From contig NC_088307.1 of NCBI RefSeq assembly GCF_032854445.1, positions 2,792,001-2,856,000 on the forward strand: a DNA stretch of 64,000 bases, in the 5' to 3' direction. Made by a program: the position numbers and the translations under genes. How positions within the stretch are numbered: position 1 is the first letter of the stretch; the number at the start of each line of letters is the position of its first letter. Origin of the DNA: Liolophura sinensis (taxonomy: Eukaryota > Mollusca > Polyplacophora > Chitonida > Chitonidae). The notes under the pieces are model-generated. The model had not been told where the DNA came from. It saw only the letters and a list, made by a program, of their open reading frames with translations, and searched no databases. This document shows positions 1 to 64,000 of the stretch, piece by piece.

Positions 1-572
1 CTCAGTAAGTGCCAATGCAATATTCCCAATAAGTGCCAATGCAATATTCCCAATAAGTGCCAATGCAATATTTCCAATAAGTGCCAATCAATATTCCCAC
101 TAAATACCAATGCAATATTCCCAATAAGTGCCAATGCAATATTCCCATTAAGTGCCAATGCAATATTTCCAATAAATGCCAATGCAATATTCCCAATAAA
201 TGCCAATTCAATATTACCAATAAGTACCAATTCAATATTCCCAATAAGCAATATTCCCAATAAGTACCAATGCAATATTCCCAATAAGTACCAATGCAAT
301 ATTCCCAATAAGCAATATTCCCAATAAGCAATATTCCCAATAAGTACCAATGCAATATTGCCAATAAGTACCAATACAATATTCCCAATAAGCAATATTC
401 CCAATAAGTGCCAATGCAATATTCCCAATAAGTACCAATGCAATATTCCCAATAAGCAATATTCCCAATAAGCAATATTCCCAATAAGTACCAATGCAAT
501 ATTCCCAATAAGTACCAATGCAATATTCCCAATAAGTACCAATGCAATATTCCTAATAAGTACCAATGCAAT
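1..572. repeat. Minisatellite, 24-bp unit with 15-bp short variants
   Basis: About 25 tandem copies of CAATATTCCCAATAAGTACC plus AATG. Some copies lose the ACCAATG part. It runs in from the left edge and lies in a DOLPP1 intron. It is open on the minus strand only because the repeat lacks stops (a WYLLGILH peptide), so it is not read as coding. Confidence 0.9.
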
Positions 573-677
573 TAATGAAATAAATAGAATATGATTAACT
601 ACCTTTTTTTTTTTACAAATAAACCTAATTACTTTGACAAAGAGAAACAATTTGTTTAGCAAACCTGGAATGCCTCA

Positions 678-1232
678 TTCAAAACCACTGTCCTCGGCCA
701 TTGAGGTCAGGTGCTCAAATCTATCGCCTACTGACCCATCTGACCCTCCTCCACGTTGACTTCCCTGTGTCAAAACCACTGTCCTTGGCCATTGAGGTCA
801 GTTGCTCAAATCTATCGCCTGCTGACCCATCTGACCCTCCTCCCCGTTGACTTCCTCTGTGTCAAAACCACTGTCCTTGGCCATTGAGGTCAGTTGCTCA
901 AATCTATCGCCTGCTGACCCATCTGACCATCCTCCCTGTTCACTTCCTCCTTGTGAAAACCACTGTCCTCGGGCACAGAGGTCAGGTGCTCAAATCTGTC
1001 GCCTGCATAGCCATCTGACCCTCCTTTCTGTTCACTTCCTCCTTGTGAAAACCACTGTCCTCGGGCACAGAGGTCAGGCGCTGAAATCTATCACCTGCTG
1101 ACCATCTGACCCTCCTCCCCGTTCACGTCCTCGGTGTCAAAACCAGTCCTCGGCCATTGAGGTCAGGTGCTCAAATCTATCGCCTACTGACGCATCTGAC
1201 CCTCCTCCCCGTTCACTTCTCCGTGTCAGGAA
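678..1232. repeat. Minisatellite, about 92-bp unit, 6 copies
   Basis: Copies begin AAACCACTGTCCTCGG near 681, 775, 867, 956, 1049 and 1137 (periods 88-94). Units contain CATTGAGGTCAGGTGCTCAA and TCTGACCCTCCTCCCCGTTC. It lies in the same DOLPP1 intron, 300 bp before the exon at 1548. Confidence 0.88.
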
Positions 1233-1547
1233 CTTTGTTATGTACCTGCTGTGCTGTGCTTTTCTATGAGCTCTGCCTAAATTCTTTGACTAATACACAT
1301 GATGTTCATGTGATGCTGTAAGTATGTTGGGAGAATACCAATGAAGTTGTACTACAGATGACATTTGATAAATGAGAAGCTGTGTTTTTGGTGGTAGATA
1401 TACTCCCTCGACCCTCTTAGTAACTGTAACTTGAATAACTCATTTTATCAGAAAATTGTTTTGAAATGAAATATTAAACCTGCATTTGTTGTGGTTTGTG
1501 ATCAGGGTTATAACTGCAAATGGATGATTTGTCTCCCCTTGTTTCAG

Positions 1548-1640
1548 AATACACAGAAATTACCACTGGGTGGATGACATCTGGAAATATGGCGTGTCAA
1601 TAGCAGGGTTTATAACAGCTATCATCGTAGCATTTAGCAG
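1548..1640 (+). CDS. DOLPP1: DOLPP1 exon (first in window)
   Basis: Acceptor TTTCAG before 1548, donor GTCAGT at 1641. It encodes [19 protein letters not shown] and onward to AFS, and ends with AG of the Arg codon of the C3 motif (phase 2). It matches the DOLPP1 stretch just before SRVYLLYH. Confidence 0.88.
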
Positions 1641-4390
1641 GTCAGTTACTTTCCTATATTTAATTGAACATTGTTTCTGCATGTGAGTCCAGTACGATGT
1701 ACTGAGAAACTCTCTCTCATGCATTCACGAGTGAGTTTATTCACTCGCTAGTCAGATGGTATGCAAGTGCAGCACAATGACTGGGGAGGCTCTCATCTTT
1801 GTGATCATTTTGAGTTTAGCTCTGGCTGGTTTCATCTCCGGCCGAAGTGTGGGAAGGTAAGCCAGCAACCTGCAGATGGCTTTGAGTTTCCCAGAACTCT
1901 GCCCAGTTTCGTTTCCACAATATTCTGGCTGCCACCATATAAAGTGAAATATTCTTGAGTAGGCTTAAAACACCTTTGAAATAAGTTGATAAATTAGTCA
2001 AGTCAGGTGATGTGCAGAGCAATGTTGAAGAAAAGGACAACTGAAGAATTTAGTTTCTCTTATGAATGTATTGTTTACTGTTCATAAGAAATGGTCACAT
2101 GACAAGTTAAAAAAGCCTATGTTTAGCCTTTCATATGGCATCAATTTTGGATTTCTGAAAGATATCTTGAGCCCTCCTTGTCCTGTTTTGAGCATCGGGG
2201 CCTCAACCTATTTGATTGACAGTGAGCATTAGAGAGCACTGGCCCGTCAGTTATGCTAACCCACCGACACATTGGTTGCTCTCATAACTTTTCAGGTGTT
2301 TATCTCAAGCATGATTCTTTAATTTGGGTTTGTAAACATCATCCATATTATATATATGAGAATATTTGCAGTTTACCTTAGTTCTTCTCATTTTTTGGAC
2401 ATCTGGTCTGCTCATTTTAACCAATATACACATACTTGTGGCAGGAATATTAAGTTTCTTTTTTTTACACATGATTAGTCCATCTAATGAACAACTTTTT
2501 TTCCATTTAAACATAAACCATTACGATCTCTGTTTTACCTGTTGTGTTTACAGAGGTTATCTATTATACCACACCTATAGCCAGGTGATCCCTGTTTTAC
2601 CTGTTGTGTTTACAGAGTGTATCTATTATACCACACCTATAGCCAGGTGATTTGTGGGGCCATCGTGGGAATGATCCTGGGCGGGGCATGGTTCTGTGTT
2701 GTTCAGCTCGTCTTAACACCATTTTTCCCAGTTATCGCATCACAGTAAGTGGCAGGAACTTTCTGACTTGACATATGTTGTTCAAATCTAGTCTAGATCA
2801 GCGTTAACTAAGGGTTTGTCTCACGTGTCAGCTGTGTGGAGCAATGTGTAGAGCTACATGTACGTGTAACTGTGTAGAAGTAAGGCTCTGACTACATATT
2901 TAAAGTCTGTAGGGATTTCAAATGTCAGACTGATATTAGCAGTGGACAGCGCTCGTAAGACACCTGACAGAGCCTTACATGAAGGTGACAGTATCCGCTC
3001 GCATTGCATGTGAAAATCTGTGTTACATGAAGGTAACGCTTGTGGTACAGCCACCCCTAAAACTCACCAAGCAGCATTAAACACCAATCAAAGTTTAATA
3101 ATAAAGAAATAAATTTGATTTAATTTGAAGTTTTCTGAACTGACTATAAACTGTGTTACAGTTACAAAATTACAATCCGGTTGACCCTGTTGTAACCCTA
3201 TTTACAGTCTCCTCAAAATTAATGTAAAGTATGAATACTTGCCTTAATATCTGGACTGTCAGTCATTTTTGACTTGGAATCATTATGATGAAGAACTCTT
3301 TTGAAAACGAAGGTGAGAAAAGGTTATTTACTGGTATATTTTCCTTGTGTACAGACCACCATTATGTACCAGTTAAATTAGTCATACAGTCGTGAATGAT
3401 AACTCCAAAAAGTTATAATAACAATAACTCCTTTGTGCAAGGGGATCCAGAGCTTTCAGTGACAAGTTCATTTTCTACTTTGATGTTTGTGATTTTATTG
3501 TCATTTCAATTTGTTTTCCAGTCCAATTGGAGAATTTTTAATGCTGAGAGATTCCACATTAATTCCTCACGTAATGTGGTTTGAGTACACATCAACACGG
3601 AGTGAATCAAGGTAAGACAGTCTCCATTACCAGGACTCACGCCTGCTCTGATTGGTTTAGTTGCTGCCTTAAAGCAGGATAAATGTTAAATCGCCTGTGC
3701 TTTTCTCCCAAAATGTTCCCCACACCCGGGAACTTGACTGCTGTTAAATCTGTGTACCGGTGGAAGGGCCTTCATGGCAGAGTGTTTAGAGTGCTAGTGC
3801 AGCAGAATAACCCAGGAGCCTCTCACTATTGCGGTCGCTGTGAATTCAAGTCCAACTCCTGCTGACTCCCTCAGCTTCCATACAAGGGAAGGTCTGGCAT
3901 CAACCTGTTCTGCTTGGTTTCCTCCCAACATGATGCTGGTTGCCATCATATAAGCGAAACATTATTGAGTATGGTGTAAAACCTCAGATAAATAAATGAC
4001 ATTTTCTTAACCTTGGAGTAAATCCCAGTAAAATAATCTGAAAATAAATAATCTGAATAAAACATTTATAAATTGATTGATTAAAGTCTCTACTTCCTCT
4101 TTTTTAGGTGATAATTTATTTAACACGAATGAGTTTGAACCCAAATTATGCAGATTTGTTTCTTCAGGTGTGTTAATAACCACCACAGTATGTGTAAAAC
4201 ACCTGATTTTCTTTCTTTAACATCATTTAGAGGTATCATAAAGACAAATATAAGTATGAATGAAGAAATTCTTCATGCCTAAATGGTTATGATGGGGTAT
4301 TCTCTGTATTTATTTACACTTGTGTTTTGTTTTTTACTTTTCTCATTTAGAAGCCGACAAAGAAAAGTTACATCTAGAAAATCCCAATGA
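1548..4390 (+). CDS. DOLPP1: Dolichyldiphosphatase, C-terminal four exons (partial)
   Basis: Join 1548-1640, 2616-2744, 3522-3611, 4351-4390; about 116 residues, stop TGA 4388-4390. DOLPP1 removes phosphate from dolichyl diphosphate at the ER membrane, recycling the lipid carrier of N-glycosylation (family knowledge, PAP2 superfamily). Seen here: a membrane-like segment [15 protein letters not shown]; the PAP2 C3 motif SRVYLLYH with the catalytic His; a second hydrophobic segment; then [16 protein letters not shown], which matches the DOLPP1 C-terminal signature, and a basic tail. All junctions are GT-AG and phases close (1548 opens with the last base of a split codon). The N-terminal exons with the C1 and C2 motifs must lie upstream of the window. 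The C3 exon and the last exon are each partly duplicated in tandem. CRAT lies downstream in convergent orientation. Confidence 0.93.
1755..1995 (+). mobile_element. Diverged tRNA-derived SINE (family 1)
   Basis: Degenerate copy: CTCTCATCTTTGTGATCATT, TTCATCTCCGGCCG, a CCAGCAACCTGCAGATGG core and tail GTGAAATATTCTTGAGTAGG. It lies in the intron after the first DOLPP1 exon. Confidence 0.7.
2531..2650 (+). repeat. 62-bp tandem duplication of a DOLPP1 3' splice site
   Basis: Two copies, 2531-2592 and 2593-2650, each holding the polypyrimidine tract, TTTACAG and the first 40 or so bases of the C3-motif exon. The offset is 62 bp, not a multiple of 3. Using the first acceptor (exon from 2554) runs into TGA within the second copy, so the second acceptor is the productive one. 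Confidence 0.9.
2616..2744 (+). CDS. DOLPP1: DOLPP1 exon with PAP2 C3 motif
   Basis: Acceptor TTTACAG ending 2615, donor GTAAGT at 2745. Completing the split Arg gives [16 protein letters not shown], then a hydrophobic segment and [10 protein letters not shown]. The start at 2616 is chosen over the duplicate acceptor at 2553, because only 2616 keeps the frame open and gives the family residue Val after Arg. Confidence 0.93.
3522..3611 (+). CDS. DOLPP1: DOLPP1 penultimate exon
   Basis: Acceptor TTTTCCAG, donor GTAAGA at 3612. It encodes [20 protein letters not shown] and onward to TRSES, a strongly conserved DOLPP1 block. Phases are 2 in and 2 out. Confidence 0.93.
3761..3997 (+). mobile_element. 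SINE family 1 copy in DOLPP1 intron
   Basis: tRNA-like head with CCAGGAGCCTCTCACTATTG and B-box region GAATTCAAGTCC, a GGAAGGTCTGGCATCAACCTG core, tail CATTATTGAGTATGGTGTAA and AATAAATGA. Moderately diverged. Confidence 0.75.
4351..4390 (+). CDS. DOLPP1: DOLPP1 last coding exon
   Basis: Acceptor CTCATTTAG. It encodes the basic tail (R)[12 protein letters not shown] and stop TGA 4388-4390. The exon and the DNA after it are duplicated about 148 bp downstream. Confidence 0.88.
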
Positions 4391-4643
4391 CTACGACTGA
4401 GGAGGTAGCAAAGATGCCCGCTATATTAACCAATGGAGAGGAACAATACATAAACTCTTGGTGCCATGACTGAAAACAGCTCATTTGATTGGCTTCATGA
4501 GCCAAGAAAGAAAAGTCACATCCAGGAAGTCACAATGGCCAAAGTTAATGAGGTAGCAAAAATGCCCGCTATATTAACCAATGGAGATGAATGTCACACA
4601 AACTCTAGTGCCATGACTGAAAACAGCTCATTTGATTGGCTTC
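4353..4643 (+). repeat. 148-bp tandem duplication of DOLPP1 last exon and following sequence
   Basis: Copy 1 covers the terminal exon and about 100 bp after the stop. Copy 2 starts near 4501 and repeats AAAGTCACATCCAGGAAGTC and the segment through CAGCTCATTTGATTGGCTT. Copy 2 still encodes RKVTSRKSQ but reads past the old stop (TGG in place of TGA) to TAG a few codons on. Confidence 0.85.
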
Positions 4644-5935
4644 CAGTTTTGCAGACTTTATTCATAGACCAATCATTTGGAAGGGATGCAAATATTTTCT
4701 ACTTGTGAATACAGTGCTTCATATTTACTTAAATAACATAAACATCAACTTTGTTCAACTGTTTTGTCTGGTGAAATTTCCAAATATATATATGGTTGTG
4801 TTTTTAAAAAAAAAATTAAGGTTTGTCTCCTAAAAATGGTTATTTATAAGGTCTCAGAATTCTTCAATTTTCATGTTGTAGTATGATAACTGTAAAAATG
4901 GACAGCAAATAGCTTATCTTTTCTGACTGTAAAATTTGCAAAACTTTGACCATCGTTTGCCTTAACTGAGTACTTAAAATTCCCTGAAAATTTGGTGATT
5001 TTTGTCCGTGTACCATTGCTTGTGTCTCCATGGGTCACACATACAGTATTGCTACTGCTGATATTTAGGTGGATTTCTGACAGTTTTTAGTTCATGTTTT
5101 CTTCCTCACTGGTAATGAATGTTGTTTTAATTTTTATACATATTTTTTGTTTTATGGATTTAAATACTGTTAAGAGTAAGACTTTGAGTTTCAATTTTGT
5201 TTGATATTTTTAAATACTGTATTTCAACTAAAGTTCAGACATTTTTTGAGCAACACGTTTTGCTTGATTCATCCATGTTACAGGGCCACTTTATACATAC
5301 CAGACTTTAGGTGAAACACGGTGCGTATAAAAATCAGTGGAACAAAAGAAAACATGATCCGTGTTTTTTGTCACCACTCATGTCAGTGTCCACCTGGTAA
5401 CTAAGGGAAGAATCATGATATGGAGGCCCGCCAAGACATGGTTGGGAAATTGCTGATTTGGCCTTAAGCCATAATCAATCATTCATTCATGATATGGAGG
5501 AACAATGGGTAGTGTTACGAAGTGAAACCTTTTCTACACACCTGGAAAAAAAATGATTCAGTCACTTACAAATTTGCCAGTTGCCTTGCACACTTTTGAA
5601 AAAAATCTTTAAAATTTTTTCTGAAAATATTTGTTGTTGACTTTCCCACTTGACTTATAAACTGACAGGTAATTGTGATACAGGTAAATCATGATTCATG
5701 ATAATTAAAGCTGGGATTTTTCCACGTTAGTGACATGGAATAGTAGTAAGCTATGGTCCTATGATAGCAGGACAGGCATGAGATTTGTCCTCTTTTCGGA
5801 GGAATTCCTCTTTATTGATACAAAAAAACAATCAGAAAAATGTTCAGAATTTAATTCAGAATTGCTGAAAATGATAAAATGATTAAGAGTGTGATGTTTA
5901 GTTTCCTCTTTTTCATCCCACTGTCTGTCTCATCA
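4644..5935. other. DOLPP1 3' UTR or flank, no gene seen
   Basis: AT-rich DNA with no supported coding region. A fragment of the dispersed GGCCTTAAGCCATAATCA element lies at about 5458-5492. The end of the DOLPP1 transcript was not located. Confidence 0.5.
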
Positions 5936-7472
5936 CTGATATGAGAACTGTCGGTGCAGTTAATGGTCCTGTGATAGCAGAATGATATCAGGAATGTCGG
6001 CACAGTTAATGGTCCTGTGATAGCAGGATGATATCAGGCCCTGTGATAGCAGGATGATATTAGGACAGTGCAGTTAATGGTCCTATGATATCAGGACTGT
6101 TAGCGCAGTTAATGGGCCCTTTGATAGCAGGATAATATCAGGACTGTTAGTGCAGTTAATGGTTCTATGATAGCAGGATGATACTAGGACTGTTAGTGCA
6201 GTTAATGGTCCTATGATAGCAGGATGATACTAGGACTGTTAGTGCAGTTAATGGTCCTATGATAGCAGGATGATATCAGGAATGTTAGTGCAGTTAATGG
6301 TCCTATGATAGCAGGATGATATCAGGAATGTTAGTGCAGTTAATGGTTCTATGATAGCAGGATGATATTAGGACTGTTAGTGCAGTTAATGGTCCTATGA
6401 TAGCAGGATGATATCAGGACTGTTAGTGCAGTTAATGGTCCTATGATAGCAGGATGATATTAGGACTTTTAGTGCAGTTAATTGTCCTATGATAGCAGGG
6501 TGATATCAGGATTTAGCACAGTTAATGGCCCTGTGATAGCAGGATGATATCAAGAATGTTAGTGCAGTTAATGACCCTTTGATAGCAGGATGATATCAGG
6601 ACTGTTAGTGCAGTTAATGGTCCTATGATAGCAGGGTGATATTAGGACTTTTAGTGCAGTTAATGGTCCTATGATAGCAGGATGATATCAGAAATGTTAG
6701 TGCAGTTAATGGCCCTTTGATAGCAAGATGATATTAAGACTGTTAGTGCAGTTAATGGTCCTATGATATCAGGATTTAGCACAGTTAATGGTCCTATGAT
6801 AGCAGGACGATATCAGGAATGTTAGTGCAGTTAATGGTCCTATGATAGCAAGATGATATTAAGACTGTTAGTGCAGTTAATGGTCCTATGATAGCAGGAT
6901 GATATTAAGACTGTTAGTGCAGTTAATGGTCCTATGATAGCAGGATGATATTAGGACTGTTAGTGCAGTTAATGGTCCTATGATAGCAGGATGATATTAG
7001 GACTTTTAGTGCAGTTAATGGTCCTATGATAGCAAGAAGATATCAGGACTGTTAGTGCAGTTAATGGTCCTATGATATCAGGATTTAGCACAGTTAATGG
7101 TCCTATGATAGCAGGATGATATCAGGAATGTTAGTGCAGTTAATGGTCCTATGATAGCAAGATGATATTAGGACTGTTAGTGCAGTTAATGGTCCTATGA
7201 TAGCAGGATGATATTAAGACTGTTAGTGCAGTTAATGGTCCTATGATAGCAGGATGATATTAGGACTGTTAGTGCAGTTAATTGTCCTATGATAGCAGGA
7301 TGATATTAGGGCTTTTAGTGCAGTTAATTGTCCTATGATAGCAGGATGATATTAGGGCTTTTAGTGCAGTTAATGGTCCTATGATAGCAAGATGATATTA
7401 GGACTGTTAGTGCAGTTAATGGTCCTATGATAGCAGGATGATATCAGGAATGTATCAGGAGTGCAGTTAAAT
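5936..7472. repeat. Minisatellite, 46-bp unit, about 33 copies
   Basis: Unit: GGTCCTATGATAGCAGGATG, ATATCAGGAATGTTAGTGCA, GTTAAT. Variants (ATATCA/ATATTA, GGAATG/GGACTG, GGTCC/GGCCC) alternate in blocks, which suggests segmental amplification. It begins about 1.5 kb after the DOLPP1 stop and may lie in its 3' UTR. Confidence 0.92.
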
Positions 7473-9765
7473 GGGAAAGTGTTATGCAGAAGGTTAGCTC
7501 AGTAAAATAGCTCAGTAAGTGATATTAGGGTATTAAGAATGGGTAGAACAGTATTAAAGATGGAAACCTGGTAATGATGGTATCGAGAATATAGGTGAAA
7601 TTACATGGAAGCTGAAGGTTTTCTTCTGTTTGTATGCTGAAATGTTGCTCTTGAATGTGTTGAAAATCGGAAAGCTGTGGGCATTTTAAGTCTTTCAAGA
7701 CTTTCAGATTATCAGGGAATTGTTGTAGTATGAAGTATGAGAATTCAGGACAGAAGAGTTTCGGTACTGATAACATGTTTTTGAACCATTGTAAAGCTGT
7801 ACATCAAGCTTTCGGTTTCTTTAATTCCTAGGGGCATGTCTTAGCTGTTTGGTTGAGAGGCCTGTCCATGTCCCGGCCTTCAGTAGGGAATTCCCCTGCC
7901 TTCACTGTTCATGTGTTGTTACATGAAGTTCCTTTGAGATCATTTGCCTAACACCGGTATTGTATACAAAGCATGCTCTGGCCAAAGGTGAGTTTAATCC
8001 GGGCCCGGGGGTTTTCACCACCCAAGAAACAGATCTAGCTCCAGCTAAGTTATCTTCATTTATTTGTTCTAGAGTCACGATGTTTTTTGCCTTGCGAAGA
8101 GTATACTTACAGGAGCCATTCCAAAATGTTTTACTTGAGAGCCTTATTTCATTATTAGAGTGAGGTGTACAGAATTTTGTAATGGGCCTTCAAAACTCTG
8201 TGACCATTCATCAACCTTCTTTTGACAAACCAGTGCCGAAAAGATTGAATCTTTCATGTTGCCTCCAGAAGTGACTGTTTTGAATGAATTTTTGACCAGA
8301 TTGTTGTTTTTGTGTTGATTATTGTTTTATTTTTAAATGGATGTACGTAGAGACATTGACCGTTTGTACTTGGCTCTCTTCATTTTACCTCAGTTGACAT
8401 GATTTTAATTCACAAGGATGGCCTACTATGTGGTGGCGAGATCTGATCGTGTTCCTAAAATGTCAGTCAATGATTAATGTTTGAAAGTGGCATATTTGTA
8501 TGAAATAAGTCTTCAAAATTTTAAAAACTTACAATTTTCCATGTATTTTCACAAATAAAAGTCTGCTGATTGTGATAGCATAGACTAAAACAGTTATTGG
8601 GTATTTGAGTTTGTTTAAAAGCGTTTTTGAGGTAATTCTTGATTTTTTGTTGTTTTTTTTTTTGTTCTTAAAAATAGTTAAAAGTAGACAGAAAAAATGA
8701 GCACTTTTAACCTTGCATCAGATATATAACGTTTGTAAAAGTCATCACTGGGAATACTTTTCAAAATTTTGTAGACATTTAATGGTCAACTGTTGACTGA
8801 AGCTCTCAGATATACTGGAGACTGGGGATATTAGCGCAGTATAAATGCTCATATTTATGACACATCCGGCATAAAGGTAAACATCAACATTTACTAACTT
8901 TTTTTTTTTTTTTTTGATACAGAGGATTGTATTGTGTGCAGAAAACAGTTTTTAACATCTTCCTTCCCCCAAAACATTGCCTGTCATTGCATAGGTTTTT
9001 TTCATAGATCAAGTCTTATGCATGAATTGCATTTAGAAATTCATACCGGTGTAAAAAAAAGACAAATGATGACCGTACATGTAATTTATGCATTGATGTT
9101 TCATGTATTCTTCATTATGATTGGCTGATTCAGATTGTGTACTGTGTCACAGTATGGACACGGAGCATGGCTCTTTGTTATTAAACTTCTTTGCCCACTT
9201 TCGTAAAACATTGTAAATCTGTTTTATTTGTTTTGATTGATATTGTTGAATCCAGGTTGAATGGGTATCAAATGACAATATACCAAAGGAAATTTCCGTC
9301 CTTTTGGCACGGGATAATTAAGTCAAAAAATGATTAAATTTGGTATGTTCCATTTCATTATTTAACCTGAAATTTATTGTATAATAACTTATCGAGAATT
9401 TACTTTGTCAGGCAATATTTGGACCTTGTGTGATATCAGAAATAGCATTTTTAAAGTCATTCTTGATTTGAAAGTTTGATCTAAGATGGTTTCACCATCC
9501 TGTGGCCAGGTGTGTCTGCTGTTATGTCCCTGAATGTGACATCCTATTGCGGTGAGAGAAGAAAACCTGCCCGGAAATGATTGGTCATTCCAGTTGAATG
9601 CTATGTGAACATCTCACATTTCGTGTGTAATGCTTTTTGGGACAATACTGCATTTACCCAAATCAAAAATACATCTTGCAGCAAATAAAAAATTTGGCAG
9701 GCAGAGTCGTTGTCAGAAATTTAAAATAGATTGGAAGTTTATCCTAGACAGTAAGGCTTCCATTA
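7473..9765. other. Unique AT-rich spacer; one candidate poly(A) signal
   Basis: No coding region could be supported. AATAAA at 8554-8559 followed by GT-rich sequence is a possible, unproven 3' end for DOLPP1. A T17 tract lies near 8899. Confidence 0.4.
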
Positions 9766-9968
9766 CTGGTACTCTAATTCTTCAACCTTTTCGCATGTTT
9801 GCAAGGTATTTATTCAAGTATATTCTGTGTAGATTGATAAAATCATACTTTTTATGAAGCACAATCCAACTAAAGCAGTTTTGTCTCCAAAATCAAATTA
9901 TAAATGTGCATAAATTGCACTGAGAATTGCTCTTTCATATGCGAAAATGTTGAGAAATTAGGGTACGC
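9766..9968. mobile_element. Short terminal-inverted-repeat element (MITE-like)
   Basis: The left end, GGTACTCTAATTCTTCAACC then TTTTCGCAT, is mirrored at the right end by ATGCGAAAATGTTGAGAAAT then TAGGGTAC. It is about 200 bp with no ORF. Similar ends recur near 28190-28415, 32887-33062, 33401-33612 and 39535-39738. Confidence 0.6.
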
Positions 9969-10035
9969 ACAAAACTATCATCAGCATACATGTGACAGAT
10001 TGTTGAACATGACACTGAACAACAATAAAATAAAT

Positions 10036-10899
10036 CAACTAGGATTTGGGAGTGAAGGCACTGCCCTAAAGGAATCTGGTGCCAAAAGGAAAAGGATTTG
10101 GAAGTGGAGGCACCACCCGTCAGAATCTGGTGCCAAAAGGATTGGGAAGTGGAGGCACTACCCTTCAGAATCTGGTGCAAAAAGCAGCAGGATTTGGAAG
10201 TGGAGGCACTACCCTTCAGAACCTGGTACAAAAAGCAGAAGGATTTGGAAGTGGAGGCTACTACCCTTCAGAATCTGGTGCCAAAAGGATTTGGAAGTGG
10301 AGGCACTACCCTTCAGAATCTGGTGCAAAAAGCAGAAGAATTTGGAAGTGGAGGCACCACCCTTTGTCATCTGGTGCCAAAGGAATTTGGAAGTGGAGGC
10401 ACTACCCTTCAGAATCTGGTGCAAAAAGCAGAAGGATTTGGAAGTGGAGGCACTACCCTTCAGAATCTGGTGCCAAAAGGATTTGGAAGTGGAGCCACTT
10501 ACTTTCAGAATCTGGTGCAAAAAGCAGAAGGATTTGGAAATGGAGGCACCACCCTTTGTCATCTGGTGCCAAAGGAATTTGGAAGTGGAGGCACTACCCT
10601 TCAGAATCTGGTGCAAAAAGCAGAAGGATTTGGAAGTGGAGGTGCCACCCTTCAGAATATGGTGCCAAAAGGAAAAGGATTTGGAAGTGGAGGTACTACC
10701 CTTCAGAATCTGGTGCCAAAAGGATTTGGAAGTGGAGGCACTACCCTTCAGAATCTGGTGCCAAAAGGATTTGGAAGTGGAGGCACTACCCTTCAGAATC
10801 TGGTGCCAAAAGGATTTGGAAGTGGAGGCACTACCCTTCAGAATCTGATGCCAAGGGGATTTGGAAGTGGAGGCACTACTCTTCAGAATCTGTTGTAAA
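10036..10899. repeat. Minisatellite with 45- and 51-bp units, about 19 copies
   Basis: Unit: GGATTTGGAAGTGGAGGCAC, TACCCTTCAGAATCTGGTGC, CAAAA; a longer form ends in AAAAAGCAGAA. Because units are multiples of 3 without stops, all three plus frames stay open (266-314 codons). One would read GFGSGGTTLQNLVPK, but a single-base insertion near 10260 shifts the frame between copies, so it is not treated as a gene. Confidence 0.9.
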
Positions 10900-10919
10900 A
10901 AGCAAAATAATTATTTAAA

Positions 10920-11429
10920 GGACCAATTTTTTTCCACAAAGGAGAACTGAAGTACAGTACTTGGTTTGATTTAGTCCCATGTTACTCAATAAATGTGGAA
11001 GGAATCTGATACAGCATTCAAAATTTAAATAAAAACAAAAAATGAGTGAGGGGAGAATTGAGTAAAATAAGAGTACTTCTGTCTGTACTACATTCCCCAT
11101 GGATCACCATAAGTATTGATTCGCGGAAACTGTAGCATGTACAATCATGTATGATGTATCAAGCAATTTGTGTACATTTACCTGCTCTGTAAATTCAATC
11201 TTTCAGGATATAGCTGTCTCAGCAATTTAAATAATTGAACTTCAGAGGACTTTTCAGTATGATACAAATTAAAACTGCCTTCACTTGTACCAGCCTGTTC
11301 ATAAGTTTGATTGCTATCAAACACTAGTTAAACCAAACAATTATATTTTGATAATATGGCTCTCTTATTTGCGGCACAAAGCCATAATCGTGCAAACAAC
11401 ACATTTGTGGAAATGACATTTTTAGTATC
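10920..11429. other. Intergenic, nothing recognised
   Basis: AT-rich sequence without a supported gene or repeat. Confidence 0.4.
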
Positions 11430-11626
11430 TTTATTTATATATTTATCTGATTGGAGTTTTACACAGTACCCAAGACTATTTCACCAATATGACGGTCGAA
11501 GGAAACTGGACAGAGCCCAGGGAAACTCATGACCATCTGCAGATTGCTGGCAGATCATCTCACGTACAGCCACAGAGGAAACCAGTACGAGCAGGACTTG
11601 AACTCACAGCAACCGGTTTGGTCTAT
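11430..11626 (-). mobile_element. SINE family 1 copy
   Basis: Minus orientation: a TTTATCTGATTGGAGTTTTA tail, the GGAAACTGGACAGAGCCCAG core and GGACTTGAACTCACAGCAAC (B-box complement). Confidence 0.75.
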
Positions 11627-11756
11627 ACATGTAAAACTACAAATCTACACTTAGATTAGCTGAAAGTGACTGATGAAGTCTGAATATATACAATGTTGAA
11701 TCAAATGTTATTCCTCTCTCATCCAATTAGGTGTCTTGCATCCTGAGAGTTGCCTT

Positions 11757-11866
11757 TGTTATTTATTTATTTGGTGTTCCACGTCATACTCAAGAATATT
11801 TCACTTATATGACGGTGGCTAGTATTATGGTGGGAGGAAACTGGGCATAGCCCAGAGTTAAGTTTG
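11757..11866 (-). mobile_element. SINE family 1, 3' fragment
   Basis: The tail part only: TTTATTTATTTGGTGTTCCA, CAAGAATATTTCACTTATAT, GGTGGGAGGAAACTGGGCAT. The head is missing or replaced by unrelated sequence. Confidence 0.7.
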
Positions 11867-12234
11867 TTACCCGTTACTATGATAATGTTCAATGAACATT
11901 GATTGCCGTTTATAGTGGAAATCAATGGCTGATCATCAGTGACACAGGACCAGTCACTGCACATCTATACTGCTGATAACCACCATCATGTACAGCCGTG
12001 CAAGCTGGTGAGCCTATTGTTGCCCTGATGGTCAAGTCAGACATCAACAAATAAATAATTCATTTGAAGGTTAACAACACTAGCAGGGCAGTTTTGCTGT
12101 CATGGCAATGTTTGCTTTCGGCTCAGTGCAGCTTTACACAGCATTTGTACAGTCATGTTAGTCATACCAGTGTTGTTTTTATTTCACTGTAAATGTAGTT
12201 GTAGTGCTTTTGCACCGAAATGCCATAAGACACC

Positions 12235-12515
12235 AAAGGTAACATCTCACCTAGTCATATTATGCGGACGACACCCCGCCTAGTCACAGTATACAGAGAT
12301 GACACCCTGCCCAGTCACAGCATACAGACATGACACCCCAACCAGTCACAGCATACAGACATGACACCCCACCCAGTCACGACATGCAGACATGATACCC
12401 CGCCCAGTCACAATATAGACATGACACCCACCCAGTCGCAGCATACGGACATGACACCCCTACTCAGCCACAGAAAGCAGATGTGACACTCCACCCAGTT
12501 GTAGTATACAGAAAC
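12235..12515. repeat. Minisatellite, about 31-bp unit, about 8 copies
   Basis: Repeats of CACCCAGTCACAGCATACAG plus ACATGACACCC with frequent substitutions. Confidence 0.85.
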
Positions 12516-12649
12516 CGGGCCACCCAGTACATGGCCGAGCTCTTTGTGATGAGCAACAAGCTATCAAAGATCAAAGCAGCCAACAGTGGGATGCTGATTC
12601 ATGCCGTTAAACCATTGTTCCTGCATCAGCTAATCACCCACCGTTGAAC

Positions 12650-12846
12650 AAAAAGGTCGCACACATGAATCCTGTTCTAGTGGGATTGGTTGTGACGAGA
12701 AGGCATGTTTGTCAGGTGCATGGTGAGGGGCGATCCTTCGCCCACAAACCCCTCCGCCCACAAACCCCTCAGACTGTGCCACACTTGATGTGATATAAAT
12801 GAGAATGTCATGAGAATTGCATTAAACACCAAAAAAATAAATGTAA
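12650..12846 (+). mobile_element. Possible further short interspersed element
   Basis: It ends in GCATTAAACACCAAAAAAATAAATG, a SINE-like tail also seen near 3075-3118. It has an internal direct repeat of GCCCACAAACCCCTC. Family not identified. Confidence 0.35.
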
Positions 12847-13382
12847 AAGTTACTGTGTGACATTTCTTAGTGCAATGTACTGATTCATCATAAACACACA
12901 ACAAACCACAAGGACTCTTGTCAGTTTTACTGAGAAATATACTGTTTAATTATGTTTTCATAAATGCCTTTGGAACTTATGTTTTAGCTGAACAGCTCAA
13001 AGTACAAGTTCTGACAGCACAAATATAACCCCCTGACCCGCTGTCTGCATCACATCTGACCTTTGAACTTCAGAGATTCTATTTTCTACCTCATCAACAC
13101 GTCCCTGATTTACTTTCAGCATTCATTCATAATCTTAGATTGTACGTTTTTTTTTAGCATACTTTAAAGCTGAGAGCAGTACAATATAAAATACAGACAG
13201 AAAAGTTGAGAAAAAGGGCTAATTAATTTTCCTACTTAAAGATCCACCTACAGCAAACTTTTGTTTGCTTCTGTTGCTCATGGCAGTCATAAAAAGCGCA
13301 CAAAACATGTACTGTGAGAAAGTTCAGGCAATAAAACTTCTGTTTAACGATATTAGTGTTAACAAAATCAATGTTTGATTCA
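12847..13382. other. Intergenic, nothing recognised
   Basis: No coding region or repeat could be supported. It could belong to the CRAT 3' flank. Confidence 0.35.
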
Positions 13383-13802
13383 GTACCTATTATTTACACC
13401 TGTAGCACAAGTGCTCATGCTGGTATTAACTCAGTACTATTATTTACACCTGTAGCACAAGTATAAACAATATCACATTCTGGCTTACTGCTCATGCTGG
13501 GATTAACTCAGTACTATTATTTACACCTGTAGCACAGGTATAAACAATTTCACATTCTGGCTTACTGCTCGTGCTGGTATTAACTCAGTACTATTATTTA
13601 CACCTGTAGCACAAGTATAAACAATATCTCATTCTGGCTTACTGCTCTTGCTGGGATTAACTCAGTACTATTATTTACACCTGTAGCACAGGTATAAACA
13701 ATATCACATTCTGGCTTACTGCTCTTGCTGGTATTAACTCAGCACTATTATTTACACCTGTAGCACACGTATAAACAATATCACATTCTGGCTTACTGCT
13801 GT
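13383..13802. repeat. Minisatellite, 77-bp unit, about 5.5 copies
   Basis: Unit: CTCAGTACTATTATTTACAC, CTGTAGCACAAGTATAAACA, ATATCACATTCTGGCTTACT, GCTCATGCTGGGATTAA. Copies are highly similar, and the first is short. Confidence 0.88.
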
Positions 13803-13930
13803 ATGCTGCGATGTTATCAGGCAAAGTGAAAAAAAATTAACATCTGATAGTAATTTTTGCACTCAAACAAAGAATGGAATGGGATGGTCAAGGATATTAA
13901 TAGAGCTTCTTGGTATCTTATACATGCTAC

Positions 13931-14110
13931 TTTGCATCAGACATGCTACTTTGCATCAGACAAAAAAATGGATAAACAAGACTGATGATGGGTTTTGATC
14001 ATTTAACACACATCTACAAAGCGTCTGATGATGGGTTTTGATCATTTAACACACACCAACGAAGCGTTTGACGATGGGTTTTGATCATCTAACACACACC
14101 AACAATGCTT
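13931..14110. repeat. Short tandem duplications
   Basis: CATGCTACTTTGCATCAGA occurs twice, followed by three copies of a roughly 46-bp unit containing GATGGGTTTTGATCATTTAA CACACA. Confidence 0.75.
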
Positions 14111-15628
14111 TCATCTGGTAATGCCTGCTTTATAATGTACTACATGTATCAAGTCAATCAATTACACTGACATTAGACTACAGTATGCTGCTACTCTATA
14201 TCATACAATGCCATAGCACATAGTACACAAAACTACACACAACCATTACAAAGCTGTCAGCTCTGAACTAATACACGTATGAATCATCTGATGTGAAAGT
14301 ACTGCAACATTATGAATTCAACTACAATATTTACATGTAGCCATCTTCATCAATTCTGCGTACCTAAACTTCTATGCAGCAAACTGTTGTACTGTACAGA
14401 GCAAAAGGAATATTACAGTCATGAAGAGGTGATAATGCTGAAATTAATAAGTATTAAGTTACCTCAGCATTTAGCATAACAATTATTCAAAGCAATACAC
14501 AAATATGCCACCTCCAATGCTTTATATATTACTCCAAGGCAGCAAGACATGTATTTCACTTTTTGGCACTGTTTTTTTTTAGGCAGGTTACATCTATAGC
14601 AGATCAGATGATTGACACGAGGCTGCTATGGTGATGACACCGCAAACTGTGCGGACCACTGCTCCTGGAATACTTGATGACCAATGGTGTGGCAGCAAAT
14701 TTTTCAATCCAAGGTGGTGTCACTTGTTTACAGCAGGACCTTGAGCCATTGTTACGCCAAAAAGGATATGTACTACAATTTACATCTACAATGTTACAAT
14801 ATATTTGTTTCTACTGTACATGTAAAGTTGAACAGACTTTAATACCGTGTTGCCAAGGTCATGCTGCCAAGGTCGTGCCCCTAGCTTATGAAAGCTACTG
14901 GTGTATAAACACATTACATAAGGATTACAACACACGTGATTAGGATTAGACAGCAATGGTGCACAAATATCCCCTTGTTGTCTCCCATTTTGAGCACTTA
15001 ACAGTGTTGTGCACAATTAGCAGTGATGTGCTAAGCTCAATGTTCTAATTACATGATTCGAAATTCTTTATCCATCTCTTGTTTTTATCCTGCTTTCTTT
15101 AGCAAATTTTGCAGGCCTTACTTTAAAAACACTCGTAAAAATTACATCATAAACCTTAAGCACTGAATATGATTCACCCAGTCAGTATTGTTTTACATAT
15201 CCCCTCCTCCACATAATTTACATGCATAAATTCCATAAATCATTAATTAATACGAGGATCACGGAACAGATTTCCCTACAACAATTGGAGATGATCACAC
15301 AACCTCTGTTGGTATTTGAGTCCATCTTGACCCTTATTATGATGCTAATGGAGTGATCAAGACACATAAACCCTGCCAAAATAAGAAGCCATTAATTGCC
15401 ATGGAGAACTGCACATCCTACGACAGATAGCTGCCTTAGTCCACTGGAAAACCCAATAACAACTGCTTGCAGCAGCACATACATCATTTAAACAATATTA
15501 CACCTGCAAGAAGATCCCTTGACTACAGAAGTTCCTCTGCCACAAAAAGGCTCCATTTTCATGGGATGGTTGTCAGCACTAGATGCATTGATCACACATT
15601 TACACACATCACACAAGCAAAAGACGTC
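14111..15628. other. CRAT 3' UTR or flank
   Basis: Unique sequence downstream of the CRAT stop (minus strand). No separate gene is supported. The poly(A) site could not be fixed. Confidence 0.4.
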
Positions 15629-15847
15629 TCACAACTTAGATGTCACAGTTTCTCCTAAAACAGTTCTCATGTCCAGCATTGACTGTTCCAAAACTCTGAC
15701 AAAATTAGAAGAGTCAGTTTCAGGACTGGTGTTGAAGGCTGTTACCGCTATGTGGATTTTCTCGTCCTTAGGATTGTAGCATACTCCATAACCATCTGGA
15801 GTGGCTGGGCCGTAACACATCACAGTTTTGCTGGCCTTGGAGGGCAC
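15629..15847 (-). CDS. CRAT: CRAT last coding exon, PTS1
   Basis: Encodes [26 protein letters not shown] and on to [12 protein letters not shown], then TGA (15631-15629). Acceptor TTTTCCAG. The final SKL is a canonical peroxisomal targeting signal. Confidence 0.96.
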   Translation of the reverse strand: MPSKASKTVMCYGPATPDGYGVCYNPKDEKIHIAVTAFNTSPETDSSNFVRVLEQSMLDMRTVLGETVTSKL

Positions 15848-18800
15848 CTGGAAAACAATGACCACACAACACACTCACTCATCTGTAGCACAGTAATTTT
15901 CAGGTAACATGCTAATGTCGAGAGACGGGGATATGTTGAAAGGTGTTTTTCTATACTGTGATTAGGCTATAATAAAAGAGATAATTTGCTATCAGTTCTG
16001 TAAGTCCAAGAAAAGAACAAACCCTACACGTCATCGTCAGCCACAGGTGCATACATAAAGGTAGGACAATAAAGCTTTTGCTCATACAGATCATGCATGT
16101 ATATAAAACCCTGTTATACATTCTGTTCACAACACAGCCATATTGTAATCTTAATGCTAGGTGTGTATTACAACACATTTCTTTGCATGTATTTGATTGG
16201 TTTAACCACAGTACTCAAGAATTTTATACTTGTATTATAGTTGTCCAGTTGATAGGTGGACAAACATAAGGAATGTACGTATGGGGTTTAACGTCCCACT
16301 TAACAATTTTTCAGTCATATAACAATGCAGAGTCATTAGGTGTGTGTACAAACACTGTGTTTTCTTGTGAAAGGGCGAGTCTATGCCGCCAAAATGCTGG
16401 CAACACTGAAGTATCATGCCAAAGATACCAGACATGAAATACAACCCAGTCACATCATATTGACACCGGGCCAACCAGTCCTGTTTCCTTGCACTCACCT
16501 CAAGGCAGCAGCAACTACCATATTTATAGTCTATGGCATGACCCAACCCGGGTTTGATCTTGGGTCTGCCGACTTTGACATTTTGTCTGTCAGTGTATCG
16601 ATACCTCATATCGTAATGGTTAAAATATTTTAAACTGCTGTGTGAAGGAATTCTTCAAATAGCCATGACAAAAAAAATGAGTATGTCAAAAAAAGGGGAG
16701 GGCTCTGTAAATTTTAAAGTGACGCTTTCCGTATACTAATGGAGATAAAAAGTGCACGAAGTTAAAATCCCTATGCTATGTTTCCCAGGCATGCGATTGT
16801 GTTTGTGATTACTTGTCCTATAGTCCTTCTGAGAGCGAGATTTACGCAAAAACGCACAGGCCATGGAAACACGGTAGCGAAAGAGTCGAGCAATCAAACA
16901 AACGTGATCATGTGTCCATGGAAACACAGCTTAAGCCAGCCACTTTACCGCTCTTTAGCCACTGATCACAAGTATGTTTTCTAGAGAAACAGAGGACTTG
17001 AAATTCATGGCTGTCACAACACAGCTCAAGACAGCAACATTACCACCCTAACCACACCATAGTTTCATCAATAAACAGAGTGAGTGAGTGAGCCCTTAGG
17101 GTTTAACGTCATCCTTAACAATTTTTCAGTCACATGATGACGAAGAAGTCCTTAGGGTGCATGAACATGTACTGTGCTTCCTTTTTACAGGGCGGCCAAT
17201 AAACAGAGGATTAGCTCACCTGGCTGGGGGACAGTTTAAACTCCATGGCTGTTGCAAAACACACCTTAGGGCAGCCACATTACAACTTTCTCCACAAACA
17301 GAGGATTTGCTCACCTGGCTGGTGGACAGTTTAATCTCCATGGCTGTTGCAAAACACAGCTTAGAGCAGCCACATTACCACTTTCTCCACAAACAGAGGA
17401 TTAGCTCACCTGGCTGGGGGACAGTTTAAACCCCATGGCTGTTGCAAAACACAGATTAGGGCAGCCACATTACAACTTAAACCACAAACAGAGGATTAGC
17501 TCACCTGGCTGATGGACAGTTTAAACTCCATGGCTGTTGCAAACACAGCTTAGAGCAGCCACATTACCACTTTAACCACAAACAGAGGACTAGCTCAACT
17601 GGCTGGTGGACAGTTTAAACTCCATGGCTGTTGCAAAACACAGCTTAGAGCAGCCACATTACCACTTTAACCACAAACAGAGGACTAGCTCAACTGGCTG
17701 GTGGACAGTTTAAACTCCATGGCTGTTGCAAAACACAGCTTAGAGCAGCCACATTACCACTTTCTCCACAAACAGAGGATTAGCTCACCTGGCTGGTGGA
17801 CAGTTTAAACTCCATGGCTGTTGCAAAACACACCTTAGGGCAGCCACATTACAACTTTAACCACCGAACAATAGTTTTTCTCCACAAACTGAGGATTAGC
17901 TCACCTGGCTGGTGGACAGTTTAATCTCCATGGCTGTTGCAAAACACAGCTTAGGGCAGCCACATTACCACTTTAACCACAAACAGAGGACTAGCTCAAC
18001 TGGCTGGTGGACAGTTTAAACTCCATGGCTGTTGCAAAACACAGCTTAGAGCAGCCACATTACCACTTTCTCCACAAACAGAGGATTAGCTCACCTGGCT
18101 GGTGGACAGTTTAAACTCCATGGCTGTTGCAAAACACACCTTAGGGCAGCCACATTACAACTTTAACCACCAAACAATAGTTTTTCTCCACAAACTGAGG
18201 ATTAGCTCACCTGGCTGGTGGACAGTTTAAACTCCATGGCTGTTGCAAAACACACCTTAGGGCAGCCACATTACCACTTTAACCACAAACAGAGGACTAG
18301 CTCACCTGGCTGGTGGACAGTTTAAACTCCATGGCTGTTGCAAAACACACCTTAGGGCAGCCACATTACCACTCTCTCCACAAACAGAGGATTAGCTCAC
18401 CTGGCTGGTGGACAGTTTAAACTCCATGGCTGTTGCAAAACACAGCTTAGGGCAGCCACATTACAACTTTAACCACCAAACAATAGTTTTTCTCCACAAA
18501 CAGAGGATTAGCTCACCTGGCTGGTGGACAGTTTAATCTCCATGGCTGTTGCAAAACACAGCTTAGAGCAGCCACATTACCACTTTCTCCACAAACAGAG
18601 GACTAGCTCACCTGGTTGGGGGGGACAGTTTAAACTCCATGGCTGTTGCAAAACACAGCTTAGGGCAGCCACATTACCACTTTCTCCACAAACAGAGGAC
18701 TAGCTCACCTGGCTAGGGGACAGTTTAAACTCCATGGCTGTTGCAAAACACAGCCTAGGGCAGCCACATTACCACTTTAACCACCAAACAACAGTTTTTC

Positions 18801-21800
18801 TCCACAAACAGAGGATTAGCTCACCTGGTTAGGGGACAGTTTAAACTCCATGGTTGTTGCAAAACACACCTTAGGGCAGCCACATTACAACTTTAACCAC
18901 CAAACAATAGTTTTTCTCCACAAACAGAGGATTAGCTCCCCTGGCTGGTGGACAGTTTAATCTCCATGGCTGTTGCAAAACACAGCTCAGGGCAGCCACA
19001 TTACCACTTTCTCCACAAACAGAGGATTAGCTCCCCTGGCTGGTGGACAGTTTAATCTCCATGGCTGTTGCAAAACACAGCTTAGGGCAGCCACATTACC
19101 ACTTTCTCCACAAACAGAGGATTAGCTCCCCTGGCTGGTGGACAGTTTAATCTCCATAGCTGTTGCAAAACACAGCTTAGGGCAGCCACATTACCACTTT
19201 CTCCACAAACAGAGGACTAGCTCACCTGGCTGATGGACAGTTTAAACTCCATGGCTGTTGCAAAACACACCTTAGGGCAGCCACATTACCACTTTAACCA
19301 CCAAACAATAGTTTTTCTCCACAAATAGAGGACTAGCTCACCTGGCTAGGGGACAGTTTAAACTCCATGGTTGTTGCAAAACACAGCTTAGGGCAGCCAC
19401 ATTACAACTTTAACCACCAAACAATAGTTTTTCTCCACAAACAGAGGATTAGCTCCCCTGGCTGGTGGACAGTTTAATCTCCATGGCTGTTGCAAAACAC
19501 ACCTTAGGGCAGCCACATTACCACTTTCTCCACAAACAGAGGATTAGCTCCCCTGGCTGGTGGACAGTTTAATCTCCATGGCTGTTGCAAAACACAGATT
19601 AGGGCAGCCACATTACAACTTTAACCACCAAACAATAGTTTTTCTCCACAAATAGAGGACTAGCTCACCTGGCTGGTTGACAGTTTAAACTCCATGGCTG
19701 TTGCAAAACACACCTTAGGGCAGCCACATTACCACTTTCTCCACAAACAGAGGATTAGCTCCCCTGGCTGGTGGACAGTTTAAACTCCATGGCTGTTGCA
19801 AAACACAGCTTAGGGCAGCCACATTACCACTTTCTCCACAAACAGAGGATTAGCTCACCTGGCTGGTGGACAGTTTAAACTCCATGGCTGTTGCAAAACA
19901 CACCTTAGGGCAGCCACATTACCACTTTCTCCACAAACAGAGGGTTAGCTCACCTGGCTGGTGGACAGTTTAATCTCCATGGCTGTTGCAAAACACAGCT
20001 TAGGGCAGCCACATTACCACTTTCTCCACAAACAGAGGATTAGCTCACCTGGCTGGTGGACAGTTTAATCTCCATGGCTGTTGCAAAACACACCTTAGGG
20101 CAGCCACATTACCACTCTCTCCACAAACAGTGAGGATTAGCTCACCCGGCTGGGGGACAGTTTAAACTCCATGGCTGTTGTAAAACACAGCTTAGGGCAG
20201 CCACATTACCACTTTAACCACCAAACAATAGTTTTTCTCCACAAACAGAGGACTAGATCACCTGGCTATGGGACAGTTTATTCTCCATGGCTGTTGTAAA
20301 ACACAACTTAGGGCAGCCACATTACCACTTTAACCACCAAACAATAGTTTTTCTCCACAAACAGAGGATTAGCTCACCTGGCTGGTGGACAGTTTAAACT
20401 CCATGGCTGTTGCAAAACACAGATTAGGGCAGCCACATTACCACTTTAACCACCAAACAATAGTTTTTCTCCACAAACAGAGGATTAGCTCCCCTGGCTG
20501 GTGGACAGTTTAATCTCCATGGCTGTTGCAAAACACAGCTTAGGGCAGCCACATTACCACTTTCTCCACAAACAGAGGACTAGCTCACCTAGCTGGTGGA
20601 CAGTTTAAACTCCATGGCTGTTGCAAAACACAGCTTAGGGCAGCCACATTACCACTTTCTCCACAAACAGAGGACTAGCTCACCTAGCTGGTGGACAGTT
20701 TAAACTCCATGGCTGTTGCAAAACACAGCTTAGGGCAGCCACATTACAACTTTAACCACCAAACAATAGTTTTTCTCCACAAACAGAGGATTAGCTCCCC
20801 TGGCTGGTGGACAGTTTAAACTCCATGGCTGTTGCAAAACACAGCTTAGGGCAGCCACATTACAACTTTCTCCACAAACAGAGGACTAGCTCCCCTGGCT
20901 GGTGGACAGTTTAAACTCCATGGCTGTTGCAAAACACAGCTTAGGGCAGCCACATTATCACTTTCTCCACAAACAGAGGATTAACTCCCCTAGCTGGTGG
21001 ACAGTTTAATCTCCATGGCTGATGCAAAACACAGCTTAGGGCAGCCACATTACCACTTTCTCCACAAACAGAGGATTAGCTCCCCTAGCAGGTGGACAGT
21101 TTAAACTCCATGGCTGATGCAAAACACAGCTTAGGGCAGCCACATTACCACTTTCTCCACAAACAGAGGATTAGCTCACCTGGCTGGTGGACAGTTTAAA
21201 CTTCATAGCCGTGGCGTAGGCTCCGTCCATGTGAAGGTCAGGCACGTTCTGACCACTCTCCAATGCGGCCAGCTTCAAACCTAACAGGTGACGGTCAATT
21301 GCCTGACCACTTATAGCCTGCAATAAACAGCAACTGGTCAGCTTTCACAACATGCTGTGGTTTACAGCTTAACTCAAAGACAAAGCCAAAAGACTTGAGG
21401 CTTTCATTAAATTGAAACATTATGTTTCAACAAGTTTCAAATAAAAAATACATAACCAGATTCAAGTAAAAAGTACATAGACAGATTTAAGTAAAAAATA
21501 CATAACCAGATTCAGGTATAATATACATAACCAGATTCAAGTAAAAAATACATTTCTTATTCATTTATTTGACTTGTTTTAGCAGTAATCAAGAATATTT
21601 CACTTATACGATAGCAATCAGGATTATGGTAGGAGGACACCGGGCAGAGCCCGAGGGAAACCCATCTGTAGGTTGCTGGCAGCCCTTCCCACTGATGACC
21701 AACACATTTCTCATCTAGATGTCTAATATCTTCTGTAAATAATGCTGTACATGTACATATGATAAAATAACACACAGGATTCACCTGCTCATGCTGATAC

Positions 21801-24800
21801 TTGTTGAAAACAGGATGGTATAAATATGAATGAATAAAGAACACAGTTACAGGTAGTTATAATATCCAAATTGTATCTATCAATGGCTGTTAGGCTGTTC
21901 AAAACATTGAAGTAATAATTATCCCAAAAAATGCCAGTGTTGTGTGGGCGTGTACATGAGGGTGTGCACATGGTTGGTGGTGCAGTGCGGCATTGCATTC
22001 TCACTTGTCAGCAGAATTTCCATACGTTTCACTGATTTAATCTAAACCTTGTCTATAGTCTGTTTCCTTCTTGAGATGCCACAGTGTCACTGACAAATTG
22101 TTCATCTTTTTAGAAATACTGGGACCCGTCTTACAAAGCTTTGAATAAAATATGTCAAGTGCATTTAGCAAGGTGATTTATTTCCTCACTATAAGTTGCA
22201 TGGATGTTACACCAAGCGCATTTAGCATGGTGATTTATTTCTTCACGATAAGTTCCATGGATGTTACACCAAGCGCATTTAGCATGGTGATTTATTTCTT
22301 CACTGAAAGTTGCATGGATGTTGCACCAAGCGCATTTAGCATGGTGATTTATTTCCTCACTATAAGTTGCATGGATGTTACACCAAGCGCATTTAGCATG
22401 GTGATTTATTTCTTCACGATAAGTTCCATGGATGTTACACCAAGCGCATTTAGCATGGTGATTTATTTCTTCACTGAAAGTTGCATGGATGTTGCACCAA
22501 GCGCATTTAGCATGGTGATTTATTTCTTCACGATAAGTTGCATGGATGTTACACCAAGCGCATTTAGCAAGGCGATTTATTTCTTCACGATAAGTTGCAT
22601 GGATGTTACACCAAGTGCATTTAGCATGGTGATTTATTTCTTCACGATAAGTTGCATGGATGTTACACCAAGCGCATTTAGCATGGTGATTTATTTCTTC
22701 ACGATAAGTTCCATGGATGTTACACCAAGCGCATTTAGCATGGTGATTTATTTCTTCACTGAAAGTTGCATGGATGTTGCACCAAGTGCATTTAGCATGG
22801 TGATTTATTTCTTCACAATAAGTTGCATGGATGTTACACCAAGCGCATTTAGCAAGGTGATTTATTTCTTCACTATAAGTTGCATGGATGTTGCACCAAG
22901 CGCATTTAGCATGGTGATTTATTTCTTCACGATAAGTTCCATGGATGTTACACCAAGCTCATTTAGCATGGTGATTTATTTCTTCACTGAAAGTTGCATG
23001 GATGTTGCACCAAGTGCATTTAGCATGATGATTTATTTCTTCACGATAAGTTGCATGGATGTTACACCAAGTGCATTTAGCATGGTGATTTATTTCTTCA
23101 CTATAAGTTGCATGGATGTTACACCAAGCGCATTTAGCAAGGCGATTTATTTCTTCACTATAAGTTGCATGGATATTGCACCAAGCGCATTTAGCAAGGT
23201 GATTTATTTCTTCACTATAAGTTGCATGGATATTGCACCAAGCGCATTTAGCATGGTGATTTATTTCTTCACGATAAGTTGCATGGATGTTACACCAAGC
23301 GCATGATGCAAGAAGATGTAATATTTTCGTAATTCAGGCCCCTTGATATTATTAGCTGTGGCACGGCTTGTTTTGTTTTTATTCATACTCAAGTATTAAT
23401 ATTCAAGTCATCAACCCTCTTACATCTGCTGTGTATTGCCTGTGAGCCGTGATAGCTGTCCGAAGCAGCTTCTCAGTGACCTCCCTTGGTTTGCCCTCGG
23501 ACATTGCCCTTGTGAACTCGCAGGCTTCAGGTGTACACGACCGTATGGTCTCTGTGCGCCCTGACTGGAACATGCGTGTTGAGGCGCTCTCGTATGTACT
23601 GCCATGCTCGGAATGAATTCTGAAAAATTACAACAGAAGATTTTATCAGATGTATAAAGATGACAAAGAGGTAAAAAAAAAACACTGTGTGGTAGAAGAG
23701 CTATTTAGTGGCCCTTTCAGATGGATGAATCAATCTAAATCAAGCAAATGTTTCACTTGAAAAATGCTAAACTTCAGGTGAAATACAATATTTCCCATTA
23801 ATGAGAGTGTACCTTGTGCATCCTACAAGTACAATGTAATAAGTATTACTTATTACAAGAATATGTATCATTGCACCAACCTGTAGTAAGCCAGTTGTAT
23901 ACATGTACACCTACACACACCTGTAACAGCCCATGTAACTTCACTTACCTGTAGTAAGCCAGCTGTATACATGTACAGCTCCACATACCTGTGACAGCCC
24001 GTGTCACTTCACTCACCTGTAGTAAGCCAGTTGTATACATGTACAGCTCCACACACCTGTAACAGCCCATGTCACTTCACTCACCTGTAGTAAGCCAGCT
24101 GTATACATGTACACCTACACACACCTGTAACAGCCCATGTCACTTCACTCACCTGTAGTAGGTCAGTTGTATACATGTACACCTACACACACCTGTAACA
24201 GCCCATGTAACTTCACTCACCTGTAGTAAGCCAGCTGTATACACGTACAGCTCCACACACCTGTGACAGCCCATGTAACTTAACTCACCTGTAGTAGGTC
24301 ATTTGTATACATGTACACCTACACACACTTGTAACAGCCCATGTAACCACTCACCTGTAGTAAGCCAGTTGTATAGCCACCTGGATGAAGGCATCTGGAC
24401 TCACTTTGCTGGACTTTGCAAAAGCTTTGCCAAAATGGTTGAAAGTCAAGGCTGTCAAATCAAGGTCGCTAATTTGTCTGCAAGTTGTTAAAACAAATGT
24501 CAAATGCAAAGTAAATGGAGAATGAGCAAAATAAAATTCTTTCTCTTCGATAGCACAATGTTTTCTGCTGCATCAAAGGGCATGAGAATTAACACAATCG
24601 AAGCCAACATTAAAAAAAAATCATTAATAAGATTTTAAAGTTCTGCTTTGTATGTCGCATTTATGGTTTCCAATCCCATCCAATCCCAAGATTTACGGTT
24701 TCCTGCTGCATGCAGTCCCAAGATTTATGGTCTCCAATACCATCCAATCCCAAGATTTACAGTTTCCTGCTGCATGCAATCCCAAGATTTATGGTCTCCA

Positions 24801-27800
24801 ATCACATCCAATCCCAAGATTTACGGTTTTCTGCTGCATGCAGTCCCAAGATTTATGGTCTCCAATACCATCCAATCCCAAGATTTACGGTTTCCTGCTG
24901 CATGCAATCCCAAGATTTATGGTCTCCAATCACATCCAATCCCAAGATTTAGGGTTTCCTGCTACAGGCAATCCCAAGATTTATGGTCTCCAATCACATC
25001 CAATCCCAAGATTTCAGGTTTCCTGCTGCATGCAATCCCAAGATTTATGGTCTCCAATCACATCCAATCCCAAGATTTAAGGTTTCCTGCTACATGCAAT
25101 CCCAAGATTTATGGTCTCCAATCACATCCAATCCCAAGATTTAAGGTTTCTTCCCGCATGCAGTCCCATGATTTATGGTCTCCAGTCCCAAGATTTATAG
25201 TCTCCAGTCTCATCCAGTCCCAAGATTTAACGTTTCCTCCCACATGCAGTCCCAAGATTTATGAAGAGCATAAACACCAAACATATAAATAAATAAATAA
25301 ATAAATATAATCTCACCAAGCCCCAAGTTATTTTCTCCAGTCATGTCCAGCCCCAAGATTATTTTTTCCAGTCACATCCAGCCCAAAGATTATTTTCTCT
25401 AATCATATCCAGTCCCATGATTATTTTCTCCAGTCACATCCAGCCCCAAGATTATTTTTTCCAGTCACATCCAGCCCAAAGATTATTTTCTCTAGTCATA
25501 ACCAGTCCCATGATTACTTTCTCCAGTCACATCCAGCCCCAACATTATTTTCTCCAGTCACAATCAGTCCCAAGATTATTTTCTCCAGTCACATCCAGAA
25601 CCAACATTATTTTCTCCAGTCATATCCAGCCCCAAAATATTTTCTCCAGTCATATCAAGCCCCAAGATTATTTTCTTCAGTCACAATCAGTCCCAAGATT
25701 ATTTTCTCCAGTCACATCCAGCCCCAAGATTACTTTCTCCAGTAACATCCAGCCCCAAGATTACTTTCTCCAGTCACATCCAGCCCCAACATTATTTCCT
25801 CCAGTAATATCCAGCCCCAACATTATTTTCTCCAGTCACATCCAGCCCCAACATTATTTTCTCCAGTCACATCCAGAACCAAAATTATTTTCTCCAGTCA
25901 CATCAAGAACCAAGATTATTTTCTCCAGTCACATCCAGAACCAACATTATTTTATCCAGTAACATCCAGCCCCAAGATTACTTTCTCCAGTCACATCCAG
26001 GACCAAGATTATTTTCTCCAGTCACATCCAAACCCAAGATTATTTTCTCCAGTCATATCCAGCCCCAAGATTATTTTCTCTAGTCATATCCAGTCCCATG
26101 ATTACTTTCTCCTGTCACATCCAGCCCCAAGATTACTTTCTCCAGTCACATCCAGCCCCAAGATTATTTTCTCCAGTCATATCCAGCCCCAAGATTATTT
26201 TCTCCAGTCACATCCAGCCCCAAGATTATTTTCTCCAGTCACATCCAGCCCCAAGATTATTTTCTCCAGTCACATCCAGGACCAAGATTATTTTCTCCAG
26301 TCACATCCAGGACCAAGATTATTTTATCCAGTAACATCCAGCCCCAAGATTACTTTCCCCAGTCACATCCAAACCCAAGATTATTTTCTCCAGTCACATC
26401 CAGGACCAAGATTATTTTATCCAGTAACATCCAGCCCCAAGATTACTTTCTCCAGTCACATCCAGAACCAACATTATTTTATCCAGTCACATCCAGCCCA
26501 AAGATTATTTTCTCCAGTCACATCTAGCCCCAAGATTATTTTCTCCAGTCATATCCAGCCCCAAGATTATTTTCTCCAGTCACATCCAGCCCAAAGATTA
26601 TTTTCTCCAGTCACATCCAGGACCAAGATTATTTTCTCCAGTCACATCCAGGACCAAGATTATTTTCTCCAGTCACATCCAGGACCAAGATTATTTTATC
26701 CAGTAACATCCAGCCCCAAGATTACTTTCTCCAGTCACATCCAGCCCCAAGATTATTTTCTCCAGTCACATCCAGGACCAAGATTATTTTATCCAGTAAC
26801 ATCCAGCCCCAAGATTACTTTCTCCAGTCACATCCAGAACCAACATTATTTTATCCAGTCACATCCAGCCCAAAGATTATTTTCTCCAGTCATATCCAGG
26901 ACCAAGATTATTTTCTCCAGTCACATCCAGGACCAAGATTATTTTATCCACTAACATCCAGCCCCAAGATTACTTTCTCCAGTCACATCCAGCCCCAACA
27001 TTATTTTATCCAGTCATATCCAGCCCAAAGATTATTTTCTCCAGACACATCCAGCCCCAAGATTATTTTCCCCAGTCACATCCAGCCCCAAGATTATTTT
27101 CTCCAGTCACATCCAGCCCCAAGATTATTTTCCCCAGTCACATCCAGCCCCAAGATTATTTTCCCCAGTCACATCCAGCCCCAAGATTATTTTCCCCAGT
27201 CACATCCAGCCCCAAGATTATTTTCTCCAGTCACATCCAGCCCCAAGATTATTTTCCCCAGTCACAAGATTATTTTCCCCAGTCACATCCAGCCCCAAGA
27301 TTATTTTCCCCAGTCACATCCAGCCCCAAGATTATTTTCCCCAGTCACATCCAGCCCCAAGATTATTTTCCCCAGTCATATCCAGACCTTAGATTTATGG
27401 TTTCCGGTCATATCCAGTCCCAAAATTATTATAGGCTAACATCTTGAACTTTACATTAATGTCAACTGCAGAGAGCTGACAAGAAAACAGTTTTAATAGA
27501 AGATGGTCCCATGTCATTATCAGAAATCTATCGCTAGGCCTTAGCCTTCGAGTCATTTGACATCTCATTTTTTACATCAATAACTGAGTTAATGTTTAAC
27601 AGCATGCTGACATCTCACAGCCCAGTACTTACGAGTCTGCGTGCACCTTGGCTGCCTCAATGTCCTCCAGCGTTTGGGTGTCCAGGTTAAACTTGAGACG
27701 TCTGGGTGGGTCTGACTCAACAGGAGAATTCGTTGTCTCTTCAGCCTTGTCACTGTACAGAAGGAAAGCGAGGGCTTAGCTCAAGGCAGCTTGCTGACAG

Positions 27801-30800
27801 ACAAAGATAATTAGTTAACTACGGCAGCTCACGAGATTTCTCAGAAAATGATGTCATCTACTGAACAAGCAATTCAAACTTCTGTAACCAGTTTATACCA
27901 GCTTTCTATCCTAAATGACATAAAGTTCTGCCCATAAAAAGTGCATTTTTAAAGGCAAATAAATGTCAGAAAATATTCCTCATAACTTGAAACATATAAT
28001 TTTCCAGTAAAATATCACCGCATGTTACAAGCAAACCTAAACACACCTTTCTGAAATGAATAGGACTCTCAGAATCTGGCAATATGGGCAAGTGAGTCCT
28101 GGACGAAGTTTAAAGTCATTTAGGGTATGGTTTTAACAGCACAATGCTGCCTCACAACCACACACACAAGAGGAAGCTTACTCAGTCTGCCTCCTGATTC
28201 TTGAACCGTATGTCATGTTTTTAAGGCATTTGTTTATTCAGGAATATTCTGAAGGCATTATTCAGTACAAACTGATAAAATTATACTTTTTGAGAAGCCC
28301 TGAAAACTGGCAAATCCAAACAATGTAATTTTGTCTCCCAGTGCAAATTAAAAATGTATATAAAGTCCACTAAAGTTGCTCCCTCGTATGCAAAAAGGTT
28401 GAGGAAGTAGGCTAATTCTCTGATATATCCAGACTGTCAGGTGTTCAGTCATTTGTAGGAGGCCTGATGATCAGCCAATCAGCTTACCAGAAATTGACCA
28501 CATGATCTACAAGGGCTGTAATTGGTGGACCTTCTGCAGAACAATGTTCATAGTTCAGACCACAAATTCCGTGAGGGCCTACGATGAACTGAAACAGGAA
28601 AAAGTAGACATAAAGAAACACAGAAAGACCTATGTGTAAATGGTAACAAACATTTTTCTGTAACGTGCTTGCTAACTCTATAAATCACATTCTAATAAGG
28701 AATTCTCACAAGGTCACGGCATGTGCCACGTTAGCGCAACCGCAAACTTGATATAACCTGTGAATCGTACCCCAAGCACACATGGTTATAGGGCAAAACA
28801 GGGTTAGGTGACAAAACAGGAAACAGGTGCATTCTTGGGTTATAGAAAGAAAGCTTGATTGGATTAAACTGACAACATGGCAGCAATTATGTAATTTCAC
28901 AAAAAAAAAAGTTCTGCATTTTAAACAGAGGTATGGATTCTCAATTGCATCAGAGTAAAATAACACAGCCCTGCAAATCACAAAGTACTTGAAATAAATT
29001 ATCATGTTTATTTCTTTATTTATTTGACTGGAGTTTTATGCCGCATTCAAAAGTATTTCATACAAAGATGGCCAGCATGGCAGGAGGAAAATGATGGCAG
29101 GAGGAACGATGGCAGGAGGAAAATGGGCAGGGCCCGGGGGAAACTCACGACCTTCTGCAGGTTGCTGGCAGACCTTCCTTATCATATTTATAATCTCCCG
29201 CTGAACGAGCGAGAACTAACTGTGAACACACAACTCACTGCGCAAGGGCAAGCCCTCTTACAGGAGAACCCGTTAGACAACTTGGCCAGTGAAGTTCCCC
29301 ACAGCAGTTTAACTTACAAGGCTTACTGATAGTTGTTAAATACTATACGAAAGAATTTTTCAGTAATATCATTTCAAATTCCCTAAATGACCATAAATTT
29401 TGTCCACAGCTAACTTGCCCATTTTTCCCCAATTCTGAGAGTTCTACTGATTTCAAAATGGTGTTTTGGGGTTTATTTGGAGAACACAAGATGATATTCT
29501 ACTGAAAAATTGAAGTTTCAGCACCAAATAAAATATTTTGTGACACTTATTTGCCTCTAAATACGGTCTCCCAGCTTTGAGGCGGACACCCTAACCATTA
29601 GGCCACCGAAGTGGGCTGCCAACCTTTGTAACTTACAAGACAATGATACTGTGAGTTTACACAATAATGAAAATAGTGCTACTTTATTTTCTGTGGTGGA
29701 TCAATTACTGTATTTCACCTGAAGTTTCATATTTTTCAAGTGACATATCCTGCTTGATACTGATGAATTTATCAACCTTATAAAGAAGTGTTAAGTTTTT
29801 AATCAAAACAACTTAAGCGTTGGCATCAAAAATACCATTTTACAGTCTTTGTGTGCTTCAGAAAGTGCTTTTTTCCATGCCAATTTATAGGTGAAATAAA
29901 CATAGTTACAAAACAAATCTTTGAGTGAATAAGATTCATACCTGAGTATCTTCAGCTGACACTTACCTGTAATGTTTTATCAAACCACCGATTACAGGTG
30001 TTTAAGTCACTGCCTCCTCCATGTAACATCTGATTGGCTGTCACAGTGAGGCGACTGTCGGGATTGTCCAATGGGAACAGCCGATCAAGGCACAGAACGA
30101 AGATGCTGCGGTGAATGACGTCAAATGCCTTCTTGTTGTCTTTATCTGAAATAACATGATCAAAGTTCGATGAAATTATTCCGCACTGATATAGACATAT
30201 ATTCTAAACCAACGTCATATTTATAAAATCCAAAATTTATGACCATTTCACCATGTTTCACAGAAAACAAACATTCTGTGAAGCGCCCAGTTCAGTTTGT
30301 TTCTCTGACTAGTGTTCAACACCATGATCAACAATTTTTGACAACTGTCAGGGGAAGATAAAAAAAAATAATAAAAACTTTCAAAATTATCTAATTTGTT
30401 ACTATTCTATGACTATTCTTGTAATTTTTACCTGATCAAAAAGCCTTGAAAACAGGAAAATCATGAACACATCAAGATCAAACAAAATAAAAGGTGGATT
30501 TTCAGTTCCACTTTCATTCCATTTTCTGATTTTTGTGTGTTGGCTTGCCCATAAACACAAAATCATAACTGGTGTTACAGTCAACAACCACCTTTCTCCT
30601 GAAACCTAACAAACTCTCTGACTTAAGGCCCAACCTTATCAGCAGGGAGTTGGGATATAGTCAGGGGAAATCAGCAGTGGTGAGAGCAAAACCTTAGCAG
30701 AATGACCCTGCCAGTTCCTCATGTCCTATCAGGGAGCATCGGCATAGCCTCTCAAAATGTTCACTCAGAAACACATTCTCACAGAAATGAACCCATCTTC

Positions 30801-33800
30801 ACTTTAATGTTTAATATTTCTGTAAAGTGCTGAAGTTAAGCATTCCAGAAATCACACATTTTATATTCAATATACAACATTACTTGGCACGATGAAAAGT
30901 GAGTGAATGAGAGAGGGATGATCAGCTCTTTATTGCCTACGTTTGTCAATCATCTGTAAATAAAGTTTATCAATCAATCAATCAAGTGCCGACTGGTACC
31001 TTTACACAGCCGCTTGTAGGCACTGCCCCATGTGTTTCTGTTCTCTGTGGTGAGGATTCCAAGGGGGGCTGTTGACTGCTGAGATTGTTCTGCCACAATT
31101 TTCAGGTTTTTAAACAGCTGACTCACTGGCAGAGGCTTTCTGGATTTATCGTAAACATCAACAGAAAAGATCTGCAGAAGAAAAAGAAACGTTGTCCGTC
31201 ATACTGTTTAAATCACTGGCGCAGGCATTCAGTGTTTATAGGCAGATACTTCCAACAGTCATATGATTAGAGATCAGGGCCTGGTTTTGCACAAGTATAT
31301 TTGCTAATACCGATATTAAGTCATATCATACATTTACAATTTTAACAAAATCCTGAACAAATTCAATTATACAAGAGACCAAATGGAACAGCAGCAGATT
31401 TAGTTCATGCTTAACAAACTGTTATACAATTATTTTTGGAACAAAGTACAAAATAGAACATTGGATTAAAGTTAAATCAGGTATTAAGTCTTAATACAGT
31501 TTGGCAAAACCGGGCCCAACAACATCATATACATTTCTGCATTACATGCATGTAGAGTTGAATCGCCTACAATTTCATGGAATTTTTCCCCAACCTATCA
31601 AAAAGCATTATGAACTGAGTTGTCGATGTATGTTTCCTCGAAAATATACACAAAGTCACGTTCAGGGTAAACTGGGATGAAATGTACCAAATGGCACAAA
31701 GAGACAATGAGCCATGCAAGCTCCAAAATAACATCTCCAAAAAAATTTCAAGTGGCAAAACACAAGCTCACAAAGTGCTACGCACAGAAAATGGGGGTAC
31801 CAACAAAAAATGTTGTGAAAGCCGATATCTCCAAACCCAGTAAAATCCTTCACAGTGAACGACAGTAGATAACTGCTCACAAGAGGACTGGAATGAATGA
31901 CTGCGAGCTTCACAATTCTGTCACCCATGTTTATAGGCTATCGTAAAAAAAAATTCTGAATGGTTTGATTGTAAAGATGTTTACAACACCATTACATATT
32001 TCCAGAATATATACCTTATGTACAATGACACTAAACTGATAAACACCAAAGCCTTGAGAACGTTGGACTGAATTACAGTGCAGGCTATAATGTAAACAAG
32101 TGAAGAAATGTAGGTCAGACAATGACTCAGGAAGGAAAAACATATAATACAATGTTTACAGACGGGATTCATAAGGAACTCACATGATTATTACGTAGCA
32201 CAATGATATGTCCAGGTGGGTTAGGTTCGTTAGGCGGGTAGTTCTTCCAGGTGTCAATCTTAGGACCAGGTATTCTACAGGCTGACAGGATCTTGTAGAA
32301 CTGAAGCATACACAGCGGTTTACCCCCCAACTGCTCCACCGGTAACGTCTGTCTGTAACCAGAGGGCAAATATCAGTACCTTAATTACCGGTATGTTTGG
32401 CCTGACAAAACCACAGCAAGGGACATAACTCTAGGTTTGTCAAGCGATGATATGCAGCATTGTTATAAGGGGCTGTGTAAAACCTTGGTCCATCATGCCC
32501 ATCAGGTTAGTCCAGGACTGAAGAAACCCAAAAATTGTCACCAGTGTGAAATAAGAACTTTCTAGGTTTGAGTGATTTGTATAACAATATACTACAGTAG
32601 TCTCACCTCTTATCAGGTCAAGCAATGTTCACAAAACTACTACAGGTACATATTCTTCTGTCAGTGGCAATGGCTGTCTTTGTCAACGCGACACTAAATG
32701 TTTTTTGAATTGGTATCTTCTACAAGGCTATATTAACTTCTAAGTTATTTCAAACCAAGAAATCTTAAATTACATTTCAAATCTTAAACCTCTTTAATAC
32801 TGACATGTCTGTTCCCATAAAACCTTTTCACACAGAAGCCATTTACCAGCTTCAAATACTGTTGGTTGTTGTGACCTATTTCGTCAACCTTTTCACACAA
32901 TAATGGCACATTTAAATGCCATTTATGCAACTTCAATCGTTTGACTGTGGCAATAGTTTATGTTCATGATGGCCTCAGATGATATATAATTTTTTCAGTC
33001 CAGGTAGAGAAATGCAATCATAAAACAACATCAGGTGAACATGTAGAAAGGTTGAAGAAACAGGCAACTGTCTACCCTAATGTTCTACATATTTTACTCC
33101 AAAAACAACAACAACAAAAAAAGTAAAATAAAAGAATTGTGGATCCAGCCCTTACCACCACCCCAAAACAAACCCTTGTCCTGATCTTCAACAAACCTTC
33201 CCCAATGTGACTTACTCATCAATCATGATTTTAAAATCCAGAGCACCAGCGATGAGCTTGGCAGCAAACCTAGAAAGAAGAAAGAAACAAACATGAATCA
33301 CATTTGATCTCCGTATCATTACTACCTAGGAGAACAGGTGTTACAAAGAAAACCTCTATGGACAAATCATAAATCAGACACAACCAAAACAGAAACAAGT
33401 ACCCTAATTCTTCAATCTTTTCAACTGCTTCAGCAGCCAATATTTTGAAATATTCTGAGACAACTATGGGGTTTAGACAAATAATTTGCAGACTTCTGAA
33501 GTTTACATCTTTAATGACATAAACAAATAATTTTTAGCATTACTTTCATAATAATTGTATGCATAAAATGAACTTAAAACAGTGCTTTGGTTGAAAAGAT
33601 TTACAGTAGACTTACATGAAGTTCTGAAACGTATTTGACAGCTTTGTTTGTTTGCTTGGCGTTGAATACTAACTTCACCATTACTCTGGTCATATTATGA
33701 GGTTGTGCCGTCTCAATGGAACATGACACAAAAGACACCAGACAAGCCACTTCACCCAGTAACAATATATTACTACTGAACTTCCAGCTTGGTGCTGTAC

Positions 33801-35856
33801 ATGTATTACGTTAGGCTTAATGTTTTCAAGTGCTGCATGTGTCTGGGATCATAACTTAGTGTACAGCTGTCTTTTTTTGGGGTATTCTTGGGTGTCACGG
33901 CACAGAGAACAGCTGGATTACAAATAGCAAGATGCCTGCTCAAAGCGTGCTAGTAGTGCAATAATGTCATGCCACTGAAAACCTTCAGCTGCATATAGCA
34001 TGATGGTAAATGTGTTAAAAGCATAGGCAAGGTCGTCACTTACTTCAGTTGTCCCTTCTCATCAGTGTAGTCTTGAGGTGGCATGGTAAGGCCTGGGTTA
34101 ATATGGATCATGATGGGACCCCTGGGGGACAGGTAAGCTGTGTCTAACCACCAATCAGCCAGCTGTAAGGTACACACAACATACACACAACTACAACCCA
34201 AGGGTTTTAACCATGATTACCAGAAGTAAAAATCCTACTGTTTTCTTTACATAAATATTACTGGTTGGTTTAAATTTATCTCCTGAGAGTATTTCACTTT
34301 TATGTCCAGTGCAGATAAGGGATTGAGGAATCGAATTAACACCGAGTACAAAATCTTACACGTACATCAAATCCACGAAATCAAAACTCTGAACAGCAAG
34401 GAAATCATGTAATATTCATTCTGAACACCAAACATTAATAAATAATATCCATTTTGAAACATCAACTAAGAAACTGTCCCGTTTCAATCGAATGGTGCCG
34501 TAACAAAACTCAGGTATGAGCTCTGTGAGATATGAAAAAACAGAGGTCTATCCAACTCATAGCAATCCAAGACTTATTACGGCAGATTTCTTTGAAAATG
34601 GAAAGGTTTACCAGCAGAAAAATGTACAGCATGATGAAAAGCAGAACAGTTTTAATCAGAATACTTTTTGTTCTAGAATTTTTGTTGTCCAAAAACAAAA
34701 CAGGAGATCAAACTTCTCTAAAGTCTGGGCTGGCAAATTATCCACATTATTTGGTAATTCTGTACTTTCTTTGGTTCAGAAATGCTTCTGTCCATTTCTA
34801 GACATTAAACATGGCTTTACAAACATCTGCCTGATCATGAATAAGAGTTATTCGCCCTTATTCTTGTATAGTAGTACTGACCCAGTTCTCTGTGACATTT
34901 GCCCTGTGAAGCAGTTTCTCTTGCAGCTCAGGACCTGGACTCTTGGCAAACTTCTCCACAATCTGCTCAAAATAATTTAAAAAAAAAAACAACACTCAGA
35001 CTTCTTTACAATATGCTCAATATATTACAGTATTCAAACTTCTTCAAAATTTGCTCAAGACATAACAAACTTCAAACATATTCACAGTATGCTCTAAATG
35101 AAACAATATTTGAATTTCTTGTCCGCACAAAACAGTATTCAAACTTCTTCACAATCTACTCTAAACGAATCAGTATTCAAACTTCTTCATAATCTGCCCA
35201 AAATAAAACAATCTTCAAACTTCTTCACAATATGCTCAAAACAAAAAAATGCTCAAAGCTCTTAACAATCTACTCAAAACAAAACATATTCTTGTATCAG
35301 GAAATGTGCATCAAGCATCAAACAATTTAAGGTGATCTAAATGTGAATATGGCAACAGCGTAAGTAAGAAGTGACAAGCCAGGTGACTTTAACACTATCA
35401 CAGAAATTCAGTTTACGTGATCATTCTGTGCCGTTTACATTAACAAAATTCTTATTCCTAAGCATAGGTTTATTATGTTTATTCCATCTGTCACACTGGT
35501 AAAAACTAAATCTTATTTCAGCAATTTCTTTTTTTTTGTTTTAAACCACAACATGGCTGCAATATAGCCTAATAAAAGCCACAGTCAATCATTCATTCCA
35601 TTTTCTGTTACAGACAACAGAAACATACAGAACTTCGTATACATGTAACTTGTTAGTTCCTTTCACCAACCTGCTTTGTCTCTTTGAATTCCTCTGGGGT
35701 GAGCAGGGGTTGCACCACCCTCAGGTACTTGTTCAGGGTCTGGTCTAGGGGCGGGACAGGCAGACGGGGGAGGGAGTCCTGTACAGAGAACATCCGGCGC
35801 CCGGGGATCTTTCCCTTTAGAGGCATCCTGAGAGAGCTGTGCCTGATGGGAGGAGC
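15629..35856 (-). CDS. CRAT: Carnitine O-acetyltransferase
   Basis: Thirteen exons on the minus strand, from 35671-35856 down to 15629-15847. All phases close, giving 618 codons from the first acceptor or 608 aa from the first Met (ATG at 35826-35824), near the roughly 626 aa of vertebrate CRAT. It transfers acetyl groups between CoA and carnitine in mitochondria and peroxisomes (family knowledge). Landmarks, numbered from that Met: [11 protein letters not shown] near the N-terminus; [22 protein letters not shown]; catalytic His325 in [31 protein letters not shown]; the STS motif 533-535 in [22 protein letters not shown]-terminal SKL, a PTS1 signal. A further 5' exon carrying a longer mitochondrial presequence may exist but was not found. 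COT and ChAT are less likely because of the overall match to CRAT. Several introns carry arrays made from the adjoining exon edges. Confidence 0.95.
16190..16245 (-). mobile_element. SINE family 1, 3' fragment
   Basis: TTTGATTGGTTTAACCACAG then ACTCAAGAATTTTATACTTG resembles the reversed SINE tail. It lies in the last CRAT intron. Confidence 0.5.
16274..16605 (-). mobile_element. SINE family 2 copy
   Basis: Reversed copy: tail GGGGTTTAACGTCCCACTTA, ACAATTTTTCAGTCATATAA; middle GCCAAAGATACCAGACATGA; tRNA-like head at the right, CCCGGGTTTGATCTTGGGTC. Same order as the plus copy at 48155. Confidence 0.75.
17083..17196 (-). mobile_element. SINE family 2, 3' fragment
   Basis: AGGGTTTAACGTCATCCTTA, ACAATTTTTCAGTCACATGA and AGTCCTTAGGGTGCATGAAC. 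It ends where the 95-bp array begins. Confidence 0.7.
17197..21179 (-). repeat. CRAT exon-12-derived minisatellite, 95-bp unit, about 39 copies
   Basis: On the minus strand each unit reads GCAACAGCCATGGAGTTTAA ACTGTCCACCAGCCAG, then the donor region GTGAGCTAATCC, then about 48 bp of intron-like sequence. The first 36 nt match the last 12 codons of CRAT exon 12 (array [12 protein letters not shown], exon [12 protein letters not shown]). Some units are about 23 bp longer (CACCAAACAATAGTTTTTCT). By eye about 25 of 39 keep GT at the donor; the rest are GGGAGC or TTGAGC. The real exon sits at the 5' end of the array in the direction of transcription. Confidence 0.95.
21180..21317 (-). CDS. CRAT: CRAT exon 12, STS motif
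   Basis: 46 codons, phase 0 both sides: [46 protein letters not shown]. The STS triplet lines the active site in carnitine acyltransferases. Acceptor TATTGCAG, donor GTGAGC. A 4-kb array of copies of its 3' end fills the next intron. Confidence 0.96.
21555..21702 (-). mobile_element. SINE family 1, 3' part
   Basis: Reversed tail and core: CAAGAATATTTCACTTATAC, GGAGGACACCGGGCAGAGCC, GTAGGTTGCTGGCAGCCCTT. The head is lost. It lies in CRAT intron 11. Confidence 0.75.
22152..23308. repeat. Minisatellite, 57-bp unit, 20 copies, open for 384 codons on +
   Basis: It lies in the CRAT intron between exons 11 and 12, antisense to CRAT when read as an ORF. The unit encodes [19 protein letters not shown] (19 residues). 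Variants fall in order: a unit ending ISS is usually followed by one ending ESC and then one starting MDVA, a higher-order pattern. It has no start context, signal or non-repeat protein sequence, so it is listed as a repeat, not a gene. Confidence 0.9.
23424..23619 (-). CDS. CRAT: CRAT exon 11
   Basis: Encodes [40 protein letters not shown] and on to TAHRQYTAD. Acceptor TTTTTCAG, donor GTAAGA. It contains the conserved TYESAS.R.F..GRT..IRS block. Confidence 0.96.
23876..24354 (-). repeat. CRAT exon-10-derived minisatellite, about 68-bp unit, 7 copies
   Basis: Each unit holds, on the minus strand, TATACAGCTGGCTTACTACAG followed by GTGAGT or GTAAGT, matching the last 22 nt of exon 10 (AIQLAYYR) and its donor; the rest is intronic. 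Donor-like sites lie near 23948, 24016, 24084, 24152, 24230 and 24288. The true donor ends at 24354. Confidence 0.9.
24355..24477 (-). CDS. CRAT: CRAT exon 10
   Basis: Encodes [40 protein letters not shown] plus a split Arg. Acceptor CTTGCAG, donor GTGAGT. The downstream intron starts with an array built from its last 22 nt and donor. Confidence 0.95.
24655..25266. repeat. Minisatellite, 64-bp unit, about 9.5 copies
   Basis: Unit: CCAATCCCAAGATTTACGGT, TTCCTGCTGCATGCAATCCC, AAGATTTATGGTCTCCAATC, ACAT. Each unit is itself two similar halves built on ATCCCAAGATTTA. It lies in CRAT intron 9; the open frames here are repeat artefacts. Confidence 0.9.
25318..27402. repeat. Minisatellite, 31-bp unit, about 66 copies
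   Basis: Unit: CTCCAGTCACATCCAGCCCC then AAGATTATTTT. It neighbours and shares the AGTCCCAAGATT core with the 64-bp array, so the two probably have a common origin. Variants (GGACC, TTATCC, TTCCCC) recur in blocks. Confidence 0.92.
27633..27752 (-). CDS. CRAT: CRAT exon 9
   Basis: Encodes [39 protein letters not shown]. Acceptor CTGTACAG, donor GTAAGT. It corresponds to the PLP.PKKLRFN..PEI region of vertebrate CRAT and is less conserved in its first half. Confidence 0.9.
28189..28416. mobile_element. TIR element, copy 2
   Basis: Same internal order as 9766-9968 (TTTATTCA, GAATATTCTG, TGATAAAATTATACTTTTTG, TTTTGTCTCC, AAAAATGTATATAAA), with TIR-like ends GATTCTTGAACC and GGTTGAGGAAGTAG. In CRAT intron 8. 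Confidence 0.55.
28488..28588 (-). CDS. CRAT: CRAT exon 8, catalytic histidine
   Basis: Encodes [33 protein letters not shown]. The His in YEH is the general base of the family (residue 325 in the 608-aa numbering). Acceptor TTTCAG, donor GTAAGC. Confidence 0.95.
29009..29185 (-). mobile_element. SINE family 1 copy, 5' truncated
   Basis: Reversed tail TTTATTTGACTGGAGTTTTA, a small GGCAGGAGGAAAATG triplication, then GCAGGGCCCGGGGGAAACTC and GCAGGTTGCTGGCAGACCTT. In CRAT intron 7. Confidence 0.8.
29565..29620 (-). mobile_element. tRNA-like SINE head fragment
   Basis: Its complement reads GGTGGCCTAATGGTTAGGGT GTCCGCCTC, a tRNA A-box-like head. No full tRNA cloverleaf or B box follows, so it is not called a tRNA gene. 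Confidence 0.5.
29967..30145 (-). CDS. CRAT: CRAT exon 7
   Basis: 60 residues including a split Asp: [37 protein letters not shown]. Acceptor TATTTCAG, donor GTAAGT. Confidence 0.95.
31000..31171 (-). CDS. CRAT: CRAT exon 6
   Basis: 57 codons plus 1 nt, [20 protein letters not shown] to [23 protein letters not shown]. Acceptor CTGCAG, donor GTACCA (weak consensus). Confidence 0.93.
32184..32352 (-). CDS. CRAT: CRAT exon 5
   Basis: Encodes [40 protein letters not shown] and so on to VLRNNH. Acceptor GTTACAG, donor GTGAGT. It carries the conserved LGGKPLCM and CR.PGP.(x)D blocks. Confidence 0.95.
32887..33062. mobile_element. Possible TIR element
   Basis: Left GTCAACCTTTTCACACAATA and right GTAGAAAGGTTGAAGAAACA are near inverted repeats of the 9766 element ends. 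In CRAT intron 4. Confidence 0.4.
33216..33269 (-). CDS. CRAT: CRAT exon 4 (54 nt)
   Basis: Encodes [17 protein letters not shown] with split codons at both ends. Acceptor TTCTAG, donor GTAAGT. Confidence 0.92.
33401..33612. mobile_element. TIR element, further copy
   Basis: Left GTACCCTAATTCTTCAATCT TTTCAACTG, right TTTGGTTGAAAAGATTTACA GTAGAC. AT-rich interior without an ORF. In CRAT intron 3. Confidence 0.5.
34044..34162 (-). CDS. CRAT: CRAT exon 3
   Basis: Encodes [39 protein letters not shown] and AA of a split Lys. Acceptor CCTTACAG, donor GTAAGT. The W-x-x-AYL..R.P pattern is typical of carnitine acyltransferases. Confidence 0.93.
34882..34962 (-). CDS. CRAT: CRAT exon 2
   Basis: 27 codons, [20 protein letters not shown] then ANVTENW. 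Acceptor TTTTGAGCAG, donor GTCAGT. It matches the CRAT segment that ends in TENW. Confidence 0.9.
34945..35290 (-). repeat. CRAT exon-2 acceptor-derived array, about 38-bp unit, about 8 copies
   Basis: On the minus strand copies read like TTTTGAGCATATTGTGAAGA AGTTTGAA, matching the exon 2 junction GAGCAG|ATTGTGGAGAAGTTTG. Several copies keep an AG at the junction (GAGTAG|ATTGTGAAG, GGGCAG|ATTATGAAG). The true exon is the copy nearest 34962. Confidence 0.8.
35671..35856 (-). CDS. CRAT: CRAT exon 1 as found (N-terminal)
   Basis: Acceptor TTTGCAG just above 35856, donor GTTGGT below 35671; 62 codons, phase 0. It reads [20 protein letters not shown] then [20 protein letters not shown]. Either translation starts at the Met of MPLKGK (35826) or an upstream exon feeds the acceptor. 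The basic [14 protein letters not shown] stretch fits a short matrix-targeting signal (inference). Confidence 0.85.
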
Positions 35857-36098
35857 CTGCAAACATGAGATCGGAGGAGTTTGTAAACATGACACAAGAG
35901 GAATTTTTAAACATGAGCTCGGGGGAGGTTGTATACATGACATGGGAGGAGTCTCTGAACATCAAAGGGGAGGAGTTTATAAACATGAGATGGGAGGAGT
36001 TTGTAAACATGAGATGGGAGGAGTTTGTAAACATGAGATGGAAAAAGCCTGCAATCATGAGAAGGGAGAGGCCTACAATCAAAAGAAGGGAAGAGCCT
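35845..36098 (-). repeat. CRAT exon-1 acceptor-derived array, 24-bp unit, about 11 copies
   Basis: Minus-strand unit ATGTTTACAAACTCCTCCCATCTC without its last base pairs matches the exon junction ATGTTTGCAG|GCTCCTCCCATC. Besides the true junction, three outer copies end in TTGCAG, TTGTAG and TTACAG, possible acceptors. The unit is 8 codons long, so neighbouring frames stay open over the array. Confidence 0.8.
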
Positions 36099-36119
36099 GT
36101 AAGCAAATAAAGCAAGCAA

Positions 36120-37340
36120 TTCAGAGTATATCAATCTATATTACTTCATCTTGTTTTTAAGGCAGGTTTTTACACTGAAGACCTATTTAAAACTGAGTTA
36201 AAATGATGAAATCATAATTCGATTACCATTGATCATAGCATCTTAAGTGCTTATTAACTTATTTGGCCTGATACTTCAGTGTCAGCAGCACTTTGATGGC
36301 ATGGAATTTGGCACACAAGAAGACACTGTACGTACACACACCTATAAATGACTCCTCCTCGTCAAATTGTAAAGTACAAGGTAAAAACTCGAGCATGCAT
36401 GCCTACTTATTAGCTAATTATCAGCTTTATTAATAATTATTTAATATTAATTGATTTATTAGGCTACACAGTGTACATGATAATTCCATAATTTCTTCTT
36501 ATTCAAATCCTTCTTCAACAATGAAAATGACTAAAATGAAAAAGACCATAAATAAAAAGCACACTCAGACAATTCTCATTGGCGAAAGATATGACGAAAC
36601 GAAAGATATGAAGCTGCACCTTTGATGTGAGTAGAGGTCAAGTCAAGAGTGTGAAATCCTTAATCCCTGGAATATGACCTTTTATAGGCTTTAACACACT
36701 TAATCTGAATCTCATAAGATACGGATCAGCTTACGTTCATAGCAATAAATATCATGGCAGTTCAAGGGTTAATACCCTTTGATCAGTTTCACAAAACGAA
36801 GACTTATTTTAACATTTTAAAATTTTGACTATGTTGTCCACAAGTTGAAAAATAACAATTCTATGGACACCTGGTTTTTAACTGCCAGAACAGTATGGAA
36901 TCACCCTCCATGCCATCTGACTTTTTAAACCTTTTTAAACAGCTTTTTACAACGCAGAATAATTCACCAAATCTTAAATACTGTTCACAAGAGCTAGCCA
37001 AATACGAACTCCTGACCAGACAAAGTAGATCAAGGTCAGTGGTCATCTGCATTGACCACAATCTAATCAGGTATCGGGGACTCTCCTTTGTAAAGTGATA
37101 CCATACAGATATGATGTTTTATTGCATCTGGCTCCATAGTCTTGGAGATACAATTGTAATCGTGAACTCTGACCTGTGTAAACTTCAAAGAGACTGCAGA
37201 GAATTTCTCATGACTTATATTTTGAATTAACAAAATGTACCAATGTGAATTCCCCATGACACCTGCCCTTTTATATCAGAGAATTTCTATATCATGACTT
37301 GTATATGTATCTTGAATGAACAAAATGGGCCAATACAATC
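36120..37340. other. CRAT upstream region or first intron, nothing recognised
   Basis: AT-rich sequence with no gene or clear repeat. Confidence 0.4.
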
Positions 37341-37875
37341 ACTGTGAATTCAAGACCAGCTCATGCTAGTTTCATCTCCGGTTGTATGCAGGAAGATCTG
37401 CCAGCAAACTGAGAAGGTGTATTCCACTTTTGCCAACTCCTTTTATTTGAAATAGAAATGTGGAGTTGGCGAAAGTGGAACTCAAATCATATTTCACCAA
37501 TTTCTTTTTTATTTTAGCCACAACATGGCTGCAATATAGTAAGAGTGATTTTCAGTCAATAAATTAAAGTGTTGACAAAACTGTACTCATGCTAAGTTGC
37601 TGGATTTATACCACCCATGGACACACCTTTCACTACGTTGACTCTACGCAGTGGGTGAACTGACCCATCGCCACTAGGCGCCAGGGGCCACCAAAATCAC
37701 AGAGTGGACAAAAGTGGAAATTTTGAGACGTGAAAGTTGTCAAATGTGGCATATACCCCCGAGGATGGTTGCGAGTTTCCCCCGGGATCTACCCAATTTT
37801 CTTTCACCATATTGTGGGTTGCTGTCTTGATATTCTTGTGTATGATATAGAACACCAATCAAATAAATAAAATGG
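37341..37875 (+). mobile_element. SINE family 1 copy split by an insertion
   Basis: Left part 37341-37415 (GTGAATTCAAGACCAGCTCA to CCAGCAAACTGAG) and right part 37758-37875 (GAGGATGGTTGCGAGTTTCC to AACACCAATCAAATAAATAA) together make one SINE. The family consensus is continuous across the break. Confidence 0.8.
37416..37757. mobile_element. MITE-like element inside the SINE
   Basis: The left end GGTGTATTCCACTTTTGCCA ACT and the complement of the right end GGTATATGCCACATTTGACA ACT agree at 19 of 23 positions. Flanked by GAG on both sides (possible 3-bp target duplication). It holds an internal hairpin at 37421-37480 with 19-bp arms TTCCACTTTTGCCAACTCC. Confidence 0.65.
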
Positions 37876-38464
37876 CTTCGCTTGCTGAAGGCCTAAACAA
37901 GTAAATATTGGAAGACGAATTATGTGTAGTTCTCTGCACTTTGTTGCGATATGAATAATGAGAGCCTGACGCCATGAGAACCTGTGACCGGGGCGAGGGC
38001 GTCTTCCATCCGATGAAAGTAATATGGAAGATTTGGGATAGACCTAGGTTTCAATCAGAGAAACCTCATTTCAAAGTCTGGCTAAAACAATGCAAATCAC
38101 ACAGGTAAATAGGAAGTAACCTACATGACACAGGAGTGCTGATCACCTAGATTTACACACAGGTAGGTTATCACTATACAGGTAAATTAAAGACCTACTG
38201 TGACACGTTTATTTGACCTGATTTACAGGTGAGTGTTCACCCGAATTCTTGAAGTATCGATGACCTACATAAATCTCACTTCACGCTTTCTCATTTGGAA
38301 AGCAAACCCGAGACAATTGCAATCACCTTCAGGCATAAGAAATTATCAACTTACTTGTGTATCAAGTGGTCAAATTGATTACACAGACAAAAGTATTTAC
38401 TTCAAAAAGTATTAATTATTAACTCTAATAAGTATTATGTCAGTTGACATAACCTGTTTCTTTT

Positions 38465-39156
38465 TGTATATTATAAATGCTCCAGTGTATTTCAGACTGT
38501 TAGACGCTATTTTTATAGATTATAAATGCTCCAGTGTATTTCAGACTGTTAGACGCCATTTTTATAGATTATAAATGCTCCAGTGTTTTTCAGACTGTTA
38601 AGCACCATTTTTATAGATTATAAATGCTCCAGTGTATTTCAGACTGTTAGACACCATTTTTATAGATTATCAATGCTCCAGTGTTTTTCAAACTGTTAGA
38701 CGCCATTTACATAGATTATAAATGCTCCAGTGTATTTCAGACTGTTAAGCGCCATTTTTATAGATTATAAATGCTCCAGTGTATTTCAGACTGTTAGACG
38801 CCATTTTTATAGATTATAAATGCTCCAGTGTATTTCAGACTGTTAGACGCCATTTTTATAGATTATAAATGCTCCAGTGTATTTCAGACTGTTAGACGCC
38901 ATTTATATGGATTATAAATGCTCCAGTGTATTTCAGACTGTTAGATGCCATTTATATAGATTATAAATGCTGCAGTGTATTTCAGACTGTCAGACGCCAT
39001 TTTTATAGATTATAAATGCTCCAGTGGATTTCAGACTGTTAAGCGCCATTTTTATAGATTATAAATGCTCCAGTGTATTTCAGACTGTTAGACGCCATTT
39101 ATATAGATTATAAATGCTCCAGTGTTTTTCAGACTGTTAAGCATCATTTTTATAGT
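38465..39156. repeat. Minisatellite, 49-bp unit, about 14 copies
   Basis: Unit: ATTATAAATGCTCCAGTGTA, TTTCAGACTGTTAGACGCCA, TTTTTATAG. Confidence 0.92.
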
Positions 39157-39534
39157 TTGTTCCCATCACATATACTTTGCATGATACATTACAAGATGGT
39201 CTTAACAATCTCTCAGCTCTTATGCCTGTGCAAAGACTTATGTTACCACCCTAATGCTCCTATTGTTTGGGACAGATTCTGTAGTACTGAAAGCAGAATA
39301 TTACATTTCTTTACCAGCCTTTTGGAAAAGTGAAGATATGAACATGTTGTTCATTAGATGGTCCAACCATGTGAGAAAGAAAAAAACTCAATATTCCTGC
39401 AACAATTCCACATATATAGGCTAAAATGAGCACACAAGGTGTCTTAAAAATTTAAAGAAACAGGGTAGGTATAGTTTATTAATTTGGCCAAAATGATGAA
39501 CAGCCAAGCTAAATAACTTCACTTACCTTATAAT

Positions 39535-39738
39535 ACTGCAAATCTTTAACCTCTCCACCACTAACGCACTTTTAAGTGGAATTTATGCAGACAATTATTA
39601 TAAAAATTATTGTTTTGGTCACTTAAGATGCAAGTTTCATAAAACTCTGCAAATTCTTTCTCTACATTCAATAGTTCTCTCAGAATGTTTCAAAATATTG
39701 GTGACAGAGGCGGTTGAAAAGGTTGAAGAATTAGAGTA
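39535..39738. mobile_element. TIR element, diverged copy
   Basis: The right end GGCGGTTGAAAAGGTTGAAG AATTAGAGTA mirrors the 9766 element start; the left end CAAATCTTTAACCTCTCCAC is degraded. Confidence 0.4.
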
Positions 39739-40214
39739 TGTGCATTAAATTTGTACAAATTCACAAATTAACATTCATTAATATTAAATCCAGTAATGAA
39801 AATCAGCCAAACTATATGTACATCTAGTACTATGTCCAATAAAGTCACCACTGAGATTTATTAACTAATTCATAATAATGTGCACAGTAATTCTTTATTA
39901 TTATTTGAACAAATTAGTAATTATTATTATTATTATTTATTATTAAGTTAACAATTTTGTGGCTTGTCACTATGTGTGTATTATGAAAGATTATGTACCA
40001 CATTTATTATATCTTAACTCCTCAACCTCTTCACATACTGAAGAGCAAATTTCACTGCAATTTATCCACATTTTAAATTTGATTTTGGAGTCAACACTAC
40101 ATTGATTGGATTGGCTAATTTCATGGCTTCACAAAAACAACAATTGTATCAGTCTACACAGAATAATGTCTTCAGCATGTGCTTAAATAAACACCTCATG
40201 AACATGCAAAAAAT

Positions 40215-40482
40215 GCTGGAGAATCACAGTACAAAAAAGCTGGGACAATCACAGTACCAAAAAAGCTGGAGAATGACAGTACAAAAATGCTGGAGAATGA
40301 CAGTACAAAAATGCTGGAGAATCACAGTACAAAAATGCTGGAGAATCACAGTACAAAAATGACAGTACAAAAATGCTGGAGAATCACAGTACAAAAATGC
40401 TGGAGAATCACAGTACAAAAATGACAGTACAAAAATGCTGGAGAATCACAGTACAAAAATGCTGGAGAATCACAGTACAAGA
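40215..40482. repeat. Minisatellite, 24-bp unit, about 11 copies
   Basis: Unit CTGGAGAATCACAGTACAAA AATG, with a shorter ATGACAGTACAAAA form interspersed. Confidence 0.9.
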
Positions 40483-41174
40483 GGATGGATGCAGTGTTCA
40501 ATGTTTATTTATAAGGCATCCACAAAAATAATAGCAGGACAATTCCAAAAAAACCAATTTAATAAACAGAATCAAACTCTTTTTTCTTTGGATACACATG
40601 CATGTTGAAGGTTACTGTTTAGGCCCCCTACCTTTTGCTGCATTGAGGTCAAACACATGCCCATTGTAATTCCCGTGGATGTGAGTATGTCTTACCAAGC
40701 AGTCACTAACAACAACTAATATTTTTCGTCACACTTTGTCTAATACCCTCACATCACATAGCACTATGAATTAAACTGGTATAGCATCTCAGCCAATGGT
40801 TTTCTACAAATGACTGGTACACTGCCAGTTGATATAGTAATACTATAATCCAGTGACACACTTTATATTGCCAGATGACCTTTAGATTGACACCTTATAT
40901 TGCCCTTATTGAGTAACCATCAACGACATGGTCAAAGGGCAAAGGTTAAAGTAAATCTGCCTCTATAGGTCGAAGGTCAGACTATGAAGTAATATTTATT
41001 ATGTACTGAACAAAGATTTATAATATGGGAAGGCCTGCTCTGTGACATTACTCGCTCCATTGTCATGTCTTATCAAAGATTTGTGCTATGCCATTGTTCA
41101 GAAACCTTTCCTTCTCACACACAATCAAGGATTTCTGATGCTGAGTAAAATTGTACGTTTACCATCAAATATAT

Positions 41175-41203
41175 TCCAGGTTCCCCCCCCCCCCCCCCCC
41201 CCC
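41175..41203 (+). repeat. Poly(C) run
   Basis: A run of more than 20 C between GGTT and GGCTTTTT. The length may be unreliable in the assembly. Confidence 0.85.
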
Positions 41204-42690
41204 GGCTTTTTCCCCATAATTCATAAATACAAAAATACATAATTATCAAAGTGTGTTAATTCTTACCTAAGACTTCCCAATCACAGAGAAACCTAAAACT
41301 CCCCCTATGATTTTAATTTTTATTTTCAAAGAGGAAAAGCTAGACAGGTTATATATACAAGCTATATACAAGTTATATACAAGTTAAAAGAATGGGGACT
41401 TTGGAGATAATAGAATTTCAGGATACACTGCAATCTAAACTTATTGTCAAAAGTTAAATTTTCAGATGATTCCATCAGATCTGTACTTTTGGTTTGACAT
41501 GTTTTTGAATGACATATAGGACCCTACTGTATAGACCATTGATAGCCCAAAAATGATTTACAATTCTCCCTGTACATGTAATGGACATGATGAATACATA
41601 TAAAAAATCCTTTTTCATGTCAAATTTAAGTTGACATTTTTATACAATAGTGTACAAACATATCTTCAACTGATACATATGAATGTATGTATTTTTGTTT
41701 TGGTCTCCTTTAGCTAAGTGCATCATGACATACATTTCTGTATTTACAAGCGAGGTTGACCTATGTTCAGAACAAGTAGCATAAAACACAGCTTATTACC
41801 ATTATTGTAAGTATACTTTGTTGACTGAAAGTATAAACCATGAGATTACACTGCTGGTGTAACAGTATTAACATAATTTTGTACGAATCACCCACATTCT
41901 AAAGCTTTGGTAACCCCTCTGACTAATGGGTCAGACTGAGGTCAGGGCTTGTTTTTGGTCCAATTGTGCAAAAATCTAAATGGATTCTTGCAATTTTTCA
42001 ATAATCAACAAAGTACCATGAATTTGTGTTTATTACTTGAACTTGAGTATACCCTGGTCTGCTCAAACCTCAACTAGACCTATCGTTACATGCCTCTGGC
42101 AGCATATTTGGCATTTTGCTTGATGTGAATCGCAGTACATTAGCAATTCCTGGCTTCCAATCACAGACTAAAAAGCTGTTACATATATTTCTTAAAATTT
42201 TGAAAATGGATTCCTAAGAGGTGAAGTTACGGGAGTATTAACTGGAATCAGATTCCCTAATTCCCGTCGAAAAGCAATCCCTGGAGGTATCGCTAGGCTT
42301 GTGCCGTTCTTCACCCCCGGCTGTAGGCGATGGTAAAATTATACCACTCTAGAGTAGTGTCTGATACAATCACAAGCAGAAGCAGTATTTCAGGAGTTAG
42401 CAAGCTCATGCATGTATTGGTGAGACAAGATATAGGTCCTCTCACGCTGACACAGCTAGAGGATGTGATCTTACTGTTATAGAACAAGTGCTTCTTTCTA
42501 CTCTTCCTTTACATCACTGCTATCACTAGACAAGATTGACCCAAAGGCCTCTCTGCGATCACTTGTTTTTTTGCCCCAAATTATTTAATCAACATTCACC
42601 AATGAAAATATTTCAGGTGTTCATTGGAACATGCTCCGTTTAAAAACGCTGATGCAGTTAATATAGCACTATGAGACAAAAATTACTGGT
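41204..42690. other. Unique spacer, nothing recognised
   Basis: No gene or repeat could be supported in this AT-rich stretch. Confidence 0.35.
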
Positions 42691-42869
42691 TAACAAGGCA
42701 TTTAGAGAACACCAGTAGCTCACCTGATTGAGCAGTTTGCAAAACTGCATAATGTTCAAGTCAAAGCTAATCACATAAGTCAGATATTATTCTCACATAT
42801 TCCCACCTATTATCCATGTGAAATATAGAACTTGCATGAAAATCAGTATTAGTTCCCTCTGTGTACCTG

Positions 42870-43452
42870 AATGGCTAACAATGAAAACAAAAATAATTAT
42901 CTGACTGCCATTAATGAGTATGTAGAAGTTTAGATAAATGATATACATGTACACACAGTTTAAGGGAATCACTGCAATACTTTAACAGGAGTTGCTGGGA
43001 CAAAATCTAGGTACATGATGGAAACTCCATTTTTGCTCTAGGTACCTGAACGAAAGTAATTATGAATATAATCACACAACAGTAATTAAAGTTTAACATG
43101 CACAAGTTTCGACGATAAGGAAGATGTAGGGTAAATTTCATGGAAATAGGTTCAATACTTCAGGAAGAGTTACATGGACAAAATCTGAATACGTGGAAAA
43201 GCATTATTACACAAAGTCCTAAATAACAGGTTATTATGAAAATAATTATCTGACTGCCATTATTTAAGCGTGCACAAGTTAATACGATCGGCAAGATGTA
43301 TGGTATATCAAGTTTCATCAAAATCAGCACAGTAGTTTTGTATGAGATGCACGGATAAAATCATGTCTACCGGCAGACAGGCAGAAGGACAGACACGATA
43401 ATTCCAGTATACAACCAACCCCTCTTATCTTCATTGTGGGAGGTATAAGTAT
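42870..43452 (+). mobile_element. Interspersed repeat with internal subrepeats
   Basis: Two or three diverged units of about 180-200 bp: AATAATTATCTGACTGCCAT TA, TGCACAAGTT, CAAGATGTA, ATTTCATGGAAATAGGTTCA, GGACAAAATCT. The end carries a GGCAGACAGGCAGAAGGACA GACACG block and GTGGGAGGTATAA, a motif order common in invertebrate non-coding repeats. No ORF. Confidence 0.5.
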
Positions 43453-43655
43453 TAGAAAAAATAAAACAAAATTTCTATTGCTGAAAAAAAAAATTAATCT
43501 TCATCCATGTATGAGTGCCTGCTATACAGAAGCTAAAAAAAAAAAAGCTTAACCTTCCATCCATGTATGAGAGAAATTTATAGGAGCTCAAAAATAGACT
43601 TAACAAAAATAGACTTAACAAAAATAGACTTAACCCTCCAGCTAAGAAAGTACAT

Positions 43656-43903
43656 TTATTTATTTATTTGATTGGTGTTTTACGCTGTTCAAGAGTATTT
43701 CACTTATACGACGGCGGCCAGCATTATGGTGAGAGGAAACCGGGCTGGGGAAACCCACGACCATCCGCAGGTTGCTGGCAGACCTTCCCACTTACGGCCG
43801 GAGAGGAAGCCAGCATGAGCTGGACTTGAACTCACAGCGACCGCATTGGTGAGAGACTCCTGGGTAATTACGCTGCGTTAACCGACTGAGCCACAGAGGC
43901 CCC
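43656..43903 (-). mobile_element. SINE family 1, full-length copy
   Basis: Complete reversed copy from TTTATTTATTTGATTGGTGT to AACCGACTGAGCCACAGAGG CCCC, including B-box complement GGACTTGAACTC and A-box complement. Confidence 0.9.
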
Positions 43904-43909
43904 AAAGTA

Positions 43910-45640
43910 CATTTACACACCATACCTTAGATTAGGGAGCTAAAAAGAATCTTAACCTTCAATCTATGTACGAGACCCTAATACACTGGAGCCAAAAAAA
44001 AGTATCCATCCTTGTATGTACATTTGCACACCATACCTACACTAGGGGGCTAAAATAGAAAGCTTAGATCTTCCATCCATGAATGAGTGCCCTTTGAGCT
44101 CACCACAGACGAGTGCCAAATGCTTAGTTATTGACCACGACTAACTAAAACCTAATCGCGCCCGCACAGTTTTTGATGAGGTTTTCGACTCGTGAGACAG
44201 TGAGTTAAGTACACCGCCACTTTCCCCCCACATTACCTCTCTTTACGTTGTACAGGTGACCTAAAAACATCTCCTTGGCCTCAGGTTTTCAGTCACATGG
44301 GTTTCTTACCTTTTTTATCTATTTTTGTCTATTTACCACAAGCACAAAATTTCCAAGGCCAAAGATTTTTCAACAGCTCAAAGTGGCCTGTTGTACACTT
44401 TAATGTCTCTGACAAGGGCAGTTAACTGAATCAAATTTTTAAATGGAACATGCTCTGAAATTGCACTGCAGCCATCCATGACCAAACATAACTTTACCAA
44501 ACTTATACAGCCAGAGTAATCTCAAACTACAATAATGAAGGTGGCACTGTCAACTTTAAATACCCCAAGATTTCTGATCGAGAATTAAATTCCTGGATAA
44601 TTAATCTTTTCTGAGCTAAATGTATTTCAAAACATGAGATCACCAGCAGATGATAGAAAACGATAATGTTCATAACAGAAGGTACAAGGTCAACTTTATA
44701 AATTAGAGCCCAAGTATCTCCTCCAACTAAAGTTAACACTGAAAGTTTGAAACTTGCAAAGACAAATGAATGAAGTTTACACATTGCAAACTTGATGGTT
44801 TCTGATTTAAAAAATCACAATAGACAGGTATGTACTTTCTCTCCACCTTTCTCACTTCAACTAGAGTTGACTGTAGCGGGTCAGTAAATGTGGCACTCCA
44901 GTCTCTACTACTTTATGACCGCAAGAAACTTGAGAAGTAGACCATTTTTTACCGGTATATGTAGCTGCAACCTGCTATAACAACATCAAACAACTTTTGA
45001 CAGTTGAGCGGCGGCAGTTGTTTTACACGATTTAAGCCATTTGGCGCACCACTTTGAGATATATTTCTTAAACCCGTGTAGTCATACCTACCAGCGATCT
45101 ATAAAATGCCCGCAGCATTATCAAAATACCAAGTCACGATCCCAAATAAATAAGTTGCTCCGCAAAGTAAGGTCGAAGTCCACGAGTTTGTTGTTGCGGA
45201 AGTAGCGCACGGAGCATGCGTGCGGGCCGAGCAAATGGCACAGTCCATTCATGGTTTCCCAGGCACGCGGGGAAAGCTATTTTTAGACTGGCATTATTAT
45301 TGTATTGCAGTATTCGAACTTTTTTTTGGTTTTCTACTTGTACTTGTTAGTATAGCCACTTGGTTTGTTAGGATAGTTAATCAACAAATATTGTTTTACA
45401 CAGAAAATTAATTTTGTTACATTTATTTTTTTTTTAACATGGTAAATTATTGTTTGATAGAAAAATTATTTCCATTACATTGTTACATAACACATTTGAG
45501 GAACCATAAGTATGATGCAAAATGCAAAAAGAATAACAAGTTATTCGTTTATTGGTGTTTTGATATTTTTTCTGTCATTTACATTTTTTGTCATATGCTA
45601 TAAAGTGTGACTGAAGCTCACAGTTATATTGGCGTATCTA
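43910..45640. other. Spacer with a GC-richer, CpG-containing stretch at 45000-45260
   Basis: Mostly AT-rich. The 45000-45260 part has GAGCGGCGGCAG, GTTGCGGAAGTAGCGCACGG and GCATGCGTGCGGGCCGAG. It could be a promoter region for CRAT (minus), but no in-phase coding exon leads from it to CRAT exon 1. A plus ORF at 45220-45411 (63 codons) has one hydrophobic stretch and no recognised relatives. Confidence 0.35.
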
Positions 45641-45644
45641 ATTA

Positions 45645-47085
45645 TCATCATCATCATGGATAGTCAATTATCGTATCATTTATTATCACCATTATCATCA
45701 TCATTATCACCACCCCAACATCACTGTTGTCACCACCTCCACCATCACTGTTAGGCCTATTATCACCCCCCAACATCACCACCATCATCACTGTTATCAC
45801 CACCTCCACGATCACCACCATCACCACCATCACCATCAGCATCGCTGTTATCACTATCTCCACCTTCACCACCAAAATCACAATTGTCACTACCCCCAAC
45901 ATCACCAACATTGCTGTTATCACCACCTCCACCATCACCATCACCTTTACTGTTATCACCATCTCCACCATCAATGTTATCACCATCTCCACCATCACTG
46001 TTTTCATCACCACCTCCACTAGCATCACTGTATCACCACTTCCACCATCATCACCACTATCACTATTATCACCATATCCACCATCACCACTGCCATTGAT
46101 GTTATCACCGCCTCCACCATCACTGTTATCACCATCACCACGACCATCAGAGCTATCACCACCCCCACCATCACCATCAACATCAGTGTTATCACTACTT
46201 CCACCATCACCACCAACATCACTGTTATCGCCACTTCAACCATCACCACCATCATGACTGTTATCACCACCTACACCATCATCACCACTATCACTGTTAT
46301 CACCAGCTCCACTATCACTGTTATCACCACCTCTACCATCACCACTAACATCAGTGTTATCACCATCACCCCTGCCATCACTGTTATGACCACCTTCACC
46401 ATCACCACTAACATCACCATCATATTTATCACCAGCAACATCACTCTTATCTCCACCATCACCACCACCATCTCTGTTATCACCACCTCCACCAACATCA
46501 CCACAATCATGGCTATCACCATCTTCACCATCACCTCCAACATCACTGTTATCACCATCACCACCAACATCACCATCATATTTATCACCTCCAACATCAC
46601 TGTTATCACCACCACCACCAACATCACCATTATATTCATCACCACTAACATCACTCTTATCTCCACCATCATTACCACCATCTCTGTTATCACCATCTCC
46701 ACCATCACCACCGCAATCACTGCTACCACCATCTCCACCATCACCAATAACATGACTATTATCACTATGTCCACACTGACCACTAACATCACCATTTTCA
46801 CCATCACTACCAACATCACTCTTATCTCCACCATCACCAACACCACTGCTGTTATCACCGTCTCCACCAACACCACCACCATAACTACCACCACAACTGT
46901 TATCACCATCTCCACCATCTCCACCATCACCACCAAAATCACTCTTATTTCCACGATCATCACCACCATCTCTGTTATCAACACCCTCACCATCACCACC
47001 ACCATCACTGCCATCACCATCACCACCATCACCACCAACATCACTGTTTTCACCACCACCATCGCCATCAACATTACTGCACGTT
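45645..47085. repeat. ATC/CAC-rich simple repeat tract, 1.4 kb
   Basis: Irregular runs of CACCATCACCACCAACATCA and CTGTTATCACCACCTCCACC. It keeps long frames open on both strands (Thr/Ile-rich on +, Val/Met-rich on -), as expected for such a repeat. Confidence 0.9.
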
Positions 47086-47371
47086 ATCTGATCACATTCA
47101 AAATCATCGTTTTCATGAACTTCACCAATACTGATAGCCCCACTATGATCTCCAACACCACCATTATGTCATCTTTCAATACACCTACAAACACAATGAT
47201 TTTTATCCTCTTCACTCTGACACCTTCATCAATGTTAGGATCCATCATTATCATCTCCATCATTAGCAAAATGATGCCCATTAATTGCTACAAATTAATT
47301 CACAGAATTGTCTTTATCATGTTCCTCAATCTTCCATCACAGTTGTATGAATGTTAACTGTTATGTTTATT

Positions 47372-47962
47372 TGTAAATTTATTTCACTCATGTTTTATGT
47401 TGTACTCAAGAATAATTCACTTATATGACGGTGGCCAGGATTATGGCGGAAGGAAGCTAGGCAGAGCCAGGTGGAGACCCACGACCATCTGTAGGTTGCT
47501 TGTAGAACTCGGTCAGAGAGCAAGTGAGTGAGTGCTTGGGGTTTAACTTCGTGCTCAACAATTTTTTTAGTCATTTGACGATGAAGCAATCCTTAGAATG
47601 CATGTAATGTTCCTCCTTGTTGCAGGAAATATTTCCACCTCTCTTTTATCTTGTGCTTCTTCAAATAGACGCCTTACTGAGGGGAAGTAAGCCACCCCGC
47701 CCCAGCCATTATACTGATACGGGTTAACCAGTTGCTGCACTATCGCCTTCATGCTGAAGGAAGTTACAACTTCCTCTTTTAAGGTCTTAGGTGTGACTCG
47801 ATCCCATGATTGACCCTGGATCTACCGCTCCCAAATCGGACGCTCTACCTACTATGCTATCGGGGCCGGTCCAGCAGTCAGAGAGGAAGCAAGCATGGCC
47901 TTGATCTCACCGCAGTGGCATTGGTGAGTGGCTCCTGGGTCATTGAGCCACACTGGCACCCT
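47372..47962 (-). mobile_element. SINE family 1 copy interrupted by a family 2 SINE
   Basis: Tail and core at 47372-47511 (ACTCAAGAATAATTCACTTA, GTAGGTTGCTTGTAGAACTC) and head at 47886-47962 (GTGGCATTGGTGAGTGGCTC). The middle is the inserted family 2 element. Confidence 0.75.
47521..47876 (-). mobile_element. SINE family 2 copy nested in a family 1 SINE
   Basis: Flanked by the 9-bp direct repeat GTCAGAGAG (47512-47520 and 47877-47885). Reversed: tail GGGGTTTAACTTCGTGCTCA, tRNA-like head whose complement reads ATAGCATAGTAGGTAGAGCG and GGGATCGAGTC. Confidence 0.8.
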
Positions 47963-48154
47963 TACCACCTTTGTCACTGTCTACTGTTACAGTAACTATA
48001 AATGCCTTATTGTCCTCACCAGTTTTTAACATTTGAAATGAGAATTGTTGTTAATTGTGGGAGAAGTTTCATTAAGCCGACTTAAAGAATATACAAGATC
48101 TTTTTGGTGAATTGTGGTAGGATGCATAAAACTACGTTTTTATTATTTATTTAC

Positions 48155-48512
48155 TGCTTCTGTGACCAAATGGTTAGAGCGTCCGCCTCAATGTCAAGAG
48201 ATCCCTGGATCAAACCTGAGTGGGGTCGTATCAAAAACTTTGAAAATGGTACTTGCTACTGCCTCACTTGGCGGACAGCAGTGAGAGGTTAGAGCAAGGA
48301 AACATGAACGGTTGGCCCGGTATCAGTTTAATGTAGCTCGGTGAGGAGTCATGTCTGGTGTCTTTGGCATGATGCTTCAGTGGTGGCAGAACTTTGGCAG
48401 CATGGACCTGCCCTTCCAAAAGACAACACATTATATGTACACACAACTAATGAGTCCTCGTTGCCATATGAGTGGAAGATTGTTAAGCACGATGTTAAAC
48501 CCTAAGCATACA
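48155..48512 (+). mobile_element. SINE family 2 copy
   Basis: Head CTGTGACCAAATGGTTAGAG CGTCCGCCTC, B-box-like CTGGATCAAACC, middle TGTCTTTGGCATGATGCTTC, tail ATGAGTGGAAGATTGTTAAG CACGATGTTAAACCC. Confidence 0.8.
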
Positions 48513-48663
48513 TTTATTTGTCTACCTGCTTTTGTTTGTATGCATGCTTACCTTAGGTGTGTTGGTTTGAGCTTTTACAAATTTTAACCATAACTTTACT
48601 CATGCTGAATTGAAAGACGTATATTTCTCTCTTTTTTGTTTATTTATTCTTCTACTTTTATTT

Positions 48664-48666
<3 letters not shown>

Positions 48667-48727
<61 letters not shown>
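48667..48727 (+). repeat. (GA)n microsatellite upstream of PTPA
   Basis: About 30 GA dinucleotides ending about 100 bp before the PTPA start codon. It lies in the likely promoter or 5' UTR. Confidence 0.95.
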
Positions 48728-48728
<1 letters not shown>

Positions 48729-48823
48729 CCTATCCTTATCTTTCCGTGGAAAAGAATAAAGCGCACTAAAGGGGAATAACTCTATCACCAAACTGACAGA
48801 CGCATGCGCTATCTGCGGGTATA

Positions 48824-48842
48824 ATGGCGTCGAAAGGCGCTG
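48824..48842 (+). CDS. PTPA: PTPA exon 1
   Basis: ATG GCG TCG AAA GGC GCT G, donor GTAAGT at 48843. MASKGA joins exon 2 in phase 1. This is the only in-phase start with a good donor upstream of exon 2, but such a short exon is less certain than the others. Confidence 0.75.
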
Positions 48843-51800
48843 GTAAGTTTTGCATGTGAACTCGGACCTAACAGAAAGATGACTGAATGGTTCGCTATCG
48901 TGTTAAAATGTCGCACAGTATTTGATCGGCGCTGGACAGCACAAGGCTGATCTGTTGTTAAATAGATTCGTGATATGCTTCAGCTGTCACGAAGCTCAAC
49001 AACTTTCGATCTCTTTAAAACATCAACAACGTGTAGTTGGGGAGTGTAAACACCAAATAATGTTCAGGTCGTTTCACCACCTTGATATTTGACACCAGAA
49101 GTTTGTTTTCACACGGCGTGTCAGGATTAAGTCAGGTATAGAGTTAGATCACGAATCACCACTATCGGATAGAGCTCGGCGTACAGTTTCCAAAACATTT
49201 TTCAGAAGGATAAATTCCGTTTTGAAGACATTTTTGTCACCTAGGCCTAGTCTTGTACAATTATCTTTGTGTGTTGTAAACTACAGTTCTGACTAGCCTT
49301 GGGTAACTATGTTTGTATTTTGTATTTGGACTAGCGTTTGCATTCTGTAAGCTAGAGACCACCTGATTTTCTTACAGTAACAGATGATGTAGGTGAAATA
49401 AAGTTTTCCCCCTATAGGGCCTATGGGAGTTTACGGGAGTTCCGTATTTGGGTGCTCGAGGGATACCGGAACTTGGGGGTAGAAAACATGCCATTCGCCC
49501 AAGGCTCATGGGCAAAGGCCAATGTACAACCAGGGTTTCAACCACAAATTGCTGTATATGCGTGAGCGTCCCCACTCGGAACTACCGTGAACTTGTGTCC
49601 CTCATATGCCCCATAGTTCTGTAGGGCTGTGCTTTCGTATACAGTCACAGTTCTTTCTTGTTCCATAAGCTTACATTGAACACTTCTGTAATTTTCATGA
49701 TGGCCTCAATACACTACTGGGGGCCTCTGTGGCTCATTCGGTTAGCGCGCTAGCGCAGCGTAATGACCCAGGAGCCTCTCACCAATGTGGTCGCCGTAAG
49801 TTCAAGTCCAGCTCATGCTGGCTTCCTCTCCGGCCGTAAGTGGGAAGGTCTTCCAGCAACCTGCGGATGGTCGTGGGTTTCCCCCGGGCTGTGCCCAGTT
49901 TCCACCCACCATAATGCTGGCGGCCGTCGTATAAGTGAAATATTCTTGAGTACGGCGTAAAAGACCAATGAAATAAATAAATAAATAAATCAATACACTA
50001 CTGCTTTCTGCCAAATAATGTCTCGGTCTGTACTTCTAGTCATCTCAGCTATCAGTTCCAGGTAGATGTCCCCATGCATCATTACTACTGAGTAAACTGT
50101 CACAAGCATAAGGACGCTTGCGATTAATTGAAAGCACCTGTGTTGCCAAACTGTAAGGACCAATCACATACTACCTGTAACAGTAACGGCGAATAACGTG
50201 ACACGATTGGCTAGGCTTGGCTGGCGACAAAGGTGCTTCCGCATATTCATAATCACCCTAAAACTGGCTGCAGTTTAAACTGAAGTACTTAATGTGGTGC
50301 TGCTTTTTAGCCCTTGTTGCAAAATGAGGAACCCAAATGTAGCCAAGAACATAATTTTAATTCTGTTTATTCAGCTGTCAGTATAATGTATGTATGTACC
50401 ACCCTGTGATGAATTTGGCTGATTGACCCTACATAAAGCTGCGATGTCACTTCACAAAGGGATGTCACCGTCGTATCTTGAAATCTCCATAATGAAATGG
50501 TTTTGAGCACCATATAAGACACCAATTACATGAAATAAATAACTTTTTCTCTTATCAGCAGTTGATGCAAGTGTCCCCATTCCCATGGGATTGGGCATTG
50601 ATTTGAACACACATGTGTTTGAGACTCCCCATAAGGAAGTGAAGACAGCTGCAGACATCCCTGCCTGGGAAAAATCAGAGGTACGAGACTTTTATAGAGG
50701 GGATGACTCATCCAGGTTGTGAATATGATGGCTTCACTCAGATTCAGCGTAGGGGCATTTCTTCATCAGATTGTGTCAGTATCAAAATGGATTCTCTTAA
50801 CCTCATCCCACTGGAATACTTAATTCTTCAGACAGGAACTGGGGCCAATTCCACAAAGGCAGTTCTGACCTAAGTGAAAACTTTAAAATGTTGTTATAGT
50901 GCTTAATTTTTGGTAATGGTAGTTGAAATTTTGATACATGTGTCTTAAGATAACATTGATGAGGTGGAAAAAAATTTTAATTCGCAGAGCCGAAAAATTA
51001 GCTGTAAAATCGCATTTCAAATTGGCTCCCCCCCCCCCCACCCCCCCAAAAATGAGCTCTGCCAGGCCCCTAATGGTGAGAAATTGAATCCAACAAATCA
51101 AGTGTAAACAAAATAAGGGGGAATTGGTAAAGACCATTTTAACTAAAATGCTAGCGATCAAAAATGGCCTTTTCAGTTGTACTTTTCAACTAAAATTTCT
51201 AATGTGATAAAATGGTGTAAAAAGCCTTGCTAAGTTATGTTGGTTTTTCTTATGTTATGTTAGATGCATCTGACTGTCTCCTACACAGGTAATCCTAGCC
51301 ATAAACAACAGTCGCACAATGCTGGACTGTGCTTTTCTGTTTGCAGGGCTACAGAGATTACCTTGGATTCCTTCATGCGATGAACGATGCTGTGAAAGGG
51401 AGGAAACTCAGTGATGATGTACCTGTATCACAGGTTAACATTTATGATAACTTTTTGGATTGATTGTTTTTGGCTGGTTTATTTATTTAGTTTTGTAATG
51501 GGCTAATGATGTGGAACATGGAACAGCTTAATGCATTTATTTATTTATGTGATAGGTGTTTTACACAGTTCTCAAGACTATTTCACTTATAGGACAGTGG
51601 CCAGCATGATAGTGGGAGGAAATTTGACAGAGCCAGAGGGAAGCCCACAACCATCAGCAGGTTGCGGGTAGGCCTTTCCAAATACGACTGGAAAAGAAGC
51701 CATCATTAGTTTGACTTAAACTCATAGCGACCACAACGGTGAGAGGCTATTGAGCCATGTTGGTGTGCTGGCCACCTCAGCCAAGGAGGCCCCTCAATGC

Positions 51801-54800
51801 ATTTTCAGATCCAGTTTATCGGTGTGGTGTCTTGCTAGAGGAGAACTACAGTTTGTCAGAAGAGAAAAATATAGAAATCTGCCCCTGAAGTCTGCTCAAG
51901 CAAGTCTGTAGTCTGCCATAATAACCAAAGTGATGCAAACTACTTATGCAAACTGTTTTACAAAGATTCCTTATTGCCATCTAGACGGTGGAGAAGTTAC
52001 TGGAACTGTTAGAAATCCTGGATACTTGGATTGATGAGATTCCACCCATTGATCAACCTCAGAGGTTTGGCAATAAGGCCTTCAGAGATTGGTTCAAGCG
52101 GCTGGAAGAGGTGGGTTTTAAGTTTTCATTGGTCAGTGAGGTTTACTTGTCATTTTTTATTTTAGTTCTTTTTTTTTTAGGGGTTTTAATCATGTTTAAA
52201 ATTTTAATGAAAGATATAAACAAATCTAAAGTTGTTGTTGGAAGGGACTGATTTATATTTGAAACATAATTTTGTAAGAATGTATTAAATTTCCAGCATC
52301 AACAAAATAAGAGCCTAGGACTGTCTATACCCAAGAGAAACATTGATTTCTGATTTCTGCATTTGAACTTCATGCTTCATAGCTTGTATTATTTATATCT
52401 TTCATTGTTCATCCTTTCATTGAATGTTGCTTTTGTTTTTATGATGCTAACTTAATTTTCATTTGAATTCTTTCTGTCTGTCATAGCAAGCAGAGGAATT
52501 ATTAAAGAAAGCGATGGATGAGAAATACCACAAAGCCTTACCTGAGGTTATGGCTTACCTGGTGGAGGGGGTTGGGAACTCTACGCGGATAGATTATGGA
52601 ACTGGTGAGAAATACCACAAAGCCTTACCTGAGGTTAGGGTTTACCTGGTGAAAGGGGTGGGGAACTATGCAAATAGATTATGGAACTGGTGAGAAATAC
52701 CACAAAGCCTTACCTGAGGTTATGGCTTACCTGGTGGAGGGGGTTGGGAACTCTACCCAGATAGATTATGGAACTGGTCAGAAATACCACAAAGCCTTAC
52801 CTGAAGTGATGGCTTACCTGGTGGAGGGGGTTGGGAACTATGCGAATAGATTATGGAACTGGTGAGAAATACCACAAAGCCTTACCTGAGGTTATGGTTT
52901 ACCTGGTGGAGGGGTGGGGAACTCTACGTGGATAGATTATGGAACCGGTGAGAAATACCACAAAGCCTTACCTGAGGTTATGGGTTACCTGGTGGAGGGG
53001 GTGGGGAACTCTACGGAGATAGATTAGAAGTAATAGGAAATATCTGACATCTGTGATATGACTGATTGATTTTTTTTTTGTATTTGATGATAAATAATTG
53101 CAGTCATTACTAAGAAACTCAGTAGATGGTTCACTTGTCTAAAGTATTACACAATTAAAATGTTGAAACGTATGGGAGCAGCCAAACTGTGTATGGAAGA
53201 GGTGAAGTCTCATCCTAAAGGGAGACAACTTCATTGGTGTGACAGTGTATCGTATAATGTGGAGATGTTGACATTGTACTAGTGTAATCTGTTCATGTTG
53301 ATTGTGGTATTTCAGGTCATGAGATGTCATTTGCAGCCTTCCTCCTCTGTCTGTATAAGATTGGGGTGCTAACAGAAGAGGATGCCCCTGCTGTAGTATT
53401 GAAGCTCTTCAACAGGTATTTCAGCGTTTTGACGTTAGCGCGCTAGCGCAGCGTAATGACCCAGGAGCCTCTCACCAATGCGGTTGCTGTGAGTTCAGGT
53501 CCAGCTCATTCTGGCTTTCTCTCCGGTTGTAAGCGGGAAGGTCTGCCAGCAACCTGCGGATGGTCGTGGGTTTCCTCCGGGCTGTGCCCGTTTTCCTCCC
53601 ACCATAATGCTGGCCGCCGTTGTATAAGTGAAATATTCTTGAGTACGGCGTAAAACACCAATCAAATAAATAAATAAATATATCAAATTTTGACAAACAT
53701 GTGACAGAAGTTATACAACATAATTTGTGTACGTTTTTGTAATTTTTGTCATAACTTGGGCCTTGAAGAATCTTGAAAACTGTTGTATTTTTATTAATAA
53801 TGTTTCAGTTCAGAGTGTGACTGATGTATTACAAATTTACGATGTTTTAGTTATTTAAGAAGAGGGATGTTTTTTTTTCTGACATTCAAGGTAACCATAA
53901 ATCAACTTCTGTTAAGGAATTCTTATAAGGCTATGAAATACGCCATGTTTGAGCAACCAGGAACATGTCCCGTCACTGGTACCTCATGTATGTATGTATG
54001 CTTGTGGTTAAATAGGATTTGTGTGATGTGAGCGGATGTAAAAGCATCTTCGAGCCGCAGAGAAAATTCGCACCTATTTGGAAAAAAAAAATAATTGTTT
54101 CAATGTGTGTGACGTTGATTACTTTGAACTATGATATCTCAGGTGTACTACATCACAGTTGTGCTACATTACAGTTGTACTACAACAAAGAAACTAAAAG
54201 TTCTAAAAGTTCGAAACTAAAAGCCTTTTAAACTTTTAAAAGTGGGATACTTAATTGATGCATATATTGGCCTAGTGTTGTCTTTTCTTTTAAAGGAAAA
54301 GATGTGTCAAAGTAGGCATAACTAAATAGGCCAGTTGAAACTATACATAAATATACTTCCATTTATTTTCATGAAAAGAGTTAAAGGCACTCAAACATTT
54401 GAATTTGAGGGTGGGCTTCATGGACCATACTATCAGATGTTATGAACTCTCACGTCACAGGAAGTTTATTCAACTCTAATCACGACGCTGAATGTTGGAA
54501 TAACTCATTTACCCATGAGTAAAAGATTACTGAAAAAAATTCCTTCCTTCTGTCCTTCTGATGTTCCCAAAAATTCCTTCCTTCTGGTGAACATCAGGAA
54601 AAAAGGTGATGTGACGTCAGAGTTTCTAGATATCGTCAGTATGGCTCATAGTGTTCAAATATTTGAATGCCTTTCAACACTCTCAAAAAAATCTGAAAAA
54701 ATACATGAAAGTATCTTTACACATAGTTTTCAACTGTGATGAACCCTACTTCATACTTTAGCTTTTTTTGACTTTGACGGTCATTTCCTGTGATAGTTTA

Positions 54801-57800
54801 CCTGTAGGGTTTTCATTGTGATTTCCGTTACAGTCAGTACTCCTTCTTGTCCAACTATTGCATGCATTATTACAACACCTGATGCAGTATAATGATGCTG
54901 ACAAATATGTTGTCCAAATTTTCTCACCACTTTTGTCAATAACCCATAATGGTTTATGTCCACAGGTATTTGCTGCTGGTGCGTAAGTTACAGGTGACAT
55001 ACAGAATGGAGCCTGCAGGGAGTCATGGAGTCTGGAGTTTGGATGATTATCAGTTCATACCCTTCCTCTGGGGAAGTGCTCAGCTTATAGGTAAGTTACA
55101 GGTGACATACAGAATGGAGCCTGCAGGGAGTCACGGAGTCTGGGTGATTATCAGTCCATACCCTTCCTCTGGAGAAGTGCCCAGCTCATAGGTAAGTTAC
55201 AGGTGACATACAGAATGGGGCCTGCAGGGAGTCACGGAGTCTGGGTGATTATCAGTCCATACCCTTTCTCTGGAGAAGTGCTCAGCTCATAGGTAAGTTA
55301 CAGGTGACATAAAAAATGGAGCCTGCAGGGAGTCATGGAGTCTGGAGTTTGGATGATTATCAGTTCATACCCTTCCTCTGGAGAAGTGCTCAGCTCATAG
55401 GTAAGTTAGAGGTGACATACAGAATGGAGCCTGCAGGGAGTCATGGAGCGATGGAGTCTGGATGGTCATCAATCCATACCCTTCCTCTTGAGAAGTGCCC
55501 AGCTCATAGGTAAGTTACAGGTGACGTACAAAATGGAGCCTGAAGGAGTCATGGAGCGATGGAGTCTGGATGATTGCCAGTCCATACCCTTTCTCTGGAG
55601 AAGTGCTCAGCTCATAGGTAAGTTAGAGGTGACATACAGAATGGAGCCTGCTGGGAATCATGGAGTCTGGATGATTATCAGTTCATACCTTCCTCTGCAG
55701 GTGTCCAGCTCATAGGTAAGTTACAGGTGACGTACAAAATGGAGCCTGAAGGGAGTCATGGAGCGATGGAGTCTGGATGGTCATCAATCCATACCCTTCC
55801 TCTGGAGAAGTGCCCAGCTCACAGGTAAGTTACAGGTGACTTACAGGATGGAACCTGCCGGCAGTCATGGAGTGTGGGTGATTATCAGTTCATACCCTTC
55901 CTCTGGGGAAGTGCTCAGCTCACAGGTAAGTTACAGGTGACATACAGAATGGAGCCTGCTGGGAATCATGGAGTCTGGATGATTATCAGTTCATACCCTT
56001 TTTCTGGAGAAGTGCCCAGCTCACAGGTAAGTTACAGGTGACATACAGAATGGAGCCTGAAGGGAGTCATGGAGTCTGGAGTTTGGATGATTATCAGTCC
56101 ATACCCTTCCTCTGGCGAAGTGCTCAGCTCATAGGTAAGTTACAGGTGACATACAGAATGGAGCCTGAAGGGAGTCATGGAGTCTGGATAATTGTCAGTT
56201 TATAACTTTCCTATGGGGAAGTGCTCAGGCCAGGTAAGTTACAGGTAAGATACAGAGTGGAGTCGACATGGAGTCATGGAGCCTGGATGATTGTCAGTTT
56301 ATAACCTTCCTCTTGGGAAGTACTCAGGCCAGGTAAGTTACAGGTGACATACAGAATGGAACCTGCACCTAGTCATGGAGTTAGCTCAGAGATATATATC
56401 TACTTGTAGATTTAGCAAGGTTCTGTCAATTTGCTCATAGTGTTTTGTGTAAATCTGGGGATGGTACTCATATCATCTTCAGAAGGGTGAGCTTTATTTG
56501 TGGGAGTTAGGTCGATGAATAAAGATGACTTAATAAAGCTCTTTGAGGTTTTAAGGTATGAGAAAAATTTAAGTTTTGCATTTTCAGAGAAAAAAAATGA
56601 AAGCTGAAGCTAAAATTTTTTTTAGTAGGATTTCATCCTATCCTCCAATCAAAGTCCAAAATATTTTTGTAAGGTGAATAGAACTCTTAGAATCTGGTAA
56701 AATGAGGCTAATTTTAGGTCAAATACATATTGCACGAGCCTCTCACCAATGAGGTCACTGTGAGTTCAAGTCCAGCTCATACTGGCTTTTCTCCGACTCC
56801 ACACTTTAAGGTCTGAGAGCAACCTGCAGATGGCCGTAGATTTCCTGGGTCCTGTCCGGTTTCTTCCCACCTTAATTGCTGGCTGCCGTTGTATAAGTGG
56901 AATATTCTTGAGTACGGAGTAAAACACCAATTAAATAAGTAAATGTAATATTTGTCATAATTATCTATAAGCATTGTTTCCATGTTGGACAGGTCATCAG
57001 AGAATATTTCCCAAGTCTTTCCTGAATCCAGACATTTACGAGACATTTTCTAAAGATTACATGTTCCTCAGCTGTATAAAGTATATCAGTGAGGTGAGTG
57101 CTATATTTAGCATTGTGGGTTCTGTACTGTTGTGGCCACATTATGGCTGAAATATTGCCCATGTGACGTTAAGCCATTGTGGCCACAGTATGGCTGAAAT
57201 ATTGTCCATGTGGCGTTAAGCCATAATCATTCATTCATTCATTCTGTACTGTTGTGGCCACAGTATGGCTGAAATATTGCACATGTGGCGTTAAGCCATA
57301 ATCATTCATTCTGTACTGTTGTGGCCACAGTATGGCTAAAATATTGTCCATGTGGTGTTAAGCCATAATCATTCATTCTGTACTGTTGTGGCCAAAGTAT
57401 GGCTGAAATATTGTCCCTGTGGCCACAGTGTGGCTGAAATATTGCCCATGTGGCATTAAGCCATTGTGGCCACAGTATGGCTGAAATATTGCCCATGTGG
57501 TGTTAAGCCATAATCATTCATTCTGTACTGTTGTGGCCACAGTATGGCTGAAATATTGGCCATGTGGCATTAAGCCATAATAATTCATTCATTCTGTACT
57601 GTTGTGGCCACAGTATGGCTGAAATATTGCCCATTTAGCATTAAGCCATAATAATTCATTCATTCTGTACTGTTGTGGCCACAGTATGGCTGAAATATTG
57701 GCCTTGTGGCATTAAGCCATAATCATTCATTCATTCTGTACTGTTGTGGCCACAGTATGGCTGAAATATTGGCCATGTGGCATTAAGCCATAATAATTCA

Positions 57801-58857
57801 TTCATTCTGTACTGTTGTGGCCACAGTATGGCTGAAATATTGCCCATGTAGCATTAAGCCATAATAATTCATTCATTCTGTACTGTTGTGGCCACAGTAT
57901 GGCTGAAATATTGCCCATGTGGCATTAAGCCATAATCATTCATTCATTCTGTACTGTTGTGGCCACAGTATGGCTGAAATATTGCCCATGTAGCATTAAG
58001 CCATAATAATTCATTCATTCTGTACTGTTGTGGCCACAGTATGGCTGAAATATTGCCCATGTGGTTTTAAGCCATAATCATTCATTCATTCTGTACTGTT
58101 GTGGCCACAGTATGGCTGAAATATTGGCCATGTGGCATTAAGCCATAATCATTCATTCATTCTGTACTGTTGTGGCCACAGTATGGCTGAAATATTGCCC
58201 ATGTGGTGTTAAGCCATAATCATTCATTCTGTACTGTTGTGGCCACATTATGGCTGAAATATTGCCCATGTGGTTTTAAGCCATAATCATTCATTCTGTA
58301 CTGTTGTGGCCACAGTATGGCTGAAATATTGCCCATGTAGTGTTAATCCATAATCATTCATTCTGTACTGTTGTATCACTTTGTTTATCTATCTGATTGT
58401 AGCTTAATGCCATACTCAATAATAGCAATCAGTTTTACAGATGGAGGAACAGGAGTGCCTGTCATAAACCACTGGCCTTGGGCAAATTACTGACATAAAC
58501 TTTCCCACAACTGTCCACAAATGGCCATACAAGCGCTTAGTATCACCAATTCGCCACGATCAGTGAGATTGGTGTACTGTTGTAGTCTGTGCATATCTCG
58601 TGGTTGTAATAATGAATTCAATGTATTCCAAGATCACAAACCGTGATCACAGCTAGCTGTACAAAAGTGCATGATGAGTGCCAATAAAGGGACAGTACTC
58701 TTGTAGGCACTGACTTCATTCAGTTTTGTCCTATCTGGTAATGTTGAAAAATGATCCACAGCATTGCTGCATCACAACTAAAACCTGAGAGGTTTGGTCC
58801 AGCTGTACAAAAAATTTTATCCAAATCTGTGCATGAAAAAATTCATCTGTTCCTTGC

Positions 58858-58896
<39 letters not shown>

Positions 58897-60993
58897 TCTG
58901 TATGGGCTGAAACCTATCTTCCAGCATGGAGCTACATGTGATTAGGTCAAACATGACAGTCCAAGCTTGTAGCAGTATGCATTATTTCACAGTACTTGTA
59001 TGTTTAGATTCTTGTGTTAAACACAGAGCATAAACATCACCGTACACATCATTGTACTTTGTGTGAGAATTTTTCCAGAAGTCCTTTAAATGCAAGACAG
59101 ATATAGATATCCTGAAAACTCTTTTATCCGTACAGATGGTGTCATATTAATTAGTAAAGATCCTTCTCTAATGGATGGATCCGACACATTCAGTGTCCCA
59201 CCACACCTTCTTGGGACAGCGTTTTTCTTCATTCCATGCCTGGTGAAAGCAGTTGTTGTGTCATAACGTCACAGAAAGATTGAACATTGTTATCCAGTTT
59301 GTGGTACATCCAGTTGACCAATTTGAAACAATACTACTTATGATTGGTCAGTTGCATTTTCTTGATTGACAGTTCGGAAGGCCTGTTGTGAAATCTATGC
59401 TTCATTTTACATTTTCCCATGAGGATATCATCCTACCCTCCAAGCAAACCTCCAAATATGTTTCTAAGATATGTTAAACTTTCAGAATCAGTCAAAATGA
59501 GTAACTTGGTCATGTATGAAATTTTGGGATCAATTTTGGGAAGGTTTTCTTGATGGTCTGTGTTGTTCAGAGTTATATACAATGTTGATACAAGGTTTTT
59601 TTGATGGCCTGTGTTGTTCAAAGTTATATACAGTGTTGATTCAAGGTTTTCTTGGTGGTCTGTGTTGTTCACAGTTATATACAGTGTTGATACAAGGTTT
59701 TCTTGATGGTCTGTATTGTTCAAAGTTGTATACAATGTTGATACAAGGTTTTCTTGTTGGCATTTGTTGTTGAAAGTTACATACAGTGTTGATACAAGGT
59801 TTTGTTAATGGTCTGTGTTGTTCAAAGTTATATACAGTGTTGATACAAGGTTTTCTTGATGGTCTGTGCTCTGTGTTGTAATTCTGCAGGTAAAGTCTGG
59901 TCCTTTTGCTGAACACTCTAACATGTTATGGAGCATCAGTGATGTGCCTCACTGGACAAAAGTCAACACTGGGCTGTTCAAGATGTACAAGGCAGAGGTC
60001 AGTATTTTTATGGTTTGTACCAAACCTTGAAAACCTTGATTTATTTATCTATTTATTTCTTTGATTGGTGTCTCTTCACATACTCAAGAATATTTCACTT
60101 ATATGACCCCAGCCAGCATTATGGTGGGAGGAAGCCGGGCAGGGCCCAGGGGAAACCCACGACCATCTGCAGGTTGCTGACAGACCAGCCCACTTACGGC
60201 CTTGAAAACCTTGAAATTTATAAGTAATATTCCCAGGAACATGGAAATCAGGGTGGAGACGGGGATTGAGGGAGAGGTATGGGGTGGTTAGTGGGGCTGA
60301 AAAATAGTCCATGCTGACCTTCTGGTGGAGAAAGTTTTTTACCAACATCTTTAAACTTGCTTCATAGCACTGCTGTTAAGATACACATTGTACCTGAAAG
60401 AGCGAAAGTTCAACTCATTCGAAATGTCATTTTACATTTCTTTTAAATTATACTATAATTGTAGAATGATTACTCCAATTACCCTGAAAAATTTGAGTTT
60501 TTGGCCAGGAAAAGAGTTAAAAAGCCGTGAAATATTCAAAGTGTATGAACCCCGGATTGGGTACTGAACTGTGGCAGAAATGTGCCTTCAAATGCATCAG
60601 TCAAGTGAAAACGTATAGACGGCCTGGCTTTAAATGAAGATATGTGTAACTGTACTTTTAACCAGATTGATAGGACTTCTAATATTTTGTTTTTGTTCTA
60701 TCAGGTATCGGAAGATTGTCTGTCAAAAGAATGTGTGTGTCTGATACAGCTTATGAGGTCAATTGTGGTGATGAAATATTTTGTTAATGTGTTGTTGTGT
60801 TAAGAAGATAATAATCATGTTTTTCAGGGTACCAGTAACGTCAAAACGTCTATTTTATGGAATAAGATGTTTCAAAGAAATCTAAAATACATCCTGATAT
60901 CTCTTGTTTTATCGCTTTCAGGTTTTATGTAAACATCCAATAATTCAGCATTTCCTGTTTGGATCACTCATCTCCTTCAAACCAGCATCATGA
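48824..60993 (+). CDS. PTPA: Serine/threonine-protein phosphatase 2A activator
   Basis: Join 48824-48842, 50559-50680, 51347-51433, 51985-52110, 52487-52604, 53316-53415, 54966-55090, 56993-57093, 59890-59997, 60922-60993: 978 nt, 325 aa plus stop, close to the roughly 323 aa of vertebrate PTPA. It activates PP2A catalytic subunits in an ATP-dependent way and has reported prolyl isomerase activity (family knowledge; cytosol and nucleus). Family blocks seen: [58 protein letters not shown] then [64 protein letters not shown]. The start ATG lies in ATAATGGCGTCG, 17 nt before the first donor. Two exons (5 and 7) have spawned tandem arrays in the introns after them. Confidence 0.96.
49720..49989 (+). 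mobile_element. SINE family 1, full-length, with target duplication
   Basis: Opens GGGGCCTCTGTGGCTCATTC, B box AGTTCAAGTCC, ends AATAAATAAATAAATAAA. Flanked by the 14-bp direct repeat TCAATACACTACTG (49706-49719 and 49990-50003). In PTPA intron 1. Confidence 0.92.
50559..50680 (+). CDS. PTPA: PTPA exon 2
   Basis: Encodes [40 protein letters not shown]. Acceptor TTATCAG, donor GTACGA. The H.V.....(x)W..S pattern aligns with vertebrate PTPA. Confidence 0.88.
51347..51433 (+). CDS. PTPA: PTPA exon 3
   Basis: 29 codons, [29 protein letters not shown]. Acceptor TTTGCAG, donor GTTAAC (weak). Confidence 0.93.
51535..51795 (-). mobile_element. SINE family 1 copy
   Basis: Reversed, nearly full length, diverged: GATAGGTGTTTTACACAGTT, GGTTGCGGGTAGGCCTTTCC, CTCAGCCAAGGAGGCCCC. 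In PTPA intron 3. Confidence 0.85.
51985..52110 (+). CDS. PTPA: PTPA exon 4
   Basis: 42 codons, [42 protein letters not shown]. Acceptor CATCTAG, donor GTGGGT. Confidence 0.96.
52487..52604 (+). CDS. PTPA: PTPA exon 5
   Basis: 39 codons plus 1 nt, [39 protein letters not shown]. Acceptor GTCATAG, donor GTGAGA. The last 85 nt and the donor recur in the following array. Confidence 0.95.
52520..53027 (+). repeat. PTPA exon-5-derived tandem array, 85-87-bp unit, 6 copies including the exon
   Basis: The unit starts GAGAAATACCACAAAGCCTT (in exon 5) and ends ATAGATTATGGAACTG. Donor-like sites are at 52605 (true, GTGAGA), 52690 (GTGAGA), 52777 (GTCAGA), 52862 (GTGAGA) and 52948 (GTGAGA). Copy 2 has lost one base, so reading on from the exon meets a stop there. 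The last copy has no donor. Confidence 0.93.
53316..53415 (+). CDS. PTPA: PTPA exon 6
   Basis: Encodes [33 protein letters not shown] plus split Arg. Acceptor ATTTCAG, donor GTATTT. Confidence 0.96.
53433..53687 (+). mobile_element. SINE family 1, 5'-truncated, young-looking
   Basis: Starts within the head at GTTAGCGCGCTAGCGCAGCG and ends AATAAATAAATA. Flanked by TTTTGAC on both sides. Inserted 17 bp after the donor of PTPA exon 6. Confidence 0.88.
54966..55090 (+). CDS. PTPA: PTPA exon 7
   Basis: Encodes [42 protein letters not shown] plus 1 nt. Acceptor TCCACAG, donor GTAAGT at 55091. It contains an internal GTAAGT at 54983 (in the RK codons), which is also the start of the repeat unit that follows. 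Confidence 0.95.
54983..56385 (+). repeat. PTPA exon-7-derived tandem array, about 98-109-bp unit, 13 copies including the exon
   Basis: Each unit runs from GTAAGTTACAGGTGACATAC through AATGGAGCCTGCAGGGAGTC to GTGCTCAGCTCATAG, matching exon 7 from its internal GTAAGT to its end. GTAAGT donors follow at 55091 (true), 55192, 55293, 55401, 55510, 55618, 55716, 55824, 55926, 56027, 56134, 56233 and 56333. Small indels break the reading frame in the copies. Only the first copy has an upstream acceptor. Confidence 0.95.
56735..56945 (+). mobile_element. SINE family 1, 5'-truncated
   Basis: Starts GAGCCTCTCACCAATGAGGT, core GAGAGCAACCTGCAGATGGC, tail AACACCAATTAAATAAGTAA. It ends about 50 bp before PTPA exon 8. 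Confidence 0.85.
56993..57093 (+). CDS. PTPA: PTPA exon 8
   Basis: Encodes [34 protein letters not shown]. Acceptor TTGGACAG, donor GTGAGT. Confidence 0.94.
57108..58372 (+). repeat. Tandem array of a dispersed element tail, about 65-75-bp unit, about 18 copies
   Basis: Unit: TGTACTGTTGTGGCCACAGT, ATGGCTGAAATATTGCCCAT, GTGGCATTAAGCCATAATCA, TTCATTCATTC. The same words occur once near 5458-5492, and a partial match (ACAACATGGCTGCAATATAG) near 35550 and 37520, so it is an amplified piece of a dispersed repeat. In PTPA intron 8. Confidence 0.9.
58376..58560 (-). mobile_element. Possible interspersed element
   Basis: A TTTATCTATCTGATTGTAGC tail like a reversed SINE end, then GGCCTTGGGCAAATTACTGA. 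Family uncertain. Confidence 0.3.
58855..58893 (+). repeat. (CAGA)n microsatellite
   Basis: About nine AGAC/CAGA units, followed by AAATCTGTATGGGCTGAAAC. Confidence 0.95.
59530..59872 (+). repeat. Minisatellite, 51-bp unit, about 6.5 copies
   Basis: Unit: TGGTCTGTGTTGTTCAAAGT, TATATACAGTGTTGATACAA, GGTTTTCTTGA. It ends within 20 bp of the acceptor of PTPA exon 9 and supplies part of the pyrimidine-rich region. Confidence 0.9.
59890..59997 (+). CDS. PTPA: PTPA exon 9
   Basis: 36 codons, [36 protein letters not shown]. Acceptor TTCTGCAG, donor GTCAGT. This is the most conserved PTPA block. Confidence 0.96.
60040..60199 (-). mobile_element. SINE family 1, 5'-truncated, with target duplication
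   Basis: Reversed: TTTATTTATCTATTTATTTC to CCCACTTACGG. Flanked by the 15-bp repeat CCTTGAAAACCTTGA (60025-60039 and 60200-60214). In PTPA intron 9. Confidence 0.9.
60922..60993 (+). CDS. PTPA: PTPA exon 10, stop
   Basis: Encodes [23 protein letters not shown] and TGA 60991-60993. Acceptor CTTTCAG. Confidence 0.95.
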   Translation, partial: VLCKHPIIQHFLFGSLISFKPAS

Positions 60994-61936
60994 CGGAAAC
61001 TTCTTTCGGTAACTCTGGTCCCTCATCCCAGATCACATCATCACTGTTCTAAGTCAAGGAGGATGAATTGTATTTATAACAAGGAAACTTAATACATTGA
61101 TGATAGATGCAGCAGCTTGCTTTATAGACAAGGTCCCTGTGTTGTTTTACCTCCTGTTGTTTGTTGACCTTGAATGTTGATTGTCCGACCTTGAAATTTT
61201 GCACAAGGAATTGTATACTCATGGTGTTTTGAAAGCTCAGGATTCTCTCAATAGGACTTGTTATAGTTGTCCATGTACCGGTTATCACACTGTTGTCGCG
61301 GCCTTCATTAATTCATTAATTGTGGAACTGTTTTCTGCCTTTCAACTCAATACCTGTACTGACACATGTGCATTGGTACATGTAAGTACGTATGGACTAC
61401 AAAAAGGTATGGGAAGCAGGGTGGGCTGACGTGAGTATCAGGAGGATTATTGTCATGATACATGATCCTGTTGTCCATTCAGATCATATTCTAATGAAAC
61501 GCAGACTGTTAGGGCAAGCCCAATGGTTTGATACAGAAGTGAAGAAAGAACTCATTGGCTTTCTCTTTGAAAACCTTAACGCATGGAGATTGTTTTCAAA
61601 TAATATCAACCAGTCATATGCCTTATTTTACGTTATTTAAGTTGTGTAAAAACATTGTGAGAAGTCATGTCCTTGAGTAAACTGCAATTCATATCTTTAT
61701 ATGCGATAACACATTAACTATACACTGTAAGTTCCGTCGTGCTAGTGCTAAATAACAAAAAACTGTTATTGTACTAATTGATATGTTTTGTTACTGTCGC
61801 TTGGCGTTGTCTGAATGCCAGCATTAATATTGATGGACCAGAGACCTTTGCCCCGTAAAAAACTTCAATTTAGCTACTGTAGATCATGGCTACAGCTTTA
61901 TGTGAGGAGATCCCACAGGTACTTAGTAATAGAAGG
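60994..61936. other. PTPA 3' UTR or flank
   Basis: No gene supported. The two short plus ORFs here have no recognisable relatives. Confidence 0.4.
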
Positions 61937-61948
61937 ATTGATCGGCCA

Positions 61949-62199
61949 GGGGCCTCCGTGGCTCAGTCGGTTAAAGCGCTAGCGCAGCGTAATGACCCAG
62001 GAGTCTCTCACCAATGCGGTCGCTGTGAGTTCAAGTCCAGCTCATGCTAGCTTCCTCTCCGGCCGTACGTGAGAAGGTCTGTCAGCAACCTGCGGATGGT
62101 CGTGGGTTTCCCCCGGGCTGTGCCCGGTTTCCACCCACCATAATGCTGGCCGCCGTCGTATAAGTGAAATATTCTTGAGTACGGCGTAAAACACCAATC

Positions 62200-62224
<25 letters not shown>
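61949..62224 (+). mobile_element. SINE family 1, full-length, young
   Basis: Opens GGGGCCTCCGTGGCTCAGTC GG (A box) with B box GAGTTCAAGTCC and ends in ATCAA plus a run of about 25 A. Flanked by the exact 12-bp repeat ATTGATCGGCCA (61937-61948 and 62225-62236). Confidence 0.94.
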
Positions 62225-62230
<6 letters not shown>

Positions 62231-62236
62231 CGGCCA

Positions 62237-63060
62237 TTTTAGAGTTCTATTAACATGGGCTGGTATAGTCACAGTACTCCAATATGGCTGCCAGAAATCG
62301 GTCACAGAGCCCTTCTATTGGGGAGTTTTCAGATCAGACTCTTTTGTTAATAACCCTATGAAAAGTCATACTTTATGTTGTTTATCTGAAATTTTTTGTA
62401 CAATAGCTTACGCCTACCCAGAATGTAAGTTGTCAAGCAAAATTTGATTTTGTAAGAAACAACGATTATTAAAGTCATTTGAAATTTTGATTAAATCAAA
62501 GATCGCTTCGTGATGCCTGTTGTATGAATGAAATATTTCTTGGTGTTACATAGAGCATCAATCAAACAGATAGATCGGACACCGGGCTCAGTTTTGAGGT
62601 TTATTTTTATTGTAACCTGACATTGAGGTTGGCCACCACAGAATTTTGTTGTCCGAACAGCTACTATAAACTTTACAATGCTGCCTCACTTGTCTGAGAG
62701 ACTGGGTGTGTAGTGGAACTAACACCAAGGTTATGATATTTAGTCCCAGGTGTGACATTCAGTGTACTGGCACTGTGCTGATGAGTTCTTCACCCAAATC
62801 GTTATACTCATAGTGTAATCATCTTCCCCTATTTACAATTTCTGGGTACTGTGAAGCACAGTTTATGATGCTGTAAAGCAGTGGGAATTTTTAGCTTGTA
62901 AACACACAAGTAAGTTTTAGTACTGGCTAATAGAAAATAATTAAAAAAAAAACTTTACCCATCTCAAATAAAAAGGTTTAAAAACAATTATTCTGAAGTG
63001 TTTTGCCATATGCAGATCATCTTGATTGAATGAAAGGCCATCATCTGCAAGACGCTCTGT
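62237..63060. other. Spacer, nothing firm
   Basis: ATTAAA at 62468-62473 is a possible but unproven PTPA poly(A) signal. No gene seen. Confidence 0.35.
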
Positions 63061-63592
63061 CGTATACAAGACTTCTCATTTTGCAAGACTATCGCATGCA
63101 ACACTTCTCATTATGCAAGACTATCGTATAAAAGACTTTCCATTATATACAAGACTATCGTGTAAAAGACTTTCCATTGTATACAGGACTATCGTGTAAA
63201 AGACTTTCCATTGTATACAAGACTATCGTATAAAAGACTTTCCATTGTATACAAGATTATCGTATAAAAGACTTTCCATTGTATGCAAGACTATCGTATA
63301 AAAGACTTTCCATTGTATGCAAGACTATCGTATAAAAGACTTTCCATTGTATACAAGATTATCGTATAAAAGACTTTCCATTGTATGCAAGACTATCGTA
63401 TAAAAGACTTTCCATTGTATGCAAGACTATCGTATAAAAGACTTTCCATTGTATACAAGATTATCGTATAAAAGACTTTCCATTGTATGCAAGACTATCG
63501 TATAAAAGACTTTCCATTGTATACAAGATTATCGTATAAAAGACTTTCCATTGTATGCAAGACTATCGTATAAAGGGCTTCCCCTCGTATGC
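63060..63592 (+). repeat. Minisatellite, 34-bp unit, about 15 copies
   Basis: Unit CAAGACTATCGTATAAAAGA CTTTCCATTGTATA. Two variants (TATACAAGATTATCG, TATGCAAGACTATCG) alternate in a roughly three-unit pattern. Confidence 0.92.
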
Positions 63593-63764
63593 AATACTAC
63601 TGTATACAATACTCTCCATCGTATTCGCAACTCTCCACTGTATACAAGATTGTACATCATTCGCCAGATTCTCCGTCATATGCAAGACTCTTAATCGTAT
63701 TCTTCCTCTGCAAGAACACTCCTCGTATTCACCTATTATAAGGCTGGTCTCTACCCTACCCTAA

Positions 63765-63870
63765 TTCTTCTAATTTTCCGGACACCTGGTCTGCAATTTT
63801 TAGCCAGTATACATGTGCATGTGGAAGGAGTGTTTAGTTTCTATTTTGAACAACATATTCATATCTTTAC
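63765..63870. mobile_element. Dispersed repeat also found at 2375-2500
   Basis: CTAATTCTTCTAATTTTCCG GACACCTGGTCTGC, AGTATACATGTGCATGTGGA parallels AGTTCTTCTCATTTTTTGGA CATCTGGTCTGC and ATATACACATACTTGTGGCA at 2375-2450. Its nature is unknown. Confidence 0.5.
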
Positions 63871-64000
63871 TTTAAAAAAAAAAAGGAAGACAAATGTAAT
63901 TGCTTGCTTTTAGCACTACTAATACTTTGTAGATAGTATTATCTAATTAGAAGAACCAAGGTAGGGATATTTTCTTGAATAAGCGTTAAACGCCTGTCAA

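Follow-up and report, generated by a model that had tools for sequence, protein, structure and literature searches.

Tandem arrays in three neighbouring genes of the chiton Liolophura sinensis, DOLPP1, CRAT and PTPA, contain the edge of an exon together with its splice site, which raises the question of whether exon edges are prone to such arrays or are merely caught by chance in repeat-rich introns. The initial annotation had listed eight of these arrays in the window, by which we mean the whole 64-kb stretch of DNA analysed. Seven of the eight are present with their splice junction, but the repeat at the last exon of DOLPP1 does not include a splice site, the acceptor having no copy in it (best 30-mer match, 17/30). 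Tandem arrays are thus found at 7 of the 49 mapped exon edges (Table 1), compared to 1.23 to 1.49 expected by Monte Carlo placement (P = 5e-5 to 1.5e-4). With a stricter match threshold of 24/30 the count is 5/49, and with TRF alone it is 6/49, the edge of CRAT exon 2 lying about 20 bp past the TRF row, so that this array was moved by hand from the intron class to the edge class.

The exons of the window were mapped by tblastn with human protein sequences, together with the reading frame. Protein homology backs six of the seven array junctions, the exception being the acceptor of CRAT exon 1, located upstream of the conserved protein, where the placement comes solely from the splice consensus. 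The homology-based frames of DOLPP1, CRAT and PTPA are open when the decoy sites are left out. In most window arrays the exonic portion is coding sequence that is conserved, which identifies the exon as the source. The real exon is, as first described, always the end copy of the array on the gene side, yet this is geometry and not evidence, because no copy but the end one can remain connected with the remainder of the exon. The breakpoints of the two-copy DOLPP1 array share the 3-bp microhomology GAT, and the unit at PTPA exon 5 is almost wholly exon sequence, with G/GTGAGA formed where the copies join.

Table 1. Exon-edge arrays and the exons to which they belong, in window coordinates
Feature	Position	Strand	Description
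DOLPP1 acceptor array	2525..2651	+	62 bp x 2; the decoy lies 62 bp upstream of the real acceptor, which precedes 2616
DOLPP1 conserved-motif exon	2616..2744	+	tblastn and reading frame
DOLPP1 last exon	4351..4391	+	Two-copy duplication within exon and 3'UTR; not an edge array
CRAT exon 12 donor array	17201..21206	-	95 bp unit; 39 decoy junctions, GT intact in 25
CRAT exon 12	21180..21317	-	Donor at 21180; ends KFKLSTSQ, phase 0
CRAT exon 10 donor array	23879..24375	-	68 bp x 7.3; 7 decoys found, GT in 7/7
CRAT exon 10	24355..24477	-	Donor at 24355; ends QLAYY, phase 2
CRAT exon 2 acceptor array	about 34947..35291	-	38 bp unit, degenerate; AG kept in 3/7 decoys
CRAT exon 2 (IVEKFAKS...)	34882..34962	-	Acceptor at 34962
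CRAT exon 1 acceptor array	35845..36099	-	24 bp unit; AG kept in 3/8 decoys
CRAT exon 1 (first mapped exon)	35671..35856	-	Acceptor 35856 inferred from splice consensus only
PTPA exon 5 donor array	52519..53026	+	87 bp x 5.8; GT kept in 4/5 decoys
PTPA exon 5 (initial annotation's count; fourth mapped exon)	52487..52604	+	Donor at 52604
PTPA exon 7 donor array	54983..56381	+	About 101 bp x 13.9, wholly exonic; 12 decoys found, GT in 12/12
PTPA exon 7 (initial annotation's count; sixth mapped exon)	54966..55090	+	Donor at 55090; ends FLWGSAQLI

Outside the window, we counted arrays at 266 edges of 33 genes, whose choice by protein family preceded any look at their repeats. Sample A holds 23 carnitine acyltransferase (CAT), CCT and MCM genes (182 edges), and sample B, the replicate family, holds 10 myosins (MYO; 84 edges), for which the script had one limit more than for sample A, introns of at least 40 bases. 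The replicate was first planned on aldehyde dehydrogenases (at least 14 matches; 13/97 candidates scored), which the myosins replaced before the myosin repeats were known. The 10 myosin loci were chosen by dense Pfam matches and short span, from a list that displayed open-frame lengths and so possibly hinted at repeats; other listed loci were omitted, including C6:9124231, equal in matches to the sparsest locus taken, C3:10775981 (MYO_C3b). Two CCT-like matches in long unbroken frames (C5:5566404 and C6:7942446) were left out, and the Pfam match C1:48453530 fell outside the analysed piece.

Several edges and arrays were set aside. The CAT_C7 acceptor 5612 was dropped, having a similar 30-mer 2,349 bp off and no TRF array, as were the MYO_C1a exons with ends at 5400 and 6487, which are alternative exon duplicates. 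The CCT_C8 donor 614 was removed by hand as a false edge within an intronic array; the limits of the exon there were set by hand, and the arrays on both of its sides then counted as intron-only. Left uncounted were the MYO_C8 array 6310-6600, whose 140 bp unit extends across the point where the last matched exon ends, with the donor outside the edge list, an array at the first-exon acceptor of CCT_C8 that by eye shares about 8 bp of exon, and the decayed donor repeats of CAT_C1a and CAT_C1b.

In these other genes, edge arrays occupy 4.9% of the splice edges (13/266) and occur in 10 of the 33 genes, compared to 1.60 expected from the density of intronic arrays (P = 1.7e-8). Within-gene Monte Carlo placement gave a mean of 2.47, or 3.08 with looser limits, and none of 20,000 runs reached 13. 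The early argument that recurrence in three genes speaks against chance therefore extends beyond them, with 13 edges in arrays where 1.6 to 3.1 are expected. The two samples agree, with 7 edge arrays against 0.99 expected in sample A and 6 against 0.61 in sample B (5 arrays among 80 edges without MYO_C3b), although restriction of sample B to units of at least 45 bp leaves 2 against 0.64, which is not significant (P = 0.13). Edge arrays are present in all four families (CAT, 3/72 edges; CCT, 3/74; MCM, 1/36; MYO, 6/84). With the window included, giving 36 genes, 20 of 79 arrays span an edge, where within-gene Monte Carlo placement gives 3.72 on average, or 4.54 under looser limits, and 20 was reached in 0 of 20,000 runs; the arrays lie at 12 of 155 donor and 8 of 160 acceptor edges. 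The excess at exon edges is real and not peculiar to this window, and in other genes junction-spanning arrays are about four- to eightfold above random placement, on donor and acceptor sides alike.

Intron-only arrays also cluster within 60 bp of exons (9/58 compared to 3.6 expected; Poisson P = 0.012), one of the nine depending on the hand-set exon limits in CCT_C8. The target may thus be something other than the junction itself. Of the process that had been proposed to duplicate segments around exon edges, the bias toward edges is demonstrated, but a dedicated process is not, as the intron-only arrays crowd near exons too. Misassembly of the arrays seems unlikely, given the PacBio HiFi assembly and the differences among the copies.

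Other properties of the arrays were also considered. GC content was rejected as a driver, since intron-only arrays (39.3%) are barely richer than other intron DNA (37.7%); the values for exons and edge arrays are 47.6% and 43.7%. Anchoring of the units on a splice motif was likewise rejected, as among 14 aligned arrays only that of PTPA exon 7 starts exactly at a donor-like motif, a GTAAGT inside the exon. The exon share of the unit in the 14 alignments is 12 to 108 bp. Duplication of whole exons with both splice sites, as in mutually exclusive exons, was not seen in them, each covering one side and part of the exon only; the single whole-exon duplication encountered was the uncounted one in MYO_C1a.

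We consider that the arrays are probably exon-edge minisatellites of the kind named mirages in amphioxus, in which the innermost site is used and the copies multiply in the intron. A short tandem duplication across a splice junction would come first and would be tolerated if the innermost splice site, attached to the exon body, is still used, after which copies could multiply within the intron and lengthen it. Judging from protein conservation, the innermost site is probably the one in use, and exon definition, in which the splicing machinery recognises an exon as a whole, may explain why the decoys would be passed over. Copy growth could be driven by slippage or unequal exchange, and tandem duplication may be mutationally favoured in or near exon edges. 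An exon-anchored array is also shielded on one side from deletion as a whole, which could supply part of the excess, at a guess about twofold at most.

A stronger form of this explanation is that the exon edges of this chiton are hot spots where tandem duplications are born by some exon-linked process, be it chromatin, transcription or splicing, leaving about 1 splice site in 20 with a row of intact decoys; we put this forward tentatively, as a serious possibility. It is less likely that duplications arise uniformly and that exon-anchored arrays simply last longer, either through the lethality of deletions that take away the anchored end or through the conserved copy, by which the array can still be recognised. 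Each edge array does have one constrained end, by geometry, but the effect of such survivorship should be modest, and it should not raise the number of arrays near but outside exons, where the excess described above is nevertheless seen. Chance alone, in which uniform duplications strike minisatellite-rich introns and those straddling a junction survive as neutral, is improbable. It fits with the introns of the window genes, where 41% of positions are locally repetitive (edges are less so, at 7/49, because an array can only end at an exon), and with the unit lengths of edge arrays, which agree with length-biased sampling (mean, 67 compared to 59 expected), but not with the Monte Carlo placements, in the other genes or in all 36.

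The arrays do produce rows of decoy splice sites, as had been claimed: the GT or AG is intact in 197 of the 227 decoys found, a share that may be overstated since a decoy was recognised by at least 19/30 matches to the real junction and heavily decayed ones escape. In 16 of 20 arrays at least one decoy scores as high as the real site or higher, by matrices built from only 23 donors and 26 acceptors, and use of the nearest intact decoy would lead to a frame shift or a stop in 17 of 19 arrays. A genome search for rows of GGTAAGT with one exact, single pattern gave no match and is little informative. That selection keeps the decoys for a function, such as providing ratchet points when an intron is removed in steps or buffering splicing factors, seems very unlikely to us. 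The many intact dinucleotides would agree with it, as would their slightly higher conservation than the rest of the unit (0.933 compared to 0.893; 15 arrays), but this difference is not significant (P = 0.09; P = 0.10 when the same dinucleotide at other places in the unit is the reference), and the decoys of CRAT exons 12 and 2 are less conserved than their surroundings, those of exon 1 slightly less. An excess in a first test (P = 0.02) came from comparison with the real copy, and against the decoys' own consensus it is reduced to P = 0.09 to 0.10.

Of the two links to intron evolution suggested at the outset, the one to intron growth is borne out, with the array taking up, as the median of 19 arrays, 46% of the distance to the following mapped exon, but the one to intron gain is not. 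In the model of Rogers, introns are said to be gained by tandem genomic duplication. Three array-bearing introns of CRAT were compared with paralogues in the same genome. Those at the donors of exons 10 and 12 have the same position and phase in CAT_C1a and CAT_C1b, which are recent duplicates of each other and amount to one comparison in effect, whereas none of the six paralogues read has the intron between TKQ and IVEKF, which lies before exon 2 and carries an acceptor array. Across 153 introns the surroundings of donor and acceptor are on average not copies of each other (own mean, 13.9; mismatched pairs, 13.75). The creation of new introns by duplication of exon pieces, as proposed for amphioxus globins, is thus the least probable reading, since against the start of the PTPA exon 7 unit at an exon-internal GTAAGT, the missing TKQ/IVEKF intron and the top similarity of the PTPA intron 53416-54965 (score, 24; share of cross-pairs at or above it, 0.008) stand the shared CRAT introns, the lack of mean similarity, the about 1.3 of 153 introns expected at that top score and the ends of the TKQ/IVEKF intron, which are not alike (score, 16; P = 0.26).

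Edge arrays offer a simple route to intron growth, and they make two questions testable now: one is whether tandem duplication strikes exon edges more often than the sequence around them, the other how the right site is picked in splicing among many near-identical ones. If exon edges are indeed hot spots, the genome would amount to thousands of natural experiments on choosing the innermost of many equal sites. The arrays are also a warning that false exons or edges may enter the gene annotation of genomes that contain them.

Like the ordinary intronic minisatellites of the chiton genome, the edge arrays have units of tens of bases that expand in introns, but they include exon sequence and lie at exon edges above random placement. 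Intron gain in the Rogers model similarly involves tandem duplication of a segment with splice signals, whereas two of the chiton introns compared are old and enlarged, and none is shown to be new. Repeat expansion in Cryptococcus has, in the part of the report used here, been related to intron gain by tandem genomic duplication (PMC2395259). Human genes in segmental duplications are modified by minisatellites, and variable repeats at a boundary are reported as possible activators of cryptic splice sites from which novel introns may form (PMC2812944); as in the chiton, the repeats lie within genes and some at an exon-intron boundary, but they belong to recent primate paralogues, about half of them are inside coding sequence, and the accessible part of that report describes neither rows of decoys in old introns nor a test of exon edges.

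The closest system is that of the amphioxus mirages, tandem repeats across exon-intron boundaries in the Adh3, globin, PGBD5 and troponin C genes, for which length polymorphism, somatic instability and RT-PCR have been reported (PMC3087553, PMC3902484). As far as these papers were accessible, the shared features are a unit that crosses a real splice junction and occurrence at 5' as well as 3' boundaries; in addition, many but not all copies keep the AG or GT, and units range from tens of base pairs to about 160 bp. Of the features by which mirages were described (PMC3087553, in part), the boundary-spanning unit is found in 20 chiton arrays, the AG or GT in 197/227 decoys, and both boundaries in the 12 donor and 8 acceptor arrays. 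Amphioxus mirages are further described as leaving regular splicing undisturbed and as varying in copy number among alleles (PMC3087553). The pattern is thus already known, from amphioxus mirages and from boundary repeats in human paralogues. The mirages were, in the accessible text, described gene by gene and in few genes (PMC3087553, PMC3902484), whereas the chiton arrays come from a different phylum and with a frequency (13/266) and a test against random placement; what is new here is the phylum, the frequency and the measured excess.

Seven of the 49 splice edges mapped in the window had local copies in a 30-base self-comparison centred on the edge, at a threshold of 23 of 30, and five of the 49 did so at the stricter threshold of at least 24 of 30. 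The seven edge arrays, that is, tandem repeats spanning a real exon edge and its splice site, lie at one DOLPP1 acceptor, the acceptors of CRAT exons 1 and 2, and the donors of CRAT exons 10 and 12 and PTPA exons 5 and 7. The initial annotation had listed eight; the eighth, at the last DOLPP1 exon, was not among the edges with copies. The edges come from 4 DOLPP1, 13 CRAT and 9 PTPA exons, mapped by tblastn with human proteins as queries (and Pfam PF00755 for CRAT), their limits being set manually on homology, reading frame and GT/AG; the mapped exons of each gene give an open reading frame. Homology mapping in the window found no upstream DOLPP1 exons, which are expected before the window start, no first PTPA exon, and no CRAT exon ahead of the first one mapped. 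The genome used has 609,464,459 bases in 632 contigs, with the window at C13:2792001-2856000. The chiton assembly was published as Liolophura japonica (609,495,693 bases, 632 scaffolds, PacBio HiFi; PMC11068029), and its authors later corrected the name to L. sinensis (PMC12441733).

When the real copy was aligned to its neighbour, the exonic share was 12 to 108 bases per array (14 arrays, seven in the window and seven in sample A, described below). Conserved protein is encoded by the exonic stretches of the DOLPP1 array, both PTPA arrays and those of CRAT exons 10 and 12, from which we infer that these arrays arose from the exon and that their intron copies are secondary. Both PTPA units consist entirely or nearly entirely of exon sequence; one begins exactly at an exon-internal GTAAGT, and in the other a G|GTGAGA is created where two copies join. 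An intronic 71 bp array near a PTPA donor has a unit (TGGCTGAAATATTGCC...GTTAAGCCATAATCATTCATTC) that may resemble the tail of a dispersed repeat common in molluscs.

Since the window might be a chosen oddity, other genes were sampled, chosen on Pfam coordinates before any look at their repeats. Sample A comprised six carnitine acyltransferase (CAT) paralogues, nine CCT and eight MCM genes (198,423 bases; Pfam matches, combined with a splice matrix and phase, gave 182 inferred edges), and sample B ten myosins (MYO; 93,460 bases, 84 edges); these edges, in 33 genes of four protein families, rest on homology and a small splice matrix. Seven edge arrays were found in sample A and six in sample B (CAT 3/72 edges, CCT 3/74, MCM 1/36, MYO 6/84). 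From the density of founders, taken as intron-only arrays with units of at least 20 bp, 0.99 were expected in A (P 8.0e-5) and 0.61 in B (P 4.2e-5), giving 13 against 1.60 for both (P 1.7e-8), or 2.42 with the edge arrays added to the founder pool (P 1.7e-6). Re-placing each array at random inside its own gene gave 2.47 on average, or 3.08 under a 4-base limit. The initial annotation had argued that recurrence spoke against chance and had proposed a genome-wide check with shuffled positions; the 13 arrays exceed all expectations of 1.60-3.08, and none of 20,000 re-placements in the sampled genes reached that number. With units of at least 45 bp there were nine edge arrays against 1.73-1.96 in both samples, although sample B alone was not significant (2 against 0.64, P 0.13). 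Of the 31 large-unit arrays in the 36 genes together, 14 cross an edge. Arrays confined to introns also cluster close to mapped exons: 9 of 58 lie no more than 60 bp away, where 3.6 were expected (P 0.012). Better survival of arrays anchored on an exon could account for part of the edge-array excess.

As initially claimed, the arrays produce rows of decoy splice sites. Counting copies that match the real junction at 19 or more of 30 positions, a threshold that more decayed copies escape, we found 227 decoys in 20 arrays, with GT or AG kept in 197 (donor 101/117, acceptor 96/110); one array had no intact decoy. On a small matrix, 156 decoys equalled or outscored the real site of the array they belong to, and 16 of the 20 arrays contained at least one of them, so the real site is not distinguished by its strength. 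It is presumably marked by position, as the innermost site, closest to the exon body, and exon definition, in which splicing recognises the exon as a unit, would pick that site. Splicing at the nearest intact decoy would give a frameshift in 14 of 19 arrays, an in-frame stop in three and an open frame in two. Scored on the decoys' own consensus in 15 arrays, conservation of the decoy dinucleotide did not significantly exceed that of the remaining unit (0.933 against 0.893, P 0.09) or that of identical dinucleotides at other places in the unit (P 0.10), and it fell below that of its surroundings in the arrays at CRAT exons 12 and 2.

A relation to intron growth, suggested at the outset, is supported: in 19 arrays, the array takes up 5-85% of the distance to the neighbouring mapped exon, with a median of 46%, a low estimate because the samples contain unmapped exons. 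The introns that follow CRAT exons 10 and 12 share residue and phase with CAT_C1a and CAT_C1b, two CRAT paralogues that are recent duplicates of each other, and therefore probably predate their arrays and have grown; in the remaining paralogues the nearest predicted introns have another phase, are offset by a few residues, or are unmapped. The suggested link to intron gain by tandem duplication fared less well, a general test over 153 introns being negative on average. All six paralogues lack the CRAT intron that separates TKQ from IVEKF, their exon continuing through that place. The intron was possibly gained, but its ends show no detectable likeness (P 0.26) and lend this no support. One PTPA intron has the highest donor-acceptor similarity of the 153, with about 1.3 such expected by chance.

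Features and further loci (window positions unless a contig is named; L numbers are sampled loci)
Feature	Coordinates	Observation
Last DOLPP1 exon	about 4351-4660	two-copy duplication of ~150 bp within the exon and 3'UTR; stop codon in first copy (by eye)
CRAT intron-only arrays	22156-23304; 24659-27430	units 57, 64, 31 bp
CRAT TKQ/IVEKF intron	34963-35670	acceptor array
PTPA intron	53416-54965	first bases (GTATTT...) like start of next exon
71 bp array	57130-58374	36 bp from PTPA donor
Two recent tandem CRAT-like genes	L001-L002 (C1:18984000-19001800); L003-L004 (C1:19009000-19025100)	decayed ~101 bp donor-side repeat
Myosin exon end	L038 (C8:10564800-10571450), minus strand 6310-6600	140 bp two-copy array
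Cpn60/TCP1 match	C5:5566404-5568116	one uninterrupted 622-aa frame, unlike multi-exon CCT genes

The decayed repeat of the tandem CRAT-like genes sits at their homologous counterpart of CRAT exon 12, the exon with the 95 bp array in the window; since the two units appear unrelated by eye, this suggests that the homologous edges were hit in two separate events. The myosin array is likely a further edge array, left out of the count because its donor is absent from the edge list. The Cpn60/TCP1 match may represent a retrocopy or DNA of foreign origin.

In the literature outside subscription journals, no listed paper had a title that pointed to such arrays at exon edges in molluscs or chitons or to a measurement of how often they occur. 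The accessible text of PMC3862624 mentions only short simple repeats, that of the chiton genome paper PMC11545220 has nothing on exon edges, and the chiton paper PMC12005716, likewise in part, was also within this comparison. In human paralogues, minisatellites sitting at the border of exon and intron can reportedly give rise to novel introns (PMC2812944). Tandem repeats that span exon-intron boundaries, named mirages, are described in the amphioxus Adh3, globin, PGBD5 and troponin C genes (PMC3087553, PMC3902484), and, as far as the accessible text of those reports goes, the chiton edge arrays match them in structure, unit size and retained signals.

Follow-up and report, generated by a model that had tools for sequence, protein, structure and literature searches.

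A mirage-type minisatellite across the donor of CRAT exon 12, and further splice-site arrays, in a chiton genome

So-called mirage minisatellites are known from amphioxus, where they have been reported in Adh3, in the globin genes BflGb6 and BflGb9 and in TnC (PMC3087553; PMC3902484, which cites TnC), with similar repeats in PGBD5 (PMC3902484). According to the excerpts of these two papers, AG/GT is kept in many of the repeat units, though not in all, the BflGb6 mirage has 3 and 6 units in its two haplotypes, and splicing was shown by RT-PCR (PMC3087553, PMC3902484). Two related ideas come from elsewhere: the Rogers model, as cited in PMC3087553, attributes the gain of introns to AG/GT proto-splice sites being duplicated in tandem, and in human genes located in segmental duplications, tandem repeats lying at exon-intron boundaries can create novel introns and change splicing patterns (PMC2812944, in the part of the text available). 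As for molluscs, an abalone gene has a 27-bp intronic minisatellite, which the available text does not place across a splice site (PMC6905558), the available portion of the chiton genome paper PMC12005716 makes no mention of such repeats, and no mollusc mirage is among the matches listed in the open-licence literature.

Here we describe an array of this kind in the chiton Liolophura sinensis. The stretch studied, hereafter the window, comprises 64,000 nt (NC_088307.1, positions 2,792,001-2,856,000; contig C13 of a 609-Mb assembly) and sits 2.8 Mb from a contig end. CRAT (carnitine O-acetyltransferase) was read from its minus strand as 13 exon pieces coding for 608 aa, and PTPA from its plus strand as 8 exon pieces coding for 278 aa; when the exons are chained through their first donors, both are 100% identical to L. 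sinensis database proteins along the full query (608 of 627 aa and 278 of 310 aa, respectively). The exon numbers, C1-C13 for CRAT and P1-P8 for PTPA, are those of this analysis; C1 follows a first exon near 45118, and this first coding exon and that of PTPA (near 50585) lie outside the 40 edges tested below. A search of the whole window against Rfam at gathering thresholds gave no match. The array at CRAT exon 12 (C12) belongs to a known, rarely described repeat kind, the mirage, which recurs in this genome, and it is very probably a minisatellite without splicing function at one of several splice sites caught in a repeat-rich stretch.

Like the amphioxus mirages, as far as the excerpts describe them, the chiton arrays carry splice signals in many units but not in all (GT in 25 of 39 at C12, AG in 4 of 10 at C1). 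The host, however, is a mollusc rather than a cephalochordate, a single intron holds 39 copies against the few units of BflGb6, six splice sites are involved, distributed over two neighbouring genes, and decayed units together with a SINE-like insert supply a relative age. Splicing was shown by RT-PCR in amphioxus, whereas in the chiton the exon chains agree with database proteins. As in the Rogers model, in the form in which it is cited, splice signals are carried by tandem duplication, and the exon letters that were copied leave the transcript as part of the intron; unlike in that model, what is seen is the growth of an existing intron rather than an intron at a new position, and the exon contains the donor letters of two PTPA arrays. 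The chiton repeats resemble those of the human segmental-duplication genes, to the extent that the available text describes them, in being minisatellite-type repeats at exon-intron boundaries, but differ in that the database proteins are unchanged.

CRAT exon 12 (21180..21317, minus strand; 46 codons ending in KFKLSTSQ) has the donor GTGAGC at 21174..21179 (minus strand) and is separated from the last exon of the gene (15629..15847, minus strand) by an intron of 5332 nt (21179-15848). A sequence-only reading of this DNA had proposed that about 39 copies of the end of exon 12 and its donor fill this intron. We count 40 core copies with the exon (21215 to 17255), of which 39 are intronic (21120 to 17255), and the seeding of the array from the exon end and its donor is seen in the sequence. 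The minisatellite extends over 17201..21206 on the minus strand, mostly in units of 95 or 116 bp, and its tandem units span the splice site, each joining exon-like to intron-like sequence: a typical unit has 36 nt resembling the end of the exon, then CAG followed by GTGAGC. The last 36 nt of exon 12 are unit 0, and the real exon boundary forms the array's end unit. Over the 40 rows including the exon unit, lengths are 95 bp (24 units), 116 bp (12), 97 bp (2) and 94 bp (1), the last (40th) unit being cut arbitrarily at 130 bp; the 116-bp units are 95-bp units with a 21-nt insertion. With z = 40.5 against Markov shuffles, the match at the donor edge is not due to chance. The array lies in the intron it was said to fill, but occupies about 75% of it, and the older units beyond it had gone unmentioned. 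These decayed units, about one and a half (16922..17080, minus strand), score 68 against 24.5 for the best of 200 shuffles and follow an insert that is probably SINE-like, which together with both flanking copies of the 12-nt duplication CTCTGTTTATTG (starts 17208 and 17080) covers 17069..17208 on the minus strand. Because the insert separates the last good unit from the decayed ones, the array predates the insert.

We envisage that a tandem duplication took in the last 36 nt of exon 12, its donor and some 59 nt of the intron, and that unequal exchange or slippage would then have raised the number of units to about 40 and propagated variants such as the 21-nt insertion and the GG and TT donors, while the first unit, which is coding, would remain in the exchange. 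Duplication with unequal exchange is the mechanism we infer, and the array is presumably neutral; it may be tolerated because the outermost donor, beside the real exon, is used and everything downstream is intron. Introner elements, by comparison, have the same sequence at many loci. Units that spread as such mobile introns, each carrying its own splice sites, would account for the homogeneity of the family and for the fact that most C12 units start with GT and end in AG, but in a genome search with the C12 unit (best candidates scored) all 40 matches fall at one locus, contig C13 2809201-2813320, and every array examined has its own unit taken from its own exon. As the C12 unit was found at a single locus among the scored candidates, we regard a mobile intron as extremely improbable.

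The 39 intronic donors comprise 25 with GT (24 GTGAGC, 1 GTGATC), 11 with GG (10 GGGAGC, 1 GGGAGT) and 3 TTGAGC, in agreement with the earlier estimate of around 25 GT copies and with its description of GGGAGC and TTGAGC subfamilies, and the spread of these mutated types is evident in the sequence. U1 pairing energy is -11.1 for the exon 12 donor and for 21 of the 24 intronic GTGAGC sites (-9.5 or -10.4 in the others), falling to -8.2 for GTGATC, -6.9 or -5.3 for GG and -4.4 for TT. Donor scoring, which the sequence-only reading had suggested, gave 21 of the 25 GT decoys the same score as the real donor (matrices here are rough, with 15 to 21 sites each, and decoys were scored by a matrix without array-bearing sites). 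The latent 29-nt pseudo-exon that it described is likewise present, as TTTTGCAACAG occurs exactly 32 times in the array and AG stands at its position in 37 of the 39 intronic copies, including 23 of the 25 GT units, in which it lies upstream.

With so many decoys equal to the real donor and preceded by AG, and with an early stop following inclusion of one to three pseudo-exons or read-on past the first donor, the array could be thought to regulate CRAT by diverting transcripts to decay. Against such a role, the pseudo-acceptors are weak, at 0.5-2.2 bits compared with a median of 7.45 for real acceptors (leave-one-out, 21 sites, range -4.3 to 15.1), the pseudo-exon is very short, and unrelated genes have similar arrays. 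Diversity within the array is highest at codon position 1 (0.111) and lowest at position 3 (0.024), hence there is no sign of coding constraint. The database CRAT protein joins exon 12 straight to exon 13, from which correct splicing in vivo at exon 12 appears likely. Given this junction, the pseudo-acceptor scores and the early stop in the products, an effect of the array on splicing is unsupported, and we consider regulation of CRAT by decoys or pseudo-exons quite unlikely. The four units nearest the exon all lack GT (14 of 39 are dead overall; chance 0.012 for a grouping chosen post hoc), which could mean selection against near decoys. By rank, the nearest decoys are dead in C12 (four), C1 (three) and C2 (three aligned), but GT is kept in the nearest decoy of C10, P3 and P5, so that such selection is not general.

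The sequence-only reading was right in nearly every detail about the C12 array itself; it had not mentioned a further five exon edges of the window that are built in the same way. In a local alignment test of 40 edges (21 acceptors and 19 donors) against the neighbouring 4.5 kb, splice-site copies were found at six, namely the donors of C10, C12, P3 and P5 and the acceptors of C1 and C2, all with z > 8, the remaining 34 having values of at most 1.1. Both 5' and 3' boundaries are affected, four donors and two acceptors, and the edge is the end unit of the minisatellite. At C10 (23879..24375, minus strand), 68-bp units consist of 21 nt of the CRAT exon 24477-24355 (the end of IQLAYYR), GTGAGT and intron. 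At P3 (52519..53026, plus strand), units of 85-87 bp are copies of the PTPA exon 52487-52604 (ending in DYGTG) with GTGAGAAA, and at P5 (54983..56381, plus strand), units of 98-109 bp, the last truncated, are copies of the PTPA exon 54966-55090. The P5 unit is wholly exonic: the exon holds GTAAGTTACAG as codons for RKLQ, and the intron opens with identical letters at the donor. The P3 unit is likewise wholly exonic, with TGAGAAATACC as the shared word. In both, the duplication junctions fall at the donor and the exon has a donor-like word there (GTAAGT, TGAGAAA). A Patella protein has the matching amino acids EEKYHPAI and RKCQTLYRMEP, making the exon letters the likely source; either the P3 and P5 donors are exon-derived, or the break fell within the shared letters.

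On the acceptor side, the C1 array (35845..36107, minus strand) has 24-bp units around TTTGCAG followed by GCTCCTCCCATC, the exon starting at 35856. AG is kept in 4 of 10 decoys, the nearest three being without it, and the acceptor agrees with the start of the database CRAT protein. The C2 array (34947..35291, minus strand; exon start 34962) has units of about 38 bp around TTTTGAGCAG followed by ATTGTGGAGAAGTTTG, with AG in 3 of 7 aligned decoys and in none of the nearest three; one copy seen by reading did not align, and a further match 12 nt away was dropped as chance. TRF places just the C1 acceptor in an array, and reading of the sequence with local alignment gives both C1 and C2.

Recursive splice sites have a pyrimidine tract before AG/GT. 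In three of the four donor arrays of the window AG/GT stands at the unit junctions, as would suit a ladder of such sites used stepwise to remove the intron piecemeal, and as acceptors some junctions score up to 2.9 bits in C10 and 3.0 bits in P5, exceeding the 2.4 bits that mark the 90th percentile for all AGs in the window. Nevertheless, the scores (-6.1 to -0.3 in C12, -3.1 to 2.9 in C10 and -3.4 to 3.0 in P5) are far below the median of real acceptors in a rough 19-site matrix, and the P3 junctions are TG/GT, and we hold stepwise splicing to be highly unlikely.

Elsewhere in the genome, myosin-head exons were sampled as 36 hits picked by hand from 81 matches, and a rough score served to place their edges. 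The first 18 belong to four genes lying no more than 2.7 Mb from contig ends; of the 18 added afterwards, two (L051) are within 2 Mb of an end. Because the exons were hand-picked, the rates are not genome averages. Seven edges had z > 4 among 36 donors and 34 acceptors, two acceptors not being placeable, and control positions passed in 20 of 64 cases in the first 16 stretches and in 4 of 48 in the other 12. After reading of the alignments, three donor mirages were kept, in two genes near contig ends: L031 (31-bp unit, 18 copies) and L033 (66-bp unit, 8 copies) in one gene on contig C12, and L042 (32-bp unit, 7.5 copies) on contig C11. Four candidates were rejected, as the repeats of L040 and L041 cover intron only, L029 has a single decayed copy across the acceptor, and L046 looks like an alternative duplicated exon. 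At L034 (z 3.7), left out of the count, the array begins at its donor.

The window is rich in repeats. TRF arrays cover 32% of it, and within the gene bodies the share is 44% for CRAT and 37% for PTPA; the window value of 31.6% compares with a mean of 11.4% in twenty 10-kb stretches along contig C13 (period at least 10). Cover along this 30.1-Mb contig is uneven (50% at 1.0 Mb, 10.5% at 2.4 Mb, 30% at 3.9 Mb, 32% at 20.4 Mb and 0% at 27.9 Mb), and a rise toward the ends is therefore at most a tendency. The local-repeat test was passed by 6 of 40 splice edges and by 45 of 120 random intronic positions of both gene bodies (Fisher p = 0.010, with neighbouring positions treated as independent); with local repeats rarer at edges than at random positions, no attraction to splice sites is needed. 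Circular shifts placed 12.7 edges in TRF arrays where 5 were observed (p = 0.04). For acceptors, 1 was observed against 6.7 expected (p = 0.009), and they look depleted of arrays, as would be expected if an early AG is harmful. Donors are not depleted (4 observed, 6.0 expected, p = 0.27). One might still suppose that 5' splice sites are preferred seeds, through microhomology between donors and donor-like exon words, and that donor arrays are enriched: both wholly exonic arrays join at a donor with a donor-like word in the exon, and by our own reading the clear cases number 7 donors and 2 acceptors (the weak L029 acceptor omitted). However, donors lie in arrays no more often than the circular shifts predict, and within the window 4 of 19 donors and 2 of 21 acceptors do not differ (Fisher p = 0.40), leaving such a preference unlikely.

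Exon 12 and the array consensus differ over their 36 nt at exactly the four positions that had been listed from the letters (GCC/GCA, ACG/ACA, GCT/GCC and AAG/GAG, exon first). The exon unit is a mosaic, with 4 differences from the consensus in its first 15 nt and 0 in the remaining 80, compared with 0-1 and 0-7 for the array units. The view that exon and array have diverged since seeding thus holds for the first 15 nt, but not for what follows: the final 21 nt of coding sequence, the donor and the intron's first bases equal the consensus. Zero differences in 59 intronic nt at the rate of the first 15 nt has a chance of 1e-8 with sites taken as independent. In a midpoint-rooted tree of the units with the exon as a member, which the sequence-only reading had proposed building and which was drawn without support values, the exon unit groups inside the array near u13 and u19 and is not basal. 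The end of exon 12 seems to be still exchanging with the array; in our reading, exchange may have passed through the intron and the donor, 21 nt into the coding sequence, and then halted. Here we speculate that an intronic minisatellite may be rewriting its host exon, with array sequence having replaced the final seven codons of CRAT exon 12 together with its donor, and with the PTPA donor letters derived from exon-duplicated coding codons, which we hold to be a real possibility, albeit somewhat short of an even chance.

Taken together, mirage minisatellites are now placed in a mollusc, and since they recur in unrelated genes of one mollusc genome, they are not a lancelet oddity. The locus is a natural test case for two questions: how the spliceosome comes to choose the outermost donor when 26 near-identical GT sites are on offer, and whether repeats in an intron are able to overwrite the end of a coding exon. 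To judge from the sequence, exchange between exon and array at CRAT exon 12 is an interesting hint; if true, coding ends beside mirages would evolve in concert with 'junk' DNA, and the dead donors of the array would form a permanent reservoir for harmful conversions.

CRAT (carnitine O-acetyltransferase, 15629-45118) and PTPA (50585-60993) are oriented head to head in the window, with the first exon of CRAT near 45118 on the minus strand and the first coding exon of PTPA near 50585 on the plus strand; in human, the two genes are adjacent as well. An array of about 68 copies of a 31-bp unit (25319-27430) lies in the CRAT intron that separates exon 27752-27633 from exon 24477-24355, and the exon edges flanking this array were negative in the edge test, that is, in local alignment at 40 CRAT and PTPA splice-site edges for splice-site copies within 4.5 kb.

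Tandem arrays also lie close to PTPA exons. The array at 57130-58374 starts 37 bp past the end of exon 56993-57093, and its 71-bp units, which resemble an amplified SINE tail (ATGGCTGAAATATTGCCCATGTGGCATTAAGCC), are taken here as candidate SINE-derived sequence. A 51-bp array (59541-59868) extends into the acceptor region of exon 59890-59997 and ends 22 nt ahead of the acceptor, which was itself negative in the edge test (z 1.1).

Along C13, the contig of the searched 609-Mb assembly that carries the window, tandem repeats of period at least 10 were absent from 4 of 20 sampled 10-kb stretches (L018, L024, L025 and L027), whereas they covered 50% of the stretch L009 at 1.0 Mb. C13 comprises 30,099,635 bases in this assembly, whereas the longest contig given in the protein records of CRAT and PTPA has 30,102,928 bases; presumably, these are two versions of one chromosome.

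At L046, a stretch with a myosin-head exon match, the myosin exon end (NNNSSRF) is present twice within positions 1-1101 (C1:26641700-26642800), the downstream copy having its own GTAAGTA, and this doubling probably represents mutually exclusive exons.
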